The notes under the pieces: model-generated
Seen by the model: the letters and a program-made list of their open reading frames with translations, nothing else
Told to the model about the DNA's origin: nothing
Databases searched by the model: none
Source of the DNA: Amycolatopsis palatopharyngis
Lineage (GTDB): Bacteria > Actinomycetota > Actinomycetes > Mycobacteriales > Pseudonocardiaceae
Assembly (NCBI RefSeq): GCF_003385185.1
Contig: NZ_PQHZ01000002.1
Span: forward strand, 124,001-188,000
DNA: 64,000 nt
Direction: 5' to 3'
Position numbers and translations under genes: made by a program
Shown: piece by piece, positions 1 through 64,000 of the stretch
Position numbering within the stretch: the first letter of the stretch is position 1
How the letters are laid out: each line of letters opens with the position of its first letter

Positions 1-1
1 C

Positions 2-2017
2 TGGCAGGATTTCAACGCGCGCGTGCTCGCCCTCTCGGAGGACCCGTCGCAGCCCCTGCTCGAACGCACCAAGTTCATCGCGATCTTCGCGTCCAATCTG
101 GACGAGTTCTACATGGTCCGGGTCGCCGGCCTCAAACGCAGGGACGAGACGGGGCTGTCGGTGCGCAGCGCGGACGGGCTCACGCCGCGCGAGCAACTGG
201 CGTACATCGCCAAGCGCAATCAGGACCTGGTGGAGCGTCAGACCGAGGCGTTCGAGGAGAACGTTCGGCCCGCGCTCGCCGACGAGGGCATCCGCATCGT
301 GCGCTGGGCGGATCTGGACGCGGCGGACAAGGTTCGCCTGTCGAGCTACTTCAGCGAGCAGATCTTCCCTGTGCTGACTCCGCTCGCGGTGGACCCGGCG
401 CATCCGTTTCCCTACATTTCCGGCCTTTCGCTCAATCTGGCCGTCACGGTTCGCGACCCGGAGGGCGGCACCGAGCGGTTCGCCAGGGTCAAGGTGCCGA
501 ACAACGTGCACCGGCTGATCCGGATCGAGCAGCAACGGCAGAGCCGGACCGCGACGTTCCTTCCGCTGGAGGAGCTGATCTCCGCTCACCTCGGCGAACT
601 CTTCACCGGGATGGAAGTCATCGAACACCACGTGTTCAGGGTCACCCGGAACGCGGATTTCGAGGTCGAGGAGGATCGCGACGAGGACCTGTTGCAAGCA
701 CTCGAACGCGAACTCGCCCAGCGAAGGTTCGGCCCTCCGGTACGCCTTGAGGTCGCCAGCGACATGAGCGAGCACATGCTCGAGTTGCTGCTGCGCGAAC
801 TCGAGGTCGATCCGCACGATGTCGTCGAGGTTCCCGGCCTGCTCGACCTCAGCTGCCTGCACCAGCTCTCCAGTGTGGACCGCAAGGAACTCAAGGACCC
901 ACCGTTCGTGCCCGCGACCCACCCGGCGTTCGGGGAGCGGGAGACACCGAAGAGCGTTTTCGCCACCCTCCGCGAGGGCGACGTCCTCGTCCACCATCCC
1001 TACGACTCGTTCTCCACGAGCGTGCAGCGATTCATCGAACAAGCGGCGGCCGACAACAAGGTCCTCGCCATCAAACAGACGCTGTACCGAACCTCGGGTG
1101 ACTCCCCGGTGGTGGACGCGCTCATCGATGCGGCGCAGGCGGGCAAGCAGGTGGTCGCCCTCGTGGAGATCAAGGCACGGTTCGACGAACTGGCCAACAT
1201 CAGCTGGGCGCGCACACTGGAACGCGCGGGCGTGCACGTGGTCTACGGCCTGGTGGGGCTGAAGACCCACTGCAAGGTCGCGATGGTGGTGCGCCAGGAG
1301 GGCTCCACGATCCGCCGCTACTGCCATATCGGAACCGGCAACTACAACCCGAAGACGGCCAGGATCTACGAGGATATGGGCCTGCTCACCGCGGATCCGA
1401 CGATCGGGGCCGACCTGACCGACCTGTTCAACGTGCTCACCGGCTACTCCAGGCAGGACACCTACCGCAACATCCTGACCTCTCCGCACGGCATCCGGCG
1501 CGGCATCCTGCATTGCATCTCACAGGAAATCGAGCAGCAGAAGGCGGGCGGACGAGCCGGGATTCGGATCAAGTGCAACTCACTGGTCGACGAACAGATC
1601 ATCGACGCCCTGTATCGCGCTTCCCAGGCGGGAGTTCCGGTGGAGATCGTCGTTCGTGGTATCTGCTCACTCAAACCGGGTGTCCCAGGGCTCAGCGACA
1701 ATATCGTCGTCCGCTCCATTCTCGGGCGATTCCTGGAGCACTCACGTGTCTTTCACTTCAGAGCGGGTAGCTCGTATTGGATCGGCAGTGCGGACATGAT
1801 GCACCGAAATCTGGACCGGAGGATCGAGGCACTGGTGCGGGTGAAGGATCCGAAACTGACCGCGCAACTGGACGAGGTGCTGGATTCGGCGCTCGACCCG
1901 GCGACTCGTTGCTGGGTACTCACCGGCAACGGGGAGTGGGAGCCCTCACCAGCCGACGGATCGCAGGTTCGCGACCACCAGGTCGAGACGCTCGCGAAAC
2001 ATCGGGCCGCCGGATGA
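2..2017 (+). CDS. ppk: Polyphosphate kinase 1, left-arm copy, 5' end cut by window edge
   Basis: Second copy of the ppk described at 27430-29646. The reading frame is open from base 2, which corresponds to about residue 68 of the complete 738-residue protein, so the N-terminal part lies outside the window. The rest, including the phosphohistidine motif HIGTGNYN, is identical to the other copy. Its stop overlaps the start of the next gene by four bases (ATGA). Confidence 0.95.
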
Positions 2018-2988
2018 GCCGGGCGGATCGTGCTCCGGCGATCAGGGCCGCGGGCGCTGTGTTGTGGCGAAACCGGGAAGCAGGCACGGACAGCGCCATC
2101 GAGGTAGCCGTCGTGCACCGGCCGCGCTACGACGACTGGTCGCTGCCGAAGGGAAAGCTGGATCCCGGCGAGACCGTACCGGTGGCGGCGGTTCGTGAAC
2201 TTCGGGAGGAGACCGGGTTCGAAGCGGTGCTCGGGAGATACCTGCTCCAGGTCGATTACGAGGTCGACCACCGTGGCGTCCGGTCTGACAAGATCGTGGA
2301 CTTCTTCAGTGCCAGGGCAGTATTCGGCGGGTTCGCGGCGAATGACGAGGTCGATGACCTGCGCTGGCTACCGGTGCGCGAGGCCGAGGCGATGCTGACC
2401 TATCACGCGGACGTGGCCGTACTACGTGAGTTCTGCGCACTTCCCGCCCAACTCACGACGGTCCTGTTGATCCGCCACGCCAAAGCGGGCAAGCGGGAGG
2501 AATGGACCGGCGACGACGATCTTCGTCCACTCTCGGATGCGGGTCAGCGGCAGGCGGAGGCCGTCCGGACCATGGTGCGCGCGTTCCACCCCGATCGGGT
2601 CCTGGCCGCGCCCCGCCTGCGCTGCGTGCAGACCGTGCAGGGCGTCGCGGAGGATCTGGGCACCGAGGTACGACACGAGTCCCTGCTCGCGGAGGAGGGC
2701 TACTGGCGGGATCCGGTCCTGGGCACCGCCAGACTGCTCGCCATCGTCGGTGACGGCGGCACCCCGCTGATCTCCAGTCAGGGAGGGGTCATCCCCGCCG
2801 TCGTCACGGCCCTGGCCGAACGCGATGGTGTGGCGCTGGCCTCCGGCAAATCCGGGACGGTGTCGGCGAAGAAGGGCTCGCTCTGGTTGTTGTCGTTCCG
2901 GCCGCCGACCGAAGCGGACGGGCCACGACTCGTAGCGGCGACCTACTTTCCCAGTCCGCTACCCGCTCCCGCCACCGCGAGGTCCTGA
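2014..2988 (+). CDS. mutT1: Nudix hydrolase with histidine-phosphatase domain, left-arm copy
   Basis: Identical mirror copy of the gene at 26459-27433. The ATG at 2014 overlaps the ppk stop (ATGA), which fixes the start and implies translational coupling. A longer frame upstream runs inside ppk and is not used. Confidence 0.93.
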
Positions 2989-3077
2989 CCGGAGACTCCG
3001 TCCGGCCTTCCACTGTGGATCACCCGGCTGCCGCAGGGCGGTGACGACGAACTCGGGCAACGAAGGTACGTACATGC

Positions 3078-3113
3078 GGCAGGGCCCCGCGCGGGTGTGC
3101 GCGGGGCCCTGCC
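3078..3113. terminator. GC-rich hairpin between convergent mutT1 and hup, left copy
   Basis: A 15-bp perfect stem (GGCAGGGCCCCGCGC and its complement) with a 6-nt loop lies between the converging 3' ends of mutT1 and hup. There is no T-tract on either side, so it would act as a GC-rich bidirectional terminator. Mirror of 26334-26369. Confidence 0.75.
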
Positions 3114-3155
3114 GAGAAGCCACCGTAGTGACGAAATCACCAGCTCACAGGCTGG

Positions 3156-3872
3156 TCACTTCTTTTTCTTGGCTGCGGCGGTGGTCTTCTTCGGAGCCGA
3201 CTTGGCCGAAGTCTTCGCGGCCGCCTTCGGCGCGGCCTTGGCGGCCGGCTTCTTTGCGGCGGAGCTCTTTGTCGCCGATGACGTCGACGCGGCCTTCGTC
3301 GTCTTGGCCGCGGCCTTCGGCGCTGCCTTGGCCGTCGACTTGGTGGCCGCCGTCTTCGGCGCCGCCTTGGTGGCGGTCCGGCTCGCGGTGGTGCTCCGGC
3401 TCGACGCCGCACGGGTCGTCGTCGAACGCGGCGTGGTGGCCTTGGTCCGCGAGGTGGTGCTCCGGGTCGTGCTGGGGCGGCTGGCGGTCGCCCTCGTCGC
3501 CGCGGTGCGGGTGCCGGTGCTACGCGAGGCGGTCGTGCCCGTGCTACGCGCGGCCGGGGTGGCCCGCTTCACGGCCGTTGCCTTCGGCAGCTTCTTCGCG
3601 CCGCTGACAACGTCCTTGAAGGTCGTACCGGCCCGGAAAGCCGGAACGTTGGTCTTCTTCACGCGCACGGTCTCGCCCGTACGCGGGTTGCGAGCGGTGC
3701 GAGCGGCACGCGCACGCTTCTCGAACACACCGAAACCGGTGATGTTCACCTTCTCGCCCTTGTTGACCGTCCGGATGATGATGTCGACGAGACCGTCGAC
3801 AGCTTCCGACGCAACCTTTTTGTCGCCCAAACGCTCGGAGAGCGCTTCGATCAGCTGGGCCTTGTTGGCCAT
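3156..3872 (-). CDS. hup: Nucleoid protein HU with long basic tail, left-arm copy
   Basis: Identical mirror copy of the gene at 25575-26291. Start ATG at 3872 is preceded on the minus strand by GGAGG. An in-frame upstream extension of 26 codons has no ribosome binding site and is not expected to be used. Confidence 0.95.
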
Positions 3873-4129
3873 TCCAGTCCTCCAAGAAGAACTACTTGTA
3901 CACGGCCACGTCGGCCGACTTGCGCACACGGTATTACCAATGCAGCACAAATTCCAAACGGCGCGCGGAAGTTTTCGTTGCCGGAGCGGGATGTTCCGCC
4001 CTCTGAGGGACCTCTGGAGTGGTCTCCAGGCCCTTTTCCGGTGCCGTTCGGCGTGGTTTCACCGACCTTCGGCCGGTGCCGGATCCCCTTGCTGAGCAGG
4101 GAATCCGTGTCTCCGCCTTCGCTGCGGTG

Positions 4130-4723
4130 TCAGCCGGGAGTGGTGACCGGCTTCCACGATGGCCTGTCCGACTCGAACTTGTCGATGTCGGCGGCGTGTC
4201 GCAGAGTCAGCGCGATGTCGTCGAGTCCCTCCAGCAGGCGCCAGCGGGTGTAGTCATCGATCGTGAAGGGTGCGGTGAAGTCCTTGGCTCGTACCGTCTT
4301 CTCCGTGAGGTCCACGGTGACCTCGGTGCCCGGCTCGTTCTCCAGGATCTTCCACAGCTGTTCGACGTCCGACTGCTCACACTCGGCGGCCAGCAGCCCC
4401 TGCTTCCCAGAGTTGCCCCGGAAGATGTCCGCGAAGCGGGACGAGATGACCACGCGGAAGCCGTAGTTCATCAGCGCCCAGACGGCGTGCTCCCTGGACG
4501 AGCCCGTGCCGAAGTCGGCACCGGCGACCAGCACGCTGCCGGACTTGTAGGGCTCGGAATTGAGCACGAAGTGTTCGTCGGCCCGCCAGGCCGCGAACAG
4601 CCCGTCTTCGAAGCCGGTGCGGGTGACCCGCTTGAGGTAGACGGCCGGGATGATCTGGTCAGTGTCCACGTTGGACCTGCGCAGCGGCACTCCGATCCCG
4701 GTGTGGGAGGTGAAGGGTTCCAT
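4130..4723 (-). CDS. leuD: 3-isopropylmalate dehydratase small subunit, left-arm copy
   Basis: Identical mirror copy of leuD at 24724-25317, lying 49 bp downstream of the leuC copy on the minus strand. Confidence 0.95.
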
Positions 4724-4772
4724 GCTGAGTGGCTCCTGTGTCAGTACGAGGTGAAGGGTCGCGACCTGTGCG

Positions 4773-6248
4773 TCAACGGGCGCTGTCGGCGGCTGCCGCG
4801 GTGCTTGCCGTGCTGGCGGAGTGCGGCAACAGGTCCTCAGGCGAGGACAGGGTGCCGCGAACGGCCGTGGCAGCGGCCACGAGCGGCGACACCAGATGGG
4901 TACGCCCGCCCTTGCCCTGCCTGCCCTCGAAGTTCCTGTTGGAGGTCGAGGCACTGCGCTCCCCCGGCTTGAGCTGATCCGGGTTCATCCCGAGGCACAT
5001 CGAGCACCCCGCCTGCCGCCATTCGGCGCCTGCCGCGGTGAACACCTCGTCGAGCCCCTCGGCCTCAGCGGCCTTGCGTACCCGCATCGAACCAGGGACC
5101 ACGAGCATGCGAACCCCCTCCGCGACCTGATGCCCGCGAAGTACCTCGGCTGCCGACCGCAGGTCCTCGATCCGCCCGTTCGTGCAGGAACCGAGGAAGA
5201 CCGTGTCCACCGAAATCTCCCGCAGCGGGGTCCCCGGTTGCAGATCCATGTAGGACAGAGCCTTCTCCGCGGCGAACCGCTCACTCTCGTCGGCGATCTG
5301 CTCGGGGTCCGGGATCCTGGCGTGCAGCGGAAGGCCCTGGCCGGGGTTCGTACCCCAGGTCACGAACGGTGTGAGTTCGGCCGCATCCAGGTGAACCTCC
5401 GCGTCGAACTCGGCGCCGGAATCGGTTCGCAGCTCACGCCAGTTGGCCACAGCGGTGTCCCAATCGGCTCCGGACGGGGCGTGCGGCTTGCCCTTCAGGT
5501 ACTCGAAGGTGACCTCGTCCGGTGCAATCATGCCCGCGCGGGCGCCCGCCTCGATCGACATATTGCAGATCGTCATCCTGGCTTCCATCGAAAGGGCTTC
5601 GATCGCACTGCCGCGATACTCCAGAACGTAGCCCTGTCCACCACCGGTACCGATCTTCGCGATCACCGCCAGGATGATGTCCTTCGCCGTGACTCCCGGC
5701 CGCAACTCGCCGTCCACGGTGATCGCCATCGTCTTGAAGGGACGCAGGGGCAGCGTCTGCGTGGCGAGCACATGCTCCACCTCGGAGGTGCCGATACCGA
5801 AGGCCATCGCCCCGAACGCGCCATGCGTGGAGGTGTGGCTGTCGCCGCAAACCACGGTCATCCCGGGCTGGGTCAGGCCGAGCTGTGGACCGATGACGTG
5901 CACGATTCCCTGTTCGGCATCGCCCATCGGGTGCAGCCGGACCCCGAACTCCTTGCAGTTGCGCCGGAGTGTGTCCACCTGGGTACGCGAAACGGGATCG
6001 GCGATCGGCAGGTCGATATCGATCGTCGGCACGTTGTGGTCTTCGGTGGCGATCGTCAGATCCGGCCTGCGCACGGGCCTGCCCGCGAGGCGGAGACCGT
6101 CGAATGCCTGCGGGCTGGTGACCTCGTGCACGAGGTGCAGGTCGATGTAGAGCAGGTCCGGCTCCGCACCCTCACCGCGGCGCACCGTGTGGGAGTCCCA
6201 CACCTTCTCCGCGAGCGTCTTCGCCTTCGCACCCTGGGTGGTGGTCAT
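4773..6248 (-). CDS. leuC: 3-isopropylmalate dehydratase large subunit, left-arm copy
   Basis: Identical mirror copy of leuC at 23199-24674. Start ATG at 6248 follows a GGGAGGAG ribosome binding site. Divergent from the IclR-type regulator at 6381. Confidence 0.96.
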
Positions 6249-6344
6249 CAGGGCTCCTCCCAAAAAGTTGTGGGAGCAAAGGAACTCGGTCGAGCCGACG
6301 GGCACGAGCCGGCTGGCGACTCGAGTTCGATTTGTCCCAGGATC

Positions 6345-6374
6345 TGGACATCCCAAAGTTCGGGAATGTAGTAT
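6345..6374 (+). promoter_or_regulatory. Promoter of the IclR-type regulator with an internal inverted repeat, left copy
   Basis: TGGACA (6345-6350), an 18-nt spacer and TAGTAT (6369-6374) resemble a primary sigma-factor promoter. Transcription would begin at or next to the GTG at 6381, so the regulator mRNA may be leaderless. The spacer holds an inverted repeat (TCCC-N7-GGGA, 6351-6365), a candidate operator for autoregulation and for leuCD control. Inferred from sequence pattern only. Confidence 0.45.
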
Positions 6375-6380
6375 CGCTAC

Positions 6381-7100
6381 GTGGGACAGCATAGCCCTTC
6401 AAACCAGCACAGCGGTATCGGCGTCCTGGACAAGGCCGTGGCCGTTCTCCAAGCGGTGGCCGACGATCCTTGCGGACTCGCCGAACTCTGCGCACGCACG
6501 GGACTGCCACGCGCGACCGCACACCGTCTCGCCGTGGGTCTCGAGGTGCACCGGCTCCTGCGCCGGGGCGCCGACGGCAGATGGCGCCCCGGCAGCGCGC
6601 TGGCGGAACTGTCGGGCGGCACGACCGACCCATTACTCGACGCCGCGAGTTCGATCCTGCCGAAGCTGCGCGACATCACCGGCGAAAGCGTGCAGCTGTA
6701 CCGCAGGGACGGCGTACAGCGCATCTGTGTGTCCACTGCGGAGCCGCCAAGCGGACTCCGGGACACCGTCCCGATCGGCTCCCGGCTGCCGATGACGGCA
6801 GGCTCAGGGGCCAAAGTGCTCGCCGCGTGGTCCGACCCGCACACACAGCGCACGATCCTGACCGACGCCGTCTACGGCGAGCGGACATTGCTCGAAGTAC
6901 GCAGGCGTGGCTGGGCACAGAGTGTCGCCGAGCGCGAGCCGGGCGTCGCGAGTGTCTCCGCGCCGGTGCGGGACTCCTCCGGCTCGGTTGTCGCCGCGGT
7001 ATCGGTGTCCGGCCCGATCGAGCGGATCGGCCGCAAGCCGGGCTCCCGCTGGGCCGCCGATCTCCTCGCGGCCGCCGAAGCCCTCCAGGATCGCTTGTAA
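6381..7100 (+). CDS. ltbR: IclR-family regulator of leucine biosynthesis (NdgR/LtbR type), left-arm copy
   Basis: Identical mirror copy of the gene at 22347-23066. It starts with GTG at 6381 and is divergent from leuC, with 132 bp between the two starts. Confidence 0.85.
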
Positions 7101-7119
7101 GCCCCCCGAGACACGCAAA

Positions 7120-7163
7120 AACACCGGAGGCCCATCCGCCGGAACGGATGGGCCTCCGGTGTT
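7120..7163. terminator. Strong bidirectional terminator between regulator and tRNA-Glu, left copy
   Basis: A stem of about 19 bp (AACACCGGAGGCCCATCCG and its complement) with a 6-nt loop. It is preceded by an A-run and followed by a pyrimidine-rich tract, so it can terminate both the regulator and the minus-strand tRNA transcript. Mirror of 22284-22327. Confidence 0.85.
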
Positions 7164-7173
7164 CTTCTTCGCG

Positions 7174-7246
7174 TACCCCCGATGGGATTCGAACCCACGC
7201 TACCGGCGTGAGAGGCCGGCGTCCTAGGCCGCTAGACGACGGGGGC
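7174..7246 (-). tRNA. tRNA-Glu (anticodon CTC), left-arm copy
   Basis: Exact mirror of the tRNA at 22201-22273: cloverleaf with anticodon CTC, T-loop GGTTCGAAT, 73 nt. Confidence 0.95.
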
Positions 7247-7296
7247 TTGCCTTGTTGCGAGAGAGAACTTACCAGACTGAAATTTTCCCTCTGCAG

Positions 7297-7368
7297 CTGG
7301 GGTACCAGGACTCGAACCTAGACTAACTGAACCAGAATCAGTCGTGCTGCCGATTACACCATACCCCA
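7297..7368 (-). tRNA. tRNA-Gln (anticodon CTG), left-arm copy
   Basis: Exact mirror of the tRNA at 22079-22150: acceptor TGGGGTA/TACCCCA, anticodon CTG, 72 nt. Confidence 0.95.
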
Positions 7369-7427
7369 ATACTCGGCGCTCTCCGGGAGAACTCCTGTCG
7401 AACACCGCCGGGAAGAAATACTAGACC

Positions 7428-7443
7428 ACCCCGAATTCGGGGT
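7428..7443. repeat. 16-bp perfect palindrome upstream of tRNA-Gln, left copy
   Basis: ACCCCGAATTCGGGGT lies between the HAD hydrolase 3' end and tRNA-Gln. It could be a short terminator stem or a protein binding site. Mirror of 22004-22019. Confidence 0.4.
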
Positions 7444-7472
7444 CGCAGGCGGCCCCGGCACACGCCCCTTGA

Positions 7473-8258
7473 TCATCGCTGTATCGGCACTCCCACGCTG
7501 GCGAACTCGCAGATCAGCAGCTCGGGAAGCTCGGCGAGGCTGTCGATCTCGTGCACCCCCGTTGGCACGTCCTCGGTTACCGCGCGCCGGTTCAGCCAGA
7601 CACCGCCGAGACCGGCGTCCCGGGCCCCGATCGCATCGGTGTCGAGTTTGTCCCCCACATGCGCCGCCTCGGACGGGTCACAACCCATTGTCAGGCAAAC
7701 AGTGTGAAACATCACTGGATCGGGTTTCGCGGTTCCCATTTCGCCTGCGATCGCCACGTGATCAAAGAACCGCGCCAGTCCGAGGTCCGCCAGCTTCGCC
7801 CGCTGGTGCCCGCCAGAGGCGTTGGTCACCGCGGCGAGCTGCACGCCGGCCGCGTTCAGCCAGTCGAGACAGGGCAACACATCGTCGAACAGCCGCCACG
7901 AGCGGCGCAGCAACTCCCGTCGCCTGGCCTCGAAACCGACGACGTCACCGGTGTCCATCTCCGCGCCGAGTTCGGCGAGAAAGCACCGGCTGCGAGTGAG
8001 GTGCATATCGGCGTATGCGAGGTCGCCTGCGACGACCTTGGCCACATGCTCGTCGGTGATCCGCTCCCAGAGCGACCACATGTCGGCCCTGCCGATCAGC
8101 TCGGCCAGCGCACGGCTGCCTGCCGAGGTGAAGTCGATCAGGGTGTCGTCGATGTCGAGACAGACCAGCCGGAGCGCCGGAGGGGACCAGGGCCCAGGAG
8201 GGGCGGCCCGTTCGGCCGTTGCCTGCGATGCCGTCGGGGTAGCGAACGCAAAATCCAC
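7473..8258 (-). CDS. HAD-superfamily hydrolase, left-arm copy
   Basis: Identical mirror copy of the gene at 21189-21974. Confidence 0.88.
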   Translation of the reverse strand: MDFAFATPTASQATAERAAPPGPWSPPALRLVCLDIDDTLIDFTSAGSRALAELIGRADMWSLWERITDEHVAKVVAGDLAYADMHLTRSRCFLAELGAEMDTGDVVGFEARRRELLRRSWRLFDDVLPCLDWLNAAGVQLAAVTNASGGHQRAKLADLGLARFFDHVAIAGEMGTAKPDPVMFHTVCLTMGCDPSEAAHVGDKLDTDAIGARDAGLGGVWLNRRAVTEDVPTGVHEIDSLAELPELLICEFASVGVPIQR

Positions 8259-8338
8259 TCAGCGAGGCTAGGCCACTTTCGGCCGTACCGATTCGACTAT
8301 CGAGGTGATTAGTGCTGCTCTGTTCCGGTGTATGTCTT

Positions 8339-9829
8339 CTACCCTGCGTTGGACGGGAGGGCGCGACGCAGCCGTCCGAGCGATTTGTCCCGGCCGAGCA
8401 GCTCCATCGATTCGTACAACGGTGGCGACACCGTACGCCCCGTGACGGCCACCCGAACAGGGGCGAACGCCTTGCGGGGCTTCAGCCCGAGGCCTTCGAC
8501 CAGCGCGTCCTTGAGCGCCTGCTCGATGGCGCCGGTCTCCCAGGAATCCAGTGCCTCCAACGACTCGAGCGCGGACCGCAGCACGGGCTCGGAGTCCGGC
8601 CCCAGCGCCTTCGTCGCGGACGCCTCCTCCGGGGCGAAGCTTTCCTCATCGATAAAGAGAAAGCGCAGCATGTCGGTGGCGTCGGAGAGCACGGTCACCC
8701 GCTCCTGCACCAGTGGCGCGATCTCCCGCAGCGCGGCGAGCTGCTCCTCCCCCGGCGTCTCCGGCAGCACTCCCGCGGCTGTGAGGTAGGGCACCACCCG
8801 GCTCGCGAAGTCCGCGTTGTCCAGTGCGCGGACATGCGTACCGTTGATCGCCTCGGCCTTTTTGACGTCGAACCGCGCAGGATTGGCGCTCACCTTGGTG
8901 ATCTCGAAAGCGGCCACGAGTTCGTCGACACCGAACACGTCCCGGTCGTCGGCGATCGACCAGCCGAGCAGCGCCAGATAGTTGAGCAGCCCCTCCGGGA
9001 TGAAGCCCCGGTCGCGGTAGTTGAAAAGATTCGAGGAGGGGTCGCGTTTGGACAACTTCTTGTTGCCCTCGCCCATCACGTACGGCAGGTGGCCGAACTC
9101 GGGCACGAACTCCGCGACGCCGATGCGCCGCAACGCCTGGTACAACGCGATCTGGCGTGGAGTGGAGGGCAGGAGGTCCTCGCCGCGCAGCACGTGGGTG
9201 ATGCGCATCATCGCGTCGTCGACGGGATTGGTCAGTGTGTACAGCGGATCGCCGTTGCCACGCACCAGAACGGGATCGGGAATGGTTCCTGCCGGGAAAC
9301 TGATCTCACCACGCACCAGGTCGGTCCAGGCGAGGTCCTCGCCGGGCATCCGCAACCGCAGCACCGGAGAACGGCCCTGCGCGCGGAACTCCTCCCGCTG
9401 CTGCTCGGTCAGTTCGCGGTCGAAGTTGTCGTAGCCGAGCTTCGGGTCCTGCCCCGCCGCCTTGCGCCGCGCCTCCACCTCATCGTTCGTGGAGAACGCC
9501 TCGTACAGCTCGCCTGCCTCCAGCAACCGGCGAGCCACGTCGGCGTAGATGTCGCCCCGCAGGCTCTGTCGGTACGGGCCGAAGTCGCCACCGATCTCGG
9601 GACCCTCGTCCCAGTCGAGGCCGAGCCAGCGCAGCGCGTCGAGCAGCGCCTCGTAGGACTCCTCCGAATCCCGCGCGGCGTCGGTGTCCTCGATCCGGAA
9701 CACCAGGCTTCCGCCGTGATGCCGGGCGAAGGCCCAGTTGAACAACGCCGTTCGGATCAACCCGACATGCGGGGTTCCGGTCGGCGAGGGACAGAAGCGG
9801 GCGCGCACTGGCGAAGGCATCTCAGTCAT
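8339..9829 (-). CDS. gltX: Glutamyl-tRNA synthetase, left-arm copy
   Basis: Identical mirror copy of gltX at 19618-21108. The start is the ATG giving [18 protein letters not shown]; ten further in-frame codons upstream are not needed. Confidence 0.95.
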
Positions 9830-9909
9830 AGCCCGATCAGCGTATCGGGCCGCCCGCAAGCTCGAAACGCGAGCGCCTCCCCTTGACGTCGGAACTCCGG
9901 CGGGCCACA

Positions 9910-9925
9910 GTTGAAGTTATTCAAC
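9910..9925. promoter_or_regulatory. Inverted repeat upstream of the FAD monooxygenase, left copy
   Basis: GTTGAA-N4-TTCAAC lies 25 bp before the monooxygenase start and between the divergent gltX and monooxygenase genes. It is a candidate operator; no cognate regulator gene is adjacent. Mirror of 19522-19537. Confidence 0.4.
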
Positions 9926-9950
9926 ACGCGCTGAAAAAGGGGTGGTAGCG

Positions 9951-11183
9951 ATGTCCGACCGGACGACCTGTGCCGTCATCGGTGGCGGTCCCGCTGGAAT
10001 GGTGCTCGGCCTGTTGCTCGCCAGGGCCGGGATCGAGGTCACGGTGCTGGAGAAGCACGGGGACTTTCTCCGGGACTTCCGGGGCGACACGGTGCACCCG
10101 ACCACGCTGGATCTGCTGGACGAGCTCGGCCTCGGCGAGAAGTTCGCCGCACTGCCGCAAAGCAGACTCGAAGAGGTGGCCTTCCCGATCGACGACACCC
10201 GCCGCGTCGTCGTCGGTGACCTCCGCAGGCTCAAGGTCCGCCACCCGTACATCGCGATGGTGCCCCAGTGGGATCTGCTCAATCTGCTCGCCGAAGCGGG
10301 CAGCGCGGAACCGGCCTTCACCCTGCGCATGCGGACCGAGGCGACCGGCCTGATCCGGGAAGCGGGCAAGGTCGCCGGAGTGCGCTATCGCACCGCGGAC
10401 GGCGGTGAAGGCGAGTTGCGGGCGGATCTCACAGTGGCCTGCGACGGACGTACCTCGATGGCCAGAAGTGCGGCAGATCTTCGCCCGAAAGAGTTCTCCG
10501 TGCCCATCGACGCGTGGTGGTTCCGGCTGCCCCGGAAACCACAGGAGCAGGCTTCCGCGCTGACTCCGCGAATGCGACGGGGCAGCTTCGCCATCGTCAT
10601 CCCCCGTGAAGGCTTCTTCCAGATCGCCTACATCGCCCGCAAGGGCGTCGACGCCCGGTTCCGGGCCGAAGGCATCGAGCGATTCCGGCAGGGGCTGACC
10701 GAACTGATCCCGGCACTGGCCGACCGGGTGGACCAGCTCGAGTCGATGGACGAGGTCAAACACCTCGACATCCGGTTGAACCGGCTGAACCACTGGCACG
10801 TCGACGGGCTGCTGTGCATCGGTGACGCCGCACACGCGATGTCACCGATCGGCGGCGTGGGAATCAATCTGGCGGTTCAGGACGCCGTCGCGACCGCGAC
10901 CCTGCTCGCCACGGCCCTGCGCGGCGGCAGAGTGGACACCGCGCAGTTGGCGAAGGTCCGGCGGAGGCGGCTGCTGCCGACGATCCTTGTCCAAGGCCTG
11001 CAACGGCTGCTGCACAGGGCCGTGGTGGCACCGGTGGTCAATGGCCGGAAGGCGGGACCGCCGAAGCCGGTCATCGCCCTGATGCGCGTTGTCCCCAAGG
11101 CCTCGTTCATCCCGGCCTATCTCATCGGCGTCGGGTTCCGCCCCGAGCACGCGCCCGAATTCGCCCGCAGGCAGCCCGGATAG
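9951..11183 (+). CDS. FAD-dependent monooxygenase, left-arm copy
   Basis: Identical mirror copy of the gene at 18264-19496. ATG at 9951 is preferred over the in-frame GTG at 9942 because AAGGGG lies at a suitable distance upstream. Confidence 0.88.
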   Translation: MSDRTTCAVIGGGPAGMVLGLLLARAGIEVTVLEKHGDFLRDFRGDTVHPTTLDLLDELGLGEKFAALPQSRLEEVAFPIDDTRRVVVGDLRRLKVRHPYIAMVPQWDLLNLLAEAGSAEPAFTLRMRTEATGLIREAGKVAGVRYRTADGGEGELRADLTVACDGRTSMARSAADLRPKEFSVPIDAWWFRLPRKPQEQASALTPRMRRGSFAIVIPREGFFQIAYIARKGVDARFRAEGIERFRQGLTELIPALADRVDQLESMDEVKHLDIRLNRLNHWHVDGLLCIGDAAHAMSPIGGVGINLAVQDAVATATLLATALRGGRVDTAQLAKVRRRRLLPTILVQGLQRLLHRAVVAPVVNGRKAGPPKPVIALMRVVPKASFIPAYLIGVGFRPEHAPEFARRQPG

Positions 11184-11186
11184 CGC

Positions 11187-11960
11187 TCAGCCCGCGGCCA
11201 CGGGGTTCGACAGTGTGCCGATGCCCTCGACAGTGATCGACACCTGCTGTCCCGCCGTCATCGGACCGACGCCCTCCGGGGTGCCGGTGATGATGACATC
11301 GCCCGGCAGCAGGGTCATCACCGAGGACACGAACTCGATCAGGTCCGGAATCTTGTGCACCAGAGCCGAGGTGCGCGAATCCTGCCGGACCTCACCGTCC
11401 AGTTCGGTGCGCAGCGCGAGGTCACTGGGGTCCAATGAGGTCTCGATCCACGGACCGAGCGGGCAGAAGGTGTCGTACCCCTTGGCCCTGCCCCACTGCC
11501 CGTCGGACTTCTGCTGATCGCGCGCGCTGACGTCGTTGGCGATGGTGTAACCGAGGATCGCCGCACTCGCGCGGGCCGCGGGCACGTTCTTCACCGGCTG
11601 TCCGATGACGATGGCGAGCTCGCCCTCGAAGTCCACTCGGGACGAACTCGGCGGAAGCTTGATGGCGGCGTTGGGGCCGATGACGCTCGTGGACGGCTTG
11701 ATGAAGATCATCGGTTCGGCCGGCACCTCGTTGCCGAACTCACCCGCGTGCGCGGCGTAGTTGCGCCCGACAGCGATGATCTTCGAAGGCAGGATGGGTG
11801 CGAGCAGCCGGACATCGGCCAGCGGCCAGCGGCGACCGGTGAAGTTGGGCTGACCGAACGGGTGTTCGGCGATCTCCAGAACCTGGGCGTCCGCGTCATC
11901 CCCCTCGATGGCGGCGAAAGCGACGCCACCGGCCGGATGAGCAATTCGAGCAAGTCGCAT
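11187..11960 (-). CDS. Fumarylacetoacetate hydrolase family protein, left-arm copy
   Basis: Identical mirror copy of the gene at 17487-18260. It converges on the monooxygenase with only 3 bp between the stops. Confidence 0.9.
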   Translation of the reverse strand: MRLARIAHPAGGVAFAAIEGDDADAQVLEIAEHPFGQPNFTGRRWPLADVRLLAPILPSKIIAVGRNYAAHAGEFGNEVPAEPMIFIKPSTSVIGPNAAIKLPPSSSRVDFEGELAIVIGQPVKNVPAARASAAILGYTIANDVSARDQQKSDGQWGRAKGYDTFCPLGPWIETSLDPSDLALRTELDGEVRQDSRTSALVHKIPDLIEFVSSVMTLLPGDVIITGTPEGVGPMTAGQQVSITVEGIGTLSNPVAAG

Positions 11961-12000
11961 GACCACACCCTACGGTAAGCAACCCCAGTCACCCCCAACC

Positions 12001-12020
12001 GCACTTTCCCGGGAAAGCGC
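12001..12020. repeat. Degenerate copy of the 26-bp palindromic repeat, left copy
   Basis: GCACTTTCCCGGGAAAGCGC is one mismatch from perfect symmetry. It lies in the intergenic region between the FAH and DUF998 genes, 41 bp from a perfect copy. Mirror of 17427-17446. Confidence 0.8.
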
Positions 12021-12061
12021 GCTGGGACAAGCCCGGCTACCTCGACAGCGACGTCCGCCGC

Positions 12062-12087
12062 CTCGCACTTTCCCGGGAAAGTGCGAG
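12062..12087. repeat. 26-bp palindromic repeat, left copy
   Basis: Perfect palindrome with half-site CTCGCACTTTCCC followed directly by its complement. The same element occurs at 14711, 36644 and, trimmed, at 52084. Mirror of 17360-17385. Confidence 0.9.
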
Positions 12088-12193
12088 GGGCGGAACGGGG
12101 GTAAACCCTGAGGAGCGGGTAGGGACAACACCAGGAAGGAATCGGGAGGATGCCCGATGGTTTCGTGGCCTCCCGCGGACCAACGTTGTCCAC

Positions 12194-13315
12194 ATGGCGA
12201 ATGTCGCGATTGCACCAGCCGGGCCGAAGAGTTCTGGGCCGGAGATCTCCGTCCTCCAGTTGGCTTCGAGCCTCGGAATCGGCGGCGCCGCACTGGCCAT
12301 GCTGACGATGGCCCTCCTGCACCTCGGCGGAAGCGGCCGGATCGACCCGATGTCCACAACGCTGTCCGACTACATCTTCCTGGACGGGGTGGGCTGGCTG
12401 TTCAACGCCAGTGTGCTGAGTATCGCCGTCGCGGGCATCGGGATCATCCTCGGACTCCACGTGACCGGCCGGGCGCGGGATCCACTGCTACTGGGGACAC
12501 TGTGGCTGGCAGTCGCCGGTTCGGTGCTGGTGGCCGCGTTTCCCACCGACCCCGGCGAGTCGGTTTCGCTGTCCGCGCAGATTCACCGTTACGCCGCTGG
12601 GGTCGTCTTCTTCTGCCTGCCGATCGCCGCGGCGCTAATGGCGTCCCGGCTGGGTCGCGATGGCGGATCAGCGGGACAACGCGGGCGCCTGCTGGGCGGC
12701 ATCGCCTGCACCTGCCTGGCGCTCGCGGTGTTCCTCACGAGCCAGTCGGCAGCCGCCCCTGCGGATCTGTACGCCACTCTCGGTCTGTGGCAACGGGTGT
12801 TGTTCATGACCGAGTTGCTCCTGCTGGTACAGCTCACATCGCTCACCACCCGGCTGTCCCCGGGCCGCGACTCACGCGCGCAGACTCTTGTGCACCAGCG
12901 CATCGCACAGCGCGAGCCAGCTCGCCTCGACGATGTTCTCGTGCACGCCGACGGTCGTCCACTCACCCCGGCCGTCCGAGGACTCGACGAGCACCCTGGT
13001 GACCGCGTCGGTACCGGGATGCCCCGGCAGGATCCGCACCTTGTAGTCAGCCAGTTCCACACTGTCCAACCAGGACAGATGCGGCGCGAGCGCCTCGCGC
13101 AGGGCCGCGTCGAGCGCGTGCACAGGACCGTTTCCCTCCGCGGTGGCGATCACGCGGTGCCCGGCGACGTGCACCTTGACGGTGGCCTCCGAACTCACCT
13201 CGCCGTCGGCGCGATGGTCGAGCACGACACGGTAGGACTCGAGCACGAACGGCGGCTCGTCGAGAACGTCTCGCTGCGGTCCGTCGATCTCCCTGCGCAG
13301 CAACAGTTCCAGTGA
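12194..13315 (+). CDS. DUF998-type membrane protein overlapping cimA antisense, left-arm copy
   Basis: Identical mirror copy of the gene at 16132-17253. The frame has no stop until 13315, so its last 444 bp are antisense to the 3' end of cimA. The conserved membrane part ends near residue 225. Confidence 0.65.
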   Translation: MANVAIAPAGPKSSGPEISVLQLASSLGIGGAALAMLTMALLHLGGSGRIDPMSTTLSDYIFLDGVGWLFNASVLSIAVAGIGIILGLHVTGRARDPLLLGTLWLAVAGSVLVAAFPTDPGESVSLSAQIHRYAAGVVFFCLPIAAALMASRLGRDGGSAGQRGRLLGGIACTCLALAVFLTSQSAAAPADLYATLGLWQRVLFMTELLLLVQLTSLTTRLSPGRDSRAQTLVHQRIAQREPARLDDVLVHADGRPLTPAVRGLDEHPGDRVGTGMPRQDPHLVVSQFHTVQPGQMRRERLAQGRVERVHRTVSLRGGDHAVPGDVHLDGGLRTHLAVGAMVEHDTVGLEHERRLVENVSLRSVDLPAQQQFQ

Positions 13316-14488
13316 GGCATCGGCGGCCTCGAAGGACCAGCCCTGCGCCTCGAGGCTCTTTACCTTGCGCACTGCGCTGGTCAATGCGTCGGGTTGGCCG
13401 GCGAGGTCAACCCCGAGCTCACGTCCCTTGAGCTCGAGGCTGGCCCTGCCGGCCATTTCGGTGACCAGTACCCGCATGTCATTGCCGACAGAAGCTGGAT
13501 CGATGTGGTTGTACAACAACGGATCCACCTTGATCGCGCTCGCGTGCAGCCCCGCCTTGTGAGCGAAGGCCGAATGCCCGACATAAGCCTGGTGGGTGTC
13601 GGGTGCGATATTCGCGATTTCGGCAAGGGCATGGGAGACGCGGGTGAGCTCGGCCGCGCCCCCTGTGGGGAGCACCTCCATGCCGAGCTTGGCCACCAGG
13701 TTTCCCGTTACGGCGAAGAGGTCGGCATTACCTGCCCGCTCGCCGTAACCGTTCGCGGTGCACTGCACATGCGTGGCACCGGCCTGCACAGCGGCGACAC
13801 TGTTGGCCACCGCGCAGGACGTGTCGTCCTGACAGTGAATGCCCAGCCGCAGCCCCGTGCGCTCGGCCACCTCCCGCACGGTGTCGGCGAGCTGCAGGGG
13901 CAGCTGCCCGCCGTTGGTGTCGCACAGCACCACCACGTCGGCCCCGGCCTCGCCACCGGCCTCCAGCACACGCAGTGCCGTGTCCGGATCGAAGGCGTAG
14001 CCGTCGAAGAAGTGTTCCGCGTCAAGAAAGACCCGCCTGCCCTCGCCGACGAGAAAGGCCACTGTGTCCCGCACCATGGCGCAGGCTTCGTCCACGTCCA
14101 CCCGTAGCGCACGCTCGATATGCCTGCGGTCCGATTTGGCCACGAGCGTCACGACCGGCGCGAGCGAGTCGAGCAGCCCGCGTACCTGCGAGTCCTCGGC
14201 GGCGCTGGTGCCCGCCTTCCTCGTCGATCCGAACGCGACCAATGCCGCGTGTTTCAGTGCCAGCTCTCCCCGAGCCGCCCGCGCGAAGAACTCGGTGTCC
14301 TTCGGCATCGCCCCGGGCCAGCCGCCCTCGATGAATCCCACTCCGAGCTCGTCCAGCAACCGTGCCACCGCGAGCTTGTCGGTGACCGAGTAGGAAATGC
14401 CCTCACGCTGCGCACCATCGCGCAGTGTCGTGTCGTAGAGGTGGAAATCATCGCCGAGTGGGGTGTCGGCCGGTTCCGTGCGAGTCAC
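12872..14488 (-). CDS. cimA: Citramalate synthase, left-arm copy
   Basis: Identical mirror copy of cimA at 14959-16575, with the same start choice (GTG preceded by AGGAG) and the same upstream leader and terminator. Confidence 0.9.
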   Translation of the reverse strand: MTRTEPADTPLGDDFHLYDTTLRDGAQREGISYSVTDKLAVARLLDELGVGFIEGGWPGAMPKDTEFFARAARGELALKHAALVAFGSTRKAGTSAAEDSQVRGLLDSLAPVVTLVAKSDRRHIERALRVDVDEACAMVRDTVAFLVGEGRRVFLDAEHFFDGYAFDPDTALRVLEAGGEAGADVVVLCDTNGGQLPLQLADTVREVAERTGLRLGIHCQDDTSCAVANSVAAVQAGATHVQCTANGYGERAGNADLFAVTGNLVAKLGMEVLPTGGAAELTRVSHALAEIANIAPDTHQAYVGHSAFAHKAGLHASAIKVDPLLYNHIDPASVGNDMRVLVTEMAGRASLELKGRELGVDLAGQPDALTSAVRKVKSLEAQGWSFEAADASLELLLRREIDGPQRDVLDEPPFVLESYRVVLDHRADGEVSSEATVKVHVAGHRVIATAEGNGPVHALDAALREALAPHLSWLDSVELADYKVRILPGHPGTDAVTRVLVESSDGRGEWTTVGVHENIVEASWLALCDALVHKSLRA

Positions 14489-14543
14489 GGTCACTCCTGT
14501 GTCTTGGAAAAGACGTCTCTGAAAAGAGCTGTACCAAACAAAA

Positions 14544-14569
14544 AGACCCCCCGCGGATGCGAGAGGTCT
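14544..14569 (-). terminator. Attenuator terminator of cimA, left copy
   Basis: Mirror of 14878-14903: 11-bp stem with a 4-nt loop followed on the minus strand by a run of T. Confidence 0.8.
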
Positions 14570-14592
14570 GCGCGCCGGGTGCTCGATGAGCT

Positions 14593-14637
14593 CTATCCGG
14601 CGCGCCTGCCGATAATGATCACGGCACGAGAAGTCAT
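14593..14637 (-). CDS. cimA leader peptide, left copy
   Basis: Mirror of 14810-14854; encodes MTSRAVIIIGRRAG with consecutive Val-Ile-Ile-Ile codons upstream of the attenuator terminator. Confidence 0.65.
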   Translation of the reverse strand: MTSRAVIIIGRRAG

Positions 14638-14710
14638 GCCAGCCATCATGCCACAACGCCGCCCGACTTCCAAAGCCTGGGCGGGTTCTCCCACCATCTG
14701 GTCAAGTCCC

Positions 14711-14736
14711 CTCGCACTTTCCCGGGAAAGTGCGAG
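14711..14736. repeat. 26-bp palindromic repeat at the exact centre of the inverted duplication
   Basis: Half-site CTCGCACTTTCCC followed directly by its complement. The axis, between 14723 and 14724, is the axis of the whole 29.4-kb palindrome. The flanks on both sides are mirror images, unlike the other copies of this element, whose flanks are unrelated. Confidence 0.95.
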
Positions 14737-14773
14737 GGGACTTGACCAGATGGTGGGAGAACCCGCCCAGGCT

Positions 14774-14802
14774 TTGGAAGTCGGGCGGCGTTGTGGCATG
14801 AT
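14774..14802 (+). promoter_or_regulatory. Candidate promoter of cimA leader transcript
   Basis: TTGGAA (14774-14779), a 17-nt spacer and CATGAT (14797-14802) fit a weak primary sigma-factor promoter. The predicted start of transcription falls at about 14809, next to the leader ATG at 14810, so the leader mRNA would be leaderless. A mirror copy exists on the minus strand at 14645-14673. Inferred from pattern only. Confidence 0.45.
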
Positions 14803-14809
14803 GGCTGGC

Positions 14810-14854
14810 ATGACTTCTCGTGCCGTGATCATTATCGGCAGGCGCGCCGGATAG
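14810..14854 (+). CDS. Leader peptide with Val-Ile-Ile-Ile run upstream of citramalate synthase
   Basis: Short frame ATG to TAG encoding MTSRAVIIIGRRAG. The run GTG-ATC-ATT-ATC lies just before a GC-rich stem and a terminator, the layout of amino-acid attenuators. Isoleucine is the end product of the citramalate route, so a ribosome stalled at the Ile codons for lack of charged tRNA-Ile would sense the right product. A start nine bases upstream (MAG added) is possible, but the promoter position favours 14810. Confidence 0.68.
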   Translation: MTSRAVIIIGRRAG

Positions 14855-14877
14855 AGCTCATCGAGCACCCGGCGCGC
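14842..14877 (+). promoter_or_regulatory. Pause/anti-antiterminator stem in the cimA leader
   Basis: GCGCGCCGG (14842-14850) is complementary to CCGGCGCGC (14869-14877). The loop contains a further GCTC/GAGC pairing. The 5' half overlaps the last leader codons, so a ribosome stalled on the Ile codons would be expected to prevent this stem. I could not identify a convincing alternative antiterminator pairing by eye. Confidence 0.55.
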
Positions 14878-14907
14878 AGACCTCTCGCATCCGCGGGGGG
14901 TCTTTTT
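14878..14907 (+). terminator. Intrinsic terminator (attenuator) ahead of cimA
   Basis: AGACCTCTCGC (14878-14888) pairs with GCGGGGGGTCT (14893-14903) over 11 bp, two of them G-U, closed by ATCC. A five-T run follows (14903-14907). It lies 50 bp before the cimA start, inside its transcript, so it must be conditional. Confidence 0.85.
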
Positions 14908-14958
14908 GTTTGGTACAGCTCTTTTCAGAGACGTCTTTTCCAAGACACAGGAGTGACC

Positions 14959-16575
14959 GTGACTCGCACGGAACCGGCCGACACCCCACTCGGCGATGAT
15001 TTCCACCTCTACGACACGACACTGCGCGATGGTGCGCAGCGTGAGGGCATTTCCTACTCGGTCACCGACAAGCTCGCGGTGGCACGGTTGCTGGACGAGC
15101 TCGGAGTGGGATTCATCGAGGGCGGCTGGCCCGGGGCGATGCCGAAGGACACCGAGTTCTTCGCGCGGGCGGCTCGGGGAGAGCTGGCACTGAAACACGC
15201 GGCATTGGTCGCGTTCGGATCGACGAGGAAGGCGGGCACCAGCGCCGCCGAGGACTCGCAGGTACGCGGGCTGCTCGACTCGCTCGCGCCGGTCGTGACG
15301 CTCGTGGCCAAATCGGACCGCAGGCATATCGAGCGTGCGCTACGGGTGGACGTGGACGAAGCCTGCGCCATGGTGCGGGACACAGTGGCCTTTCTCGTCG
15401 GCGAGGGCAGGCGGGTCTTTCTTGACGCGGAACACTTCTTCGACGGCTACGCCTTCGATCCGGACACGGCACTGCGTGTGCTGGAGGCCGGTGGCGAGGC
15501 CGGGGCCGACGTGGTGGTGCTGTGCGACACCAACGGCGGGCAGCTGCCCCTGCAGCTCGCCGACACCGTGCGGGAGGTGGCCGAGCGCACGGGGCTGCGG
15601 CTGGGCATTCACTGTCAGGACGACACGTCCTGCGCGGTGGCCAACAGTGTCGCCGCTGTGCAGGCCGGTGCCACGCATGTGCAGTGCACCGCGAACGGTT
15701 ACGGCGAGCGGGCAGGTAATGCCGACCTCTTCGCCGTAACGGGAAACCTGGTGGCCAAGCTCGGCATGGAGGTGCTCCCCACAGGGGGCGCGGCCGAGCT
15801 CACCCGCGTCTCCCATGCCCTTGCCGAAATCGCGAATATCGCACCCGACACCCACCAGGCTTATGTCGGGCATTCGGCCTTCGCTCACAAGGCGGGGCTG
15901 CACGCGAGCGCGATCAAGGTGGATCCGTTGTTGTACAACCACATCGATCCAGCTTCTGTCGGCAATGACATGCGGGTACTGGTCACCGAAATGGCCGGCA
16001 GGGCCAGCCTCGAGCTCAAGGGACGTGAGCTCGGGGTTGACCTCGCCGGCCAACCCGACGCATTGACCAGCGCAGTGCGCAAGGTAAAGAGCCTCGAGGC
16101 GCAGGGCTGGTCCTTCGAGGCCGCCGATGCCTCACTGGAACTGTTGCTGCGCAGGGAGATCGACGGACCGCAGCGAGACGTTCTCGACGAGCCGCCGTTC
16201 GTGCTCGAGTCCTACCGTGTCGTGCTCGACCATCGCGCCGACGGCGAGGTGAGTTCGGAGGCCACCGTCAAGGTGCACGTCGCCGGGCACCGCGTGATCG
16301 CCACCGCGGAGGGAAACGGTCCTGTGCACGCGCTCGACGCGGCCCTGCGCGAGGCGCTCGCGCCGCATCTGTCCTGGTTGGACAGTGTGGAACTGGCTGA
16401 CTACAAGGTGCGGATCCTGCCGGGGCATCCCGGTACCGACGCGGTCACCAGGGTGCTCGTCGAGTCCTCGGACGGCCGGGGTGAGTGGACGACCGTCGGC
16501 GTGCACGAGAACATCGTCGAGGCGAGCTGGCTCGCGCTGTGCGATGCGCTGGTGCACAAGAGTCTGCGCGCGTGA
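14959..16575 (+). CDS. cimA: Citramalate synthase (2-isopropylmalate synthase-like)
   Basis: Condenses acetyl-CoA and pyruvate to citramalate, the first step of a threonine-independent isoleucine route whose next steps use LeuCD, encoded in the same arm. 538 residues. An N-terminal HMGL-like TIM barrel opens with FHLYDTTLRDGAQREG. Mid-domain are GIHCQDD and ANGYGERAGNADL, and the C-terminal third resembles the LeuA allosteric dimer domain. The start is GTG with AGGAG five bases upstream; a longer frame to 14791 runs through the leader and terminator and is rejected. The usual HxHxD-type metal motif reads HCQDD, so the second His is Gln. The family member could also be annotated as 2-isopropylmalate/homocitrate synthase family protein; the leader with Ile codons supports citramalate. 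Confidence 0.88.
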   Translation: MTRTEPADTPLGDDFHLYDTTLRDGAQREGISYSVTDKLAVARLLDELGVGFIEGGWPGAMPKDTEFFARAARGELALKHAALVAFGSTRKAGTSAAEDSQVRGLLDSLAPVVTLVAKSDRRHIERALRVDVDEACAMVRDTVAFLVGEGRRVFLDAEHFFDGYAFDPDTALRVLEAGGEAGADVVVLCDTNGGQLPLQLADTVREVAERTGLRLGIHCQDDTSCAVANSVAAVQAGATHVQCTANGYGERAGNADLFAVTGNLVAKLGMEVLPTGGAAELTRVSHALAEIANIAPDTHQAYVGHSAFAHKAGLHASAIKVDPLLYNHIDPASVGNDMRVLVTEMAGRASLELKGRELGVDLAGQPDALTSAVRKVKSLEAQGWSFEAADASLELLLRREIDGPQRDVLDEPPFVLESYRVVLDHRADGEVSSEATVKVHVAGHRVIATAEGNGPVHALDAALREALAPHLSWLDSVELADYKVRILPGHPGTDAVTRVLVESSDGRGEWTTVGVHENIVEASWLALCDALVHKSLRA

Positions 16576-17253
16576 GTCGCGGCCCGGGGACAGCCGGGTG
16601 GTGAGCGATGTGAGCTGTACCAGCAGGAGCAACTCGGTCATGAACAACACCCGTTGCCACAGACCGAGAGTGGCGTACAGATCCGCAGGGGCGGCTGCCG
16701 ACTGGCTCGTGAGGAACACCGCGAGCGCCAGGCAGGTGCAGGCGATGCCGCCCAGCAGGCGCCCGCGTTGTCCCGCTGATCCGCCATCGCGACCCAGCCG
16801 GGACGCCATTAGCGCCGCGGCGATCGGCAGGCAGAAGAAGACGACCCCAGCGGCGTAACGGTGAATCTGCGCGGACAGCGAAACCGACTCGCCGGGGTCG
16901 GTGGGAAACGCGGCCACCAGCACCGAACCGGCGACTGCCAGCCACAGTGTCCCCAGTAGCAGTGGATCCCGCGCCCGGCCGGTCACGTGGAGTCCGAGGA
17001 TGATCCCGATGCCCGCGACGGCGATACTCAGCACACTGGCGTTGAACAGCCAGCCCACCCCGTCCAGGAAGATGTAGTCGGACAGCGTTGTGGACATCGG
17101 GTCGATCCGGCCGCTTCCGCCGAGGTGCAGGAGGGCCATCGTCAGCATGGCCAGTGCGGCGCCGCCGATTCCGAGGCTCGAAGCCAACTGGAGGACGGAG
17201 ATCTCCGGCCCAGAACTCTTCGGCCCGGCTGGTGCAATCGCGACATTCGCCAT
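16132..17253 (-). CDS. DUF998-type integral membrane protein, C-terminus antisense to cimA
   Basis: 373-residue frame. The first about 225 residues hold roughly six hydrophobic segments with the short GRIDPMSTTLSDY and FPTDP loops typical of DUF998 membrane proteins, which have no assigned function. After LTTRLSPGRD the frame becomes low-complexity and charged and runs 444 bp into the antisense of cimA, where nothing resembles a domain. Either the natural stop has been lost or the real protein is shorter through an unseen frameshift. No good ribosome binding site precedes the ATG at 17253. It converges on cimA. Confidence 0.65.
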   Translation of the reverse strand: MANVAIAPAGPKSSGPEISVLQLASSLGIGGAALAMLTMALLHLGGSGRIDPMSTTLSDYIFLDGVGWLFNASVLSIAVAGIGIILGLHVTGRARDPLLLGTLWLAVAGSVLVAAFPTDPGESVSLSAQIHRYAAGVVFFCLPIAAALMASRLGRDGGSAGQRGRLLGGIACTCLALAVFLTSQSAAAPADLYATLGLWQRVLFMTELLLLVQLTSLTTRLSPGRDSRAQTLVHQRIAQREPARLDDVLVHADGRPLTPAVRGLDEHPGDRVGTGMPRQDPHLVVSQFHTVQPGQMRRERLAQGRVERVHRTVSLRGGDHAVPGDVHLDGGLRTHLAVGAMVEHDTVGLEHERRLVENVSLRSVDLPAQQQFQ

Positions 17254-17359
17254 GTGGACAACGTTGGTCCGCGGGAGGCCACGAAACCATCGGGCATCCT
17301 CCCGATTCCTTCCTGGTGTTGTCCCTACCCGCTCCTCAGGGTTTACCCCCGTTCCGCCC

Positions 17360-17385
17360 CTCGCACTTTCCCGGGAAAGTGCGAG
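17360..17385. repeat. 26-bp palindromic repeat
   Basis: Perfect palindrome with half-site CTCGCACTTTCCC, in the intergenic region between the divergent DUF998 and FAH genes. Confidence 0.9.
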
Positions 17386-17426
17386 GCGGCGGACGTCGCT
17401 GTCGAGGTAGCCGGGCTTGTCCCAGC

Positions 17427-17446
17427 GCGCTTTCCCGGGAAAGTGC
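17427..17446. repeat. Degenerate copy of the palindromic repeat
   Basis: Core GCGCTTTCCCGGGAAAGTGC with one symmetry-breaking base, 40 bp upstream of the FAH gene start. Confidence 0.8.
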
Positions 17447-17486
17447 GGTTGGGGGTGACTGGGGTTGCTTACCGTAGGGTGTGGTC

Positions 17487-18260
17487 ATGCGACTTGCTCG
17501 AATTGCTCATCCGGCCGGTGGCGTCGCTTTCGCCGCCATCGAGGGGGATGACGCGGACGCCCAGGTTCTGGAGATCGCCGAACACCCGTTCGGTCAGCCC
17601 AACTTCACCGGTCGCCGCTGGCCGCTGGCCGATGTCCGGCTGCTCGCACCCATCCTGCCTTCGAAGATCATCGCTGTCGGGCGCAACTACGCCGCGCACG
17701 CGGGTGAGTTCGGCAACGAGGTGCCGGCCGAACCGATGATCTTCATCAAGCCGTCCACGAGCGTCATCGGCCCCAACGCCGCCATCAAGCTTCCGCCGAG
17801 TTCGTCCCGAGTGGACTTCGAGGGCGAGCTCGCCATCGTCATCGGACAGCCGGTGAAGAACGTGCCCGCGGCCCGCGCGAGTGCGGCGATCCTCGGTTAC
17901 ACCATCGCCAACGACGTCAGCGCGCGCGATCAGCAGAAGTCCGACGGGCAGTGGGGCAGGGCCAAGGGGTACGACACCTTCTGCCCGCTCGGTCCGTGGA
18001 TCGAGACCTCATTGGACCCCAGTGACCTCGCGCTGCGCACCGAACTGGACGGTGAGGTCCGGCAGGATTCGCGCACCTCGGCTCTGGTGCACAAGATTCC
18101 GGACCTGATCGAGTTCGTGTCCTCGGTGATGACCCTGCTGCCGGGCGATGTCATCATCACCGGCACCCCGGAGGGCGTCGGTCCGATGACGGCGGGACAG
18201 CAGGTGTCGATCACTGTCGAGGGCATCGGCACACTGTCGAACCCCGTGGCCGCGGGCTGA
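17487..18260 (+). CDS. Fumarylacetoacetate hydrolase family protein
   Basis: 257 residues. The FAH fold is shown by FEGELAIVIG, the family signature GYTIANDVSARDQQ, GPWIET and LLPGDVIITGTPEGVG, which carry the acidic metal ligands. Relatives hydrolyse or isomerise acylpyruvates or 2-hydroxyhepta-2,4-diene-1,7-dioate in the cytoplasm; the actual substrate here is unknown. ATG at 17487 is chosen over the GTG two codons upstream. The gene lies upstream of gltX in the same direction, but the opposite-strand monooxygenase separates them, so no operon is implied. The same pairing with gltX is found in M. tuberculosis (Rv2993c-Rv2992c). Confidence 0.9.
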   Translation: MRLARIAHPAGGVAFAAIEGDDADAQVLEIAEHPFGQPNFTGRRWPLADVRLLAPILPSKIIAVGRNYAAHAGEFGNEVPAEPMIFIKPSTSVIGPNAAIKLPPSSSRVDFEGELAIVIGQPVKNVPAARASAAILGYTIANDVSARDQQKSDGQWGRAKGYDTFCPLGPWIETSLDPSDLALRTELDGEVRQDSRTSALVHKIPDLIEFVSSVMTLLPGDVIITGTPEGVGPMTAGQQVSITVEGIGTLSNPVAAG

Positions 18261-18263
18261 GCG

Positions 18264-19496
18264 CTATCCGGGCTGCCTGCGGGCGAATTCGGGCGCGTGC
18301 TCGGGGCGGAACCCGACGCCGATGAGATAGGCCGGGATGAACGAGGCCTTGGGGACAACGCGCATCAGGGCGATGACCGGCTTCGGCGGTCCCGCCTTCC
18401 GGCCATTGACCACCGGTGCCACCACGGCCCTGTGCAGCAGCCGTTGCAGGCCTTGGACAAGGATCGTCGGCAGCAGCCGCCTCCGCCGGACCTTCGCCAA
18501 CTGCGCGGTGTCCACTCTGCCGCCGCGCAGGGCCGTGGCGAGCAGGGTCGCGGTCGCGACGGCGTCCTGAACCGCCAGATTGATTCCCACGCCGCCGATC
18601 GGTGACATCGCGTGTGCGGCGTCACCGATGCACAGCAGCCCGTCGACGTGCCAGTGGTTCAGCCGGTTCAACCGGATGTCGAGGTGTTTGACCTCGTCCA
18701 TCGACTCGAGCTGGTCCACCCGGTCGGCCAGTGCCGGGATCAGTTCGGTCAGCCCCTGCCGGAATCGCTCGATGCCTTCGGCCCGGAACCGGGCGTCGAC
18801 GCCCTTGCGGGCGATGTAGGCGATCTGGAAGAAGCCTTCACGGGGGATGACGATGGCGAAGCTGCCCCGTCGCATTCGCGGAGTCAGCGCGGAAGCCTGC
18901 TCCTGTGGTTTCCGGGGCAGCCGGAACCACCACGCGTCGATGGGCACGGAGAACTCTTTCGGGCGAAGATCTGCCGCACTTCTGGCCATCGAGGTACGTC
19001 CGTCGCAGGCCACTGTGAGATCCGCCCGCAACTCGCCTTCACCGCCGTCCGCGGTGCGATAGCGCACTCCGGCGACCTTGCCCGCTTCCCGGATCAGGCC
19101 GGTCGCCTCGGTCCGCATGCGCAGGGTGAAGGCCGGTTCCGCGCTGCCCGCTTCGGCGAGCAGATTGAGCAGATCCCACTGGGGCACCATCGCGATGTAC
19201 GGGTGGCGGACCTTGAGCCTGCGGAGGTCACCGACGACGACGCGGCGGGTGTCGTCGATCGGGAAGGCCACCTCTTCGAGTCTGCTTTGCGGCAGTGCGG
19301 CGAACTTCTCGCCGAGGCCGAGCTCGTCCAGCAGATCCAGCGTGGTCGGGTGCACCGTGTCGCCCCGGAAGTCCCGGAGAAAGTCCCCGTGCTTCTCCAG
19401 CACCGTGACCTCGATCCCGGCCCTGGCGAGCAACAGGCCGAGCACCATTCCAGCGGGACCGCCACCGATGACGGCACAGGTCGTCCGGTCGGACAT
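18264..19496 (-). CDS. FAD-dependent monooxygenase (UbiH/PHBH type)
   Basis: 410 residues. An N-terminal dinucleotide-binding motif VIGGGPAGMVLGLLLARAG is followed by the GDTVHP segment, and the second FAD motif is CIGDAAHAMSPIGGVGINLA. This places it among class A flavoprotein aromatic hydroxylases; the substrate cannot be predicted. ATG at 19496 has AAGGGG upstream; an in-frame GTG nine bases earlier lacks one. It is divergent from gltX, with a GTTGAA-N4-TTCAAC repeat between them, and converges on the FAH gene. A link with aromatic-ring degradation through the FAH protein is possible but unproven. Confidence 0.87.
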   Translation of the reverse strand: MSDRTTCAVIGGGPAGMVLGLLLARAGIEVTVLEKHGDFLRDFRGDTVHPTTLDLLDELGLGEKFAALPQSRLEEVAFPIDDTRRVVVGDLRRLKVRHPYIAMVPQWDLLNLLAEAGSAEPAFTLRMRTEATGLIREAGKVAGVRYRTADGGEGELRADLTVACDGRTSMARSAADLRPKEFSVPIDAWWFRLPRKPQEQASALTPRMRRGSFAIVIPREGFFQIAYIARKGVDARFRAEGIERFRQGLTELIPALADRVDQLESMDEVKHLDIRLNRLNHWHVDGLLCIGDAAHAMSPIGGVGINLAVQDAVATATLLATALRGGRVDTAQLAKVRRRRLLPTILVQGLQRLLHRAVVAPVVNGRKAGPPKPVIALMRVVPKASFIPAYLIGVGFRPEHAPEFARRQPG

Positions 19497-19521
19497 CGCT
19501 ACCACCCCTTTTTCAGCGCGT

Positions 19522-19537
19522 GTTGAATAACTTCAAC
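19522..19537. promoter_or_regulatory. Inverted repeat upstream of the FAD monooxygenase
   Basis: GTTGAA-N4-TTCAAC, a 6-bp dyad with a 4-bp spacer, 25 bp from the monooxygenase start and about 80 bp from gltX. It looks like a repressor operator, but no regulator gene lies beside it. Confidence 0.4.
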
Positions 19538-19617
19538 TGTGGCCCGCCGGAGTTCCGACGTCAAGGGGAGGCGCTCGCGTTTCGAGCTTGCGGGCGGCCC
19601 GATACGCTGATCGGGCT

Positions 19618-21108
19618 ATGACTGAGATGCCTTCGCCAGTGCGCGCCCGCTTCTGTCCCTCGCCGACCGGAACCCCGCATGTCGGGTTGATCCGAACGGC
19701 GTTGTTCAACTGGGCCTTCGCCCGGCATCACGGCGGAAGCCTGGTGTTCCGGATCGAGGACACCGACGCCGCGCGGGATTCGGAGGAGTCCTACGAGGCG
19801 CTGCTCGACGCGCTGCGCTGGCTCGGCCTCGACTGGGACGAGGGTCCCGAGATCGGTGGCGACTTCGGCCCGTACCGACAGAGCCTGCGGGGCGACATCT
19901 ACGCCGACGTGGCTCGCCGGTTGCTGGAGGCAGGCGAGCTGTACGAGGCGTTCTCCACGAACGATGAGGTGGAGGCGCGGCGCAAGGCGGCGGGGCAGGA
20001 CCCGAAGCTCGGCTACGACAACTTCGACCGCGAACTGACCGAGCAGCAGCGGGAGGAGTTCCGCGCGCAGGGCCGTTCTCCGGTGCTGCGGTTGCGGATG
20101 CCCGGCGAGGACCTCGCCTGGACCGACCTGGTGCGTGGTGAGATCAGTTTCCCGGCAGGAACCATTCCCGATCCCGTTCTGGTGCGTGGCAACGGCGATC
20201 CGCTGTACACACTGACCAATCCCGTCGACGACGCGATGATGCGCATCACCCACGTGCTGCGCGGCGAGGACCTCCTGCCCTCCACTCCACGCCAGATCGC
20301 GTTGTACCAGGCGTTGCGGCGCATCGGCGTCGCGGAGTTCGTGCCCGAGTTCGGCCACCTGCCGTACGTGATGGGCGAGGGCAACAAGAAGTTGTCCAAA
20401 CGCGACCCCTCCTCGAATCTTTTCAACTACCGCGACCGGGGCTTCATCCCGGAGGGGCTGCTCAACTATCTGGCGCTGCTCGGCTGGTCGATCGCCGACG
20501 ACCGGGACGTGTTCGGTGTCGACGAACTCGTGGCCGCTTTCGAGATCACCAAGGTGAGCGCCAATCCTGCGCGGTTCGACGTCAAAAAGGCCGAGGCGAT
20601 CAACGGTACGCATGTCCGCGCACTGGACAACGCGGACTTCGCGAGCCGGGTGGTGCCCTACCTCACAGCCGCGGGAGTGCTGCCGGAGACGCCGGGGGAG
20701 GAGCAGCTCGCCGCGCTGCGGGAGATCGCGCCACTGGTGCAGGAGCGGGTGACCGTGCTCTCCGACGCCACCGACATGCTGCGCTTTCTCTTTATCGATG
20801 AGGAAAGCTTCGCCCCGGAGGAGGCGTCCGCGACGAAGGCGCTGGGGCCGGACTCCGAGCCCGTGCTGCGGTCCGCGCTCGAGTCGTTGGAGGCACTGGA
20901 TTCCTGGGAGACCGGCGCCATCGAGCAGGCGCTCAAGGACGCGCTGGTCGAAGGCCTCGGGCTGAAGCCCCGCAAGGCGTTCGCCCCTGTTCGGGTGGCC
21001 GTCACGGGGCGTACGGTGTCGCCACCGTTGTACGAATCGATGGAGCTGCTCGGCCGGGACAAATCGCTCGGACGGCTGCGTCGCGCCCTCCCGTCCAACG
21101 CAGGGTAG
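19618..21108 (+). CDS. gltX: Glutamyl-tRNA synthetase
   Basis: 496 residues, normal length for bacterial GluRS. Charges tRNA-Glu (and, in non-discriminating actinobacterial forms, tRNA-Gln) with glutamate. The class I signature near the N-terminus is [11 protein letters not shown] (HIGH variant) and the second is KKLSKRD (KMSKS variant), about residue 255. The anticodon-binding domain follows. Start ATG at 19618 gives [18 protein letters not shown]. Its tRNA-Glu and tRNA-Gln genes follow about 1 kb downstream on the same strand, as in M. tuberculosis. If GluRS is non-discriminating, Gln-tRNA is made by the GatCAB route, which is not in this window. Confidence 0.96.
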
Positions 21109-21188
21109 AAGACATACACCGGAACAGAGCAGCACTAATCACCTCGATAGTCGAATCGGTACGGCCGAAAGTGGCCTAGCCTCGCTGA

Positions 21189-21974
21189 GTGGATTTTGCG
21201 TTCGCTACCCCGACGGCATCGCAGGCAACGGCCGAACGGGCCGCCCCTCCTGGGCCCTGGTCCCCTCCGGCGCTCCGGCTGGTCTGTCTCGACATCGACG
21301 ACACCCTGATCGACTTCACCTCGGCAGGCAGCCGTGCGCTGGCCGAGCTGATCGGCAGGGCCGACATGTGGTCGCTCTGGGAGCGGATCACCGACGAGCA
21401 TGTGGCCAAGGTCGTCGCAGGCGACCTCGCATACGCCGATATGCACCTCACTCGCAGCCGGTGCTTTCTCGCCGAACTCGGCGCGGAGATGGACACCGGT
21501 GACGTCGTCGGTTTCGAGGCCAGGCGACGGGAGTTGCTGCGCCGCTCGTGGCGGCTGTTCGACGATGTGTTGCCCTGTCTCGACTGGCTGAACGCGGCCG
21601 GCGTGCAGCTCGCCGCGGTGACCAACGCCTCTGGCGGGCACCAGCGGGCGAAGCTGGCGGACCTCGGACTGGCGCGGTTCTTTGATCACGTGGCGATCGC
21701 AGGCGAAATGGGAACCGCGAAACCCGATCCAGTGATGTTTCACACTGTTTGCCTGACAATGGGTTGTGACCCGTCCGAGGCGGCGCATGTGGGGGACAAA
21801 CTCGACACCGATGCGATCGGGGCCCGGGACGCCGGTCTCGGCGGTGTCTGGCTGAACCGGCGCGCGGTAACCGAGGACGTGCCAACGGGGGTGCACGAGA
21901 TCGACAGCCTCGCCGAGCTTCCCGAGCTGCTGATCTGCGAGTTCGCCAGCGTGGGAGTGCCGATACAGCGATGA
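21189..21974 (+). CDS. HAD-superfamily hydrolase
   Basis: 261 residues. HAD motif I is CLDIDDTLIDF (nucleophile Asp and general-acid Asp), motif II TNAS, motif III Lys in TAKPDPVMF, and motif IV HVGDKLDTDAIGARDAG. An insertion between motifs I and II gives the C1 cap of subfamily IA. It resembles phosphoglycolate phosphatase and YjjG-like nucleotidases; the substrate is unknown. GTG at 21189 is taken as start. The first about 28 residues are Pro/Ala-rich and not part of the fold, so a later start is possible. It lies 80 bp after gltX on the same strand. Confidence 0.88.
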   Translation: MDFAFATPTASQATAERAAPPGPWSPPALRLVCLDIDDTLIDFTSAGSRALAELIGRADMWSLWERITDEHVAKVVAGDLAYADMHLTRSRCFLAELGAEMDTGDVVGFEARRRELLRRSWRLFDDVLPCLDWLNAAGVQLAAVTNASGGHQRAKLADLGLARFFDHVAIAGEMGTAKPDPVMFHTVCLTMGCDPSEAAHVGDKLDTDAIGARDAGLGGVWLNRRAVTEDVPTGVHEIDSLAELPELLICEFASVGVPIQR

Positions 21975-22003
21975 TCAAGGGGCGTGTGCCGGGGCCGCCT
22001 GCG

Positions 22004-22019
22004 ACCCCGAATTCGGGGT
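22004..22019. repeat. 16-bp perfect palindrome upstream of tRNA-Gln
   Basis: ACCCCGAATTCGGGGT, 60 bp before tRNA-Gln and 30 bp after the HAD gene. It may be a weak terminator stem (no T-run) or a binding site. Confidence 0.4.
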
Positions 22020-22078
22020 GGTCTAGTATTTCTTCCCGGCGGTGTTCGACAGGAGTTCTCCCGGAGAGCGCCGAGTAT

Positions 22079-22150
22079 TGGGGTATGGTGTAATCGGCAG
22101 CACGACTGATTCTGGTTCAGTTAGTCTAGGTTCGAGTCCTGGTACCCCAG
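22079..22150 (+). tRNA. tRNA-Gln (anticodon CTG)
   Basis: 72 nt. Acceptor stem TGGGGTA pairs with TACCCCA, anticodon stem ACTGA/TCAGT encloses TTCTGGT with anticodon CTG, and the T-loop is GGTTCGAGTCC. CCA is not encoded. It reads CAG codons. 50 bp upstream of tRNA-Glu and probably cotranscribed with it. Confidence 0.95.
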
Positions 22151-22200
22151 CTGCAGAGGGAAAATTTCAGTCTGGTAAGTTCTCTCTCGCAACAAGGCAA

Positions 22201-22273
22201 GCCCCCGTCGTCTAGCGGCCTAGGACGCCGGCCTCTCACGCCGGTAGCGTGGGTTCGAATCCCATCGGGGGTA
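22201..22273 (+). tRNA. tRNA-Glu (anticodon CTC)
   Basis: 73 nt. Acceptor GCCCCCG pairs with CGGGGGT, discriminator A, anticodon CTC in loop CCTCTCA, T-loop GGTTCGAATCC. CCA is not encoded. A strong terminator begins 11 nt downstream. Confidence 0.95.
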
Positions 22274-22283
22274 CGCGAAGAAG

Positions 22284-22327
22284 AACACCGGAGGCCCATC
22301 CGTTCCGGCGGATGGGCCTCCGGTGTT
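22284..22327. terminator. Strong bidirectional terminator between tRNA-Glu and regulator
   Basis: Stem of about 19 bp (AACACCGGAGGCCCATCCG and complement) with a 6-nt loop. GAAGAA precedes it and TTTTTG follows it. It serves the tRNA operon on the plus strand and the regulator on the minus strand. Confidence 0.87.
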
Positions 22328-22346
22328 TTTGCGTGTCTCGGGGGGC

Positions 22347-23066
22347 TTACAAGCGATCCTGGAGGGCTTCGGCGGCCGCGAGGAGATCGGCGGCCCAGCG
22401 GGAGCCCGGCTTGCGGCCGATCCGCTCGATCGGGCCGGACACCGATACCGCGGCGACAACCGAGCCGGAGGAGTCCCGCACCGGCGCGGAGACACTCGCG
22501 ACGCCCGGCTCGCGCTCGGCGACACTCTGTGCCCAGCCACGCCTGCGTACTTCGAGCAATGTCCGCTCGCCGTAGACGGCGTCGGTCAGGATCGTGCGCT
22601 GTGTGTGCGGGTCGGACCACGCGGCGAGCACTTTGGCCCCTGAGCCTGCCGTCATCGGCAGCCGGGAGCCGATCGGGACGGTGTCCCGGAGTCCGCTTGG
22701 CGGCTCCGCAGTGGACACACAGATGCGCTGTACGCCGTCCCTGCGGTACAGCTGCACGCTTTCGCCGGTGATGTCGCGCAGCTTCGGCAGGATCGAACTC
22801 GCGGCGTCGAGTAATGGGTCGGTCGTGCCGCCCGACAGTTCCGCCAGCGCGCTGCCGGGGCGCCATCTGCCGTCGGCGCCCCGGCGCAGGAGCCGGTGCA
22901 CCTCGAGACCCACGGCGAGACGGTGTGCGGTCGCGCGTGGCAGTCCCGTGCGTGCGCAGAGTTCGGCGAGTCCGCAAGGATCGTCGGCCACCGCTTGGAG
23001 AACGGCCACGGCCTTGTCCAGGACGCCGATACCGCTGTGCTGGTTTGAAGGGCTATGCTGTCCCAC
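22347..23066 (-). CDS. ltbR: IclR-family regulator of leucine biosynthesis (NdgR/LtbR type)
   Basis: 239 residues. An N-terminal winged helix-turn-helix (about 10-75, with [20 protein letters not shown] as recognition region) is followed by an IclR effector domain. The family is known in Streptomyces (NdgR) and Corynebacterium (LtbR) as a regulator of leuCD and other amino-acid genes, and is encoded divergently from leuC there as here. GTG at 23066 lies immediately at the predicted transcription start, so the mRNA may be leaderless. It probably binds the inverted repeat in its own promoter and controls both directions. Confidence 0.86.
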
Positions 23067-23072
23067 GTAGCG

Positions 23073-23102
23073 ATACTACATTCCCGAACTTTGGGATGTC
23101 CA
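23073..23102 (-). promoter_or_regulatory. Promoter and candidate operator between the regulator and leuC
   Basis: On the minus strand, TGGACA (23102-23097), 18 nt, TAGTAT (23078-23073). The TCCC-N7-GGGA dyad at 23082-23096 sits in the spacer, where a bound regulator would block the promoter. Mirror of the left copy at 6345-6374. Confidence 0.45.
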
Positions 23103-23170
23103 GATCCTGGGACAAATCGAACTCGAGTCGCCAGCCGGCTCGTGCCCGTCGGCTCGACCGAGTTCCTTTG

Positions 23171-23190
23171 CTCCCACAACTTTTTGGGAG
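23171..23190 (+). promoter_or_regulatory. Hairpin adjoining the leuC ribosome binding site
   Basis: CTCCCA (23171-23176) can pair with TGGGAG (23185-23190); the 3' half is the upstream part of the GGGAGGAG ribosome binding site of leuC. It may modulate leuC translation. Mirror at 6257-6276. Confidence 0.35.
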
Positions 23191-23198
23191 GAGCCCTG

Positions 23199-24674
23199 AT
23201 GACCACCACCCAGGGTGCGAAGGCGAAGACGCTCGCGGAGAAGGTGTGGGACTCCCACACGGTGCGCCGCGGTGAGGGTGCGGAGCCGGACCTGCTCTAC
23301 ATCGACCTGCACCTCGTGCACGAGGTCACCAGCCCGCAGGCATTCGACGGTCTCCGCCTCGCGGGCAGGCCCGTGCGCAGGCCGGATCTGACGATCGCCA
23401 CCGAAGACCACAACGTGCCGACGATCGATATCGACCTGCCGATCGCCGATCCCGTTTCGCGTACCCAGGTGGACACACTCCGGCGCAACTGCAAGGAGTT
23501 CGGGGTCCGGCTGCACCCGATGGGCGATGCCGAACAGGGAATCGTGCACGTCATCGGTCCACAGCTCGGCCTGACCCAGCCCGGGATGACCGTGGTTTGC
23601 GGCGACAGCCACACCTCCACGCATGGCGCGTTCGGGGCGATGGCCTTCGGTATCGGCACCTCCGAGGTGGAGCATGTGCTCGCCACGCAGACGCTGCCCC
23701 TGCGTCCCTTCAAGACGATGGCGATCACCGTGGACGGCGAGTTGCGGCCGGGAGTCACGGCGAAGGACATCATCCTGGCGGTGATCGCGAAGATCGGTAC
23801 CGGTGGTGGACAGGGCTACGTTCTGGAGTATCGCGGCAGTGCGATCGAAGCCCTTTCGATGGAAGCCAGGATGACGATCTGCAATATGTCGATCGAGGCG
23901 GGCGCCCGCGCGGGCATGATTGCACCGGACGAGGTCACCTTCGAGTACCTGAAGGGCAAGCCGCACGCCCCGTCCGGAGCCGATTGGGACACCGCTGTGG
24001 CCAACTGGCGTGAGCTGCGAACCGATTCCGGCGCCGAGTTCGACGCGGAGGTTCACCTGGATGCGGCCGAACTCACACCGTTCGTGACCTGGGGTACGAA
24101 CCCCGGCCAGGGCCTTCCGCTGCACGCCAGGATCCCGGACCCCGAGCAGATCGCCGACGAGAGTGAGCGGTTCGCCGCGGAGAAGGCTCTGTCCTACATG
24201 GATCTGCAACCGGGGACCCCGCTGCGGGAGATTTCGGTGGACACGGTCTTCCTCGGTTCCTGCACGAACGGGCGGATCGAGGACCTGCGGTCGGCAGCCG
24301 AGGTACTTCGCGGGCATCAGGTCGCGGAGGGGGTTCGCATGCTCGTGGTCCCTGGTTCGATGCGGGTACGCAAGGCCGCTGAGGCCGAGGGGCTCGACGA
24401 GGTGTTCACCGCGGCAGGCGCCGAATGGCGGCAGGCGGGGTGCTCGATGTGCCTCGGGATGAACCCGGATCAGCTCAAGCCGGGGGAGCGCAGTGCCTCG
24501 ACCTCCAACAGGAACTTCGAGGGCAGGCAGGGCAAGGGCGGGCGTACCCATCTGGTGTCGCCGCTCGTGGCCGCTGCCACGGCCGTTCGCGGCACCCTGT
24601 CCTCGCCTGAGGACCTGTTGCCGCACTCCGCCAGCACGGCAAGCACCGCGGCAGCCGCCGACAGCGCCCGTTGA
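23199..24674 (+). CDS. leuC: 3-isopropylmalate dehydratase large subunit
   Basis: 491 residues. With LeuD it isomerises 2-isopropylmalate to 3-isopropylmalate in leucine synthesis and, in the citramalate route, citramalate to beta-methylmalate. The aconitase-type iron-sulfur ligands are Cys in [13 protein letters not shown] and the CxxC of [22 protein letters not shown] is the substrate-region signature. The ATG at 23199 follows GGGAGGAG; an in-frame extension to 23055 lacks a ribosome site and crosses the regulator promoter. The last about 25 residues (Ser/Ala/Thr-rich) exceed the usual family end. leuD follows after 49 bp. Confidence 0.97.
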
Positions 24675-24723
24675 CGCACAGGTCGCGACCCTTCACCTCG
24701 TACTGACACAGGAGCCACTCAGC

Positions 24724-25317
24724 ATGGAACCCTTCACCTCCCACACCGGGATCGGAGTGCCGCTGCGCAGGTCCAACGTGGACACTGACCAGATCATCCC
24801 GGCCGTCTACCTCAAGCGGGTCACCCGCACCGGCTTCGAAGACGGGCTGTTCGCGGCCTGGCGGGCCGACGAACACTTCGTGCTCAATTCCGAGCCCTAC
24901 AAGTCCGGCAGCGTGCTGGTCGCCGGTGCCGACTTCGGCACGGGCTCGTCCAGGGAGCACGCCGTCTGGGCGCTGATGAACTACGGCTTCCGCGTGGTCA
25001 TCTCGTCCCGCTTCGCGGACATCTTCCGGGGCAACTCTGGGAAGCAGGGGCTGCTGGCCGCCGAGTGTGAGCAGTCGGACGTCGAACAGCTGTGGAAGAT
25101 CCTGGAGAACGAGCCGGGCACCGAGGTCACCGTGGACCTCACGGAGAAGACGGTACGAGCCAAGGACTTCACCGCACCCTTCACGATCGATGACTACACC
25201 CGCTGGCGCCTGCTGGAGGGACTCGACGACATCGCGCTGACTCTGCGACACGCCGCCGACATCGACAAGTTCGAGTCGGACAGGCCATCGTGGAAGCCGG
25301 TCACCACTCCCGGCTGA
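24724..25317 (+). CDS. leuD: 3-isopropylmalate dehydratase small subunit
   Basis: 197 residues. It forms the swivelling domain of the LeuCD heterodimer. It begins [24 protein letters not shown] and carries [15 protein letters not shown], the Ser-Arg motif of the active site. AGGAG lies about ten bases before the ATG. A longer frame from 24493 overlaps leuC and is rejected. Confidence 0.96.
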
Positions 25318-25574
25318 CACCGCAGCGAAGGCGGAGACACGGATTCCCTGCTCAGCAAGGGGATCCGGCACCGGCCGAAGGTCGGTGAAACCACGCCGAA
25401 CGGCACCGGAAAAGGGCCTGGAGACCACTCCAGAGGTCCCTCAGAGGGCGGAACATCCCGCTCCGGCAACGAAAACTTCCGCGCGCCGTTTGGAATTTGT
25501 GCTGCATTGGTAATACCGTGTGCGCAAGTCGGCCGACGTGGCCGTGTACAAGTAGTTCTTCTTGGAGGACTGGA

Positions 25575-26291
25575 ATGGCCAACAAGGCCCAGCTGATCGA
25601 AGCGCTCTCCGAGCGTTTGGGCGACAAAAAGGTTGCGTCGGAAGCTGTCGACGGTCTCGTCGACATCATCATCCGGACGGTCAACAAGGGCGAGAAGGTG
25701 AACATCACCGGTTTCGGTGTGTTCGAGAAGCGTGCGCGTGCCGCTCGCACCGCTCGCAACCCGCGTACGGGCGAGACCGTGCGCGTGAAGAAGACCAACG
25801 TTCCGGCTTTCCGGGCCGGTACGACCTTCAAGGACGTTGTCAGCGGCGCGAAGAAGCTGCCGAAGGCAACGGCCGTGAAGCGGGCCACCCCGGCCGCGCG
25901 TAGCACGGGCACGACCGCCTCGCGTAGCACCGGCACCCGCACCGCGGCGACGAGGGCGACCGCCAGCCGCCCCAGCACGACCCGGAGCACCACCTCGCGG
26001 ACCAAGGCCACCACGCCGCGTTCGACGACGACCCGTGCGGCGTCGAGCCGGAGCACCACCGCGAGCCGGACCGCCACCAAGGCGGCGCCGAAGACGGCGG
26101 CCACCAAGTCGACGGCCAAGGCAGCGCCGAAGGCCGCGGCCAAGACGACGAAGGCCGCGTCGACGTCATCGGCGACAAAGAGCTCCGCCGCAAAGAAGCC
26201 GGCCGCCAAGGCCGCGCCGAAGGCGGCCGCGAAGACTTCGGCCAAGTCGGCTCCGAAGAAGACCACCGCCGCAGCCAAGAAAAAGAAGTGA
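25575..26291 (+). CDS. hup: Nucleoid-associated HU protein with long Lys/Ala/Arg tail
   Basis: 238 residues in two parts. Residues 1-90 are a standard HU fold ([41 protein letters not shown]). Residues about 108-238 are a disordered, strongly basic tail: first Arg/Thr/Ser-rich repeats around STGT and TTR, then histone-H1-like [16 protein letters not shown] units ending in KKKK. This two-part form is the actinobacterial HupB/HupS type that compacts DNA. GGAGG lies six bases before the ATG. The AT-richer upstream 100 bp carries the promoter, possibly TTGGAA at 25490-25495. Converges on mutT1. Confidence 0.95.
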
Positions 26292-26333
26292 CCAGCCTGT
26301 GAGCTGGTGATTTCGTCACTACGGTGGCTTCTC

Positions 26334-26369
26334 GGCAGGGCCCCGCGCACACCCGCGCGGGGCCCTGCC
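26334..26369. terminator. GC-rich hairpin between convergent hup and mutT1
   Basis: 15-bp perfect stem with a 6-nt loop (GGCAGGGCCCCGCGC, loop ACACCC). No T-run follows. Its place between converging genes supports termination. Confidence 0.75.
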
Positions 26370-26458
26370 GCATGTACGTACCTTCGTTGCCCGAGTTCGT
26401 CGTCACCGCCCTGCGGCAGCCGGGTGATCCACAGTGGAAGGCCGGACGGAGTCTCCGG

Positions 26459-27433
26459 TCAGGACCTCGCGGTGGCGGGAGCGGGTAGCGGACTGGGAAA
26501 GTAGGTCGCCGCTACGAGTCGTGGCCCGTCCGCTTCGGTCGGCGGCCGGAACGACAACAACCAGAGCGAGCCCTTCTTCGCCGACACCGTCCCGGATTTG
26601 CCGGAGGCCAGCGCCACACCATCGCGTTCGGCCAGGGCCGTGACGACGGCGGGGATGACCCCTCCCTGACTGGAGATCAGCGGGGTGCCGCCGTCACCGA
26701 CGATGGCGAGCAGTCTGGCGGTGCCCAGGACCGGATCCCGCCAGTAGCCCTCCTCCGCGAGCAGGGACTCGTGTCGTACCTCGGTGCCCAGATCCTCCGC
26801 GACGCCCTGCACGGTCTGCACGCAGCGCAGGCGGGGCGCGGCCAGGACCCGATCGGGGTGGAACGCGCGCACCATGGTCCGGACGGCCTCCGCCTGCCGC
26901 TGACCCGCATCCGAGAGTGGACGAAGATCGTCGTCGCCGGTCCATTCCTCCCGCTTGCCCGCTTTGGCGTGGCGGATCAACAGGACCGTCGTGAGTTGGG
27001 CGGGAAGTGCGCAGAACTCACGTAGTACGGCCACGTCCGCGTGATAGGTCAGCATCGCCTCGGCCTCGCGCACCGGTAGCCAGCGCAGGTCATCGACCTC
27101 GTCATTCGCCGCGAACCCGCCGAATACTGCCCTGGCACTGAAGAAGTCCACGATCTTGTCAGACCGGACGCCACGGTGGTCGACCTCGTAATCGACCTGG
27201 AGCAGGTATCTCCCGAGCACCGCTTCGAACCCGGTCTCCTCCCGAAGTTCACGAACCGCCGCCACCGGTACGGTCTCGCCGGGATCCAGCTTTCCCTTCG
27301 GCAGCGACCAGTCGTCGTAGCGCGGCCGGTGCACGACGGCTACCTCGATGGCGCTGTCCGTGCCTGCTTCCCGGTTTCGCCACAACACAGCGCCCGCGGC
27401 CCTGATCGCCGGAGCACGATCCGCCCGGCTCAT
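26459..27433 (-). CDS. mutT1: Nudix hydrolase fused to histidine phosphatase (MutT1 type)
   Basis: 324 residues. N-terminal Nudix domain (about 10-140) with the box G-x5-E-x7-REL-x-EE-x-G starting at GKLDPGE, then a C-terminal phosphoglycerate-mutase-like domain opening with LLIRHAKAG. The same fusion in mycobacteria (MutT1) hydrolyses 8-oxo-dGTP/8-oxo-GTP and diadenosine polyphosphates. Start ATG overlaps the ppk stop (ATGA). The chain cofC-ppk-mutT1 on the minus strand is probably one transcript. Confidence 0.93.
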
Positions 27434-29646
27434 CCGGCGGCCCGATGTTTCGCGAGCGTCTCGACCTGGTGGTCGCGAACCTGCGATCCGTCGGCTGGTG
27501 AGGGCTCCCACTCCCCGTTGCCGGTGAGTACCCAGCAACGAGTCGCCGGGTCGAGCGCCGAATCCAGCACCTCGTCCAGTTGCGCGGTCAGTTTCGGATC
27601 CTTCACCCGCACCAGTGCCTCGATCCTCCGGTCCAGATTTCGGTGCATCATGTCCGCACTGCCGATCCAATACGAGCTACCCGCTCTGAAGTGAAAGACA
27701 CGTGAGTGCTCCAGGAATCGCCCGAGAATGGAGCGGACGACGATATTGTCGCTGAGCCCTGGGACACCCGGTTTGAGTGAGCAGATACCACGAACGACGA
27801 TCTCCACCGGAACTCCCGCCTGGGAAGCGCGATACAGGGCGTCGATGATCTGTTCGTCGACCAGTGAGTTGCACTTGATCCGAATCCCGGCTCGTCCGCC
27901 CGCCTTCTGCTGCTCGATTTCCTGTGAGATGCAATGCAGGATGCCGCGCCGGATGCCGTGCGGAGAGGTCAGGATGTTGCGGTAGGTGTCCTGCCTGGAG
28001 TAGCCGGTGAGCACGTTGAACAGGTCGGTCAGGTCGGCCCCGATCGTCGGATCCGCGGTGAGCAGGCCCATATCCTCGTAGATCCTGGCCGTCTTCGGGT
28101 TGTAGTTGCCGGTTCCGATATGGCAGTAGCGGCGGATCGTGGAGCCCTCCTGGCGCACCACCATCGCGACCTTGCAGTGGGTCTTCAGCCCCACCAGGCC
28201 GTAGACCACGTGCACGCCCGCGCGTTCCAGTGTGCGCGCCCAGCTGATGTTGGCCAGTTCGTCGAACCGTGCCTTGATCTCCACGAGGGCGACCACCTGC
28301 TTGCCCGCCTGCGCCGCATCGATGAGCGCGTCCACCACCGGGGAGTCACCCGAGGTTCGGTACAGCGTCTGTTTGATGGCGAGGACCTTGTTGTCGGCCG
28401 CCGCTTGTTCGATGAATCGCTGCACGCTCGTGGAGAACGAGTCGTAGGGATGGTGGACGAGGACGTCGCCCTCGCGGAGGGTGGCGAAAACGCTCTTCGG
28501 TGTCTCCCGCTCCCCGAACGCCGGGTGGGTCGCGGGCACGAACGGTGGGTCCTTGAGTTCCTTGCGGTCCACACTGGAGAGCTGGTGCAGGCAGCTGAGG
28601 TCGAGCAGGCCGGGAACCTCGACGACATCGTGCGGATCGACCTCGAGTTCGCGCAGCAGCAACTCGAGCATGTGCTCGCTCATGTCGCTGGCGACCTCAA
28701 GGCGTACCGGAGGGCCGAACCTTCGCTGGGCGAGTTCGCGTTCGAGTGCTTGCAACAGGTCCTCGTCGCGATCCTCCTCGACCTCGAAATCCGCGTTCCG
28801 GGTGACCCTGAACACGTGGTGTTCGATGACTTCCATCCCGGTGAAGAGTTCGCCGAGGTGAGCGGAGATCAGCTCCTCCAGCGGAAGGAACGTCGCGGTC
28901 CGGCTCTGCCGTTGCTGCTCGATCCGGATCAGCCGGTGCACGTTGTTCGGCACCTTGACCCTGGCGAACCGCTCGGTGCCGCCCTCCGGGTCGCGAACCG
29001 TGACGGCCAGATTGAGCGAAAGGCCGGAAATGTAGGGAAACGGATGCGCCGGGTCCACCGCGAGCGGAGTCAGCACAGGGAAGATCTGCTCGCTGAAGTA
29101 GCTCGACAGGCGAACCTTGTCCGCCGCGTCCAGATCCGCCCAGCGCACGATGCGGATGCCCTCGTCGGCGAGCGCGGGCCGAACGTTCTCCTCGAACGCC
29201 TCGGTCTGACGCTCCACCAGGTCCTGATTGCGCTTGGCGATGTACGCCAGTTGCTCGCGCGGCGTGAGCCCGTCCGCGCTGCGCACCGACAGCCCCGTCT
29301 CGTCCCTGCGTTTGAGGCCGGCGACCCGGACCATGTAGAACTCGTCCAGATTGGACGCGAAGATCGCGATGAACTTGGTGCGTTCGAGCAGGGGCTGCGA
29401 CGGGTCCTCCGAGAGGGCGAGCACGCGCGCGTTGAAATCCTGCCAGGAGAGTTCCCGGTTGAAGTAGCGATCGTCGGGCAGCGAGTCGGTGAGCTGGGCG
29501 CTCGCCGCCGTCACGGCGGGCGGAGCCGAGGGGACCGCGTGCTTCTCCTGGGCCCTGTCGTTCGCCGAGGGCATCCGCCGGGACTGACCATCGGTCGTGG
29601 ATGACGGTTGGGCGGTGGTGATCTCGTCGCTGCTCACACCCTGCAT
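27430..29646 (-). CDS. ppk: Polyphosphate kinase 1
   Basis: 738 residues, cytoplasmic or membrane-associated. It reversibly polymerises the gamma-phosphate of ATP into polyphosphate. Domain order: a variable N-tail of about 50 residues, the N-terminal helical domain ([16 protein letters not shown]), the head domain, then two phospholipase-D-like C-terminal domains. The autophosphorylated His is His509 in [10 protein letters not shown], and a second conserved His is in [11 protein letters not shown]. The ATG at 29646 has no clear ribosome site; GTG three codons later is an alternative. The right-arm copy is complete. It lies 54 bp after cofC and overlaps mutT1. Confidence 0.96.
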
Positions 29647-29700
29647 TGTTCCGCACTCGGGCGGGTGATGCGCTTCCCGGATCCGACCCGGGAGTGAATG

Positions 29701-30348
29701 TTACGTCACGCAGCAGGGGGCGCCGACCAGTTGCGTGGTCCGGCTGCCCAGACCGAGCGTACGGGCGTGGACCAGGTCGGCGGGGGTGTCCACGTCACTG
29801 CGCAGGGTCGCGGCGGGCAGGTCGAGCGCGACCGCCCCGGACTCCAGATGCGCCAGGGCGGAGCCGGTACCGAAGAGCGGCCCGAGGGGGGCGCCAGGTG
29901 CGGAGACGAGCAGGGTGGTGCCGGTGCCGTGCCGATCGGCGAGGAACGCGCGGCGCTCGTCGGCCTCGGCCAGTGCCTCGGCCAGTTCGACCGAGCGCAG
30001 CGCGGGCAGGTCGGCCTGCAGCGCCGCGACGACGGACCAGGGGTCGTCGCGTCGCAGCAGGGTCTCGCCGTGCCGCAGCGCGGCGTTGAGCCCGCCCGCA
30101 CCCCGTTCACGGACCACTTCGGCGCCCAGTTCGGTGAGTTCGGCGAGTGCGGTGGGGTCGGTGCCGACCACCAGTACCCGGCGTACTCCGGCGGCTCCGA
30201 TCGCCGCGTTCAGGGTGTCCACGGCCAGCGCGAGCACCAGTTCGGCATGCCCGCCCGCGCCGGGGGGTGTGCCCGCGGCCCCCCGCAGCCGGGACTTTCC
30301 GGCATGGGGAGGTTTCATCGGGACGATCAGGTCCACCTCGCGAGCCAC
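29701..30348 (-). CDS. cofC: Phosphoenolpyruvate/2-phospholactate guanylyltransferase (CofC/FbiD)
   Basis: 215 residues. It makes the GTP-activated three-carbon donor for coenzyme F420 assembly; the mycobacterial orthologue FbiD (Rv2983) uses phosphoenolpyruvate and is also next to ppk. The N-terminal nucleotidyltransferase signature is VDLIVPMKPPHAGKSRLRG; LQADLPALRSVEL carries the metal-binding Asp, and DVDTPADL closes the domain. GTG at 30348 is taken as start; the long frame upstream runs through repeats and plsC and is rejected. First gene of the probable cofC-ppk-mutT1 unit. Other F420 genes are not in the window. Confidence 0.9.
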   Translation of the reverse strand: MAREVDLIVPMKPPHAGKSRLRGAAGTPPGAGGHAELVLALAVDTLNAAIGAAGVRRVLVVGTDPTALAELTELGAEVVRERGAGGLNAALRHGETLLRRDDPWSVVAALQADLPALRSVELAEALAEADERRAFLADRHGTGTTLLVSAPGAPLGPLFGTGSALAHLESGAVALDLPAATLRSDVDTPADLVHARTLGLGSRTTQLVGAPCCVT

Positions 30349-30440
30349 GTCACCATCATTACCGGCTGGGGTCCCTTTCGCGCCACCGCGTCCTCGGACC
30401 CCTTGTTGGACCGTGATGGGGGGCGAGGGAGGATCACTCT

Positions 30441-30510
30441 CGCGCGACCGGCGCCGTGACCGACTCGGGAACGGCATCGAGCGTGGTGCAGCCCCGCTGG
30501 CGAGTGAGGC
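30441..30510. repeat. 70-nt dispersed repeat, single copy
   Basis: Begins CGCGCGACCGGCGCCGTGAC and ends CGCTGGCGAGTGAGGC. It aligns without gaps to the units at 31249-31425 and 33055-33276. It fills most of the intergenic region between divergent cofC and plsC. Confidence 0.7.
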
Positions 30511-30540
30511 GAAAAGTGGGTTGGACATGGAGGAGGAGTT

Positions 30541-31254
30541 GTGGCTGATCGGGAGAAGGGCGGGTTCTGGGTCGGCGCCGCTGCCGCGCTGTTCTACCCG
30601 CTGAGCTGGATCGGGAAGCGTGTGTACGTGGACGCGGACCGGGTTCCCCGCGAAGGAGCAGCACTGCTCGTGCTCAACCACGTGTCCCACCTTGACCCGG
30701 CGGTGGACGCGGTGTTCGTGCATCGCAACAAGCGCGTGCCGAGGTTCCTGGCCAAGGACACCGTCGCGAAGGCCCCCATCTTCGGCCGGATCTTCCTCGG
30801 CTCCGGCGGCATCCCGGTCTACCGTGGATCCAGCTCGGCCGGAGACAGCCTGCGGGCCGCCCACCGCACACTGCAGGAGGGCAAGATCGTGGTGATCTAC
30901 CCGGAGGGCACGATCACCAGGGACCCCGAAGGCTGGCCGAAGCGTTCCTACACGGGCGTCGCCCGGCTGGCGCTGGAGAACGACGTGCCGGTGATCCCGG
31001 TGGCCCGCTGGGGCACCCAGGCGATCTGGAACGGCTACGACAAGAAGTTCCGCCCGTTCCCGCGCAAGAAGGTCGTGCACGCGGTCGGCAGGCCGGTGGA
31101 CCTCTCCGGCTATCGCGAGGAGGGCGGCACGGCCAGTCCCGCCGTCCTGCGTGAGGTCACGGAGCTGCTGATGCGCGAGGTCGTCGACCTGCTCTCCGAC
31201 GTACGCGGGGAGCGTCCACCCGCCCGGGACGACGCCCCGACCGATGGCGAGTGA
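30541..31254 (+). CDS. 1-acyl-sn-glycerol-3-phosphate acyltransferase family protein (PlsC-like)
   Basis: 237 residues. It would acylate lysophosphatidic acid, or a related lyso-acceptor, at the membrane. The acyltransferase motif I is LNHVSHLD (His-x4-Asp) near residue 44; motif III is YPEGTITRD near residue 120. One N-terminal hydrophobic stretch (about 9-24) may anchor it. GTG at 30541 follows GGAGGAG. It lies upstream of gpsA, which makes the glycerol-3-phosphate backbone, so the two probably act in the same phospholipid pathway. Confidence 0.9.
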   Translation: MADREKGGFWVGAAAALFYPLSWIGKRVYVDADRVPREGAALLVLNHVSHLDPAVDAVFVHRNKRVPRFLAKDTVAKAPIFGRIFLGSGGIPVYRGSSSAGDSLRAAHRTLQEGKIVVIYPEGTITRDPEGWPKRSYTGVARLALENDVPVIPVARWGTQAIWNGYDKKFRPFPRKKVVHAVGRPVDLSGYREEGGTASPAVLREVTELLMREVVDLLSDVRGERPPARDDAPTDGE

Positions 31255-31425
31255 GGCAACTGGCATGAGCGACCGGCACCGTGTGTTAGTCGGGTACGGC
31301 ATTGAGCGATGTGCAGCCTGCCGGCGAGTGAGGCAAGGGGCATGAGCGACCGGCACCGTGTGTTAGTTGGGTACGGCATTGAGCGATGTGCAGCCTGCCG
31401 GCGAGTGAGGCAACTGGCATGAGCG
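31249..31425. repeat. Tandem repeat, 77-bp period, 2.3 copies
   Basis: Units at 31249-31325 and 31326-31402 are nearly identical, and a partial third (31403-31425) supplies the upstream region and first codons of gpsA. Each full unit contains a 70-nt core homologous to 30441-30510 and 33055-33276. Because the partial unit includes the gpsA start (GGCATGAGCGA), each full unit contains a decoy ATG start for a 26-codon frame. Confidence 0.9.
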
Positions 31426-32435
31426 AAGGACTCCAGCGCATCGTCGTGCTCGGGGCGGGCTCGTGGGGCACGACCTTCGCGAAGGTGCTCGCCGACGCGG
31501 GACGTGACGTCACGGTCTGGGCACGCAGGACCGAGGTCGCGGACGAGATCGCGAGGGCACACAAGAACACGGCGTACCTGCCGGACGTCCGATTGCCGGA
31601 CAACCTGACGGCGACCACGGACGCGGCAGCCGCGCTCGACGGGGCCCACGCGGTCGTTCTCGCCGTGCCCAGCCAGCGGCTGCGGGACAACCTGGCGTAC
31701 TGGCGCGAGCTGCTGCCTGCCGATGTCCCACTGGTCAGTCTCGCCAAGGGCGTCGAACTGGGCACCCTGAAGCGAATGAGCGAGGTCATCGCCGAGGTCG
31801 CGGAGTGCGCACCGGAGCGGGTGGTGGTGGTCTCCGGGCCCAACCTCGCCAAGGAGATCGCGTTGCGGCAGCCCTCGGCAGCGGTGCTGGCCTGCACGGA
31901 CCACGAGCGGGCTGTCGCCGTGCAGCACGCGTGCTCGAACTCCTACTTCCGGCCCTACACCAACACGGACGTGGCGGGCTGCGAGCTCGGCGGCGCGTGC
32001 AAGAACGTCATCGCCCTGAGCTGCGGGATGGCCGTCGGCATGGGGTTCGGCACCAACACGGTGGCGACTCTGATCACCCGCGGTCTGGCCGAGATGGCGC
32101 GGCTCGGCAGCCGAATCGGCGCCGACCCCCTCACGTTCGCCGGCCTGGCCGGTGTCGGTGACCTGGTGGCGACCTGTTCCTCACCGCTGTCGCGAAATCG
32201 GACTTTCGGCGAACGGCTCGGCAGGGGCGAGACGGTGGAGCAGGCGCAGGCAGCGGCGGGTGGCCAGGTCGCGGAGGGCGTGATGTCCTGTTCGTCGATC
32301 CGCGAACTGGCCGGTGGCCTCGGTGTCGACATGCCGATCACGGACGCGATGTACCGGGTGTGTCATGAGGGCGGCGATCCCAGATCGCTGGGTGCCGAAC
32401 TGCTCGGCCGGGAACGCAAGCACGAGTGGTCCTGA
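31419..32435 (+). CDS. gpsA: Glycerol-3-phosphate dehydrogenase [NAD(P)+]
   Basis: 338 residues. Reduces dihydroxyacetone phosphate to sn-glycerol-3-phosphate for phospholipid synthesis, in the cytoplasm. The N-terminal dinucleotide motif is [17 protein letters not shown] and [12 protein letters not shown] carry the catalytic lysines; [10 protein letters not shown] follows in the C-terminal helical domain. ATG at 31419 is chosen; the frame extends 11 codons into the tandem repeat upstream, which is unlikely to be translated as part of GpsA. The orthologue lies close to ppk and ddl in mycobacteria. Confidence 0.95.
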
Positions 32436-32640
32436 GCGTGGCCACGGCGACCGGCGCCGTCCACCTTGTGAGATGAATTGACCGCGGCGAGGGCCGCTGG
32501 TTTCCTTGTCCTGTGCTGACGCCAGATGCCCCCGTGCTGCGAGGTCGCCTCGACCTGCGCCGGGCCGCTGGCGTGCGGTGTCGCTGTTGCCGGTGATCCA
32601 ACCCACCCGCCTGCCGTCATCGCAACTCGAGGACACCTTC

Positions 32641-33276
32641 ATGTTCGCCGTTCCGGACAACACTGTCGCCATCGCCGAGAACCCCATCCTGCGCCATCCG
32701 GTGCGCGTCGCACTCCAGTTCGCCGCGGATCGCGACCAATGGCGCCACCTGCTGCGCTACGACCCCGATCGCCGATTCGCCGCCCTGATCGCCCGCTCCG
32801 CCGACGAGGAGGTCTGGTTGATGAGCTGGCTTCCCGGTCAGGGCACCGACCTGCATGACCACGGGCCGTCGACCGGCGCGTTCACCGTGGTCACCGGCGA
32901 ACTGTCGGAGTCGGTCGCCCGCCGGACCGCCGATGGCGCGGCCCTGCGGGAACCGCATACGGTCTCGGTTGGCCAGTCGCGGGTCTTCGGTCCCGGTTAC
33001 GTCCATGAGGTCAGCAACCGGGGGACCGATCCGGTAGTGAGCGTGCACGTGTATCGCGCGACCCGCACCGTGAACAATGTGGGTACGGCACTGAGCGCGG
33101 TGGAGCCCGGCCGGCGTGTGAGGCCAGAGGATCGCGCGACCCGCACCGTGAACAATGTGGGTACGGCACTGAGCGCGGTGGAGCCCGGCCGGCGTGTGAG
33201 GCCAGAGGACCGCGCGACCCGGACAATGAACCACCGGGGCGCGGCTTTGAGCCCGGCGACCCTGGCCGGCGTGTGA
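32641..33276 (+). CDS. Cysteine dioxygenase family protein with repeat-derived C-terminus
   Basis: 211 residues. A cupin with the iron-binding His72 and His74 in LHDHG and His122 in GYVHEV, the pattern of thiol dioxygenases that oxidise cysteine to its sulfinate. The domain ends at about residue 139 (VSVHVYRA). From residue 140 the frame continues through three 78-bp repeats, giving two identical 26-residue units (ATRTVNNVG..RVRPEDR) and a diverged third. The family normally ends with a short tail after the last strand, so the repeat has probably replaced the native 3' end. ATG at 32641 follows GAGGA. No partner gene is adjacent. Confidence 0.85.
   Translation: MFAVPDNTVAIAENPILRHPVRVALQFAADRDQWRHLLRYDPDRRFAALIARSADEEVWLMSWLPGQGTDLHDHGPSTGAFTVVTGELSESVARRTADGAALREPHTVSVGQSRVFGPGYVHEVSNRGTDPVVSVHVYRATRTVNNVGTALSAVEPGRRVRPEDRATRTVNNVGTALSAVEPGRRVRPEDRATRTMNHRGAALSPATLAGV
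33055..33276. repeat. Tandem repeat, 78-bp period, three copies, in frame with the dioxygenase
   Basis: Units begin at 33055, 33133 and 33211. The first two are almost identical and the third is diverged. Each carries the 70-nt core seen at 30441 and 31249, ending GGCGTGTGAGGC. A 78-bp period equals 26 codons, so the frame stays open. Confidence 0.92.
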
Positions 33277-33314
33277 GGCCGGAAATGGGCTGAACAGCCT
33301 GTTGTGGGCCGGAT

Positions 33315-34007
33315 TCAGGCCGGGTCGGGTCGGCGAACCTGACGCCGCTGGCTGACGTGCTCCGGCAGGGCGATGCCCTCGGGAAGCTGCGGATCAGGCC
33401 GCGGCTCGCCGAATCCGGTGTGGACCGGCAGCACCCCGGCCCAGGCGTTCCCGGCAGCCACATCGTCCGGATCGTCGATGACACCGGCCGAACGCATCTT
33501 CACCGAGGCTTCGGTGAGGTCGAGTGCCAGCACCGTCACCGCCGCCAGCTCCTTCTCGTTGACATCACGTGCGTGCTCCCAGGAGCCGGGCGCGAGATGG
33601 TCGGTGATCATCCGGAGCCCGTGCAGTTTCTCCGCGCGGTCGACCGGCTGCCGGAGCCGCCCGTAGATGACGGCACTGCGGTAGTTCATCGAATGGTTGT
33701 TCACCGAGCGGGCGTAGATGATGGCGTCGAGCAGGGTGACGGTCACGCAGACCTCGGGCCCCTCCGTACCCGCCCGCATGGTGGTCGCCCCGGTTGACCC
33801 GTGCAGGTAGAGCGTGTCTCCATCGCGGCCGTACCCCGTCGGGATCACCATGGGGGCCCCTCCCGCGTTCACCAGGCCGAGGTGGCAGACCAGTCCTTCG
33901 TCGAGAACCGCGTACAGGTTCGCGCGGTCGGTGGCCGCCCTGTCCTTCTTGCGGTTCAGTGTCGTGCGGGCGGTGGACGAGAGGCCGGTGGTGGTTGTCT
34001 CGGTCAT
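33315..34007 (-). CDS. Pyridoxamine 5'-phosphate oxidase-like FMN-binding protein
   Basis: 230 residues. The split-barrel flavin fold is suggested by DEGLVCHLGLVNAGGAPMVIPT near the N-terminus and by SMNYRSAVIYGRLRQ in the middle. It belongs to the PNPOx-related group, whose members bind FMN, F420 or haem; true PdxH activity cannot be claimed. The neighbouring divergent MocR/PdxR-type regulator, 70 bp away, suggests a role in vitamin B6 or amino-acid metabolism. No tail anomaly. Confidence 0.82.
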   Translation of the reverse strand: MTETTTTGLSSTARTTLNRKKDRAATDRANLYAVLDEGLVCHLGLVNAGGAPMVIPTGYGRDGDTLYLHGSTGATTMRAGTEGPEVCVTVTLLDAIIYARSVNNHSMNYRSAVIYGRLRQPVDRAEKLHGLRMITDHLAPGSWEHARDVNEKELAAVTVLALDLTEASVKMRSAGVIDDPDDVAAGNAWAGVLPVHTGFGEPRPDPQLPEGIALPEHVSQRRQVRRPDPA

Positions 34008-34043
34008 GTAGGCAGCATCCGAGACCAGGTGGCATCATGGAAC

Positions 34044-34074
34044 GGCCACTACTCGAAAGAATTGGAAGGCCACT
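34044..34074. promoter_or_regulatory. Direct repeat in the MocR/PNPOx divergent promoter
   Basis: GGCCACT at 34044-34050 and again at 34068-34074, 24 bp apart, in the 70-bp intergenic region just before the regulator start. MocR/PdxR proteins often bind direct repeats, so these are candidate half-sites. Confidence 0.35.
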
Positions 34075-34077
34075 GCC

Positions 34078-35490
34078 GTGAATGGCCAAAGCGAGGGCAA
34101 GCCTGTGCTGCAACCGAGTTCGACGCGAAGCGCGACCGCCCTTCCGGTCAGTCTCGACCGGGAGTCCGCGATACCGCTGGCGGTGCAGCTCGCCGACGCA
34201 CTGCGCGAGTCCGCCGCCACCGGCCACCTGCGCGGCGGGGACCGGTTGCCCTCCACCCGCGCGCTGGCCACCAGGCTCGGGGTGAGTCGCACGGTCACCT
34301 CGGCCGCCTACGAACAGCTGCACGCCGAGGGCTGGATCGCGGGCAAGCACGGTTCCGGGACCTACGTCACCACCTCACCGCCCGCGGAGCGCCCGCGGGG
34401 AAGGGCGGTGGTCGGCCGCGAGGGACCGCCACCGGGCCTGCTCGACCTGACCCCGGGTGTGCCCTGGGCGGAAGGTCTCGACAGGGCGGCGTGGCGGCGG
34501 GCCTGGCGAGCGGCGGCGGACGCACCGCCGTTGTCCGCCGCGCACCGGGCGGGCCTGCCCGAGTATCGCGCCGCGATCGCCGAGCACCTGCTGCGCCACC
34601 GCGGACTGGCGGTCGGCACGGAGTCCGTGCTCGCCACCGGGGGTACGACGGCAGCGGTGGTCGAACTCGCCGGCGCGGTCCTGGAGCCGGGTGACCGGGT
34701 CGCCGTCGAGGAGCCCGGATACCAGCGGGCCGTGCAGGCGTTCCGAGCGGCGGGTATCGAGGTTATCCCGTTGCCGGTCGACGGAGAGGGACTAGTTCCG
34801 GACTCCGTGCCCACCGGTGTCCGCGCCGTTTACTGCTCGCCCGCGCACCAGTATCCGATGGGCAGCCGGATGAGTGCTTCGCGACGGGTTGAGCTGGTGG
34901 AGCGGGCACGCGCTGAGGACTTCCTGCTCATCGAGGACGACTACGACGGTGAGCTGCGGTTCGACGTCGCGCCGTTGCCGCTGCTCGCCGCGCTGGCTCC
35001 GGATGTCGTCGCCCATCTCGGGACCACCAGCAAGATCCTCACTCCGACACTGGGCGCGGGTTGGATGGTCGCACCACAGCCGGTCACCTCGGCGGTGCTG
35101 GAGTTCCGGGAGCGCACAGGAACACGGCCGTCGCCCGCGGGACAGCGAGTGCTGGTCGAACTCGCGCGCAACGGTGACCTCGGGCGGCACCTGCGCAGGC
35201 TGCGCAGGGAGCTCTCCGAGCGGCGCACCCTGCTCGTCGACGCGCTGCGAGCGGCAGGTGTGCCGGTACTCGGGGACGACGCGGGGGCACATCTGGTGGT
35301 GCCCTGCTCGTCCCCTGAGGACGAGCACGCTCGCCTGGCGGAGGGCAGGGCGAGAGGTATTCAGCTCGACGGCCTCGGCAGGCACTTCGCGGGAGTCCCC
35401 TCCGCACACGGGATCGCCATCGCTTATGCGGGGTGTTCCCAGGACGCGTTGCGCGACGCGCTCGGGGATCTGGTCGAGATACTGCGCTGA
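34078..35490 (+). CDS. MocR/PdxR-family GntR regulator with aminotransferase domain
   Basis: 470 residues. GntR-type winged helix at about 25-90 (DRLPSTRALATRLGVSRTVTSAAYEQL), linker, then a fold-type I aminotransferase-like domain. The PLP lysine is Lys319 in TTSKILTPTLGAGW and the Asp of LLIEDDYDGELRF is present, so PLP binding is expected. Such proteins regulate the gene divergent to them, here the PNPOx-like gene, in response to PLP or an amine. GTG at 34078 is the start. Ends 36 bp before ddl. Confidence 0.9.
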   Translation: MNGQSEGKPVLQPSSTRSATALPVSLDRESAIPLAVQLADALRESAATGHLRGGDRLPSTRALATRLGVSRTVTSAAYEQLHAEGWIAGKHGSGTYVTTSPPAERPRGRAVVGREGPPPGLLDLTPGVPWAEGLDRAAWRRAWRAAADAPPLSAAHRAGLPEYRAAIAEHLLRHRGLAVGTESVLATGGTTAAVVELAGAVLEPGDRVAVEEPGYQRAVQAFRAAGIEVIPLPVDGEGLVPDSVPTGVRAVYCSPAHQYPMGSRMSASRRVELVERARAEDFLLIEDDYDGELRFDVAPLPLLAALAPDVVAHLGTTSKILTPTLGAGWMVAPQPVTSAVLEFRERTGTRPSPAGQRVLVELARNGDLGRHLRRLRRELSERRTLLVDALRAAGVPVLGDDAGAHLVVPCSSPEDEHARLAEGRARGIQLDGLGRHFAGVPSAHGIAIAYAGCSQDALRDALGDLVEILR

Positions 35491-35526
35491 CCCCGCGGCC
35501 GCAAGCGCCCGGTAGGGTGACGGCCC

Positions 35527-36624
35527 ATGAGTGAACGGAAGACACGAGTCGCCGTCGTGTTCGGTGGCCGTAGCACCGAGCACACAATCTCGTGTGTATC
35601 CGCGGGAAGCGTACTGGCCAACCTCGACCCCGAGCGGTTCGAGATCCTCCCGATCGGCATCACCAGGGAGGGCGGCTGGGTCCTCGGCACGAGTGATCCG
35701 AAGGCGCTGGAGATCCGCGGAACGGCATTGCCCTCCGTTGAGGACGGCAAGTCCCTTGTCCTCGCAGGCGATCCCACGCAACGCGAGCTGGTCAGTCTGG
35801 AGCCGGGCGCGAACCTGGAAACCCTCACCGGCGTCGACGTCGTCTTTCCCGTGCTGCACGGTGCCTTCGGGGAGGACGGCACTGTTCAGGGGCTGCTCGA
35901 GATGGCAGGGCTGCCCTACGTCGGCGCGGGCGTGCTGGCGAGTGCGGCCGCTATGGACAAGGAGTACGCGAAGAAGCTCCTTGCCGCAGAAGGACTTCCG
36001 GTCGGGGAGTACGCGACGATCCGTCGTGGACAGTCCACTCTGCCGGATACGGAGCGGCAGCGCCTCGGTCTGCCGGTGTTCGTCAAGCCGGCCCGCGCGG
36101 GCTCCTCGATCGGCATCAGCAAGGTCACCGACTGGGCCGAACTCGACGCCGCCATCGCGCTGGCGCGCGAGACGGATCCGAAGGTTCTCGTCGAGGCCGC
36201 GGTAGTCGGCAGGGAGATCGAGTGCGGTGTCCTGGAATTCCCGGACGCCAGGGTGGAAGCCTCGCTCCCGGCGGAGATCCGGGTGCTGGCTGACGACGAG
36301 TCGGCCTGGTACGACTTCGAGACCAAGTATCTCGGTGACGCCGCCGAGCTGGACATTCCGGCCAAGCTGGACGATGTCACCGTCGAGCGGCTGCGAGAGA
36401 TGGCCGTCCGGGCGTTCGTCGCGCTGGACTGCCAGGGGCTGGCCAGGGTGGACTTCTTCATCGGCGCCGACGGTCGCCCGACCATCAACGAGGTGAACAC
36501 GATGCCGGGCTTCACCACCACTTCGGCCTATCCGAAGATGTGGGAGGTGACCGGCGTCGACTACCCGACCCTGCTCGCCACCCTCGTGGACACGGCGCTG
36601 GCTCGCGGCACCGGCCTCAGGTAA
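35527..36624 (+). CDS. ddl: D-alanine--D-alanine ligase
   Basis: 365 residues, ATP-grasp fold. It joins two D-Ala for peptidoglycan precursor synthesis in the cytoplasm. N-terminal [18 protein letters not shown]-grasp loop [14 protein letters not shown], metal-binding [27 protein letters not shown] at 35527 is preceded by GTAGGGTGA. A palindromic repeat follows 20 bp after the stop. Confidence 0.96.
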
Positions 36625-36643
36625 CCGGCCTCAGCGCCCGAAC

Positions 36644-36669
36644 CTCGCACTTTCCCGGGAAAGTGCGAG
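36644..36669. repeat. 26-bp palindromic repeat
   Basis: Same perfect palindrome as at 14711-14736, half-site CTCGCACTTTCCC, between the converging 3' ends of ddl and the DUF3515 gene. Here its outer flanks are unrelated. Its place suggests it may double as a terminator stem. Confidence 0.9.
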
Positions 36670-36679
36670 GAGGTGGGGG

Positions 36680-37225
36680 TCAGGTGCGTGGGGGAGCCGG
36701 CTCGAGGTTCGCGGAAACCACGTCCGAGATCTGCTGCAGCGGGCCGGTGCCCGCGCTGTCCGGCACGGTCAGGGCGACGATCACCGGCCGGTCCACGACG
36801 AACCAAGTGGCGCTGCCTTCCCCCGGAACCTGGAGCCACTGCACGCCGTTGATCACCCGCAACTGCGACGTCTCGGTCAGCTCTGGCGGCTGGTTCAGCC
36901 CGCAGCGCAGCACCACGGGCTCAGCGCCACCCCAGGCCGCCGTGGCCTCCGGAGCGGGTTTCGCCAGCTCGCGCCGCGCCAACGTCTCGCCGGCCGAGAT
37001 CAGCTCGCCGGGCAATGCGTCGACAAGAGTCCCGCACGCCGGTCGGCCCGCCTGTGGGGCGGGTACGGGAACCAGCGGCAACGGCCCGGTCTCATTCGCC
37101 GATGAATCTTCGACGGAACCCGCTGTCAGGCCCGCGATCGCGACGGCGACGGCCAGTGCCACCGCGATCACCGCGGCGACGACGATCAGTATCCGGGGCG
37201 GCGCCCCGCTCTCGGTGTCAGCCAC
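36680..37225 (-). CDS. DUF3515 family membrane-anchored protein
   Basis: 181 residues. A single N-terminal membrane helix (about 12-34, ILIVVAAVIAVALAVAVAI) is followed by an extracytoplasmic domain with two Cys (in RPACGTL and LRCGLN) that could form a disulfide. Conserved in actinobacteria beside ddl and thiL (Rv2980 in M. tuberculosis); function unknown. Converges on ddl. Confidence 0.85.
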   Translation of the reverse strand: MADTESGAPPRILIVVAAVIAVALAVAVAIAGLTAGSVEDSSANETGPLPLVPVPAPQAGRPACGTLVDALPGELISAGETLARRELAKPAPEATAAWGGAEPVVLRCGLNQPPELTETSQLRVINGVQWLQVPGEGSATWFVVDRPVIVALTVPDSAGTGPLQQISDVVSANLEPAPPRT

Positions 37226-37244
37226 GGCTTCACTGAAGCACGTC

Positions 37245-37478
37245 CTACAGGTGCACGACCGGGCAGGTCAGCGTCCGTGTGATCCCCTCGACGTTCTGCA
37301 CCTTCGCCACCACGAGCTGGCCCAGCTGGTCGACGTTGTCCGCGGCAGCGCGCACGATGACGTCGTAGGGGCCGGTCACGTCCTCGGAGCTGGTGACACC
37401 CGAAATGCCGGCGATCTCGGCAGCGACCGAAGCCGCCTTGCCGACCTCGGTCTGGATCAGGATGTATGCGTGGACCAC
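37245..37478 (-). CDS. Stand-alone Lrp/AsnC ligand-binding (RAM) domain protein
   Basis: 77 residues, VVHAYILIQTEVGKA to TLTCPVVHL. It has the beta-alpha-beta-beta-alpha-beta RAM fold of Lrp/AsnC effector domains (SGVTSSEDVTGPYDVIVRA) but no helix-turn-helix. Such proteins form rings that bind amino acids. GTG at 37478 has AAGGGG upstream; the longer frame is rejected. Upstream of the DUF3515 gene on the same strand, 19 bp away, so possibly cotranscribed. Divergent from thiL. Confidence 0.85.
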   Translation of the reverse strand: MVHAYILIQTEVGKAASVAAEIAGISGVTSSEDVTGPYDVIVRAAADNVDQLGQLVVAKVQNVEGITRTLTCPVVHL

Positions 37479-37594
37479 GGCGCGCCCCTTCGTCTGGATC
37501 GATCGGCTCGGTGTTTCATTGGACGGTAACCAGCAGCAACGTACCCCAGTCGGGCAAACATCGGGCATCCGACTATCGGTGATTCGAAGGTGGT

Positions 37595-38596
37595 GTGGTG
37601 TCGACGCACGGTAGACCCCAGCAGGAGGAGGCCCAGCCGGGCTCGCCTCGCCCTGGCACAGTGGCCGCGGCAGGTGAGTTCGGTCTCATCCGCACGTTGA
37701 CCACGGGCAGGACACAGCCCTCGACCACGTTGCTCGGCCCCGGCGACGACGCGGCCGTGGTGGCGGCGCCCGACGGGCGGGTCGTGGCGACCACCGATGT
37801 CCTTGTGCAGGGGGTGCATTTTCGCCTGGACTGGTCCGATCCGGAGCACATCGGCCGCAAGGCCGTCGCGGTGAACCTCGCCGACCTCGCCGCGATGGGT
37901 GCCGTGCCAACCTCCGTGTTGGTCGGAATCGCCTGCCCGCCGGACACCGAGACGAGGATGCTCGCGGCGCTGACCGACGGCATGTGGGCCGAGGCCGAAC
38001 GGGCCCGCGCGGGCATCATCGGCGGCGACGTCGTCCGAGCGGATCAGCTCGTACTGAGCGTTACGGCGCTCGGCGACCTCGGCGGAAGACCACCGGTGAC
38101 CCGGTCCGGCGCGCGGCCGGGCGACATCCTCGCCGTCTGCGGCAGGCTGGGCTGGGCGGCCGCCGGGCTCGCGGTGCTCGGGCGTGGATTCCGTTCGCCA
38201 GTGGGGGTCGTCAACGCACAGCGATACCCGCAACCGGCGTACCAGGCAGGTCCGGCGGCGGCGGTCGCGGGCGCGACGTCGATGATCGACGTGTCCGACG
38301 GGCTGCTGGCCGATCTCGGCCATCTCGCGTCGGCCTCCGAGGTGGGCCTCGACGTGCAGACCGCGCGGCTGACCGTCGACCAGCGGCTTGTCGACGTCGG
38401 GACGGCCCTTGGCGCCGATCCGCTGCGCTGGGTGCTCACCGGTGGCGAGGATCACGCGCTGGCGGCGACGTTCCCTTCGTACACGGACTTACCGGAAGGA
38501 TGGGTGCAGATCGGCACGGTGCTGCTGCCGGACACCGGCGTGACCGTCGACGGGCAACCCTACGAGGGCGTCTCCGGCTGGGAGCACTGGCGCTGA
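37595..38596 (+). CDS. thiL: Thiamine-monophosphate kinase
   Basis: 333 residues. Phosphorylates thiamine monophosphate to the diphosphate, in the cytoplasm. PurM-like ATP-binding fold: LGPGDDAAVV with metal-binding Asp pair, NLADLAAMGAVP, IIGGDVVRADQ, MIDVSDGLLADLGHL and GGEDHAL. GTG at 37595 or the next GTG could be the start; the first about 25 residues are not conserved. ung, rpmB and recG follow in the same order as in mycobacteria. Confidence 0.95.
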   Translation: MVSTHGRPQQEEAQPGSPRPGTVAAAGEFGLIRTLTTGRTQPSTTLLGPGDDAAVVAAPDGRVVATTDVLVQGVHFRLDWSDPEHIGRKAVAVNLADLAAMGAVPTSVLVGIACPPDTETRMLAALTDGMWAEAERARAGIIGGDVVRADQLVLSVTALGDLGGRPPVTRSGARPGDILAVCGRLGWAAAGLAVLGRGFRSPVGVVNAQRYPQPAYQAGPAAAVAGATSMIDVSDGLLADLGHLASASEVGLDVQTARLTVDQRLVDVGTALGADPLRWVLTGGEDHALAATFPSYTDLPEGWVQIGTVLLPDTGVTVDGQPYEGVSGWEHWR

Positions 38597-38618
38597 TCCT
38601 GCCGGTTATCGTGACCGG

Positions 38619-39095
38619 GTGGAGATTCGCGTGGTGCCCTACGACGATCCGGATGCCCGGAAGCTGATGGACGAGGTCCAGCAGGAGTACGTCCGCCGCT
38701 ACGGCGAACCCGACATCAGTCCGATGGACCCAGCCGAATTCGCCCCGCCCCGAGGGCTGTTCCTCGTCGGGTACGAGGACGGCACTCCGGTCGCTACGGG
38801 GGCGTGGCGAGCCCACGACGGCCCGCCACCCGCGCTTCAGCCGGGTGACGCCGAACTGAAGCGGATGTACGTCGCGCTTGCCGCGCGGGGCCGCGGTTAC
38901 GCCCGTGCGGTGCTGGCGGAACTCGAGCGGACGGCGGTGCGGGCCGGCCGGTCGCGAGCCGTGCTGGAGACCGGGACCGAACAGCCCGAGGCCATCGCGC
39001 TCTACCGTTCCTGCGGCTACCGGGACATGCAGAAGTTCGGGCTGTACAAGAACGACGAACGCAGTCTCTGTCTCGCGAAGTCCTTGGTGGACTGA
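38619..39095 (+). CDS. GNAT-family N-acetyltransferase
   Basis: 158 residues. The acetyl-CoA-binding motif A is LKRMYVALAARGRGYARAVLAELE (R/Q-x-x-G-x-G/A equivalent RGRGYA), then LETGTEQPEAIALYRSCGY. Substrate unknown. GTG at 38619, 22 bp after thiL and 30 bp before the carbonic-anhydrase-like gene, so likely in one transcript. Confidence 0.88.
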   Translation: MEIRVVPYDDPDARKLMDEVQQEYVRRYGEPDISPMDPAEFAPPRGLFLVGYEDGTPVATGAWRAHDGPPPALQPGDAELKRMYVALAARGRGYARAVLAELERTAVRAGRSRAVLETGTEQPEAIALYRSCGYRDMQKFGLYKNDERSLCLAKSLVD

Positions 39096-39125
39096 GGCGT
39101 GGCCGGATCGATATGAGGAGAGACG

Positions 39126-39647
39126 ATGCCGATCTACGCACTGGGTGAGCTGCGACCGAGTATCCACCCCGAGTCCTATGTGCATCCCGACGCGACCGTG
39201 ATCGGCGACGTGCGGATCGGGCCCGGCGCTTCGGTGTGGCCGCAGGCGGTGCTGCGTGGAGATCACGGGTACATCGAGATCGGTGAGCGGTCCAACGTGC
39301 AGGACGGCAGCGTGCTGCACTGCACCGAGCGGGACCCGCTGGTGCTGGGGCCGAACTCGGCGATCGGCCACGCGGTGCACGTCGAGGGCGCTCGTATCGG
39401 TAGCGGCTGCCTGATCGCCTCCGGGGCGGTCGTGCTGAACGGCAGCGTCGTCGCCGATGGCGGCATGGTCGGTGCGGGCGCGGTGCTGTCCTACGGCGGC
39501 AGGGTCGGGCCTGGCGAGGTGGCACTCGGCGTGCCAGCGAAGAACCGGCCGAACACCTCGTTCGGGCCGGACAAGATCCAGGCGGTGGTGGAGAGCTACG
39601 TCAAGCGCGGCGAGTGGTTCCGAACCGAACTCCGGCGCCTGGACTGA
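39126..39647 (+). CDS. Gamma-carbonic anhydrase family protein
   Basis: 173 residues. Left-handed beta-helix built of hexapeptide repeats ([18 protein letters not shown], then [12 protein letters not shown]) with a C-terminal helix. Three His at metal-site positions are seen in VLHC and GHAVHVEG. Most such proteins bind zinc or iron; carbonic anhydrase activity is not assured. ATG follows GAGGAGAG. Confidence 0.88.
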
Positions 39648-39679
39648 CTCCCGTCGCCGGTGCGCTAGAGTCGCTGCCC

Positions 39680-40357
39680 GTGACCGCACGACCGCTGCAC
39701 GAGATCGTCGAAGCAGGCTGGGCGCAGGCCCTCGAACCGGTGGCGGACCGGATCTCCGCGATGGGGGATTTCCTCCGCGCCGAGATCGCGGCGGGACGCC
39801 GCTATCTACCGGCGGGCGAGCACGTGCTGCGTGCGTTCCAGCAGCCGTTCGCCGATGTCCGGGTGCTGATCGTCGGCCAGGACCCCTATCCGACGCCCGG
39901 ACACCCCATCGGCCTGTGTTTCGCGGTCGCGCCGGACGTCCGGCCGCTGCCGAAGAGCCTGGTCAACATCTACAAGGAGTACGCCGACGACCTCGGCCAC
40001 CCACTGCCGTCCAACGGTGACCTCACCCCGTGGACCGAGCAGGGGGCGCTGCTGCTCAACCGCGCCCTCACCGTTCGCCCCGGAACGCCGAACTCACATC
40101 AGGGCAAGGGCTGGGAGGAGGTCACCGAACAGGCCATCAAGGCCCTCGCGGCGCGCGGTGGCCCGCTCGTCGCGATCCTGTGGGGCAGCAACGCGCGCAA
40201 ACTCAAGCCGCTGCTGGCGCCGGTGCCCTGCATCGAGTCGGTGCATCCGAGCCCGCTGTCGGCGTACAACGGTTTCTTCGGGTCGAAGCCGTTCAGCCGG
40301 GCGAACGCCCTGCTCACCGAACAGGGCGCGCAGCCGCTGGACTGGAAGCTGCCCTGA
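39680..40357 (+). CDS. ung: Uracil-DNA glycosylase, family 1
   Basis: 225 residues. Removes uracil from DNA. Motif [14 protein letters not shown] contains the catalytic Asp, and motif B is [18 protein letters not shown] with the catalytic His. GTG at 39680 gives [14 protein letters not shown], the family start; the longer frame overlaps the previous gene. Confidence 0.95.
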
Positions 40358-40416
40358 CTCCGGCACGACCACGCCTGGACGCAACCACTCCGGGACACAA
40401 CCACGCCGAGATACAA

Positions 40417-40452
40417 CAATGGCCCGGCGGATCGAGATCCACCGGGCCATTG
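40417..40452. terminator. Bidirectional terminator between ung and rpmB
   Basis: CAATGGCCCGG (40417-40427) pairs with CCGGGCCATTG (40442-40452), and the loop pairs again as GGATC/GATCC. It lies between converging ung and rpmB. Confidence 0.8.
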
Positions 40453-40465
40453 GAGAGTCTGGGGT

Positions 40466-40657
40466 TCAGCCGCGAACGACCTTACCTGCCTTGAGGCAGG
40501 ATGTGCACACGTTCATCCGCTTGCGCTGCGAGATGCCAATCTTGGCGTGCACGGTCTGGATGTTCGGGTTCCACCGACGGTTGGTACGCCGGTGGGAGTG
40601 TGAGACCGACTTGCCGAAGCCGGGCCCCTTGCCACAGACGTCGCACACGGCAGCCAC
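40466..40657 (-). CDS. rpmB: Ribosomal protein bL28, zinc-binding form
   Basis: 63 residues. [25 protein letters not shown] start; the pairs CDVC and CTSC form a zinc knuckle (C+ form). GTG at 40657 has GAGGAG about nine bases upstream; the long frame above is rejected. Its expression start region faces the FakA-like gene. Confidence 0.95.
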
Positions 40658-40838
40658 GTCGAACACTCCTCGAAATCTGGGGAAACGCTGAGCTCTTACT
40701 AGCGCTGACCCGGCGGCGCCGGGCAACTCGAACAGCGTAGCCGGTGCGCTCTCAGAGGTCGAAACGGGGTCGATACCCTCGCCGTGGACCTCGAAGACTT
40801 CAAACGAACCGGGTGCTGCCCGGCAATGATGACAGGCG

Positions 40839-42503
40839 GTGGCGAGGGTGGACGCGGCGGCGGTGGCGAAATGGGCCGACGCGTGCGTGCGCAGCCTCGA
40901 TGTGCTGTGTGCGGACATCAACGGCATCAATGTCTATCCCGTCGCCGATTCCGACACCGGCTCGAATCTGCTGTACACCGTCACCGGGGCCAGGGACGCG
41001 CTTCGCGCGGAAACCGTGTCGGCCGATGTGGGCGCGGCCCTGGGCGTGCTGGCGCGTGGAGCGGTTCGTGCCGCGAGGGGAAACTCCGGCGTGATCCTGT
41101 CGCAGGTGCTGCGCGGGCTCGCGGAGTCGGCAGGTCCCGGCCGGGAAAGCCTTGATGGTCCCGCACTGGCCGATGCCCTGACGAGGGCCGACAGCGTGGC
41201 GACGGCGGCGGTCGCCAGGCCGGTCGAGGGCACCATGCTCACCGTGCTGCATGCGGTGTCGGTGACGGTGTCCGAGCCCTCCGCTGCGGCCGCTACGGCC
41301 GCCGAGGTCGCGGCAACGGCCGCGGCCGCCGCGGCGACGGCCCTCGAACGCACCCCGGCGCAGCTGCCGGTGCTCGCGTCGGCGGGTGTGGTCGACGCCG
41401 GTGGCCGAGGGCTGCTCGCCGTGCTGGACGCGCTGGTGTGCGTCCTCACCGGGCGGACCACCGAGCCGCAGCACACACTGACCGCGCCAAGGGGCATGGC
41501 GAACGTCCCCGCTGCCCCGCTGGAATTGATGACCGTGCAAGCGTGGGAGGTCATGTACCTGCTCGACGGCGTCAACAGCCTCGACGACGTCAACGGCACC
41601 GGCGGCACCGCACCTGACCCCCTGGCGAGGTTGCGGGCGGCGCTGAGCGAACTGGGGGACAGCGTCACCGTGGCGGGGGACGGCGCGGGCAGTTACGCCG
41701 TCCACGTGCACTGCGGGGATATCGGGGCCGCGATCGAGGCGGGTCTTTCCGCGGGAAGGCCACACCGGATCCGCGTCGAGCCACTGCTCGCACATCCGCC
41801 GCCCGAACCCGCCGAGCCCGGCAGGGACCGGGCGGTGGTGGCCGTCGTGCACGGGGACGAGCTCGCCGCGCTGATCCATGCCGAGGGCGTGCGGGTACTC
41901 GCCGTGGGTACCGGGGAGGTGCCGAATGCGGAGGAGTTGCTCGGCCTGATCACCGGTACGGGCGCGGCGCACGTCACCGTGCTGCCTGGCGGGATGGAAC
42001 TCACCGCGGCAGCCGACCGGATCGCCGGGCACGCGATGCTGGAGGAACGCGACATCGTCGTGGTCCCGTGTGCCTCGCCCGTGCAGGTGCTGGCCGCGCT
42101 GGCCGTGCATGACATCGCCAGGCGGACCAACGATGATGTCGTCGCCATGGCCGAGGCGGCAGCGGCGACCCGGCGCGGTGAGCTGCGGGTGGCTGACTCC
42201 GAGGCGATCACCTGGGTGGGACGGGCACACACCGGCGATGTGCTGGGCCTGGTCGACGGGGAGGTCCAGCTGATCGGGCCGGGCCCCGCCACGGCGGACA
42301 ACGTCCTCGCCGCCGCGATGGACGTGCTGGGCCGGATGCTGGACCTCGGTGGCGAACTCGTCACCGTCCTCACCGGGACGGCGGCACCGCCGGACATCGG
42401 CGCCGTCCTCGGTCTTCGCCTGCGTGCCGAACGACCGGAAGTCGAACTGGTGTGCTATTCCAGTGGTGCGACCGATGCGGTGTTGCTGATCGGCGTGGAG
42501 TGA
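40839..42503 (+). CDS. DAK/FakA-like kinase (DhaL domain protein)
   Basis: 554 residues. DhaL-type ATP-binding domain at the N-terminus ([16 protein letters not shown] with metal-binding Asp residues, then [16 protein letters not shown], about 70-90), a Glu/Ala-rich helical segment, a middle domain, and a C-terminal domain with VMYLLDG and [11 protein letters not shown]. The layout matches FakA, the kinase of fatty-acid uptake that works with FakB (DegV); no fakB is in the window. Rv2974c occupies the same place in M. tuberculosis, upstream of recG. GTG at 40839. Confidence 0.85.
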
Positions 42504-42649
42504 TCGGGGCCGTGAGGGTTGTTCACGATCGGCCGGACGGGGGTGGCCCAGGTGAGCTGCGTGCGGCGGTGACGTGCGTCGTGTGGAACACCCTCAGCTG
42601 AATATGACACTGTGCACATCCTGGAGCGACGAGCGAGGCAGATCGGACA

Positions 42650-44800
42650 ATGAGCGGGCTGCGCGACAAGTTGACCTCACTGGTCGGCGACAAGACCGCG
42701 AAGGCGCTGGCGTCCGCACTGGACATTCACACCGTGGGTGACCTGCTGCGGCACTACCCGAGGCGCTACGCCGCACGTGGGGAACTCACCGATATCGCGG
42801 GTCTCGAGATCGGTGAGCACGCGACGGTGATGGCCAGGATCGAGCACGTGAGCAAGCGCAGGATGCGCGCGCGTCCCGGCTCGATCCTGGAGATGACCAT
42901 CACCGACGGCCACCGCAGGCTGTCCTGCGCGTTCTTCAACCAGGCGTGGCGGGAACGGGAGCTGCGGCCCGGCCGCACCGGGTTGTTCGCCGGAAAGGTC
43001 ACCGCCTTCCGCAACACCCTGCAGCTGGCCAATCCCGAGTACGAGCTCATCGACGACGACGACATGTCCTCGGTGGACAGCTTTCTCGCCGAGATCATCC
43101 CGGTGTATCCGGCGGCGCAGGGAATGCCGTCGTGGTCGATCGGCAGGGCTGTGCAGCAGGTACTCGGAACGTTCGAACCCGAGGAGGACCCGCTACCGGA
43201 CTGGCTGCGTATGCGGTACGACCTCGACCACCTGCACCCGGCGCTGCGTAATATCCACCGGCCGGAGAACTGGGCGGCACTCGAGTCGGCGCGCACGAGG
43301 CTGAAGTGGGACGAGGCGATGGCCGTCCAGCTGATCTTCGCCCAGCGCAGGTACTCGGCCGTGTCCCGGCCCGCGCCGGCGTGCCCGCCCAAGCCGGGCG
43401 GACTCGCCGACACCTTCGACAAGCGCCTGCCGTTCGAACTCACCGAGGGCCAGCGCGAGGTCGGCGCGAAGATCGCCACCGACCTCACGGGCGAGCATCC
43501 GATGAATCGGCTCCTGCAGGGCGAGGTGGGTAGCGGTAAGACCATCGTCGCGCTGCGGGCGATGCTGCAGGCGGTCGACGCGGGCAGGCAGGCCGCGATG
43601 CTGGCGCCGACCGAGGTACTGGCCGCGCAGCACGCGCGTTCCCTGCGCGAACTACTCGGCGACCTCGCCATGGCGGGCGAACTCGGTGGTGCTGATATCG
43701 CCACGAGGATCACCCTGCTCACGGGCTCGATGTCGGCGAAAGAACGCAAGCAGGCGCTGCTGGACATCGCAGGTGGGGCGGCTGGCATCGTCGTCGGAAC
43801 GCACGCACTGATCCAGGAAACCGTTTCCTTCGCCGATCTCGGCTTCGTCGTGGTGGACGAGCAGCATCGGTTCGGCGTCGAGCAGCGGGACGCGTTGCGC
43901 TCGAGGGGAGCGGACTTCACCAGCCCGCACGTGCTGGTGATGACCGCGACGCCGATCCCGCGCACGGTCGCCATGACCGTTTACGGGGATCTGGAGATCT
44001 CCGCCCTGCGCGAGCTACCCGCCGGCCGTTCGCCGATCTCCACCACGGTTGTTCCGACCGCCGAGAAGCCGACCTGGCTGGACCGGGCGTGGCAGCGGGT
44101 GGCCGAGGAGGTCCGCAAGGGACATCAGGCCTATGTGGTCTGTCCCAGGATCGGCGACGAACCGGCCTCGGACAAGTCCGAGAAACGTCCGGCGCTGGCC
44201 GTGCTGGACATCGCGCCGGAACTGGCCGAGGGCCCGCTGAAGGGGCTGCGCGTCGGGGTGCTGCACGGCAGGCTGCCCAGTGACGAGAAGGACGCGGTGA
44301 TGCGGGCGTTCGCCGCGGGCGAGGTGGACGTGCTGGTCGCCACGACGGTCATCGAGGTCGGCGTGAACGTGCCCAACGCGACCGTGATGGTGATCATGGA
44401 CGCGGATCGCTTCGGGGTAAGCCAGCTGCACCAGCTGCGTGGGCGGGTCGGCCGCGGTTCGGTTCCCGGACTGTGTCTGCTGGTCACCGAAGCACTGGAC
44501 GGTACCGCGACCCGGGAACGGCTCGCGGCGGTGGAATCCACACTGGACGGCTTCGAGCTGTCCAGACTGGACCTCGAACTGCGCAGGGAGGGCGACATCC
44601 TCGGCGCGGCACAGTCCGGGAAGCGGTCGGGGCTTAAGCAGCTGTCGCTGCTGCGCGACGAGGACGTGATCGCCGAGGCGCGGGAGTGCGCCCAGCGGAT
44701 CGTCGCAGAGGACCCGGCGCTGGGTGAGCACCTCGGCCTCGCGCACCTGGTGGCCGACGTCGTGGACGCCGACCGCGCCGAGTACCTGGAGAAGACCTGA
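42650..44800 (+). CDS. recG: ATP-dependent DNA helicase RecG
   Basis: 716 residues, cytoplasmic. Remodels stalled forks and branched DNA. N-terminal wedge/OB domain (about 60-170), then SF2 helicase motifs: I LLQGEVGSGKT, Ia APTEVLAAQHA, II VVDEQHRFG (DEQH, typical of RecG), III MTATPIPRT, V ATTVIEVGVNVPNA, VI QLHQLRGRVGRG. ATG at 42650. Converges on the amidase gene with 21 bp between. Confidence 0.96.
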   Translation: MSGLRDKLTSLVGDKTAKALASALDIHTVGDLLRHYPRRYAARGELTDIAGLEIGEHATVMARIEHVSKRRMRARPGSILEMTITDGHRRLSCAFFNQAWRERELRPGRTGLFAGKVTAFRNTLQLANPEYELIDDDDMSSVDSFLAEIIPVYPAAQGMPSWSIGRAVQQVLGTFEPEEDPLPDWLRMRYDLDHLHPALRNIHRPENWAALESARTRLKWDEAMAVQLIFAQRRYSAVSRPAPACPPKPGGLADTFDKRLPFELTEGQREVGAKIATDLTGEHPMNRLLQGEVGSGKTIVALRAMLQAVDAGRQAAMLAPTEVLAAQHARSLRELLGDLAMAGELGGADIATRITLLTGSMSAKERKQALLDIAGGAAGIVVGTHALIQETVSFADLGFVVVDEQHRFGVEQRDALRSRGADFTSPHVLVMTATPIPRTVAMTVYGDLEISALRELPAGRSPISTTVVPTAEKPTWLDRAWQRVAEEVRKGHQAYVVCPRIGDEPASDKSEKRPALAVLDIAPELAEGPLKGLRVGVLHGRLPSDEKDAVMRAFAAGEVDVLVATTVIEVGVNVPNATVMVIMDADRFGVSQLHQLRGRVGRGSVPGLCLLVTEALDGTATRERLAAVESTLDGFELSRLDLELRREGDILGAAQSGKRSGLKQLSLLRDEDVIAEARECAQRIVAEDPALGEHLGLAHLVADVVDADRAEYLEKT

Positions 44801-44821
44801 CAGCGTGCTGGCTCGCCGCCG

Positions 44822-45553
44822 TCAGGCCCAGGTGGCGTCCCAGGTGGCCGGTCCGACGATGCCGTCGGCGGTGAGGCCGTTGTCGCGCTGGAACGAGGTA
44901 CACGCGGATTTCGAAGCGGGGCCGTACGCTCCGTCGGCGGTGATGGACCAGCCGCGTACTCGCATCTGTTTCTGCCACGTCGTGACGCTGCTGCCGCGCA
45001 TGATCGGCGGATAGCTCAGGTAGATCCCCGGCCACGGCGGCGCGACGCCGGGGCCGGGGGTCAGCGTCCCTTCGGTGACCATCTCGTACAGCTTCTCGCC
45101 GGGACAGGTCGTCGCGACGTGATCCCGGTGGCCGGTGACTCCTCGTCCTGCGCCGCCGGAGGTACGCAGGTCGACGATGGCTGACTTGTAGGCGTCGACC
45201 AGTTTTTCGCCGATCGCGTCCCCGTCGCCCACCAGGCCACATACCGCGTACCAGTTCTGATTTCCGGAACTCGATCCGTTCGCGGCCGTTCGCACATTCT
45301 TTCCCCGGCCGACGAAAATGTGATCGTGCGCGCAGACCAGGTAGGTGTACGCGATATCGGACCAGGTCTTTTCGTCCATGTGAAAATTCTGGATGCCGCG
45401 CACCTGTGCCGCGCATTGCGAATGGTCGGGCCTGGCGACCGAGCCGGTGCCGACATGATGGATCGCCACACCGCCGTTTGCGGGAGTGATGTTGTTCGAC
45501 ACGTTGCGCGGCGCGCGCGCTCCCCACTGTGCCCTGGTCACGACGGTCGTCAT
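44822..45553 (-). CDS. N-acetylmuramoyl-L-alanine amidase with peptidoglycan-binding domain
   Basis: 243 residues. Amidase_2/PGRP domain at 1-165: TRAQWGARAP, zinc ligands His32 or His33 in AIHHVG, His142 and Cys150 in GHRDHVATTCPGE. A peptidoglycan-binding domain (about 178-243, MRGSSVTTWQKQM and GIVGPATWDATWA) follows. It should act on the cell wall, yet this frame has no signal peptide; a Tat signal lies in the preceding frame (45550-45744), which overlaps its ATG by four bases. GGGAG nine bases upstream would support a coupled start. Confidence 0.85.
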   Translation of the reverse strand: MTTVVTRAQWGARAPRNVSNNITPANGGVAIHHVGTGSVARPDHSQCAAQVRGIQNFHMDEKTWSDIAYTYLVCAHDHIFVGRGKNVRTAANGSSSGNQNWYAVCGLVGDGDAIGEKLVDAYKSAIVDLRTSGGAGRGVTGHRDHVATTCPGEKLYEMVTEGTLTPGPGVAPPWPGIYLSYPPIMRGSSVTTWQKQMRVRGWSITADGAYGPASKSACTSFQRDNGLTADGIVGPATWDATWA

Positions 45554-45744
45554 AGCTGGCGCTCCCGGTCGCAGTCGATTCCGGCGTCGAGCGGCTCGCC
45601 GGTCGCGGCGTCGACTCCTGCCGTGCGGCCGGCCGGGGCCGCCGCGAAAGCAGTTGCCGGAAGCAGGGACAGTGCGGTTGCCGCGGTCAGTGTCTTTCCG
45701 GCCGAGGCGAAAAACGCACGCCTCGAACGCTCGATCTCGGACAT
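45550..45744 (-). CDS. Short Tat-signal frame immediately before the amidase
   Basis: 64 residues: SRRAFF twin-arginine motif, hydrophobic TLTAATALSLLPATAFA, cleavage after AFAAA, then a 30-residue polar stretch ending in CDRERQL and a TGA that overlaps the amidase ATG (ATGA). It looks like the missing export signal of the amidase in a different frame. Either the genes are coupled cistrons or a frameshift (biological or in the assembly) split one 300-residue protein. Confidence 0.6.
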   Translation of the reverse strand: MSEIERSRRAFFASAGKTLTAATALSLLPATAFAAAPAGRTAGVDAATGEPLDAGIDCDRERQL

Positions 45745-45957
45745 GTTTTTCTCGTTTCGTACGCGAGACGACGAAGAATCTGCCGAATCAATTTCGGCTG
45801 AATGCGTTGATCGTACAACCGGATACTGGAGACAATCAACGCCGGAAAGATTTTGGCTTTATTTTGGGGGCAGCCCGCCACATTGCTCGATGTCGCAGGC
45901 CCCGATCGGGGGAACGCTCGCGTTGCCGGGCCAGCCCACAGCGGGTAAGCCCTTCGC

Positions 45958-46917
45958 ATGGGACTTCGAGGCGCACGGGCCGTGCTCGCGACGACGGCGG
46001 TTGTTCTTGTGACGTCGGGGACGGGGCTGGTGGTGCCATCGGCGGCAGCGGTGCCCGTCGAACCCCCGGTGACGGAGCCGGGGGAGCAGGCGGATCCGCC
46101 GAGCTGGGGCCTGGATCGGATCGATCAGCGTGAAGGTCTCGACCAGCTGTACCGCTACCCGGCGAGAGCGGGCGAGGTGACCGTCTACGTCATCGACACC
46201 GGTGTCGACGGCACCAATCCGGAGTTCGACGGGCGGGTGTGGCCTGGCAAGGACTTCGTCGACGACGACAATCACGCTACCGACGGCAACGGGCACGGCA
46301 CCCACCTGGCAGGAGTGATCGGCGCCGAGCGGCACGGTATCGCCAAGGACGTGCGGATCATGCCGGTCCGGGTGCTCGACGACAACGGTGCCGGGAATCT
46401 CCTGGACATCCTGGCCGGAATCGAGTGGGTCACGGTGAACGCCACCCAGCCGGCCGTCGCGGTGTTCGGTATCGGTGGTCCGCCGGAGGAGGCGCTCGAC
46501 GAGGCCGTCCGCGAACTCGCCACAGTGATGCCGGTCGCGGTGCCCGCGGGTAGCTCCGGAGCGTCGGCAGCCGAATTCTCGCCGGGCAGGGTGGCCGAGG
46601 CGTTGACCGTCGCGGCGGCCGACCGTGACGACGCCGCGATCGCGCGGTCGAACTCCGGCTCCGCGGTGGACCTCTTCGCCCCTGGTGCGGAGATTCCCGC
46701 GCCGAGCACCGGCGGCGCCGTCTCCGTGCAGTCGGGTACCTCGACGGCTGCGGCGCATGTCGCGGGCGCGGCGGCGCTCTACCGGGCGCAGCATCCGGAC
46801 GCCACACCTGCCGAGGTCAGCGCGGCGATCGTGGCCGCGGCGACGGAGGATGCGCTCACGGATGTGCCGGACGGAACGGCCAACCGCCTGCTGTTCACCG
46901 GGAGTGTGCAGCCGTAG
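45958..46917 (+). CDS. Secreted subtilisin-like serine protease (S8), mycosin-like
   Basis: 319 residues. Signal peptide (about 1-31, AVLATTAVVLVTSG to SAAA), then an S8 domain with Asp80 in VIDTGVDG, His113 in GNGHGTHLAG and Ser262 in SGTSTAAAHVAG. The oxyanion-hole segment normally AAGN reads PAGSS, so Asn is Ser199, which may lower activity. No C-terminal membrane helix of true mycosins and no type VII genes nearby. The two catalytic flanks are otherwise intact. Confidence 0.85.
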   Translation: MGLRGARAVLATTAVVLVTSGTGLVVPSAAAVPVEPPVTEPGEQADPPSWGLDRIDQREGLDQLYRYPARAGEVTVYVIDTGVDGTNPEFDGRVWPGKDFVDDDNHATDGNGHGTHLAGVIGAERHGIAKDVRIMPVRVLDDNGAGNLLDILAGIEWVTVNATQPAVAVFGIGGPPEEALDEAVRELATVMPVAVPAGSSGASAAEFSPGRVAEALTVAAADRDDAAIARSNSGSAVDLFAPGAEIPAPSTGGAVSVQSGTSTAAAHVAGAAALYRAQHPDATPAEVSAAIVAAATEDALTDVPDGTANRLLFTGSVQP

Positions 46918-46952
46918 GACACACCGCAATGATGTCCATCACTTGGTACGGA

Positions 46953-46971
46953 ACTCCCGCCCACCGGGAGT
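46953..46971. terminator. Short hairpin after the S8 protease gene
   Basis: ACTCCCG (46953-46959) pairs with CGGGAGT (46965-46971), loop CCCAC, 35 bp after the stop and 50 bp before pyc. No T-run; a weak terminator or pyc leader stem. Confidence 0.45.
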
Positions 46972-47020
46972 CAGACGGTAACGTGCGCCATCTACCGATC
47001 CGTACAAGGGAAGGACCGGC

Positions 47021-50000
47021 ATGTTCCGCAAGGTACTCGTCGCCAACCGTGGTGAGATCGCCATCCGTGCGTTCCGTGCAGGCTACGAACTCGGCGCAGG
47101 CACCGTCGCCGTGTTCCCGCACGAGGACCGCAACTCGCTGCACCGGCTGAAGGCCGACGAGGCCTACGAGATCGGGGAAGAAGGACACCCGGTCCGTGCC
47201 TATCTGTCTGTCGAGGAGATCGTCGAAGCGGCCCGCAAGGCCGGTGCCGACGCCGTCTACCCGGGTTACGGGTTCCTCTCGGAGAACCCCGACCTCGCTC
47301 GCGCTTGCCAAGAGGCAGGAATCACATTCGTCGGGCCCAGCGCGGAGATCCTCGAGCTGACCGGCAACAAGGCCAGGGCGGTGGCCGCGGCGCGCGCCGC
47401 GGGTGTGCCCGTACTCGGGTCCTCGCAGCCGTCCTCGGACATCGACCAGCTGATGGCGGACGCGGAGGAGCTGGGCTACCCGCTGTTCGTGAAGGCGGTC
47501 GCCGGTGGTGGCGGGCGGGGCATGCGCCGGGTCAGCGAGCCGAAGGTGCTGCGCGAGTCCATCGAGGCCGCCGCGCGTGAGGCCGAGTCCGCGTTCGGTG
47601 ACCCGACGGTGTTCCTGGAGAAGGCCGTGGTGGATCCGCGGCATATCGAGGTGCAGATCCTCGCCGACGGCGAGGGCAACGTCATCCACCTGTACGAGCG
47701 GGACTGCTCTGTGCAGCGCAGGCACCAGAAGGTCATCGAGCTCGCACCTGCCCCGAACCTCGATCCCGAACTCCGGGACCGGATCTGCTCCGACGCGGTC
47801 GCCTTTGCCGAGCAGATCGGCTACCGCAACGCGGGCACGGTCGAATTCCTGCTCGACCCCGAGGGCAACCACGTCTTCATCGAGATGAACCCCCGCATCC
47901 AGGTCGAGCACACCGTGACCGAGGAGGTCACCGACGTGGACCTGGTGCAGTCGCAGATGCGGATCGCCGCGGGCGAGACACTCGCGGACCTCGGTCTCTC
48001 CCAGGACCGGATCTATCTGCGCGGCGCGGCTCTGCAGTGCCGGATCACCACCGAGGATCCCGCCAACGGCTTCCGGCCGGACACCGGGATGATCAGCGCG
48101 TACCGCTCACCCGGCGGCTCGGGTATCCGCCTCGACGGCGGTACCGCCTTCGCCGGCACCGAGATCAGCGCGCACTTCGACTCCATGCTGGTCAAGCTCA
48201 GCTGCCGCGGCCGGGACCTGAAGACCGCGGTCGGGCGGGCCCGCCGAGCCCTCGCCGAGTTCCGCATCCGCGGTGTGGCGACGAACATCCCGTTCCTGCA
48301 GGCGGTGCTGGACGATCCGGACTTCCAGCAGGGCCGGGTCACCACGTCGTTCATCGAGCAGCGCCCGCACCTGCTGACCGCGCGGCACTCCGCCGACCGC
48401 GGCACGCGGCTGCTGACCTACCTCGCCGACGTGACGGTGAACAAGCCGAACGGCGAACGGCCCCGGCTGATCAACCCGGCGGAGAAGCTGCCGGAGATCG
48501 CGGATCAGGAACCCCCTGCCGGCTCCCGGCAGCGGCTGCTCGAACTGGGCCCCGAGGGGTTCGCCCGCTGGCTGCGTGAATCCCCGACGATCGGGGTCAC
48601 CGACACCACCTTCCGTGACGCGCACCAGTCCCTGCTGGCCACCCGGGTCCGCACCAAGGACCTGCTCGCGGTCGCGCCTGTGGTGGCCCACACCGTGCCG
48701 CAACTGCTCTCCCTCGAGTGCTGGGGCGGCGCGACCTACGACGTGGCGCTGCGCTTCCTCGCGGAGGATCCGTGGGAGCGGCTGGCCGCACTGCGCAAGG
48801 CCGTGCCCAACATCTGTCTGCAGATGCTGTTGCGTGGCCGGAACACGGTCGGCTACACGCCGTATCCCACGGAGGTGACGAACGCCTTCGTCGAGGAGGC
48901 GACCGCGACGGGAATCGATATCTTCCGCATTTTCGACGCGCTCAACGACGTCTCCCAGATGCGGCCCGCGATCGAGGCCGTGCGGGAGACCGGGTCGGCA
49001 GTGGCCGAGGTGGCGCTCTGCTACACCTCGGACCTCTCCGATCCCGGCGAGAAGCTGTACACACTGGACTACTACCTGCGCCTCGCCGAACAGATCGTCG
49101 ACGCCGGAGCGCACGTGCTCGCGGTGAAGGATATGGCGGGGTTGCTGCGCGCACCCGCGGCGGCACGGCTGGTCTCCGCGCTGCGCAAGGAGTTCGACCT
49201 CCCGGTGCATATCCACACTCACGACACTGCCGGTGGTCAGCTGGCCACCTACCTCGCCGCGGTGCAGGCAGGCGCGGACGCGGTCGACGGGGCCGTGGCC
49301 TCGATGGCGGGAACCACCTCGCAGCCATCCCTTTCGGCGATCGTTGCCGCGACCGATCACTCCGACCGGCCCACCGGCCTGGACCTGCAGGCAATCGGCG
49401 ATCTCGAGCCCTACTGGGAGATCGTGCGCAAGATCTACGCGCCGTTCGAAGCGGGACTGGCGTCGCCGACCGGCCGCGTCTACCACCACGAGATCCCCGG
49501 CGGTCAGCTGTCCAACCTCCGCACCCAGGCCATCGCACTCGGCCTCGGTGACCGGTTCACCGACATCGAGGCGATGTATGCGGCGGCCGACCGGATCCTC
49601 GGACACCTGGTCAAGGTCACGCCGTCGTCCAAAGTGGTCGGGGACCTCGCCCTGCATCTCGTCGGTGCGGGTGTCTCGCCCGAGGAGTTCGAGGCGGAGC
49701 CGAACAAGTACGACATCCCGGACTCGGTGATCGGCTTCCTGCGTGGCGAGCTCGGCGACCCACCCGGTGGCTGGCCGGAGCCGTTCCGGACCAAGGCTCT
49801 GGAGGGCCGTGCCGAACCCAAGCCGGTGGTCGAGCTGTCCGAAGAGGACAACAAGAGCCTGGCGTCGGACCGGAGGGCAACGCTGAACCGCCTGTTGTTC
49901 CCTGGCCCCACCAAGGACTTCGAAACGCATCGGGCCGCGTACGGCGACACCAGCGTGCTGCCGAGCAAGGACTTCTTCTACGGGCTGCGCCCCGGTGAGG

Positions 50001-50395
50001 AGCATGCCGTCGACCTCGAGCAGGGCGTACGGCTGCTGATCGAGCTCGAGGCGATCGGTGAGGCCGACGAGCGGGGTATCCGCACGGTGATGGCGACGCT
50101 GAACGGTCAGATGCGGCCGATCCAGATCCGTGACACCTCGGTGGCCGCCGACCTGCCGGCGGCGGAGAAGGCGGACAAGTCCGATCCCAAGCAGATCGCC
50201 GCGCCGTTCGCCGGAGTGGTCACCCTTTCGGTCGGGGAGGGCGACGAGGTCGAGGCAGGCGCGACGGTCGCGACCATCGAGGCGATGAAGATGGAGGCCG
50301 CGATCACCGCGTCCGAGGCCGGCAAGGTCTCCCGCCTGGCCATCAACTCCGTCCAGCAGGTCGAGGGTGGAGACCTGCTGGTGGTGCTGGAGTGA
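47021..50395 (+). CDS. pyc: Pyruvate carboxylase
   Basis: 1124 residues, single-chain biotin enzyme that carboxylates pyruvate to oxaloacetate in the cytoplasm. Biotin carboxylase (1 to about 450: VANRGEIAIRAFRA, GGGGRGMRRV, IEMNPRIQVEHTVTEEV), carboxyltransferase (about 520-800: TDTTFRDAHQSLLATRVRT), a PYC_OADA region, and a biotinyl domain with EAMKMEA, biotin on Lys1090. Full length. ATG follows GGGAAGGA. Confidence 0.97.
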   Translation: MFRKVLVANRGEIAIRAFRAGYELGAGTVAVFPHEDRNSLHRLKADEAYEIGEEGHPVRAYLSVEEIVEAARKAGADAVYPGYGFLSENPDLARACQEAGITFVGPSAEILELTGNKARAVAAARAAGVPVLGSSQPSSDIDQLMADAEELGYPLFVKAVAGGGGRGMRRVSEPKVLRESIEAAAREAESAFGDPTVFLEKAVVDPRHIEVQILADGEGNVIHLYERDCSVQRRHQKVIELAPAPNLDPELRDRICSDAVAFAEQIGYRNAGTVEFLLDPEGNHVFIEMNPRIQVEHTVTEEVTDVDLVQSQMRIAAGETLADLGLSQDRIYLRGAALQCRITTEDPANGFRPDTGMISAYRSPGGSGIRLDGGTAFAGTEISAHFDSMLVKLSCRGRDLKTAVGRARRALAEFRIRGVATNIPFLQAVLDDPDFQQGRVTTSFIEQRPHLLTARHSADRGTRLLTYLADVTVNKPNGERPRLINPAEKLPEIADQEPPAGSRQRLLELGPEGFARWLRESPTIGVTDTTFRDAHQSLLATRVRTKDLLAVAPVVAHTVPQLLSLECWGGATYDVALRFLAEDPWERLAALRKAVPNICLQMLLRGRNTVGYTPYPTEVTNAFVEEATATGIDIFRIFDALNDVSQMRPAIEAVRETGSAVAEVALCYTSDLSDPGEKLYTLDYYLRLAEQIVDAGAHVLAVKDMAGLLRAPAAARLVSALRKEFDLPVHIHTHDTAGGQLATYLAAVQAGADAVDGAVASMAGTTSQPSLSAIVAATDHSDRPTGLDLQAIGDLEPYWEIVRKIYAPFEAGLASPTGRVYHHEIPGGQLSNLRTQAIALGLGDRFTDIEAMYAAADRILGHLVKVTPSSKVVGDLALHLVGAGVSPEEFEAEPNKYDIPDSVIGFLRGELGDPPGGWPEPFRTKALEGRAEPKPVVELSEEDNKSLASDRRATLNRLLFPGPTKDFETHRAAYGDTSVLPSKDFFYGLRPGEEHAVDLEQGVRLLIELEAIGEADERGIRTVMATLNGQMRPIQIRDTSVAADLPAAEKADKSDPKQIAAPFAGVVTLSVGEGDEVEAGATVATIEAMKMEAAITASEAGKVSRLAINSVQQVEGGDLLVVLE

Positions 50396-50410
50396 GCACG
50401 GCGCCGGTAG

Positions 50411-50497
50411 AAGTTCCCCAATGTGGCATTGGGGACGTTGAGGTTCCCCAATGTGGCATTGGGGACGTTGAAGTTCCCGAAAGCCACATTGGGGAAC
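50411..50497. repeat. Triple hairpin repeat, 30-bp period, between pyc and adenylate cyclase
   Basis: Two direct 30-bp units (50411-50440, 50441-50470), each with the hairpin CCCCAATG-TGG-CATTGGGG, and a third unit (50471-50497) in inverted, diverged form. They sit 15 bp after the pyc stop and 43 bp before the cyclase start. Could be a strong transcription barrier or an mRNA-stabilising element. Confidence 0.85.
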
Positions 50498-50539
50498 TCC
50501 CCTGGGCGGTGCCGGCGTGAGCGGGGTGGCACCGGAAGC

Positions 50540-52111
50540 ATGAGCGTGAGCCCGCTCGGGTCCTGGCTGCTGGGGTCGGTGCACCAGCGGGACTCCGTGC
50601 TGCGCCTGCGGGTGCAGTTGCTGCTCACCGCGTCACTGGTGATCGCCAACCTGGTCGGCATCGTCGCCGTCGTGACGCTGGTGACGATCGTGCTTCCGGG
50701 CCCCAGCGTCTTCGTCGGGGACCTCACGCTGGTCCACTTCGTCGCGCTGCCTGCCTACATCGTGTTCGCGCTGGTGATCGGCGTCGTCTGGGGAACCAGA
50801 AGGGCCCTGCGCACGCTGCGGTGGGTGCTGGAGGGCAGGCTGCCTACCGAACGGGAACGCAGGGCGACGCTGCGTGTGCCGATCCGTCTGTTCCGGCTGC
50901 AGGCCGCCCTCTGGTTCGGCGGCACGATCCTGTTCACCACGATCTACGCCTTCGAACTTCCCGACGCGGTGTTCAAGGTCGGCTTCACCGTCGGCCTCGG
51001 CGGGCTCGTCGTTTGCGCGAACGCCTATCTGCTCAGCGAGTTCGCCCTCCGGCCGATCGCCGCCAGGGCCCTCTCCAGCGGCCCAGCCCCGCGCAGGCGG
51101 ATGGTCGCCGGAGTGACCATGCGAGTGCTGATGGCCTGGGCGCTCGGCTCCGGGGTGCCACTGACCGGACTCATGCTGGTCGCGCTGTTCGCCCTCGCGA
51201 GGGGTGACGTCTCGGCCACCCGGCTCTCGATCAACATCCTCGTGCTCGGCGGCATCATCCTGGTGTTCGGCTTCCTGATCGTGCTGCTGATGGCGCGGGC
51301 GACCGTGGCGCCGATCCGGACCGTGCGCTCCGCGCTGGCCCGCGTGCAGGGCGGGGACCTCGGCGCCGAAGTGGTGGTGTTCGACGGGACCGAACTCGGA
51401 CTCCTGCAGGCGGGCTTCAACCGGATGGTGGACGGGCTGCGGGAGCGCGAACGCATCCGCGACCTGTTCGGCAGGCACGTCGGTCACGAGGTCGCCACGG
51501 AGGCGTTGCTGGCGAAGGACATCGAACTCGGCGGGGAGGTGCGGGAGGTCGCCGTGCTGTTCGTAGACGTCATCGGGTCAACCACGCTGGCCGCAACACA
51601 CCCGCCTGCCGAGGTGGTCGCCGTGCTCAACCGCTTCTTCGCGGTGGTGGTGGCCGAGGTGCACGAGCACGGCGGCTCGGTGAACAAATTCGAGGGCGAC
51701 GCCGCACTCGCCGTCTTCGGCGCTCCCACGAGCGTGCCCGACCCCGAGGGACAGGCACTGGCCGCGGCAAGGTCCATGGGCAGGCGGTTGCGGGCCGAGG
51801 TGACCGAATGTGAGGCCGGGATCGGCGTAGCGGCAGGCCCGGCCGTCGCGGGCAACATCGGCGAGGAGAACCGATACGAGTACACCGTGATCGGCGACCC
51901 CGTGAACGAGGCGGCGCGGCTCACCGAGCTGGCCAAGTCCGTTCCGGGGAGGGTGGTGGCCTCGATGCGTGCGGTCGAACACGCGGACCAGGCGGAGGCA
52001 GGGCGCTGGACGCCGATCGACGAGACCACCCTGCGCGGCCGCACCGAGCCCACCCGCGTCGCGGCCCCGGTGACCGAAACTCCCGCACTTTCCCGGGAAA
52101 GTGCGAGATGA
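50540..52111 (+). CDS. Six-TM membrane adenylate cyclase (class III) with HAMP domain
   Basis: 523 residues. Six membrane helices in the first about 253 residues, a HAMP segment (about 255-305: PIRTVRSALARVQGGDLGAEV), then a class III cyclase domain: LFVDVIGSTTL metal Asp, NKFEGDAAL with substrate Lys and second Asp, IGDPVNEAARL with the catalytic Asn and Arg. All key residues are present, so cAMP synthesis is expected. Related to the M. tuberculosis Rv1318c-Rv1320c group. ATG at 50540; the frame to 50423 runs through the repeats and is rejected. The last residues ALSRESAR are encoded by the palindromic repeat. Confidence 0.9.
   Translation: MSVSPLGSWLLGSVHQRDSVLRLRVQLLLTASLVIANLVGIVAVVTLVTIVLPGPSVFVGDLTLVHFVALPAYIVFALVIGVVWGTRRALRTLRWVLEGRLPTERERRATLRVPIRLFRLQAALWFGGTILFTTIYAFELPDAVFKVGFTVGLGGLVVCANAYLLSEFALRPIAARALSSGPAPRRRMVAGVTMRVLMAWALGSGVPLTGLMLVALFALARGDVSATRLSINILVLGGIILVFGFLIVLLMARATVAPIRTVRSALARVQGGDLGAEVVVFDGTELGLLQAGFNRMVDGLRERERIRDLFGRHVGHEVATEALLAKDIELGGEVREVAVLFVDVIGSTTLAATHPPAEVVAVLNRFFAVVVAEVHEHGGSVNKFEGDAALAVFGAPTSVPDPEGQALAAARSMGRRLRAEVTECEAGIGVAAGPAVAGNIGEENRYEYTVIGDPVNEAARLTELAKSVPGRVVASMRAVEHADQAEAGRWTPIDETTLRGRTEPTRVAAPVTETPALSRESAR
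52084..52105. repeat. Palindromic repeat overlapping the end of the cyclase gene
   Basis: 22-nt core of the 26-bp palindrome (CGCACTTTCCC and complement). It encodes the last residues of the cyclase and lies six bases before its TGA. Confidence 0.88.
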
Positions 52112-52125
52112 CCCCCGGCCGGGGG

Positions 52126-53139
52126 TCAGCCGGCCAGGGCGGAGACCAGTTCGTAGGAGCGGCGCCGGTCTTCGTGGCCGTGGACCATCGTGGTGATCAT
52201 CAGCTCGTTCGCGCCGGTTTCGGCCAGTAGGTCGTCGAGACCCTTGCGGACCGTCTCCGGGGAGCCGACGATATTGCTCGCCATCCGCTCCTCGATGAAC
52301 ATCCGGTCCAGATCCGTGTACGGGTAGTCGGCGGCCTCCTGCGGACTTGGCAGCGGGATCGGCCTGCCGTGTCGCAGGCTGAGGAACGTCACCCCCGACG
52401 GCCCGGCGATCCACTGTGCGTGCTCGTCGGTTTCGGCGCAGATCACCGAGGCTCCGAGCATCACGTACGGCTCGTCCAGCACGGTGGACGGCTGAAACGC
52501 ATCCCGGTAGATCCGCAGTGCCGGACCGGTGTTCTGCGCGCTGAAGTGGTGGGCGAAGGAGAACGGCAGACCGAGCATCCCCGCGAGCTGTGCACTGAAA
52601 CCGCTCGAACCCAGCAGCCAGACCGGCGGGCGGTTGCCCTCGGCGACCGCGGCGCGAACCGCCCGGCCTTCTTCCGGCTCGAAGTACTCCATCAGCTCCG
52701 TCAGCTGCTGGGGGAACTCCTGGGCGGACAGTGCCGCGGCCGAGCCGCGCAACGCGACCGCCGTGCGCTGGTCGGTCCCCGGGGCCCTGCCGATCCCGAG
52801 GTCGATGCGGCCGGGGTGGAACGCCTCCAGGGTGCCGAACTGCTCGGCCACGACGAGCGGCGCGTGGTTGGGCAGCATCACTCCGCCGGAGCCGACCCTG
52901 ATGCGCTCGGTGGCCGAGGCGACCTGGGCGATCAGGACAGCGGTCGCCGAACTGGCGATGCCCGGCATGTTGTGATGCTCGGCGAGCCAGTACCGGCGAT
53001 AGCCGAGCGACTCCGTGTGCCGCGCGAGATCCACCGTGTTACGAAAGGAGGTCGCGGCGTCGGAGCCGCTGTTGATCGGCGAAAGGTCCAGAACGGACAG
53101 CGGTATTTCGGGCAGGCTGGTGCTCGGCTCGGAAGTCAC
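52126..53139 (-). CDS. LLM-class flavin-dependent oxidoreductase (luciferase-like)
   Basis: 337 residues. TIM-barrel LLM signatures: [10 protein letters not shown] near the start, [52 protein letters not shown], and [15 protein letters not shown]. Closest to the MsnO8-type group; substrate unknown, cofactor FMN more likely than F420. GTG at 53139 gives the conserved start; the longer frame is non-conserved. Converges on the cyclase with 14 bp between. Confidence 0.9.
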
Positions 53140-53212
53140 GCCTGTGTGTAACGCGAAAGTACCTGCGTTGCTTCCCGTCCGTGGGCAGCCCTTGCGACCA
53201 GGCTCTGGTCGC

Positions 53213-54178
53213 TCAGGAACCGGCTGCCGAGCCGATCGCGGGCGGCGCGGGCGGGTCACCCGCGACCACGGTGCCGAGCGACTGCTGCCATGCCTGCTCC
53301 CACAGCCCGGCGTCCTCGATCTTCTGCAGCCAGGTGTTGATGAACTGCTTGAACTCCTGGTCGCCGTGGCGCAGACCGATTCCGTAGGGCTCGCTGGTGA
53401 ACGGCTCGCCGACCACCTGGATCTTCTCGTTCAGGAACGCGAATCCCGCCAGCAGAGTCAGGTCGTGCACGTAAGCGTCACCGGTACCGTCCTCCAGTGC
53501 CTGGATGCACTCCGGCGCCGTGTCGAAGGTCTTGATCTCGGCCTCAGGGGCGTACTCCCGAATGGCCGCAACGCTGGTGGCACCGTTGACCGCGAGCACC
53601 GTCTTGCCGTTGAGGTCTTCCGGCTCGGTGATGTTCGTTTCCGATTTCAACGTGGCAATGGCCTGGCCCGAGGTGAGGTAGGGGCCCGCGAACGAAACCT
53701 TTTCCGCTCGTGCCGGGGTGATCGAGTAGATCCGGATCACCACGTCGACCGTGTTGATCTGCAGCAGTGCCTCGCGTGTCTCCGGAGTGGACTTGATGAT
53801 CTTCGTGTTCGGTTCGCCGATGATGTACTTCGCGAGCATCTTGCTGAGCGCGGCGTCGAAGCCTTCGGTCTGTCCCGTCGTCGGATTCCGCTGCGACAGC
53901 AACGGCATGTTCACCTCGCCGCCGACGAGGAGTTCCCCGCGGCGCTTGATCGCCTGCGCCGTACTGGAGGAGCCGAGTTCCTCCGCGGTGGCAACGGGTG
54001 CCAGGTCCAGCAGGCTGGGAGCACCTGACGAAGCGTCCTCGCTCGGAGCTTGCTGCGCCGGCTCCGACGTGCAGGCGGCGACGGCCACCAGTACGAGGAC
54101 AGCGCCGACGGCGGTCCGCACCCGGCGCGCTGAACCGCGGCGCGCGGACGGGGACAGCATGGAAGTCAACAGTGTCAT
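53213..54178 (-). CDS. ABC transporter amino-acid-binding lipoprotein (glutamate type)
   Basis: 321 residues. Lipoprotein signal with lipobox VAVAAC, then a family 3 solute-binding domain: [41 protein letters not shown], and [14 protein letters not shown]. Resembles GluB-type binding proteins for glutamate or related polar amino acids. ATG at 54178 has GGAG upstream; an in-frame ATG five codons earlier is possible. No permease or ATPase gene is adjacent, so the transporter partner is elsewhere. Confidence 0.88.
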
Positions 54179-54424
54179 CGAGACACACTCCATCTCGGCT
54201 TGCGATGTTCGCCCGCCTGATGGATCTGCATCGACGGGCTGCTTGAGCGGAGCCGCTCACGGAATACGGCCGTCGTGAATGGTACGCACTTTGGGGTGAA
54301 TTCCGAACGGTGGTGTCGTCCAATTCATCGAGCCGAATAGTCGGTGACAAACCAACTCCGGCCTGAAAACGCGCGTAGTTGCCTTTGTGCTCTCTGTTGC
54401 CGGCCGGGCCGTCCGCTGTGGAGT

Positions 54425-56578
54425 TCAGTCCTGATCCGGCAGCCAGTCCGGATCCGAGGCCAGCACGGTGAGTTGCTGGGTGGCCCGGGTCAGGGCGACA
54501 TAGAGCACCCTGCGACCGGTCGTCGACTCGGTGATCAGTTCGGTGGGTTCGAGCAGGACCACCGCGTCGTACTCGAGTCCCTTCGAGTCCAGGCTGCCGA
54601 CGATCTTGAGGCGTTCGTCGGCTTGGCCGCGCAACCACCGCCGCAGTTCGCCGACCCGGTCCATGGCGCAGATCACGCCGACCGTGCCCTCGACCGAGCC
54701 GAGGAGCTCCTTCACCGCGGCCTGCACGGCGCCCTCGGCCGTGCCCCGTTCGATGGTGCGGACCTCCGGTACGAGCCCGGTCGTGCGTACGGCGTGGGGG
54801 AGGTCGCCTGCCTCGGCGTGCCCGGCGACCACCTTCGCGGCGAGTTCGAAGATCTCCGCCGAGTTCCGGTAGTTGGTCCGCAGCGTGTAGCGCCTGCGCG
54901 CGGTCCGCGAGCCGAACGCCGTGTCCCGGGCCTGCGCGGCTTCCTCCGGGTCCGGCCACGAGCTCTGCACGGGATCGCCCACCACGGTCCAGCTCGCGTA
55001 TCGCCCCCTCCGGCCGATCATCCGCCACTGCATGGGCGAGAGGTCCTGCGACTCGTCCACCACGATGTGGGAGTACTCGTCGTAGTGCTCGGGACGGTGA
55101 CGGTCCCGGACTGTCGTGCTGTCGCGAGTCTGCTCGGCGTCCAGCTCGAGCCTGCTGTCCCGCCTGCGACGCTTCGGCGGGGGACCGAGCAGCACGCGCA
55201 GCTCGTCCAGCAGTGCGATGTCGGCCACCGACCAGCCGCGCGTGCGATCGCTCATGGAAGCGGCCAACAGGCTGATCTCGTCCCGCGAGAGCACGTGCTT
55301 GCTCGCCTTGGCGAGTCTGCGCTCGTCACCCAGCCAGCCCAGCACCTGGGCCGGGTAGAGCACCGGCCACCACGTCACGAGGAACCGGTGGAAGTCGATC
55401 CGCTCGCCGAGGTCGTTGATCAGCTCGGCACGCTCGATGGTCCTGCCGTCGGCGCTCGCGTACTCCTCGGCCTTGTCGGCGAGGGCGTTGAGCAGGGACT
55501 CGGCCGCCCGGATCCTGGATCGGTTCGGCGGACCCCCCTGGGTGTGTACCTTGCGCCGCACCTTGTCCAGCTCCCGCGCATCCAGCCTGAGCACCTCGCC
55601 CCGGTAGACGATCCGCATCTCGTCCGGTGCCTCCGGCGGCATGGCCCGCAGTGCCTTCAGCAGCACCTTGCGCATGCGCAGGGAGCCCTTGATCGCGGCG
55701 AGCGGGGCGGCGTCCTGCCGGGTCGCCTCGATGCCGTCGAGTACCTCACCCAGCGCGCGCAGCTCCACGTTGGTCTCGCCCATCGAGGGCAGCACCCTGG
55801 AGATGTAGGTGGTGAACACCCCTGAAGGGCCGATGACCAGCACGCCCGCCCCGCCGAGCTGCTTGCGGTACCGGTACAGCAGATAGGCGGCGCGATGCAG
55901 CGCGACCGCCGTTTTGCCGGTGCCGGGGCCGCCGGTGATCTCGGTCACCCCGCGCCATGGTGCGCGGATCACCTCGTCCTGCTCACGCTGGATGGTGGCC
56001 ACGATGTCGCGCATCTTCTCGCCACGGGCCCGGCCCAGTGCGGCCATCAGCGCGCCCTCGCCGACGATCCGCATGTCCTCGGGCACGGCGTCCGCCATCA
56101 ACACGTCGTCGTCGACGTCGAGCACCTTCTGGCCGGAACACCGGATCACCCTGCGGCGCACGACGTCCATCGGTTCCTCGGCCGTCGCCTGGTAGAAGGC
56201 GGCGGCGGCGGGGGCGCGCCAGTCGGTGACGAGGTTGTCGAAGTCGGCGTCCCTGATGCCGAGCCTGCCGACGTAGAGCGGCTCGGTGTCCTGGGAGGCG
56301 TCGGCCCCGGAGTAGTCCAGCTTGCCGAAAACCAGGCCCTCGTACTCGGCATCGAGGGTCTGCAGTGTCTGGGTGGCGTGGAACACCATCATGTCGCGCT
56401 CGAAGAGCATCGACGCCTGCTCGAACACGGCCTCCCGCTGTGCGCCGTGGCCGATCTCGTAGCCCTTCGTGCGCATCGACTCCGCCTGCGTCCGCAGTTC
56501 CGCGAGACGGGCGTAGACGCGATCGACGTGGTTCTGTTCGACAGCGATCTCGGCTCTTCTGACCCGAGGTTCCGACAC
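54425..56578 (-). CDS. helR: HelR/HelD-type RNA polymerase-recycling helicase
   Basis: 717 residues. UvrD/SF1-like ATPase: Walker A EITGGPGTGKTAVALHRAAYLL (about residue 215), DESQDLSPMQW (motif II), YTLRTNYRNSAEIF (motif IV), and LYVALTRATQQL (motif VI). An N-terminal helical arm (VRRAEIAVEQNHVDRVYARL) and a basic insertion before motif II match HelD proteins that dislodge RNA polymerase; the actinobacterial HelR group confers rifamycin tolerance. GTG at 56578 follows AGGAG. I saw no clear rifamycin-associated element upstream. Confidence 0.85.
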   Translation of the reverse strand: MSEPRVRRAEIAVEQNHVDRVYARLAELRTQAESMRTKGYEIGHGAQREAVFEQASMLFERDMMVFHATQTLQTLDAEYEGLVFGKLDYSGADASQDTEPLYVGRLGIRDADFDNLVTDWRAPAAAAFYQATAEEPMDVVRRRVIRCSGQKVLDVDDDVLMADAVPEDMRIVGEGALMAALGRARGEKMRDIVATIQREQDEVIRAPWRGVTEITGGPGTGKTAVALHRAAYLLYRYRKQLGGAGVLVIGPSGVFTTYISRVLPSMGETNVELRALGEVLDGIEATRQDAAPLAAIKGSLRMRKVLLKALRAMPPEAPDEMRIVYRGEVLRLDARELDKVRRKVHTQGGPPNRSRIRAAESLLNALADKAEEYASADGRTIERAELINDLGERIDFHRFLVTWWPVLYPAQVLGWLGDERRLAKASKHVLSRDEISLLAASMSDRTRGWSVADIALLDELRVLLGPPPKRRRRDSRLELDAEQTRDSTTVRDRHRPEHYDEYSHIVVDESQDLSPMQWRMIGRRGRYASWTVVGDPVQSSWPDPEEAAQARDTAFGSRTARRRYTLRTNYRNSAEIFELAAKVVAGHAEAGDLPHAVRTTGLVPEVRTIERGTAEGAVQAAVKELLGSVEGTVGVICAMDRVGELRRWLRGQADERLKIVGSLDSKGLEYDAVVLLEPTELITESTTGRRVLYVALTRATQQLTVLASDPDWLPDQD

Positions 56579-56586
56579 GCAGGCTC

Positions 56587-56847
56587 CTAGCAGCTCAAGT
56601 CGGGAGGGGGAAGAACGACAATACGCAACTCGCGCGGGCACTTCACCAGGTCCCGGCTAAAAACACACCTGCCGCCCTGTTCGATGCCGGGTGGCGCACA
56701 GTCGCTGGTTCGCCTGCCGTTGGTGTCTCCCTCGCATACGCCCGCCACGAGCCGCCCCTGCGGTGGCGGAAGAGCGTTGTCACAGCGGGGGCAAGCTCCG
56801 ACCGGCCCCTGCCGGCCGTAATGCCCGCAAACCTCCTGGCCGTCCAT
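56587..56847 (-). CDS. Small Cys-rich protein, possible zinc ribbon (uncertain)
   Basis: 86 residues with eight Cys, including CGHYG and CPRC at the N-terminus, a zinc-ribbon-like arrangement, and three more in the middle. It lies between rsmD and helR on the helR strand and would end nine bases before the helR start. No ribosome site is clear and no homologue is recognised, so it may be only an open frame; the regular Cys spacing and clean fit in the gap are the only support. Confidence 0.35.
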   Translation of the reverse strand: MDGQEVCGHYGRQGPVGACPRCDNALPPPQGRLVAGVCEGDTNGRRTSDCAPPGIEQGGRCVFSRDLVKCPRELRIVVLPPPDLSC

Positions 56848-56863
56848 GAGTCAAGATGTCGGG

Positions 56864-57427
56864 GTGACCAGGATCGTGGCCGGACAGGCGGGTGGCAGGC
56901 GGCTGCGGGTGCCGCCGCGCGGTACCCGGCCCACCTCCGAGCGGGTCCGCGAGGCGCTCTTCAACGCACTGGAGGTCGCGGGCGAACTGGACGGGGCACG
57001 GGTGCTCGATCTGTACGCCGGCTCCGGTGCGCTGGGGCTGGAGGCGTTGTCGCGCGGCGCCGCGGACGCGCTGTTCGTGGAGGCGGACCGCGTGGCCGCC
57101 GAGGTACTGCGTGGCAACGTCGCGACGGTCGGTCTCGGCGGCAGGGTGCGGCACGGGCGGGTGGACCAGGTGCTGGCCGAGTCGGGGACGGACCCGGCCG
57201 CGCCGTTCGATCTGGTGCTCGCCGACCCGCCTTATGCGGTAGAGGGGCCGGAACTGGCCGCCGCACTCGGCGCGTTGTCCCGCGGCGGCTGGATCGCGGC
57301 GGGCGGGCTCGTCGTCGTCGAACGCGCCGAGCGCGATGGCGAGCCGGACTGGCCCACCGGCTTCGAGCCGCTGCGCAGCAGACGTTATGGCGACACCGCG
57401 CTGTTCCGCGCCGAGTACGCGGGCTGA
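56864..57427 (+). CDS. rsmD: 16S rRNA (guanine(966)-N2)-methyltransferase
   Basis: 187 residues. Class I methyltransferase: DLYAGSGALGLEALSRGA is the SAM motif, LADPPY the catalytic motif IV. The PPRGTRPTSERVREALFNAL start is family-typical, so GTG at 56864 is favoured over the ATG at 56846. coaD follows after 80 bp. Confidence 0.93.
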   Translation: MTRIVAGQAGGRRLRVPPRGTRPTSERVREALFNALEVAGELDGARVLDLYAGSGALGLEALSRGAADALFVEADRVAAEVLRGNVATVGLGGRVRHGRVDQVLAESGTDPAAPFDLVLADPPYAVEGPELAAALGALSRGGWIAAGGLVVVERAERDGEPDWPTGFEPLRSRRYGDTALFRAEYAG

Positions 57428-57507
57428 GCGATTCGGCGGCGGGCCGGAGAGGGACAGGTTCATCACAAACCGCGCAGCCGTGCGCCCGGCTTGGTAGCGT
57501 CCGCGCC

Positions 57508-57990
57508 ATGCGGCGAGCGGTGTGCCCCGGCTCTTACGACCCGGCGACCAACGGTCATTTGGACATCATCGAGCGCGCGTCCAACCTCTTCGACGAGGTC
57601 GTGGTCGCCGTGCTGATCAACAAGAGCAAGAAGGGCCTGTTCTCCATCGAAGAGCGGATGGAGATGCTGCGCGAGGTGACCGCCAAGCTGCCCAACGTGC
57701 GGGTGGACTCCTGGCACGGGCTCCTGGTCGACTACTGCAGGCAGCACGACATCGCGGCGATCGCGAAGGGCCTGCGCTCGGTCAGTGACTTCGACTACGA
57801 GCTGCAGATGGCTCAGATGAACCGGGAACTGTCCGGCGTCGAGACCCTGCTGATGTCGAACAATCCGTCCTACAGCTTCCTGTCCAGCTCACTGGTCAAG
57901 GAGGTCGCCACCTACGGCGGGGATGTCGCGCAGATGGTGCCGGAATACGTGCACGAGCGTCTGACCGAGCGGCTCGCGGAGCGCGGCTGA
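57508..57990 (+). CDS. coaD: Phosphopantetheine adenylyltransferase
   Basis: 160 residues, normal length. It makes dephospho-CoA from 4'-phosphopantetheine and ATP. MRRAVCPGSYDPATNGHLDII carries the T/HxGH motif, and SYSFLSSSLVKEVATYGGDV is the second signature. ATG at 57508; a longer frame from 56821 overlaps rsmD and is rejected. Confidence 0.96.
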   Translation: MRRAVCPGSYDPATNGHLDIIERASNLFDEVVVAVLINKSKKGLFSIEERMEMLREVTAKLPNVRVDSWHGLLVDYCRQHDIAAIAKGLRSVSDFDYELQMAQMNRELSGVETLLMSNNPSYSFLSSSLVKEVATYGGDVAQMVPEYVHERLTERLAERG

Positions 57991-58225
57991 CCCCTCCGTT
58001 CGTCGGTGTCGGTTGGCAAACGCGCGTCACGATCGACTCGGCGGGGCTCGGACCTGGAGTCCGAGACATCACCACCGCACGTCACACGCCCCGCCTCCCC
58101 GCTCGTGGGCTCCGCCGCGCGCGTTCTCCGGGGCACCATCGCCACGGCAAGCGTTGCCCAGCAGGCTGTCGCAGAATTCACCTGAGCGCTATCGGGCGAT
58201 CACTGTTGTGGCTTACGGTCGGAAA

Positions 58226-58927
58226 ATGGCCAACATAAGGACACGTTCAGCCGCGACCCTGCTCGTGCTTCTCGTCGCCCTGTTCGGCGGTTTCGGTGCC
58301 GCCGCGCAAGCCCTGCCGGCCCAGGCTCCGGCTGTGGGCTCCCAGGCGGAGTGTGGCGACACCTCGGGCTTCGAAACGACTCCGCTCTCGGCGCTCCCGC
58401 CGGAGGCCGGGCAGACCTACGACCTCATCCAGTCCGGTGGACCGTTCCCGTACCCGGACCGGGACGGCACGGTGTTCCAGAACCGGGAGGGCCTGCTTCC
58501 GGACTGCTCGTCCGGCTACTACCACGAGTACACCGTGTCGACGCCGGGCAGCCCGGATCGCGGCGCCCGCCGGATCGTGACGGGTTCGGGCGGCGAGTAC
58601 TTCTACACCGCAGATCACTACGCCAGCTTCGTCCTGATCGACGTCGAAGGAGAGCCCGGAAGCTCGTGCGGTGACCTGTCCGGACTGGACAGCGTCGCCT
58701 ACTCCGCGCTGTCCGCCGCCGCACGGGCTGTCATCGACGACGTCCGCGAAGGCGCCACCGGCATCACCTACGAGAACCGGGAAGGTGTGCTGCCCTCCTG
58801 TGACTCCGGCTACTACGAGCTGCACCGGGTCGGCGACGACGACAGGGTCATCTCGGGCGAGGGCGGCGAGTTCGCCTACACCCCGGACCACTACCGCAGC
58901 TTCCTCGCGGTGGACCTCGGCGCCTGA
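58226..58927 (+). CDS. Secreted protein with two tandem RNase Sa-type domains
   Basis: 233 residues. Signal peptide (about 1-33). Domain 1 (42-141) closely matches the guanyl-specific RNase Sa family: SALPPEA, GPFPY, FQNRE, and the catalytic set Glu101 (GYYHEYTV), Arg115-Arg116 and His131 (ADHYASF). Domain 2 (147-232) keeps the fold signatures CGDLSGL, NREGVLP, PDHYRSF with His222, but lacks GPFPY, and the Glu position aligns with Leu199, so it is probably not catalytic. Each domain has two Cys that likely pair. Expected to cut RNA outside the cell; no barstar-type inhibitor gene is adjacent. ATG at 58226; longer frames upstream lack a signal peptide. Confidence 0.88.
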   Translation: MANIRTRSAATLLVLLVALFGGFGAAAQALPAQAPAVGSQAECGDTSGFETTPLSALPPEAGQTYDLIQSGGPFPYPDRDGTVFQNREGLLPDCSSGYYHEYTVSTPGSPDRGARRIVTGSGGEYFYTADHYASFVLIDVEGEPGSSCGDLSGLDSVAYSALSAAARAVIDDVREGATGITYENREGVLPSCDSGYYELHRVGDDDRVISGEGGEFAYTPDHYRSFLAVDLGA

Positions 58928-59031
58928 CTGCGACAGACACGCCCGGTAGTCGCCGCCTGCCCGGAATTACGGGGGTGACCAGGCAAACTGGTCACAGCCG
59001 TACGGGGATGAATGGCCACTAGGGAGTTGCC

Positions 59032-59751
59032 GTGTACCGGGTGTTCGAAGCTCTGGACGAGCTCGTCACGATCGTGGAAGAGGCACGCGGGGTGCCGATG
59101 ACCTCCAGTTGCGTCGTGCCGCGTGGCGACGTCCTCGAGTTGCTGGACGACGTGCGGGATGCGCTGCCCGGCGAGGTCGACGACGCCCAGGACGTGCTCG
59201 ACAAGCGCGACGAGATCCTGACGAAAGCCCGCGCCGAGGCCGAGTCGACCGTGGGCGGTGCCGGCGCCGAGGCGGAGCGGCTGCTCGCGGACTCCCAGGC
59301 CGAGGCGGAGCGGATGGTCGCCGAGGCGCAGGCACGTGCGGAGCAGGTCGTCGCCGATGCGCACGCCGAGGCCGACCGCGCCGTGGCGGCCGGGCAGGCC
59401 GAGTACCAGAACCTGACCGAGCGTTCGCGCCACGAGTCCGAGCGGATGATCCAGGCGGGCCGGGACGCCTACGACCGCGCGGTGGACGAGGGCAGGGGTG
59501 AGCAGGCGCGACTGGTCTCCCAGACCGAGATCGTGCAGGCCGCCCACGCCGAGTCCGCCCGCATCGTCGACGAGGCGCACAGCGAGGCGGACCGGCAACG
59601 GACCGAGTGCGACGCCTATGTAGACGGCAAGCTGGCCGAGTTCTCCGAGTTGCTGGCGACGACACTGCGCACGGTCGATTCGGGCCGCAACCACCTGCGC
59701 GCCCCCGGTGTCGCGGCAGGACAGCGCACACCGGTGTACGACTACCAGTAG
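59032..59751 (+). CDS. sepIVA: SepIVA-like DivIVA-domain protein
   Basis: 239 residues. N-terminal DivIVA-like start (VYRVFEALDELVTIVEEARGVPM), then a long Ala/Glu/Arg coiled coil (about 60-210, repeated AEAER and HAEADRAV). The orthologue Rv2927c in mycobacteria (SepIVA) is needed for cell division and peptidoglycan growth at the pole and septum, and it lies beside DUF177-rpmF-rnc there too. GTG at 59032. Confidence 0.88.
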   Translation: MYRVFEALDELVTIVEEARGVPMTSSCVVPRGDVLELLDDVRDALPGEVDDAQDVLDKRDEILTKARAEAESTVGGAGAEAERLLADSQAEAERMVAEAQARAEQVVADAHAEADRAVAAGQAEYQNLTERSRHESERMIQAGRDAYDRAVDEGRGEQARLVSQTEIVQAAHAESARIVDEAHSEADRQRTECDAYVDGKLAEFSELLATTLRTVDSGRNHLRAPGVAAGQRTPVYDYQ

Positions 59752-59854
59752 TAGTTGGTCGATCCGGACCGTAACCGCGCCGTGGGCGTCCGGTTCGAAC
59801 TCGCGTACGCTGGACGGGTTGCGCCAGTACCACCCGACACGCGTGAAGAGAACG

Positions 59855-60475
59855 ATGCCCGAGAACAGAACTGCCACCGGCCACCTCGATGCGCGCAGCC
59901 CGTGGGTCGTCGACACCCGCGAACTCGGCCGCCGTGCCGGCCTCAGTCGCACCCTGCAGCGTCAGGCGCCGTTCGACGTCTCGCTCGGTGTGCCCGACGT
60001 GATCATCGTGCCCAAGGGTGCGGAGATCGATCTCGACCTCCTGCTGGAATCGGTCGTCGAGGGCGTGCTGGTGACGGGGACCGCGATGGCGCCGACCACA
60101 GGGCACTGCTCACGTTGCCTGGATCCCATCGGCGATGAGGTCGAGGTCGAACTGACCGAACTGTTCGCGTACCCGGACTCGACGACCGAGGCCACCACCG
60201 ACGAGGACGAGGTCAGCAGGCTGGTCGACGACCGGATCGACCTCGAGCCCGCGGTGCGGGACGCGCTGGTGCTCGCACTGCCCCAGGTGCCGCTGTGCAC
60301 CGAGGACTGCCCAGGTCTATGCGCCGAGTGCGGCGTGAAGTGGGCCGATCTCGAGCCCGGACACGGGCATGAGACCATAGATCCTCGGTGGGCCGCGCTG
60401 GTCGAACGTCTCGAAGGTACCTCGAATGGGACCGACGATGAGACTCCGGCGAGCGGTGCCGACGACAACGCTTGA
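59855..60475 (+). CDS. DUF177/YceD-family protein
   Basis: 206 residues. Conserved metal-binding Cys pairs in GHCSRCLDPI and CTEDCPGLCAECG. Found beside rpmF in most bacteria and implicated in 23S rRNA accumulation. An acidic tail (about 185-206) follows. ATG at 59855 with GAAGAGA upstream. Confidence 0.9.
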   Translation: MPENRTATGHLDARSPWVVDTRELGRRAGLSRTLQRQAPFDVSLGVPDVIIVPKGAEIDLDLLLESVVEGVLVTGTAMAPTTGHCSRCLDPIGDEVEVELTELFAYPDSTTEATTDEDEVSRLVDDRIDLEPAVRDALVLALPQVPLCTEDCPGLCAECGVKWADLEPGHGHETIDPRWAALVERLEGTSNGTDDETPASGADDNA

Positions 60476-60563
60476 GAGAGCAGCCGTGCACGGGTAACCG
60501 TCCGCGCCGGTGATGACGAAAACGCTCGCGTCCGCGAGCAAATGTTGATGAGGAGAACCAGTC

Positions 60564-60746
60564 GTGGCCGTCCCGAAGCGGAAGATGTCGCGTTCCAACA
60601 CCCGCTCGCGCCGCGCCCAGTGGAAGACGAGCGCCGTGCACCTGGTGCCGTGCTCCAACCGCGCGTGCAAGCAGCCGAAGCCGCAGCACACCGCCTGCCC
60701 CACCTGCGGTCAGTACGACGGTCGCCAGGTCGTCGAGCCCGCCTGA
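60564..60746 (+). CDS. rpmF: Ribosomal protein bL32, zinc-binding form
   Basis: 60 residues. [20 protein letters not shown] start. Cys in CSNRAC and CPTCG form a zinc ribbon. GTG with GAGGAG nine bases upstream. Follows the DUF177 gene as is usual. Confidence 0.96.
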
Positions 60747-60765
60747 GACGGCCGGTTCACAGATA

Positions 60766-61512
60766 ATGGGGGGAAAGTCGTCACACGGCGGTCCGGCAGC
60801 TGACCCCACGCCATTGCTCGAGGCGCTCGGCGTCGATTTCGACGCCGAGCTGCTGACCCTTGCGCTCACGCACCGTTCGTATGCGTACGAGAACGGTGGC
60901 CTGCCGCCGAACGAGCGGCTGGAGTTTCTCGGGGACGCGGTGCTCGGTCTGGTCGTCACCGACCACCTGTACAACCAGCATCCCGACCTGCCCGAGGGAC
61001 AGCTCGCCAAGTTGCGGGCCAGCGTGGTGAACATGCACGCGCTGGCCGGGGTGGCAAGGGGTCTCGGCGAGGGTGGGCTGGGTGCACACCTGCTGCTGGG
61101 CAAGGGTGAGGAGCTCACCGGTGGCCGGGACAAGGCGAGCATTCTCGCTGACGGTCTCGAGGCCGTGATCGGTGCTGCCTATCTGGCTCACGGCATCGAC
61201 ACCGCCCGCATGCTCGTGCACCGGTTGTTCGACGGGTTGCTGGCCGAGGCGCCGCTGCGCGGGGCAGGTCTGGATTGGAAGACCAGTCTGCAGGAACTCA
61301 CGGCTTCGGCCGGGCTCGGTGTGCCGGAGTACAAGGTCGAGGACACCGGACCTGACCACCGCAAGGAGTTCACCGCCATCGTGCTGGTCGCGGGTCGCGA
61401 CCTCGGACACGGTGACGGCAGCACCAAGAAGGAAGCCGAGCAGAAAGCCGCCGAGTCCGCGTGGCGCGCATTGTCCGCGGAACTGGGGTCCGACGGCGCG
61501 GCTCAGGGGTAA
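60766..61512 (+). CDS. rnc: Ribonuclease III
   Basis: 248 residues. Cleaves double-stranded RNA in rRNA processing. The RNase III signature [12 protein letters not shown] has the catalytic acids, and [12 protein letters not shown] the second set; a C-terminal dsRNA-binding domain begins at about residue 168 ([12 protein letters not shown]). ATG at 60766, 19 bp after rpmF; mutM starts 6 bp after its stop, so these are one operon. Confidence 0.95.
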
Positions 61513-61518
61513 GCGCGA

Positions 61519-62382
61519 GTGCCTGAGCTTCCCGAGGTGGAGGTCGTCAGGGCCGGTTTGCAGGAGCACGTCGCCGGCCGCACGATCGCCGAGGTCGAGG
61601 TACTTCATCCCAGGGCAATCCGCCGCCATGTGCTCGGTGCGGCGGATTTCACCGGCCGCCTTGCCGGCGTTCGGATCGTGGCAGCTCGTCGGCGGGGCAA
61701 GTACCTGTGGCTCGAACTCGCCGATCACTCCGCGGTTCTCGCGCACCTAGGAATGAGCGGTCAGATGCGGGTCCAGCCCGAGACCGCGGCTGACGAGAAG
61801 CATCTGCGGGTCCGGATGCGGTTCGACGACGACGGTCCTGAGTTGCGTTTCGTCGACCAGCGGACCTTCGGTGGTCTCGCGCTCGCCGATCTCGTCGAGT
61901 CCGACGGCACACTGCTGCCGGAGACAATCGCCCATATCGCACGCGATCCGATGGATCCGGCGTTCGATCCCCGCCACGGCGTTCGGGCACTGCGCTCACG
62001 CAGGACAGAGGTGAAGCGGGCGTTGCTCGACCAGACCCTCGTCTCGGGTGTCGGCAACATCTACGCCGACGAGGCGCTGTGGCGCTCGCGGCTGCACTGG
62101 GCCCGCCCGGCCGATCGGCTCACGGCGGCCCAGGCTCGGACACTGCTGGAGTCCGCGACCGAGGTGATGAACGAAGCCTTGCGTGCCGGTGGTACCTCCT
62201 TCGACGCGCTCTACGTCAACGTCAACGGGCAGTCCGGGTACTTCGACCGAGCGCTGGACGCCTACGGGCAGGAGGGTCTGCCCTGCCGCCGTTGCGGCAC
62301 ACCGATCCGGCGTGACCCGTTCATGAACCGGTCTTCGTTCTCCTGCCCGCGCTGCCAGCCGAGGCCGCGCCGCACTCGCTGA
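61519..62382 (+). CDS. mutM: Formamidopyrimidine-DNA glycosylase
   Basis: 287 residues. Removes oxidised purines such as 8-oxoguanine. The catalytic N-terminal Pro2-Glu3 ([11 protein letters not shown]) requires the GTG at 61519 as start. [11 protein letters not shown] carries the conserved Lys, [13 protein letters not shown] is the H2TH helix, and a Cys4 zinc finger (CRRCG .. CPRC) ends the protein. Confidence 0.96.
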
Positions 62383-62469
62383 ACTCCCCCGTTACGGTCT
62401 GCGAGCCAGTGCTGTGCGCGCTACTGCGGAATGCGTGGTACTGTCCAGAACGCAAGTCGGGAGGAACAC

Positions 62470-62793
62470 GTGGAGATCAGTCAGCTACTCAAGGGTGTGC
62501 TCGATCTCGCGGTGCTGGCGGTGCTGCGCGAGCAGGACGGTTACGGCTACGACGTACTGCGCAGGCTGAGGCAGGCCGGGCTGGACGAGGTGGGCGACGC
62601 CTCGGTGTACGGAACGCTGCGGCGGCTGTACAAGGCAGGCGTGCTGACGTCGTACGTCGTGCCGAGCGAGGAAGGCCCGCACCGCAAGTACTACAGCTTG
62701 AACGAGTTGGGGCGCCAGAGACTGGCGGAGTCGGGCAGGACCTGGCACTCGTTCGCCAAGACGATGGACGACCTGCTGGGCGAGGCGGCATGA
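62470..62793 (+). CDS. PadR-family transcriptional regulator
   Basis: 107 residues. Winged HTH: ISQLLKGVLDLAVLAVLREQDGYGYDVLRRL, then ASVYGTLRRLYKAGVLTSY with the recognition helix. GTG with GGGAGGA just upstream. Its neighbour 30 bp downstream is a HAAS-domain membrane protein, the usual PadR partner, so the two form a small operon that probably autoregulates. Confidence 0.9.
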   Translation: MEISQLLKGVLDLAVLAVLREQDGYGYDVLRRLRQAGLDEVGDASVYGTLRRLYKAGVLTSYVVPSEEGPHRKYYSLNELGRQRLAESGRTWHSFAKTMDDLLGEAA

Positions 62794-62823
62794 ACGTCCG
62801 CAACACGACACAGGGGTAAACAC

Positions 62824-63996
62824 ATGAGCACACAGAACTCGGGTGGGGTGCGCGACTACCTGGCGCGGGTCAGGACGTCGCTGGCCGACCTGCCAGCTGT
62901 CGAGGTGGAAGAGATCCTGGAGGACGTCCGCCCGCACCTGCAGGACATCGGCACGGAGCTGGGGGAGTCCGCGACGCTGGCCGCGCTGATCGAGCGGCTC
63001 GGCTCGCCGGAGAGTTACGCCGCGGAGCTGCGGGCAGCCGGTGGCTACCCCGCCGCTCCCGTGGAGGAGACGGCGCGGGCCGCGGCGGAGCCGAAGCGCC
63101 AGCTGGGTGCCCGGCTGGCGCTGTGGGGCCTCGTGCTCGGGGTGTTCGGCGTGCTGCTCACCGGCTTCGCGGTCGCCGTCAACCTGGCCGACGACTACCT
63201 GTTCCCGTTCATCGTCCTGCTGCCCGTGCTGGGTGCGAGCGCGTGGTACGTGTGGCAGCACGGTATTCGTCCTATGGAGGACCTTCCCGAGATGCGCCGG
63301 ATCAGTACCGCCGTGGGCCGGGGCGAGAGCAGCAAGGGCGGGTCGGTCCTGCGCTACCTCGCGTCGTTGCGGCCCGCGTGGTGGCTGCTGTGCGCCGCCG
63401 TCCTGGTCGGACTTGGCGTGCTGCTGTTGCTGGGAAGCGTGAGTGCGGTGCTCGCGCTGCCGGTGTTCCTGGCCGTCGGAGTGGCCGTGTTGTGGGCCGG
63501 GCCGAAGTCCGCGACCGACCGCCGCCTGCTCTGGGTGAGCCTGCCGGTGTCCGCGTTCGTGGTGGGCAGCCTGCTTGGACTTTCGGGCCAGTTCGTGGAA
63601 CTGGTGTACGCGAGGAGCATCTCCGGTGACCCGTACTACTCCACGGGTACGTACTCCTCAGGGCCGAACGAACTGACCTATGGCAATGAACTGGTCGAGA
63701 ACATCTACGTGTTCGATTCCGAGGGCAAGCCGCTGACCGGCGTTTACCTCTACGACGGCGAAGGCAATCCCATCACGACGGCCCGCTACGGCTGTGACAA
63801 GAGCACCGGTAGCCAGATGCAGCTCGGTGAGGACAATCGCTTCCCGCGCCCGCACATCGAGTACGGCGCGTACGACGACCAGGGTTATTACAACGGCTAC
63901 AACGCCTATCGGCCGACGTGCAGGGAGGACACCGGGGTGCCGTTCTCCGCGGTCATCCCCAAACAGGTGACGCCCCAGCCGCCGGCCGGGAAGTAG
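62824..63996 (+). CDS. HAAS-domain membrane protein, PadR partner
   Basis: 390 residues. N-terminal HAAS-type region (about 8-75, LARVRTSLADLPAVEVEEILEDVRPHL), a linker, then about five membrane helices (about 96-265) and an extracytoplasmic C-terminal domain rich in Tyr/Gly/Asn with two Cys. HAAS proteins are usually encoded next to PadR regulators and often act with them on membrane or envelope stress; function here is unknown. ATG at 62824 follows AGGGG. Confidence 0.82.
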   Translation: MSTQNSGGVRDYLARVRTSLADLPAVEVEEILEDVRPHLQDIGTELGESATLAALIERLGSPESYAAELRAAGGYPAAPVEETARAAAEPKRQLGARLALWGLVLGVFGVLLTGFAVAVNLADDYLFPFIVLLPVLGASAWYVWQHGIRPMEDLPEMRRISTAVGRGESSKGGSVLRYLASLRPAWWLLCAAVLVGLGVLLLLGSVSAVLALPVFLAVGVAVLWAGPKSATDRRLLWVSLPVSAFVVGSLLGLSGQFVELVYARSISGDPYYSTGTYSSGPNELTYGNELVENIYVFDSEGKPLTGVYLYDGEGNPITTARYGCDKSTGSQMQLGEDNRFPRPHIEYGAYDDQGYYNGYNAYRPTCREDTGVPFSAVIPKQVTPQPPAGK

Positions 63997-64000
63997 CAGG

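What the first reader, a model, noticed from the sequence alone, without database searches (positions are those of the whole stretch)
1..29446. 29.4-kb spacer-less perfect palindrome carrying two copies of a housekeeping block
Bases 1-14723 are the exact reverse complement of 14724-29446, duplicating ppk, mutT1, hup, leuCD, its regulator, two tRNAs, gltX, cimA and others. Perfect long palindromes without a spacer are normally unstable in bacterial cells, and cimA is followed at the axis by its own mirror image instead of the leuB/serA/ilv genes that usually lie beyond it in this order. A fold-back assembly or library artefact is the leading explanation; a real fold-back duplication, or a chromosome-end structure, would be striking. 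Anyone counting gene copies from this sequence would be misled.
Basis: partly seen in the sequence, partly recalled or inferred. Interest (0 to 1): 0.85.

Follow-up and report, generated by a model that had tools for sequence, protein, structure and literature searches.

The report
Whole-contig fold-back assembly artefact
The giant perfect palindrome is almost certainly not in the bacterium: the draft assembly of this Amycolatopsis folded one 139-kb stretch back on itself at a tiny, much-repeated hairpin, so every gene in it is falsely counted twice.

Summary
Confirmed, enlarged, then explained as an artefact. Window 1-29446 is an exact spacer-less palindrome, but 29446 is only where the window cuts it: the whole contig (G000:C44, 277,446 bp) equals its own reverse complement, 138,723 bp per arm, no mismatch. 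The axis is the centre of a short palindromic repeat whose 20-bp core is found 163 times in this assembly, 6 of them C44 mirror copies. In A. marina one contig runs from leuB across the orthologous hairpins into cimA. Here C86 matches the leuB side and stops 96 bp after leuB, and the C44 arm matches the cimA side; the two meet at those hairpins. Contig termini overlap by exactly 127 bp, as in short-read de Bruijn assemblies. Another contig end, C69, enters the same repeat, turns back on itself and ends in Nextera-like adapter. Entire-contig palindromes in SPAdes assemblies are already reported as likely assembly error (PMC9455707, passages). Reads were not available. The repeat that seeds the artefact looks real and lineage-restricted: 331 and 294 matches of its 14-bp centre in two Amycolatopsis genomes, 0-6 in 78 others.

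The parts
1..14723 (-). Part of the false second arm (exact reverse complement of 14724-29446); continues beyond the window to C44:277446
14724..64000 (+). Part of the arm read in the orientation of cimA; mirror of 29447-64000 lies outside the window; arm continues to C44:1
14711..14736 (.). Axis: dispersed perfect palindrome CTCGCACTTTCCCGGGAAAGTGCGAG; symmetry axis at 14723/14724
17360..17385 (.). Another copy of the same palindromic repeat, inside the arm (C44:136062-136087)
12062..12087 (.). Mirror image of that copy (C44:141360-141385)
14947..16575 (+). cimA (citramalate synthase), first gene beyond the axis; start codon chosen by eye
   Evidence: TIGR00977, E 6.1e-172
12872..14500 (-). 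False mirror copy of cimA
19588..21108 (+). gltX open frame; mirror at 8339-9859 minus
22079..22274 (+). tRNA-Gln and tRNA-Glu; mirror at 7173-7368 minus
22347..23066 (-). Regulator matching IclR-family models below their cut-offs; mirror at 6381-7100 plus
23055..24674 (+). leuC open frame; mirror at 4773-6392 minus
25497..26291 (+). HU-type DNA-binding protein open frame; mirror at 3156-3950 minus
26459..27670 (-). NUDIX plus histidine phosphatase (mutT1-like) open frame; mirror at 1777-2988 plus
27430..29646 (-). ppk; mirror copy cut by the window start

Best explanation
The palindrome is an artefact of a short-read draft assembly. The real genome most likely has leuB, then one or more copies of a dispersed hairpin repeat, then cimA and the rest of the arm, once. 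At the hairpin the assembly left the cimA side by its own reverse complement instead of continuing to leuB, and so wrote the 138,723-bp arm twice as one self-complementary contig; the leuB side was left as the end of contig C86. Shown: whole-contig self-complementarity, axis at the repeat, one leuB side on C86, colinearity of C86 and of the first 61 kb of the arm with one A. marina contig that joins them, exact 127-bp overlaps between contig ends. Inferred: that this genome has the A. marina arrangement, and the immediate cause. I favour fold-back library molecules or reads at the hairpin in a Nextera-type library (about 0.6) over a pure graph error at small k around the palindrome (about 0.4).
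For: C44 = its reverse complement, 277,446 bp, 0 mismatches, no N. Axis at the centre of a 26-bp palindrome that recurs elsewhere; 20-bp core 163 matches (157 without the C44 mirror copies), reversed control 0. In A. marina the sequence on the other side of the orthologous hairpin is not the mirror of the arm but leuB. Arm bases 1-61,463 from the axis match A. marina C18:69056 down to 1 in order (20 blocks of 300 bp or more); C86 bases 7,789-34,786 match 96804 down to 69169 in order (9 blocks). leuB side: one strong match in this genome, C86, 92%; 7 weak ones; C86 ends 96 bp after the leuB stop. leuB upstream of cimA on the same strand within 1 kb in 50 of 80 relatives and within 9 kb in 76 of 80; 3 of the 4 misses have contigs that begin within 503 bp of cimA. 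13 of the 19 terminal overlaps printed are exactly 127 bp, and C44's outer end shares exactly 127 bp with the start of C98. C69 3' end: same repeat, then 28 bases mirroring its own lead-in (25 of the first 27 from the axis match, about 11 of them the repeat's own half), then 27 of 32 bases of a Nextera adapter; C88, which starts with the same lead-in, continues differently. C43 3' and C75 5' ends also carry adapter. Listed contamination 6.49 here against 0-4 in 17 other genus members.
Against: No reads or coverage were available, so single-copy depth is not shown. C44 is the only end-to-end spacer-less palindrome among the 61 largest contigs, so fold-back was rare despite many repeat copies. 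Only one contig end (C69) shows a fold-back tail with adapter; symmetry as strong as at C69 (score 22) also occurs without any artefact (an internal control stretch scored 24.5; C54 3' scored 26.5), so the symmetry alone proves nothing there. The outer 77 kb of the arm was not compared, because the A. marina contig ends. The higher contamination value was not traced to C44.
Confidence: 0.97

Rival explanations
1. A real inverted chromosome duplication formed in the cell: a break near the hairpin, resection, fold-back into a hairpin-capped end and replication, as described for E. coli lacking SbcCD and RecA.
For: The mechanism is reported for interrupted palindromes of 85 and 246 bp in E. coli sbcDC recA (PMC3315005, passages). 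The axis sits exactly on a hairpin. A de Bruijn assembler would also print a real palindrome as one contig (inference).
Against: The leuB side ends at the same hairpin region as one copy, just where the relative joins it to cimA. Outer ends stop at an exact 127-bp branch shared with C98. No difference in 138,723 bp. The repeat is far shorter than the palindromes studied, and a 277-kb spacer-less palindrome is expected to be unstable (general knowledge).
Confidence: 0.02
2. A natural very large inverted repeat at the replication terminus, as in Lactobacillus delbrueckii subsp. bulgaricus.
For: Natural inverted repeats of 38-76 kb are reported in all 5 L. bulgaricus chromosomes analysed and none of 1373 others (PMC5345009, abstract and start of introduction).
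Against: In 5 of 5 Amycolatopsis assemblies examined cimA lies 0.17-0.23 of the main contig from dnaA, not near 0.5 (circularity assumed).
Confidence: 0.005
3. A chromosome-end structure (hairpin telomere or terminal inverted repeat of a linear replicon).
For: A fold-back axis at a hairpin would look like a replicated hairpin telomere.
Against: In A. marina the same point is interior to a 346-kb contig, 69 kb from its end; in five further relatives cimA lies well inside the main contig.
Confidence: 0.005

Closest known systems
Entire-contig palindromes in SPAdes assemblies of Mycobacterium bovis (PMC9455707, passages seen)
   Same: Whole contig is one palindrome, genes present as reverse-complement pairs with identical DNA, draft assembly; authors judged it likely assembly error (81 contigs)
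   Different: The passages seen give no cause; here the axis is tied to one dispersed hairpin repeat and the lost neighbour contig is identified
Inverted chimeric library reads at palindromes, PDSM model (PMC10908179, passages seen)
   Same: Chimeric fold-back reads centred on natural palindromes, with mismatched bases, from library preparation
   Different: Human DNA, sonication or endonuclease; here a bacterial draft with Nextera-like adapter and only contig ends as witnesses
Palindrome-induced inverted chromosome duplication in E. coli sbcDC recA (PMC3315005, passages seen)
   Same: Inverted duplication centred on a palindrome
   Different: Real event in a double mutant with 85-246 bp interrupted palindromes; here the evidence points to the assembly
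Large inverted repeats at the L. bulgaricus terminus (PMC5345009, abstract and start of introduction seen)
   Same: Very large inverted repeat in a bacterium
   Different: At the terminus and in all 5 strains analysed; here about 0.2 of the chromosome from dnaA in relatives, and A. marina lacks it

Membership tests
Palindromic-contig assembly artefact | Contig equals its own reverse complement end to end | tested here: met
Palindromic-contig assembly artefact | Expected neighbour across the axis exists elsewhere in the same assembly, ending at the axis region | tested here: met
   C86
Palindromic-contig assembly artefact | Single-copy read depth over the duplicated arm | not testable with these tools
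   no reads held
Palindromic-contig assembly artefact | Short-read de Bruijn origin of the assembly | tested here: met
   13 of 19 printed terminal overlaps exactly 127 bp, C44/C98 127 bp; adapter at contig ends; that k = 127 fits SPAdes is recalled
Real in vivo inverted duplication | Normal junction across the axis replaced in the genome | tested here: inconclusive
   the relative has the normal junction and both sides exist here; needs reads
Terminus inverted repeat (L. bulgaricus type) | Lies at the replication terminus | tested here: not met
   0.17-0.23 of the main contig from dnaA in 5 of 5 relatives examined
REP/RAYT repeat (for the axis element) | Y1 transposase (PF01797) in the genome | tested here: not met
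   0 of 2 genomes (this one and A. marina); the control found it in 5 of 14 known genomes

The most novel reading that the evidence does not exclude
A subpopulation of the sequenced culture really carried an inverted duplication seeded at one of the dispersed hairpins, so that hairpin-capped ends made in the cell, not the library, supplied the fold-back reads; the lineage that amplified this repeat would then be a natural system for palindrome-driven inverted duplication.
Probability: 0.02. Interest if true: 0.65.

Novelty: not a real feature. Interest (0 to 1): 0.1.

Why it matters
Gene counts and duplication screens from this genome are wrong over 138.7 kb of arm, and other draft genomes rich in short perfect palindromes may carry the same error. 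A one-line test (does a contig equal its own reverse complement) would catch it. The repeat that seeds it looks real and, among the genomes searched, is abundant in only two, both Amycolatopsis.

Tried and rejected
Terminus inverted repeat: rejected on distance from dnaA. Chromosome end: rejected, A. marina reads through. General fold-back of the assembly: lengths were obtained for the 61 largest contigs (6.18 of 7.01 Mb). Besides C44, 30 have even length and 30 odd; an odd-length contig cannot be a spacer-less palindrome. Both 1-kb ends were compared for 41 others (all 30 even, 11 odd) and none is the exact reverse complement of the other end. The 70 smaller contigs were not tested. RAYT transposase behind the repeat: none found. 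Rfam scan of the window at gathering thresholds: only the four tRNAs. Helical phasing of the repeat: 75 spacings typed from the partial list fall at 31-35, 42-47, 52-55, 62-64 and one at 75 bp, but resultant lengths at periods 10.0 and 10.5 are alike (0.841, 0.833), 9.5 and 11 give 0.75, and the classes share spacer sequence, so they are not independent; left as an observation. Print: (97 papers hold at least one of three strings; 15 listed, papers with more of the terms first) the first papers hold two strings and no listed one holds the 20-mer; supplements not searched. (listing only) and one passage of PMC12306157 gave nothing on Amycolatopsis repeats.
Full report
OBSERVATION. Window 1-14723 is exactly the reverse complement of 14724-29446, without spacer. 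The window is bases 89447-153446 (minus strand) of contig C44 of a draft genome of 7,012,383 bp in 131 contigs. I fetched the rest of C44 and compared it with its reverse complement: all 277,446 bases match, with no N. The palindrome is the contig, each arm is 138,723 bp, and its axis is window 14723/14724.

AXIS. The axis is the centre of CTCGCACTTTCCCGGGAAAGTGCGAG (window 14711-14736). The 20-bp core GCACTTTCCCGGGAAAGTGC matches 163 times in this assembly, against 0 for the pattern read backwards. C44 contributes 13 of these, 6 of them mirror copies, so about 157 are independent of the fold-back. Among 29 other copies that I held in this genome (a few may be the same place held twice), perfect symmetry has a median of 24 bp and a maximum of 48 bp. 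The orthologous A. marina hairpin is symmetric for 24 bp. Symmetry over 277 kb far exceeds the repeat.

WHAT BELONGS ACROSS THE AXIS. CimA (542 aa, TIGR00977) finds its closest named relative in Amycolatopsis marina CGMCC 4.3568 at 96% (the 80 best of 576 relatives kept). There the arm matches from the middle of the orthologous hairpin outwards. This start is set by my query, which began at the axis, but the other side of that hairpin shows no mirror of the arm beyond short repeat matches. It holds a second hairpin copy, a terminator-like stem (by eye) and the end of leuB. The A. marina leuB side matches this genome strongly once, at C86:32114-34786 (92%); 7 other hits are 81% or less over at most about 300 bp. 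C86 is 34,882 bp long and ends 96 bp after the leuB stop. On the A. marina contig (bases 1-98000 fetched), arm bases 1-61,463 match 69056 down to 1, and C86 bases 7,789-34,786 match 96804 down to 69169, each in order, with some indels of up to about 3.6 kb; blocks under 300 bp were not shown. The two contigs meet around about 0.1 kb that holds the hairpins. The outer 77 kb of the arm could not be compared because the A. marina contig ends there. Among 80 relatives, leuB lies upstream of cimA on the same strand within 1 kb in 50 and within 9 kb in 76. Of the 4 without a match, 3 have contigs that begin within 503 bp of cimA.

HOW THE ASSEMBLY DID IT. I compared 103 contig termini. Of 19 overlap rows printed, one being C44 with itself, 13 are exactly 127 bp. 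C44's outer end shares exactly 127 bp with the start of C98 and then diverges, 288 of 303 identical. This is the signature of a de Bruijn assembly at k = 127 (that SPAdes uses this k is recalled). C44's outer end therefore looks like a normal branch at a duplicated gene; its translation looks like an ABC-transporter ATPase (by eye). The C69 3' end runs into the same repeat and then mirrors its own lead-in: 25 of the first 27 positions from the axis match, about 11 of them the repeat's own half. It then continues in 27 of 32 bases of a Nextera adapter. C88, which starts with the same lead-in, has different sequence after the repeat. Two other ends, C43 3' and C75 5', also end in adapter. Best adapter scores were 48, 39 and 33 against a shuffled maximum of 22. 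Symmetry alone is no proof: one internal control stretch scored 24.5, above C69's 22. I infer that fold-back molecules or reads at hairpins were present in the library and that one such event gave the assembler the path across the axis. A pure graph error remains possible.

HOW GENERAL. Of the 61 largest contigs (6.18 Mb) only C44 is an end-to-end spacer-less palindrome; 70 smaller contigs were not tested. The listed contamination of 6.49, against 0-4 for 17 genus members, fits doubled marker genes but was not traced.

RIVALS. A real in vivo inverted duplication (E. coli sbcDC recA, PMC3315005, passages seen) is not formally excluded without reads. It does not explain why leuB ends at the very hairpin region that joins it to cimA in the relative. 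The L. bulgaricus terminus type (PMC5345009, abstract and start of introduction seen) fails on position: cimA is 0.17-0.23 of the main contig from dnaA in 5 of 5 relatives examined, taking that contig as circular.

KNOWN KIND. [quoted passage not shown] PMC10908179 (passages seen) describes inverted chimeric library reads at palindromes. This case adds a seed repeat and the lost neighbour.

THE REPEAT ITSELF. The 14-bp centre CTTTCCCGGGAAAG matches 331 times here (11 fewer without the C44 mirror copies) and 294 times in A. marina, and 0-6 times in the 78 other Amycolatopsis genomes searched, 13 of which have at least one. The 20-bp core occurs in 4 of 297 genomes of a family-wide draw that includes this one (163, 241, 3, 2). 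Copies often come in pairs: 121 matches here, C44 mirror copies included, and 135 in A. marina to a pattern with starts 20-80 bp apart. With rough gene calls, 12 copies in the C44 arm fall as 6 between convergent genes (at 3 places), 2 between tandem genes, 2 between divergent genes, 1 at the axis and 1 inside a called gene, 17 bp from its centre to the gene's edge; of all intergenic gaps over 30 bp there, 11 of 60 are convergent. In 40 kb of A. marina 3 of 5 copies (at 1 place) are convergent, against 5 of 20 gaps. The numbers are small. Function is untested; a bidirectional terminator or a REP-like element are leads only, and no Y1 transposase was found in either genome.

Noticed in passing
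window 14711-14736, 17360-17385; C44:116778-116803 and others: A dispersed perfect palindrome (14-bp centre CTTTCCCGGGAAAG: 331 matches here, C44 mirror copies included, 294 in A. marina, 0-6 in 78 other Amycolatopsis genomes); 15 of 17 mapped copies intergenic, 1 at the axis, 1 at a gene's edge, 9 of 17 between convergent genes: an apparently lineage-restricted repeat family.
   Followed up: partly
G000 and G011, listed pairs: Copies come in pairs; the 75 spacings I took from the partial list fall at 31-35, 42-47, 52-55, 62-64 and 75 bp, with class-specific spacer sequences, one class near-palindromic itself (by eye); a composite repeat, possibly protein-bound.
   Followed up: partly
L004 (G000:C69 3' end), L251 (C43 3' end), L198 (C75 5' end): Untrimmed Nextera-like adapter sequence at contig termini of the draft genome.
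   Followed up: yes
C70 5' end (L193) and C85 5' end (L207): Two contigs overlap through the same hairpin repeat, with one base differing beyond it (by eye): another assembly break at the repeat.
   Followed up: no
L070, JOAA01000008.1: A record titled Rhodococcus rhodnii carries a CimA 86% identical to this Amycolatopsis one, and no leuB match was found in its 21.6-kb stretch; possibly a mislabelled or mixed genome.
   Followed up: no
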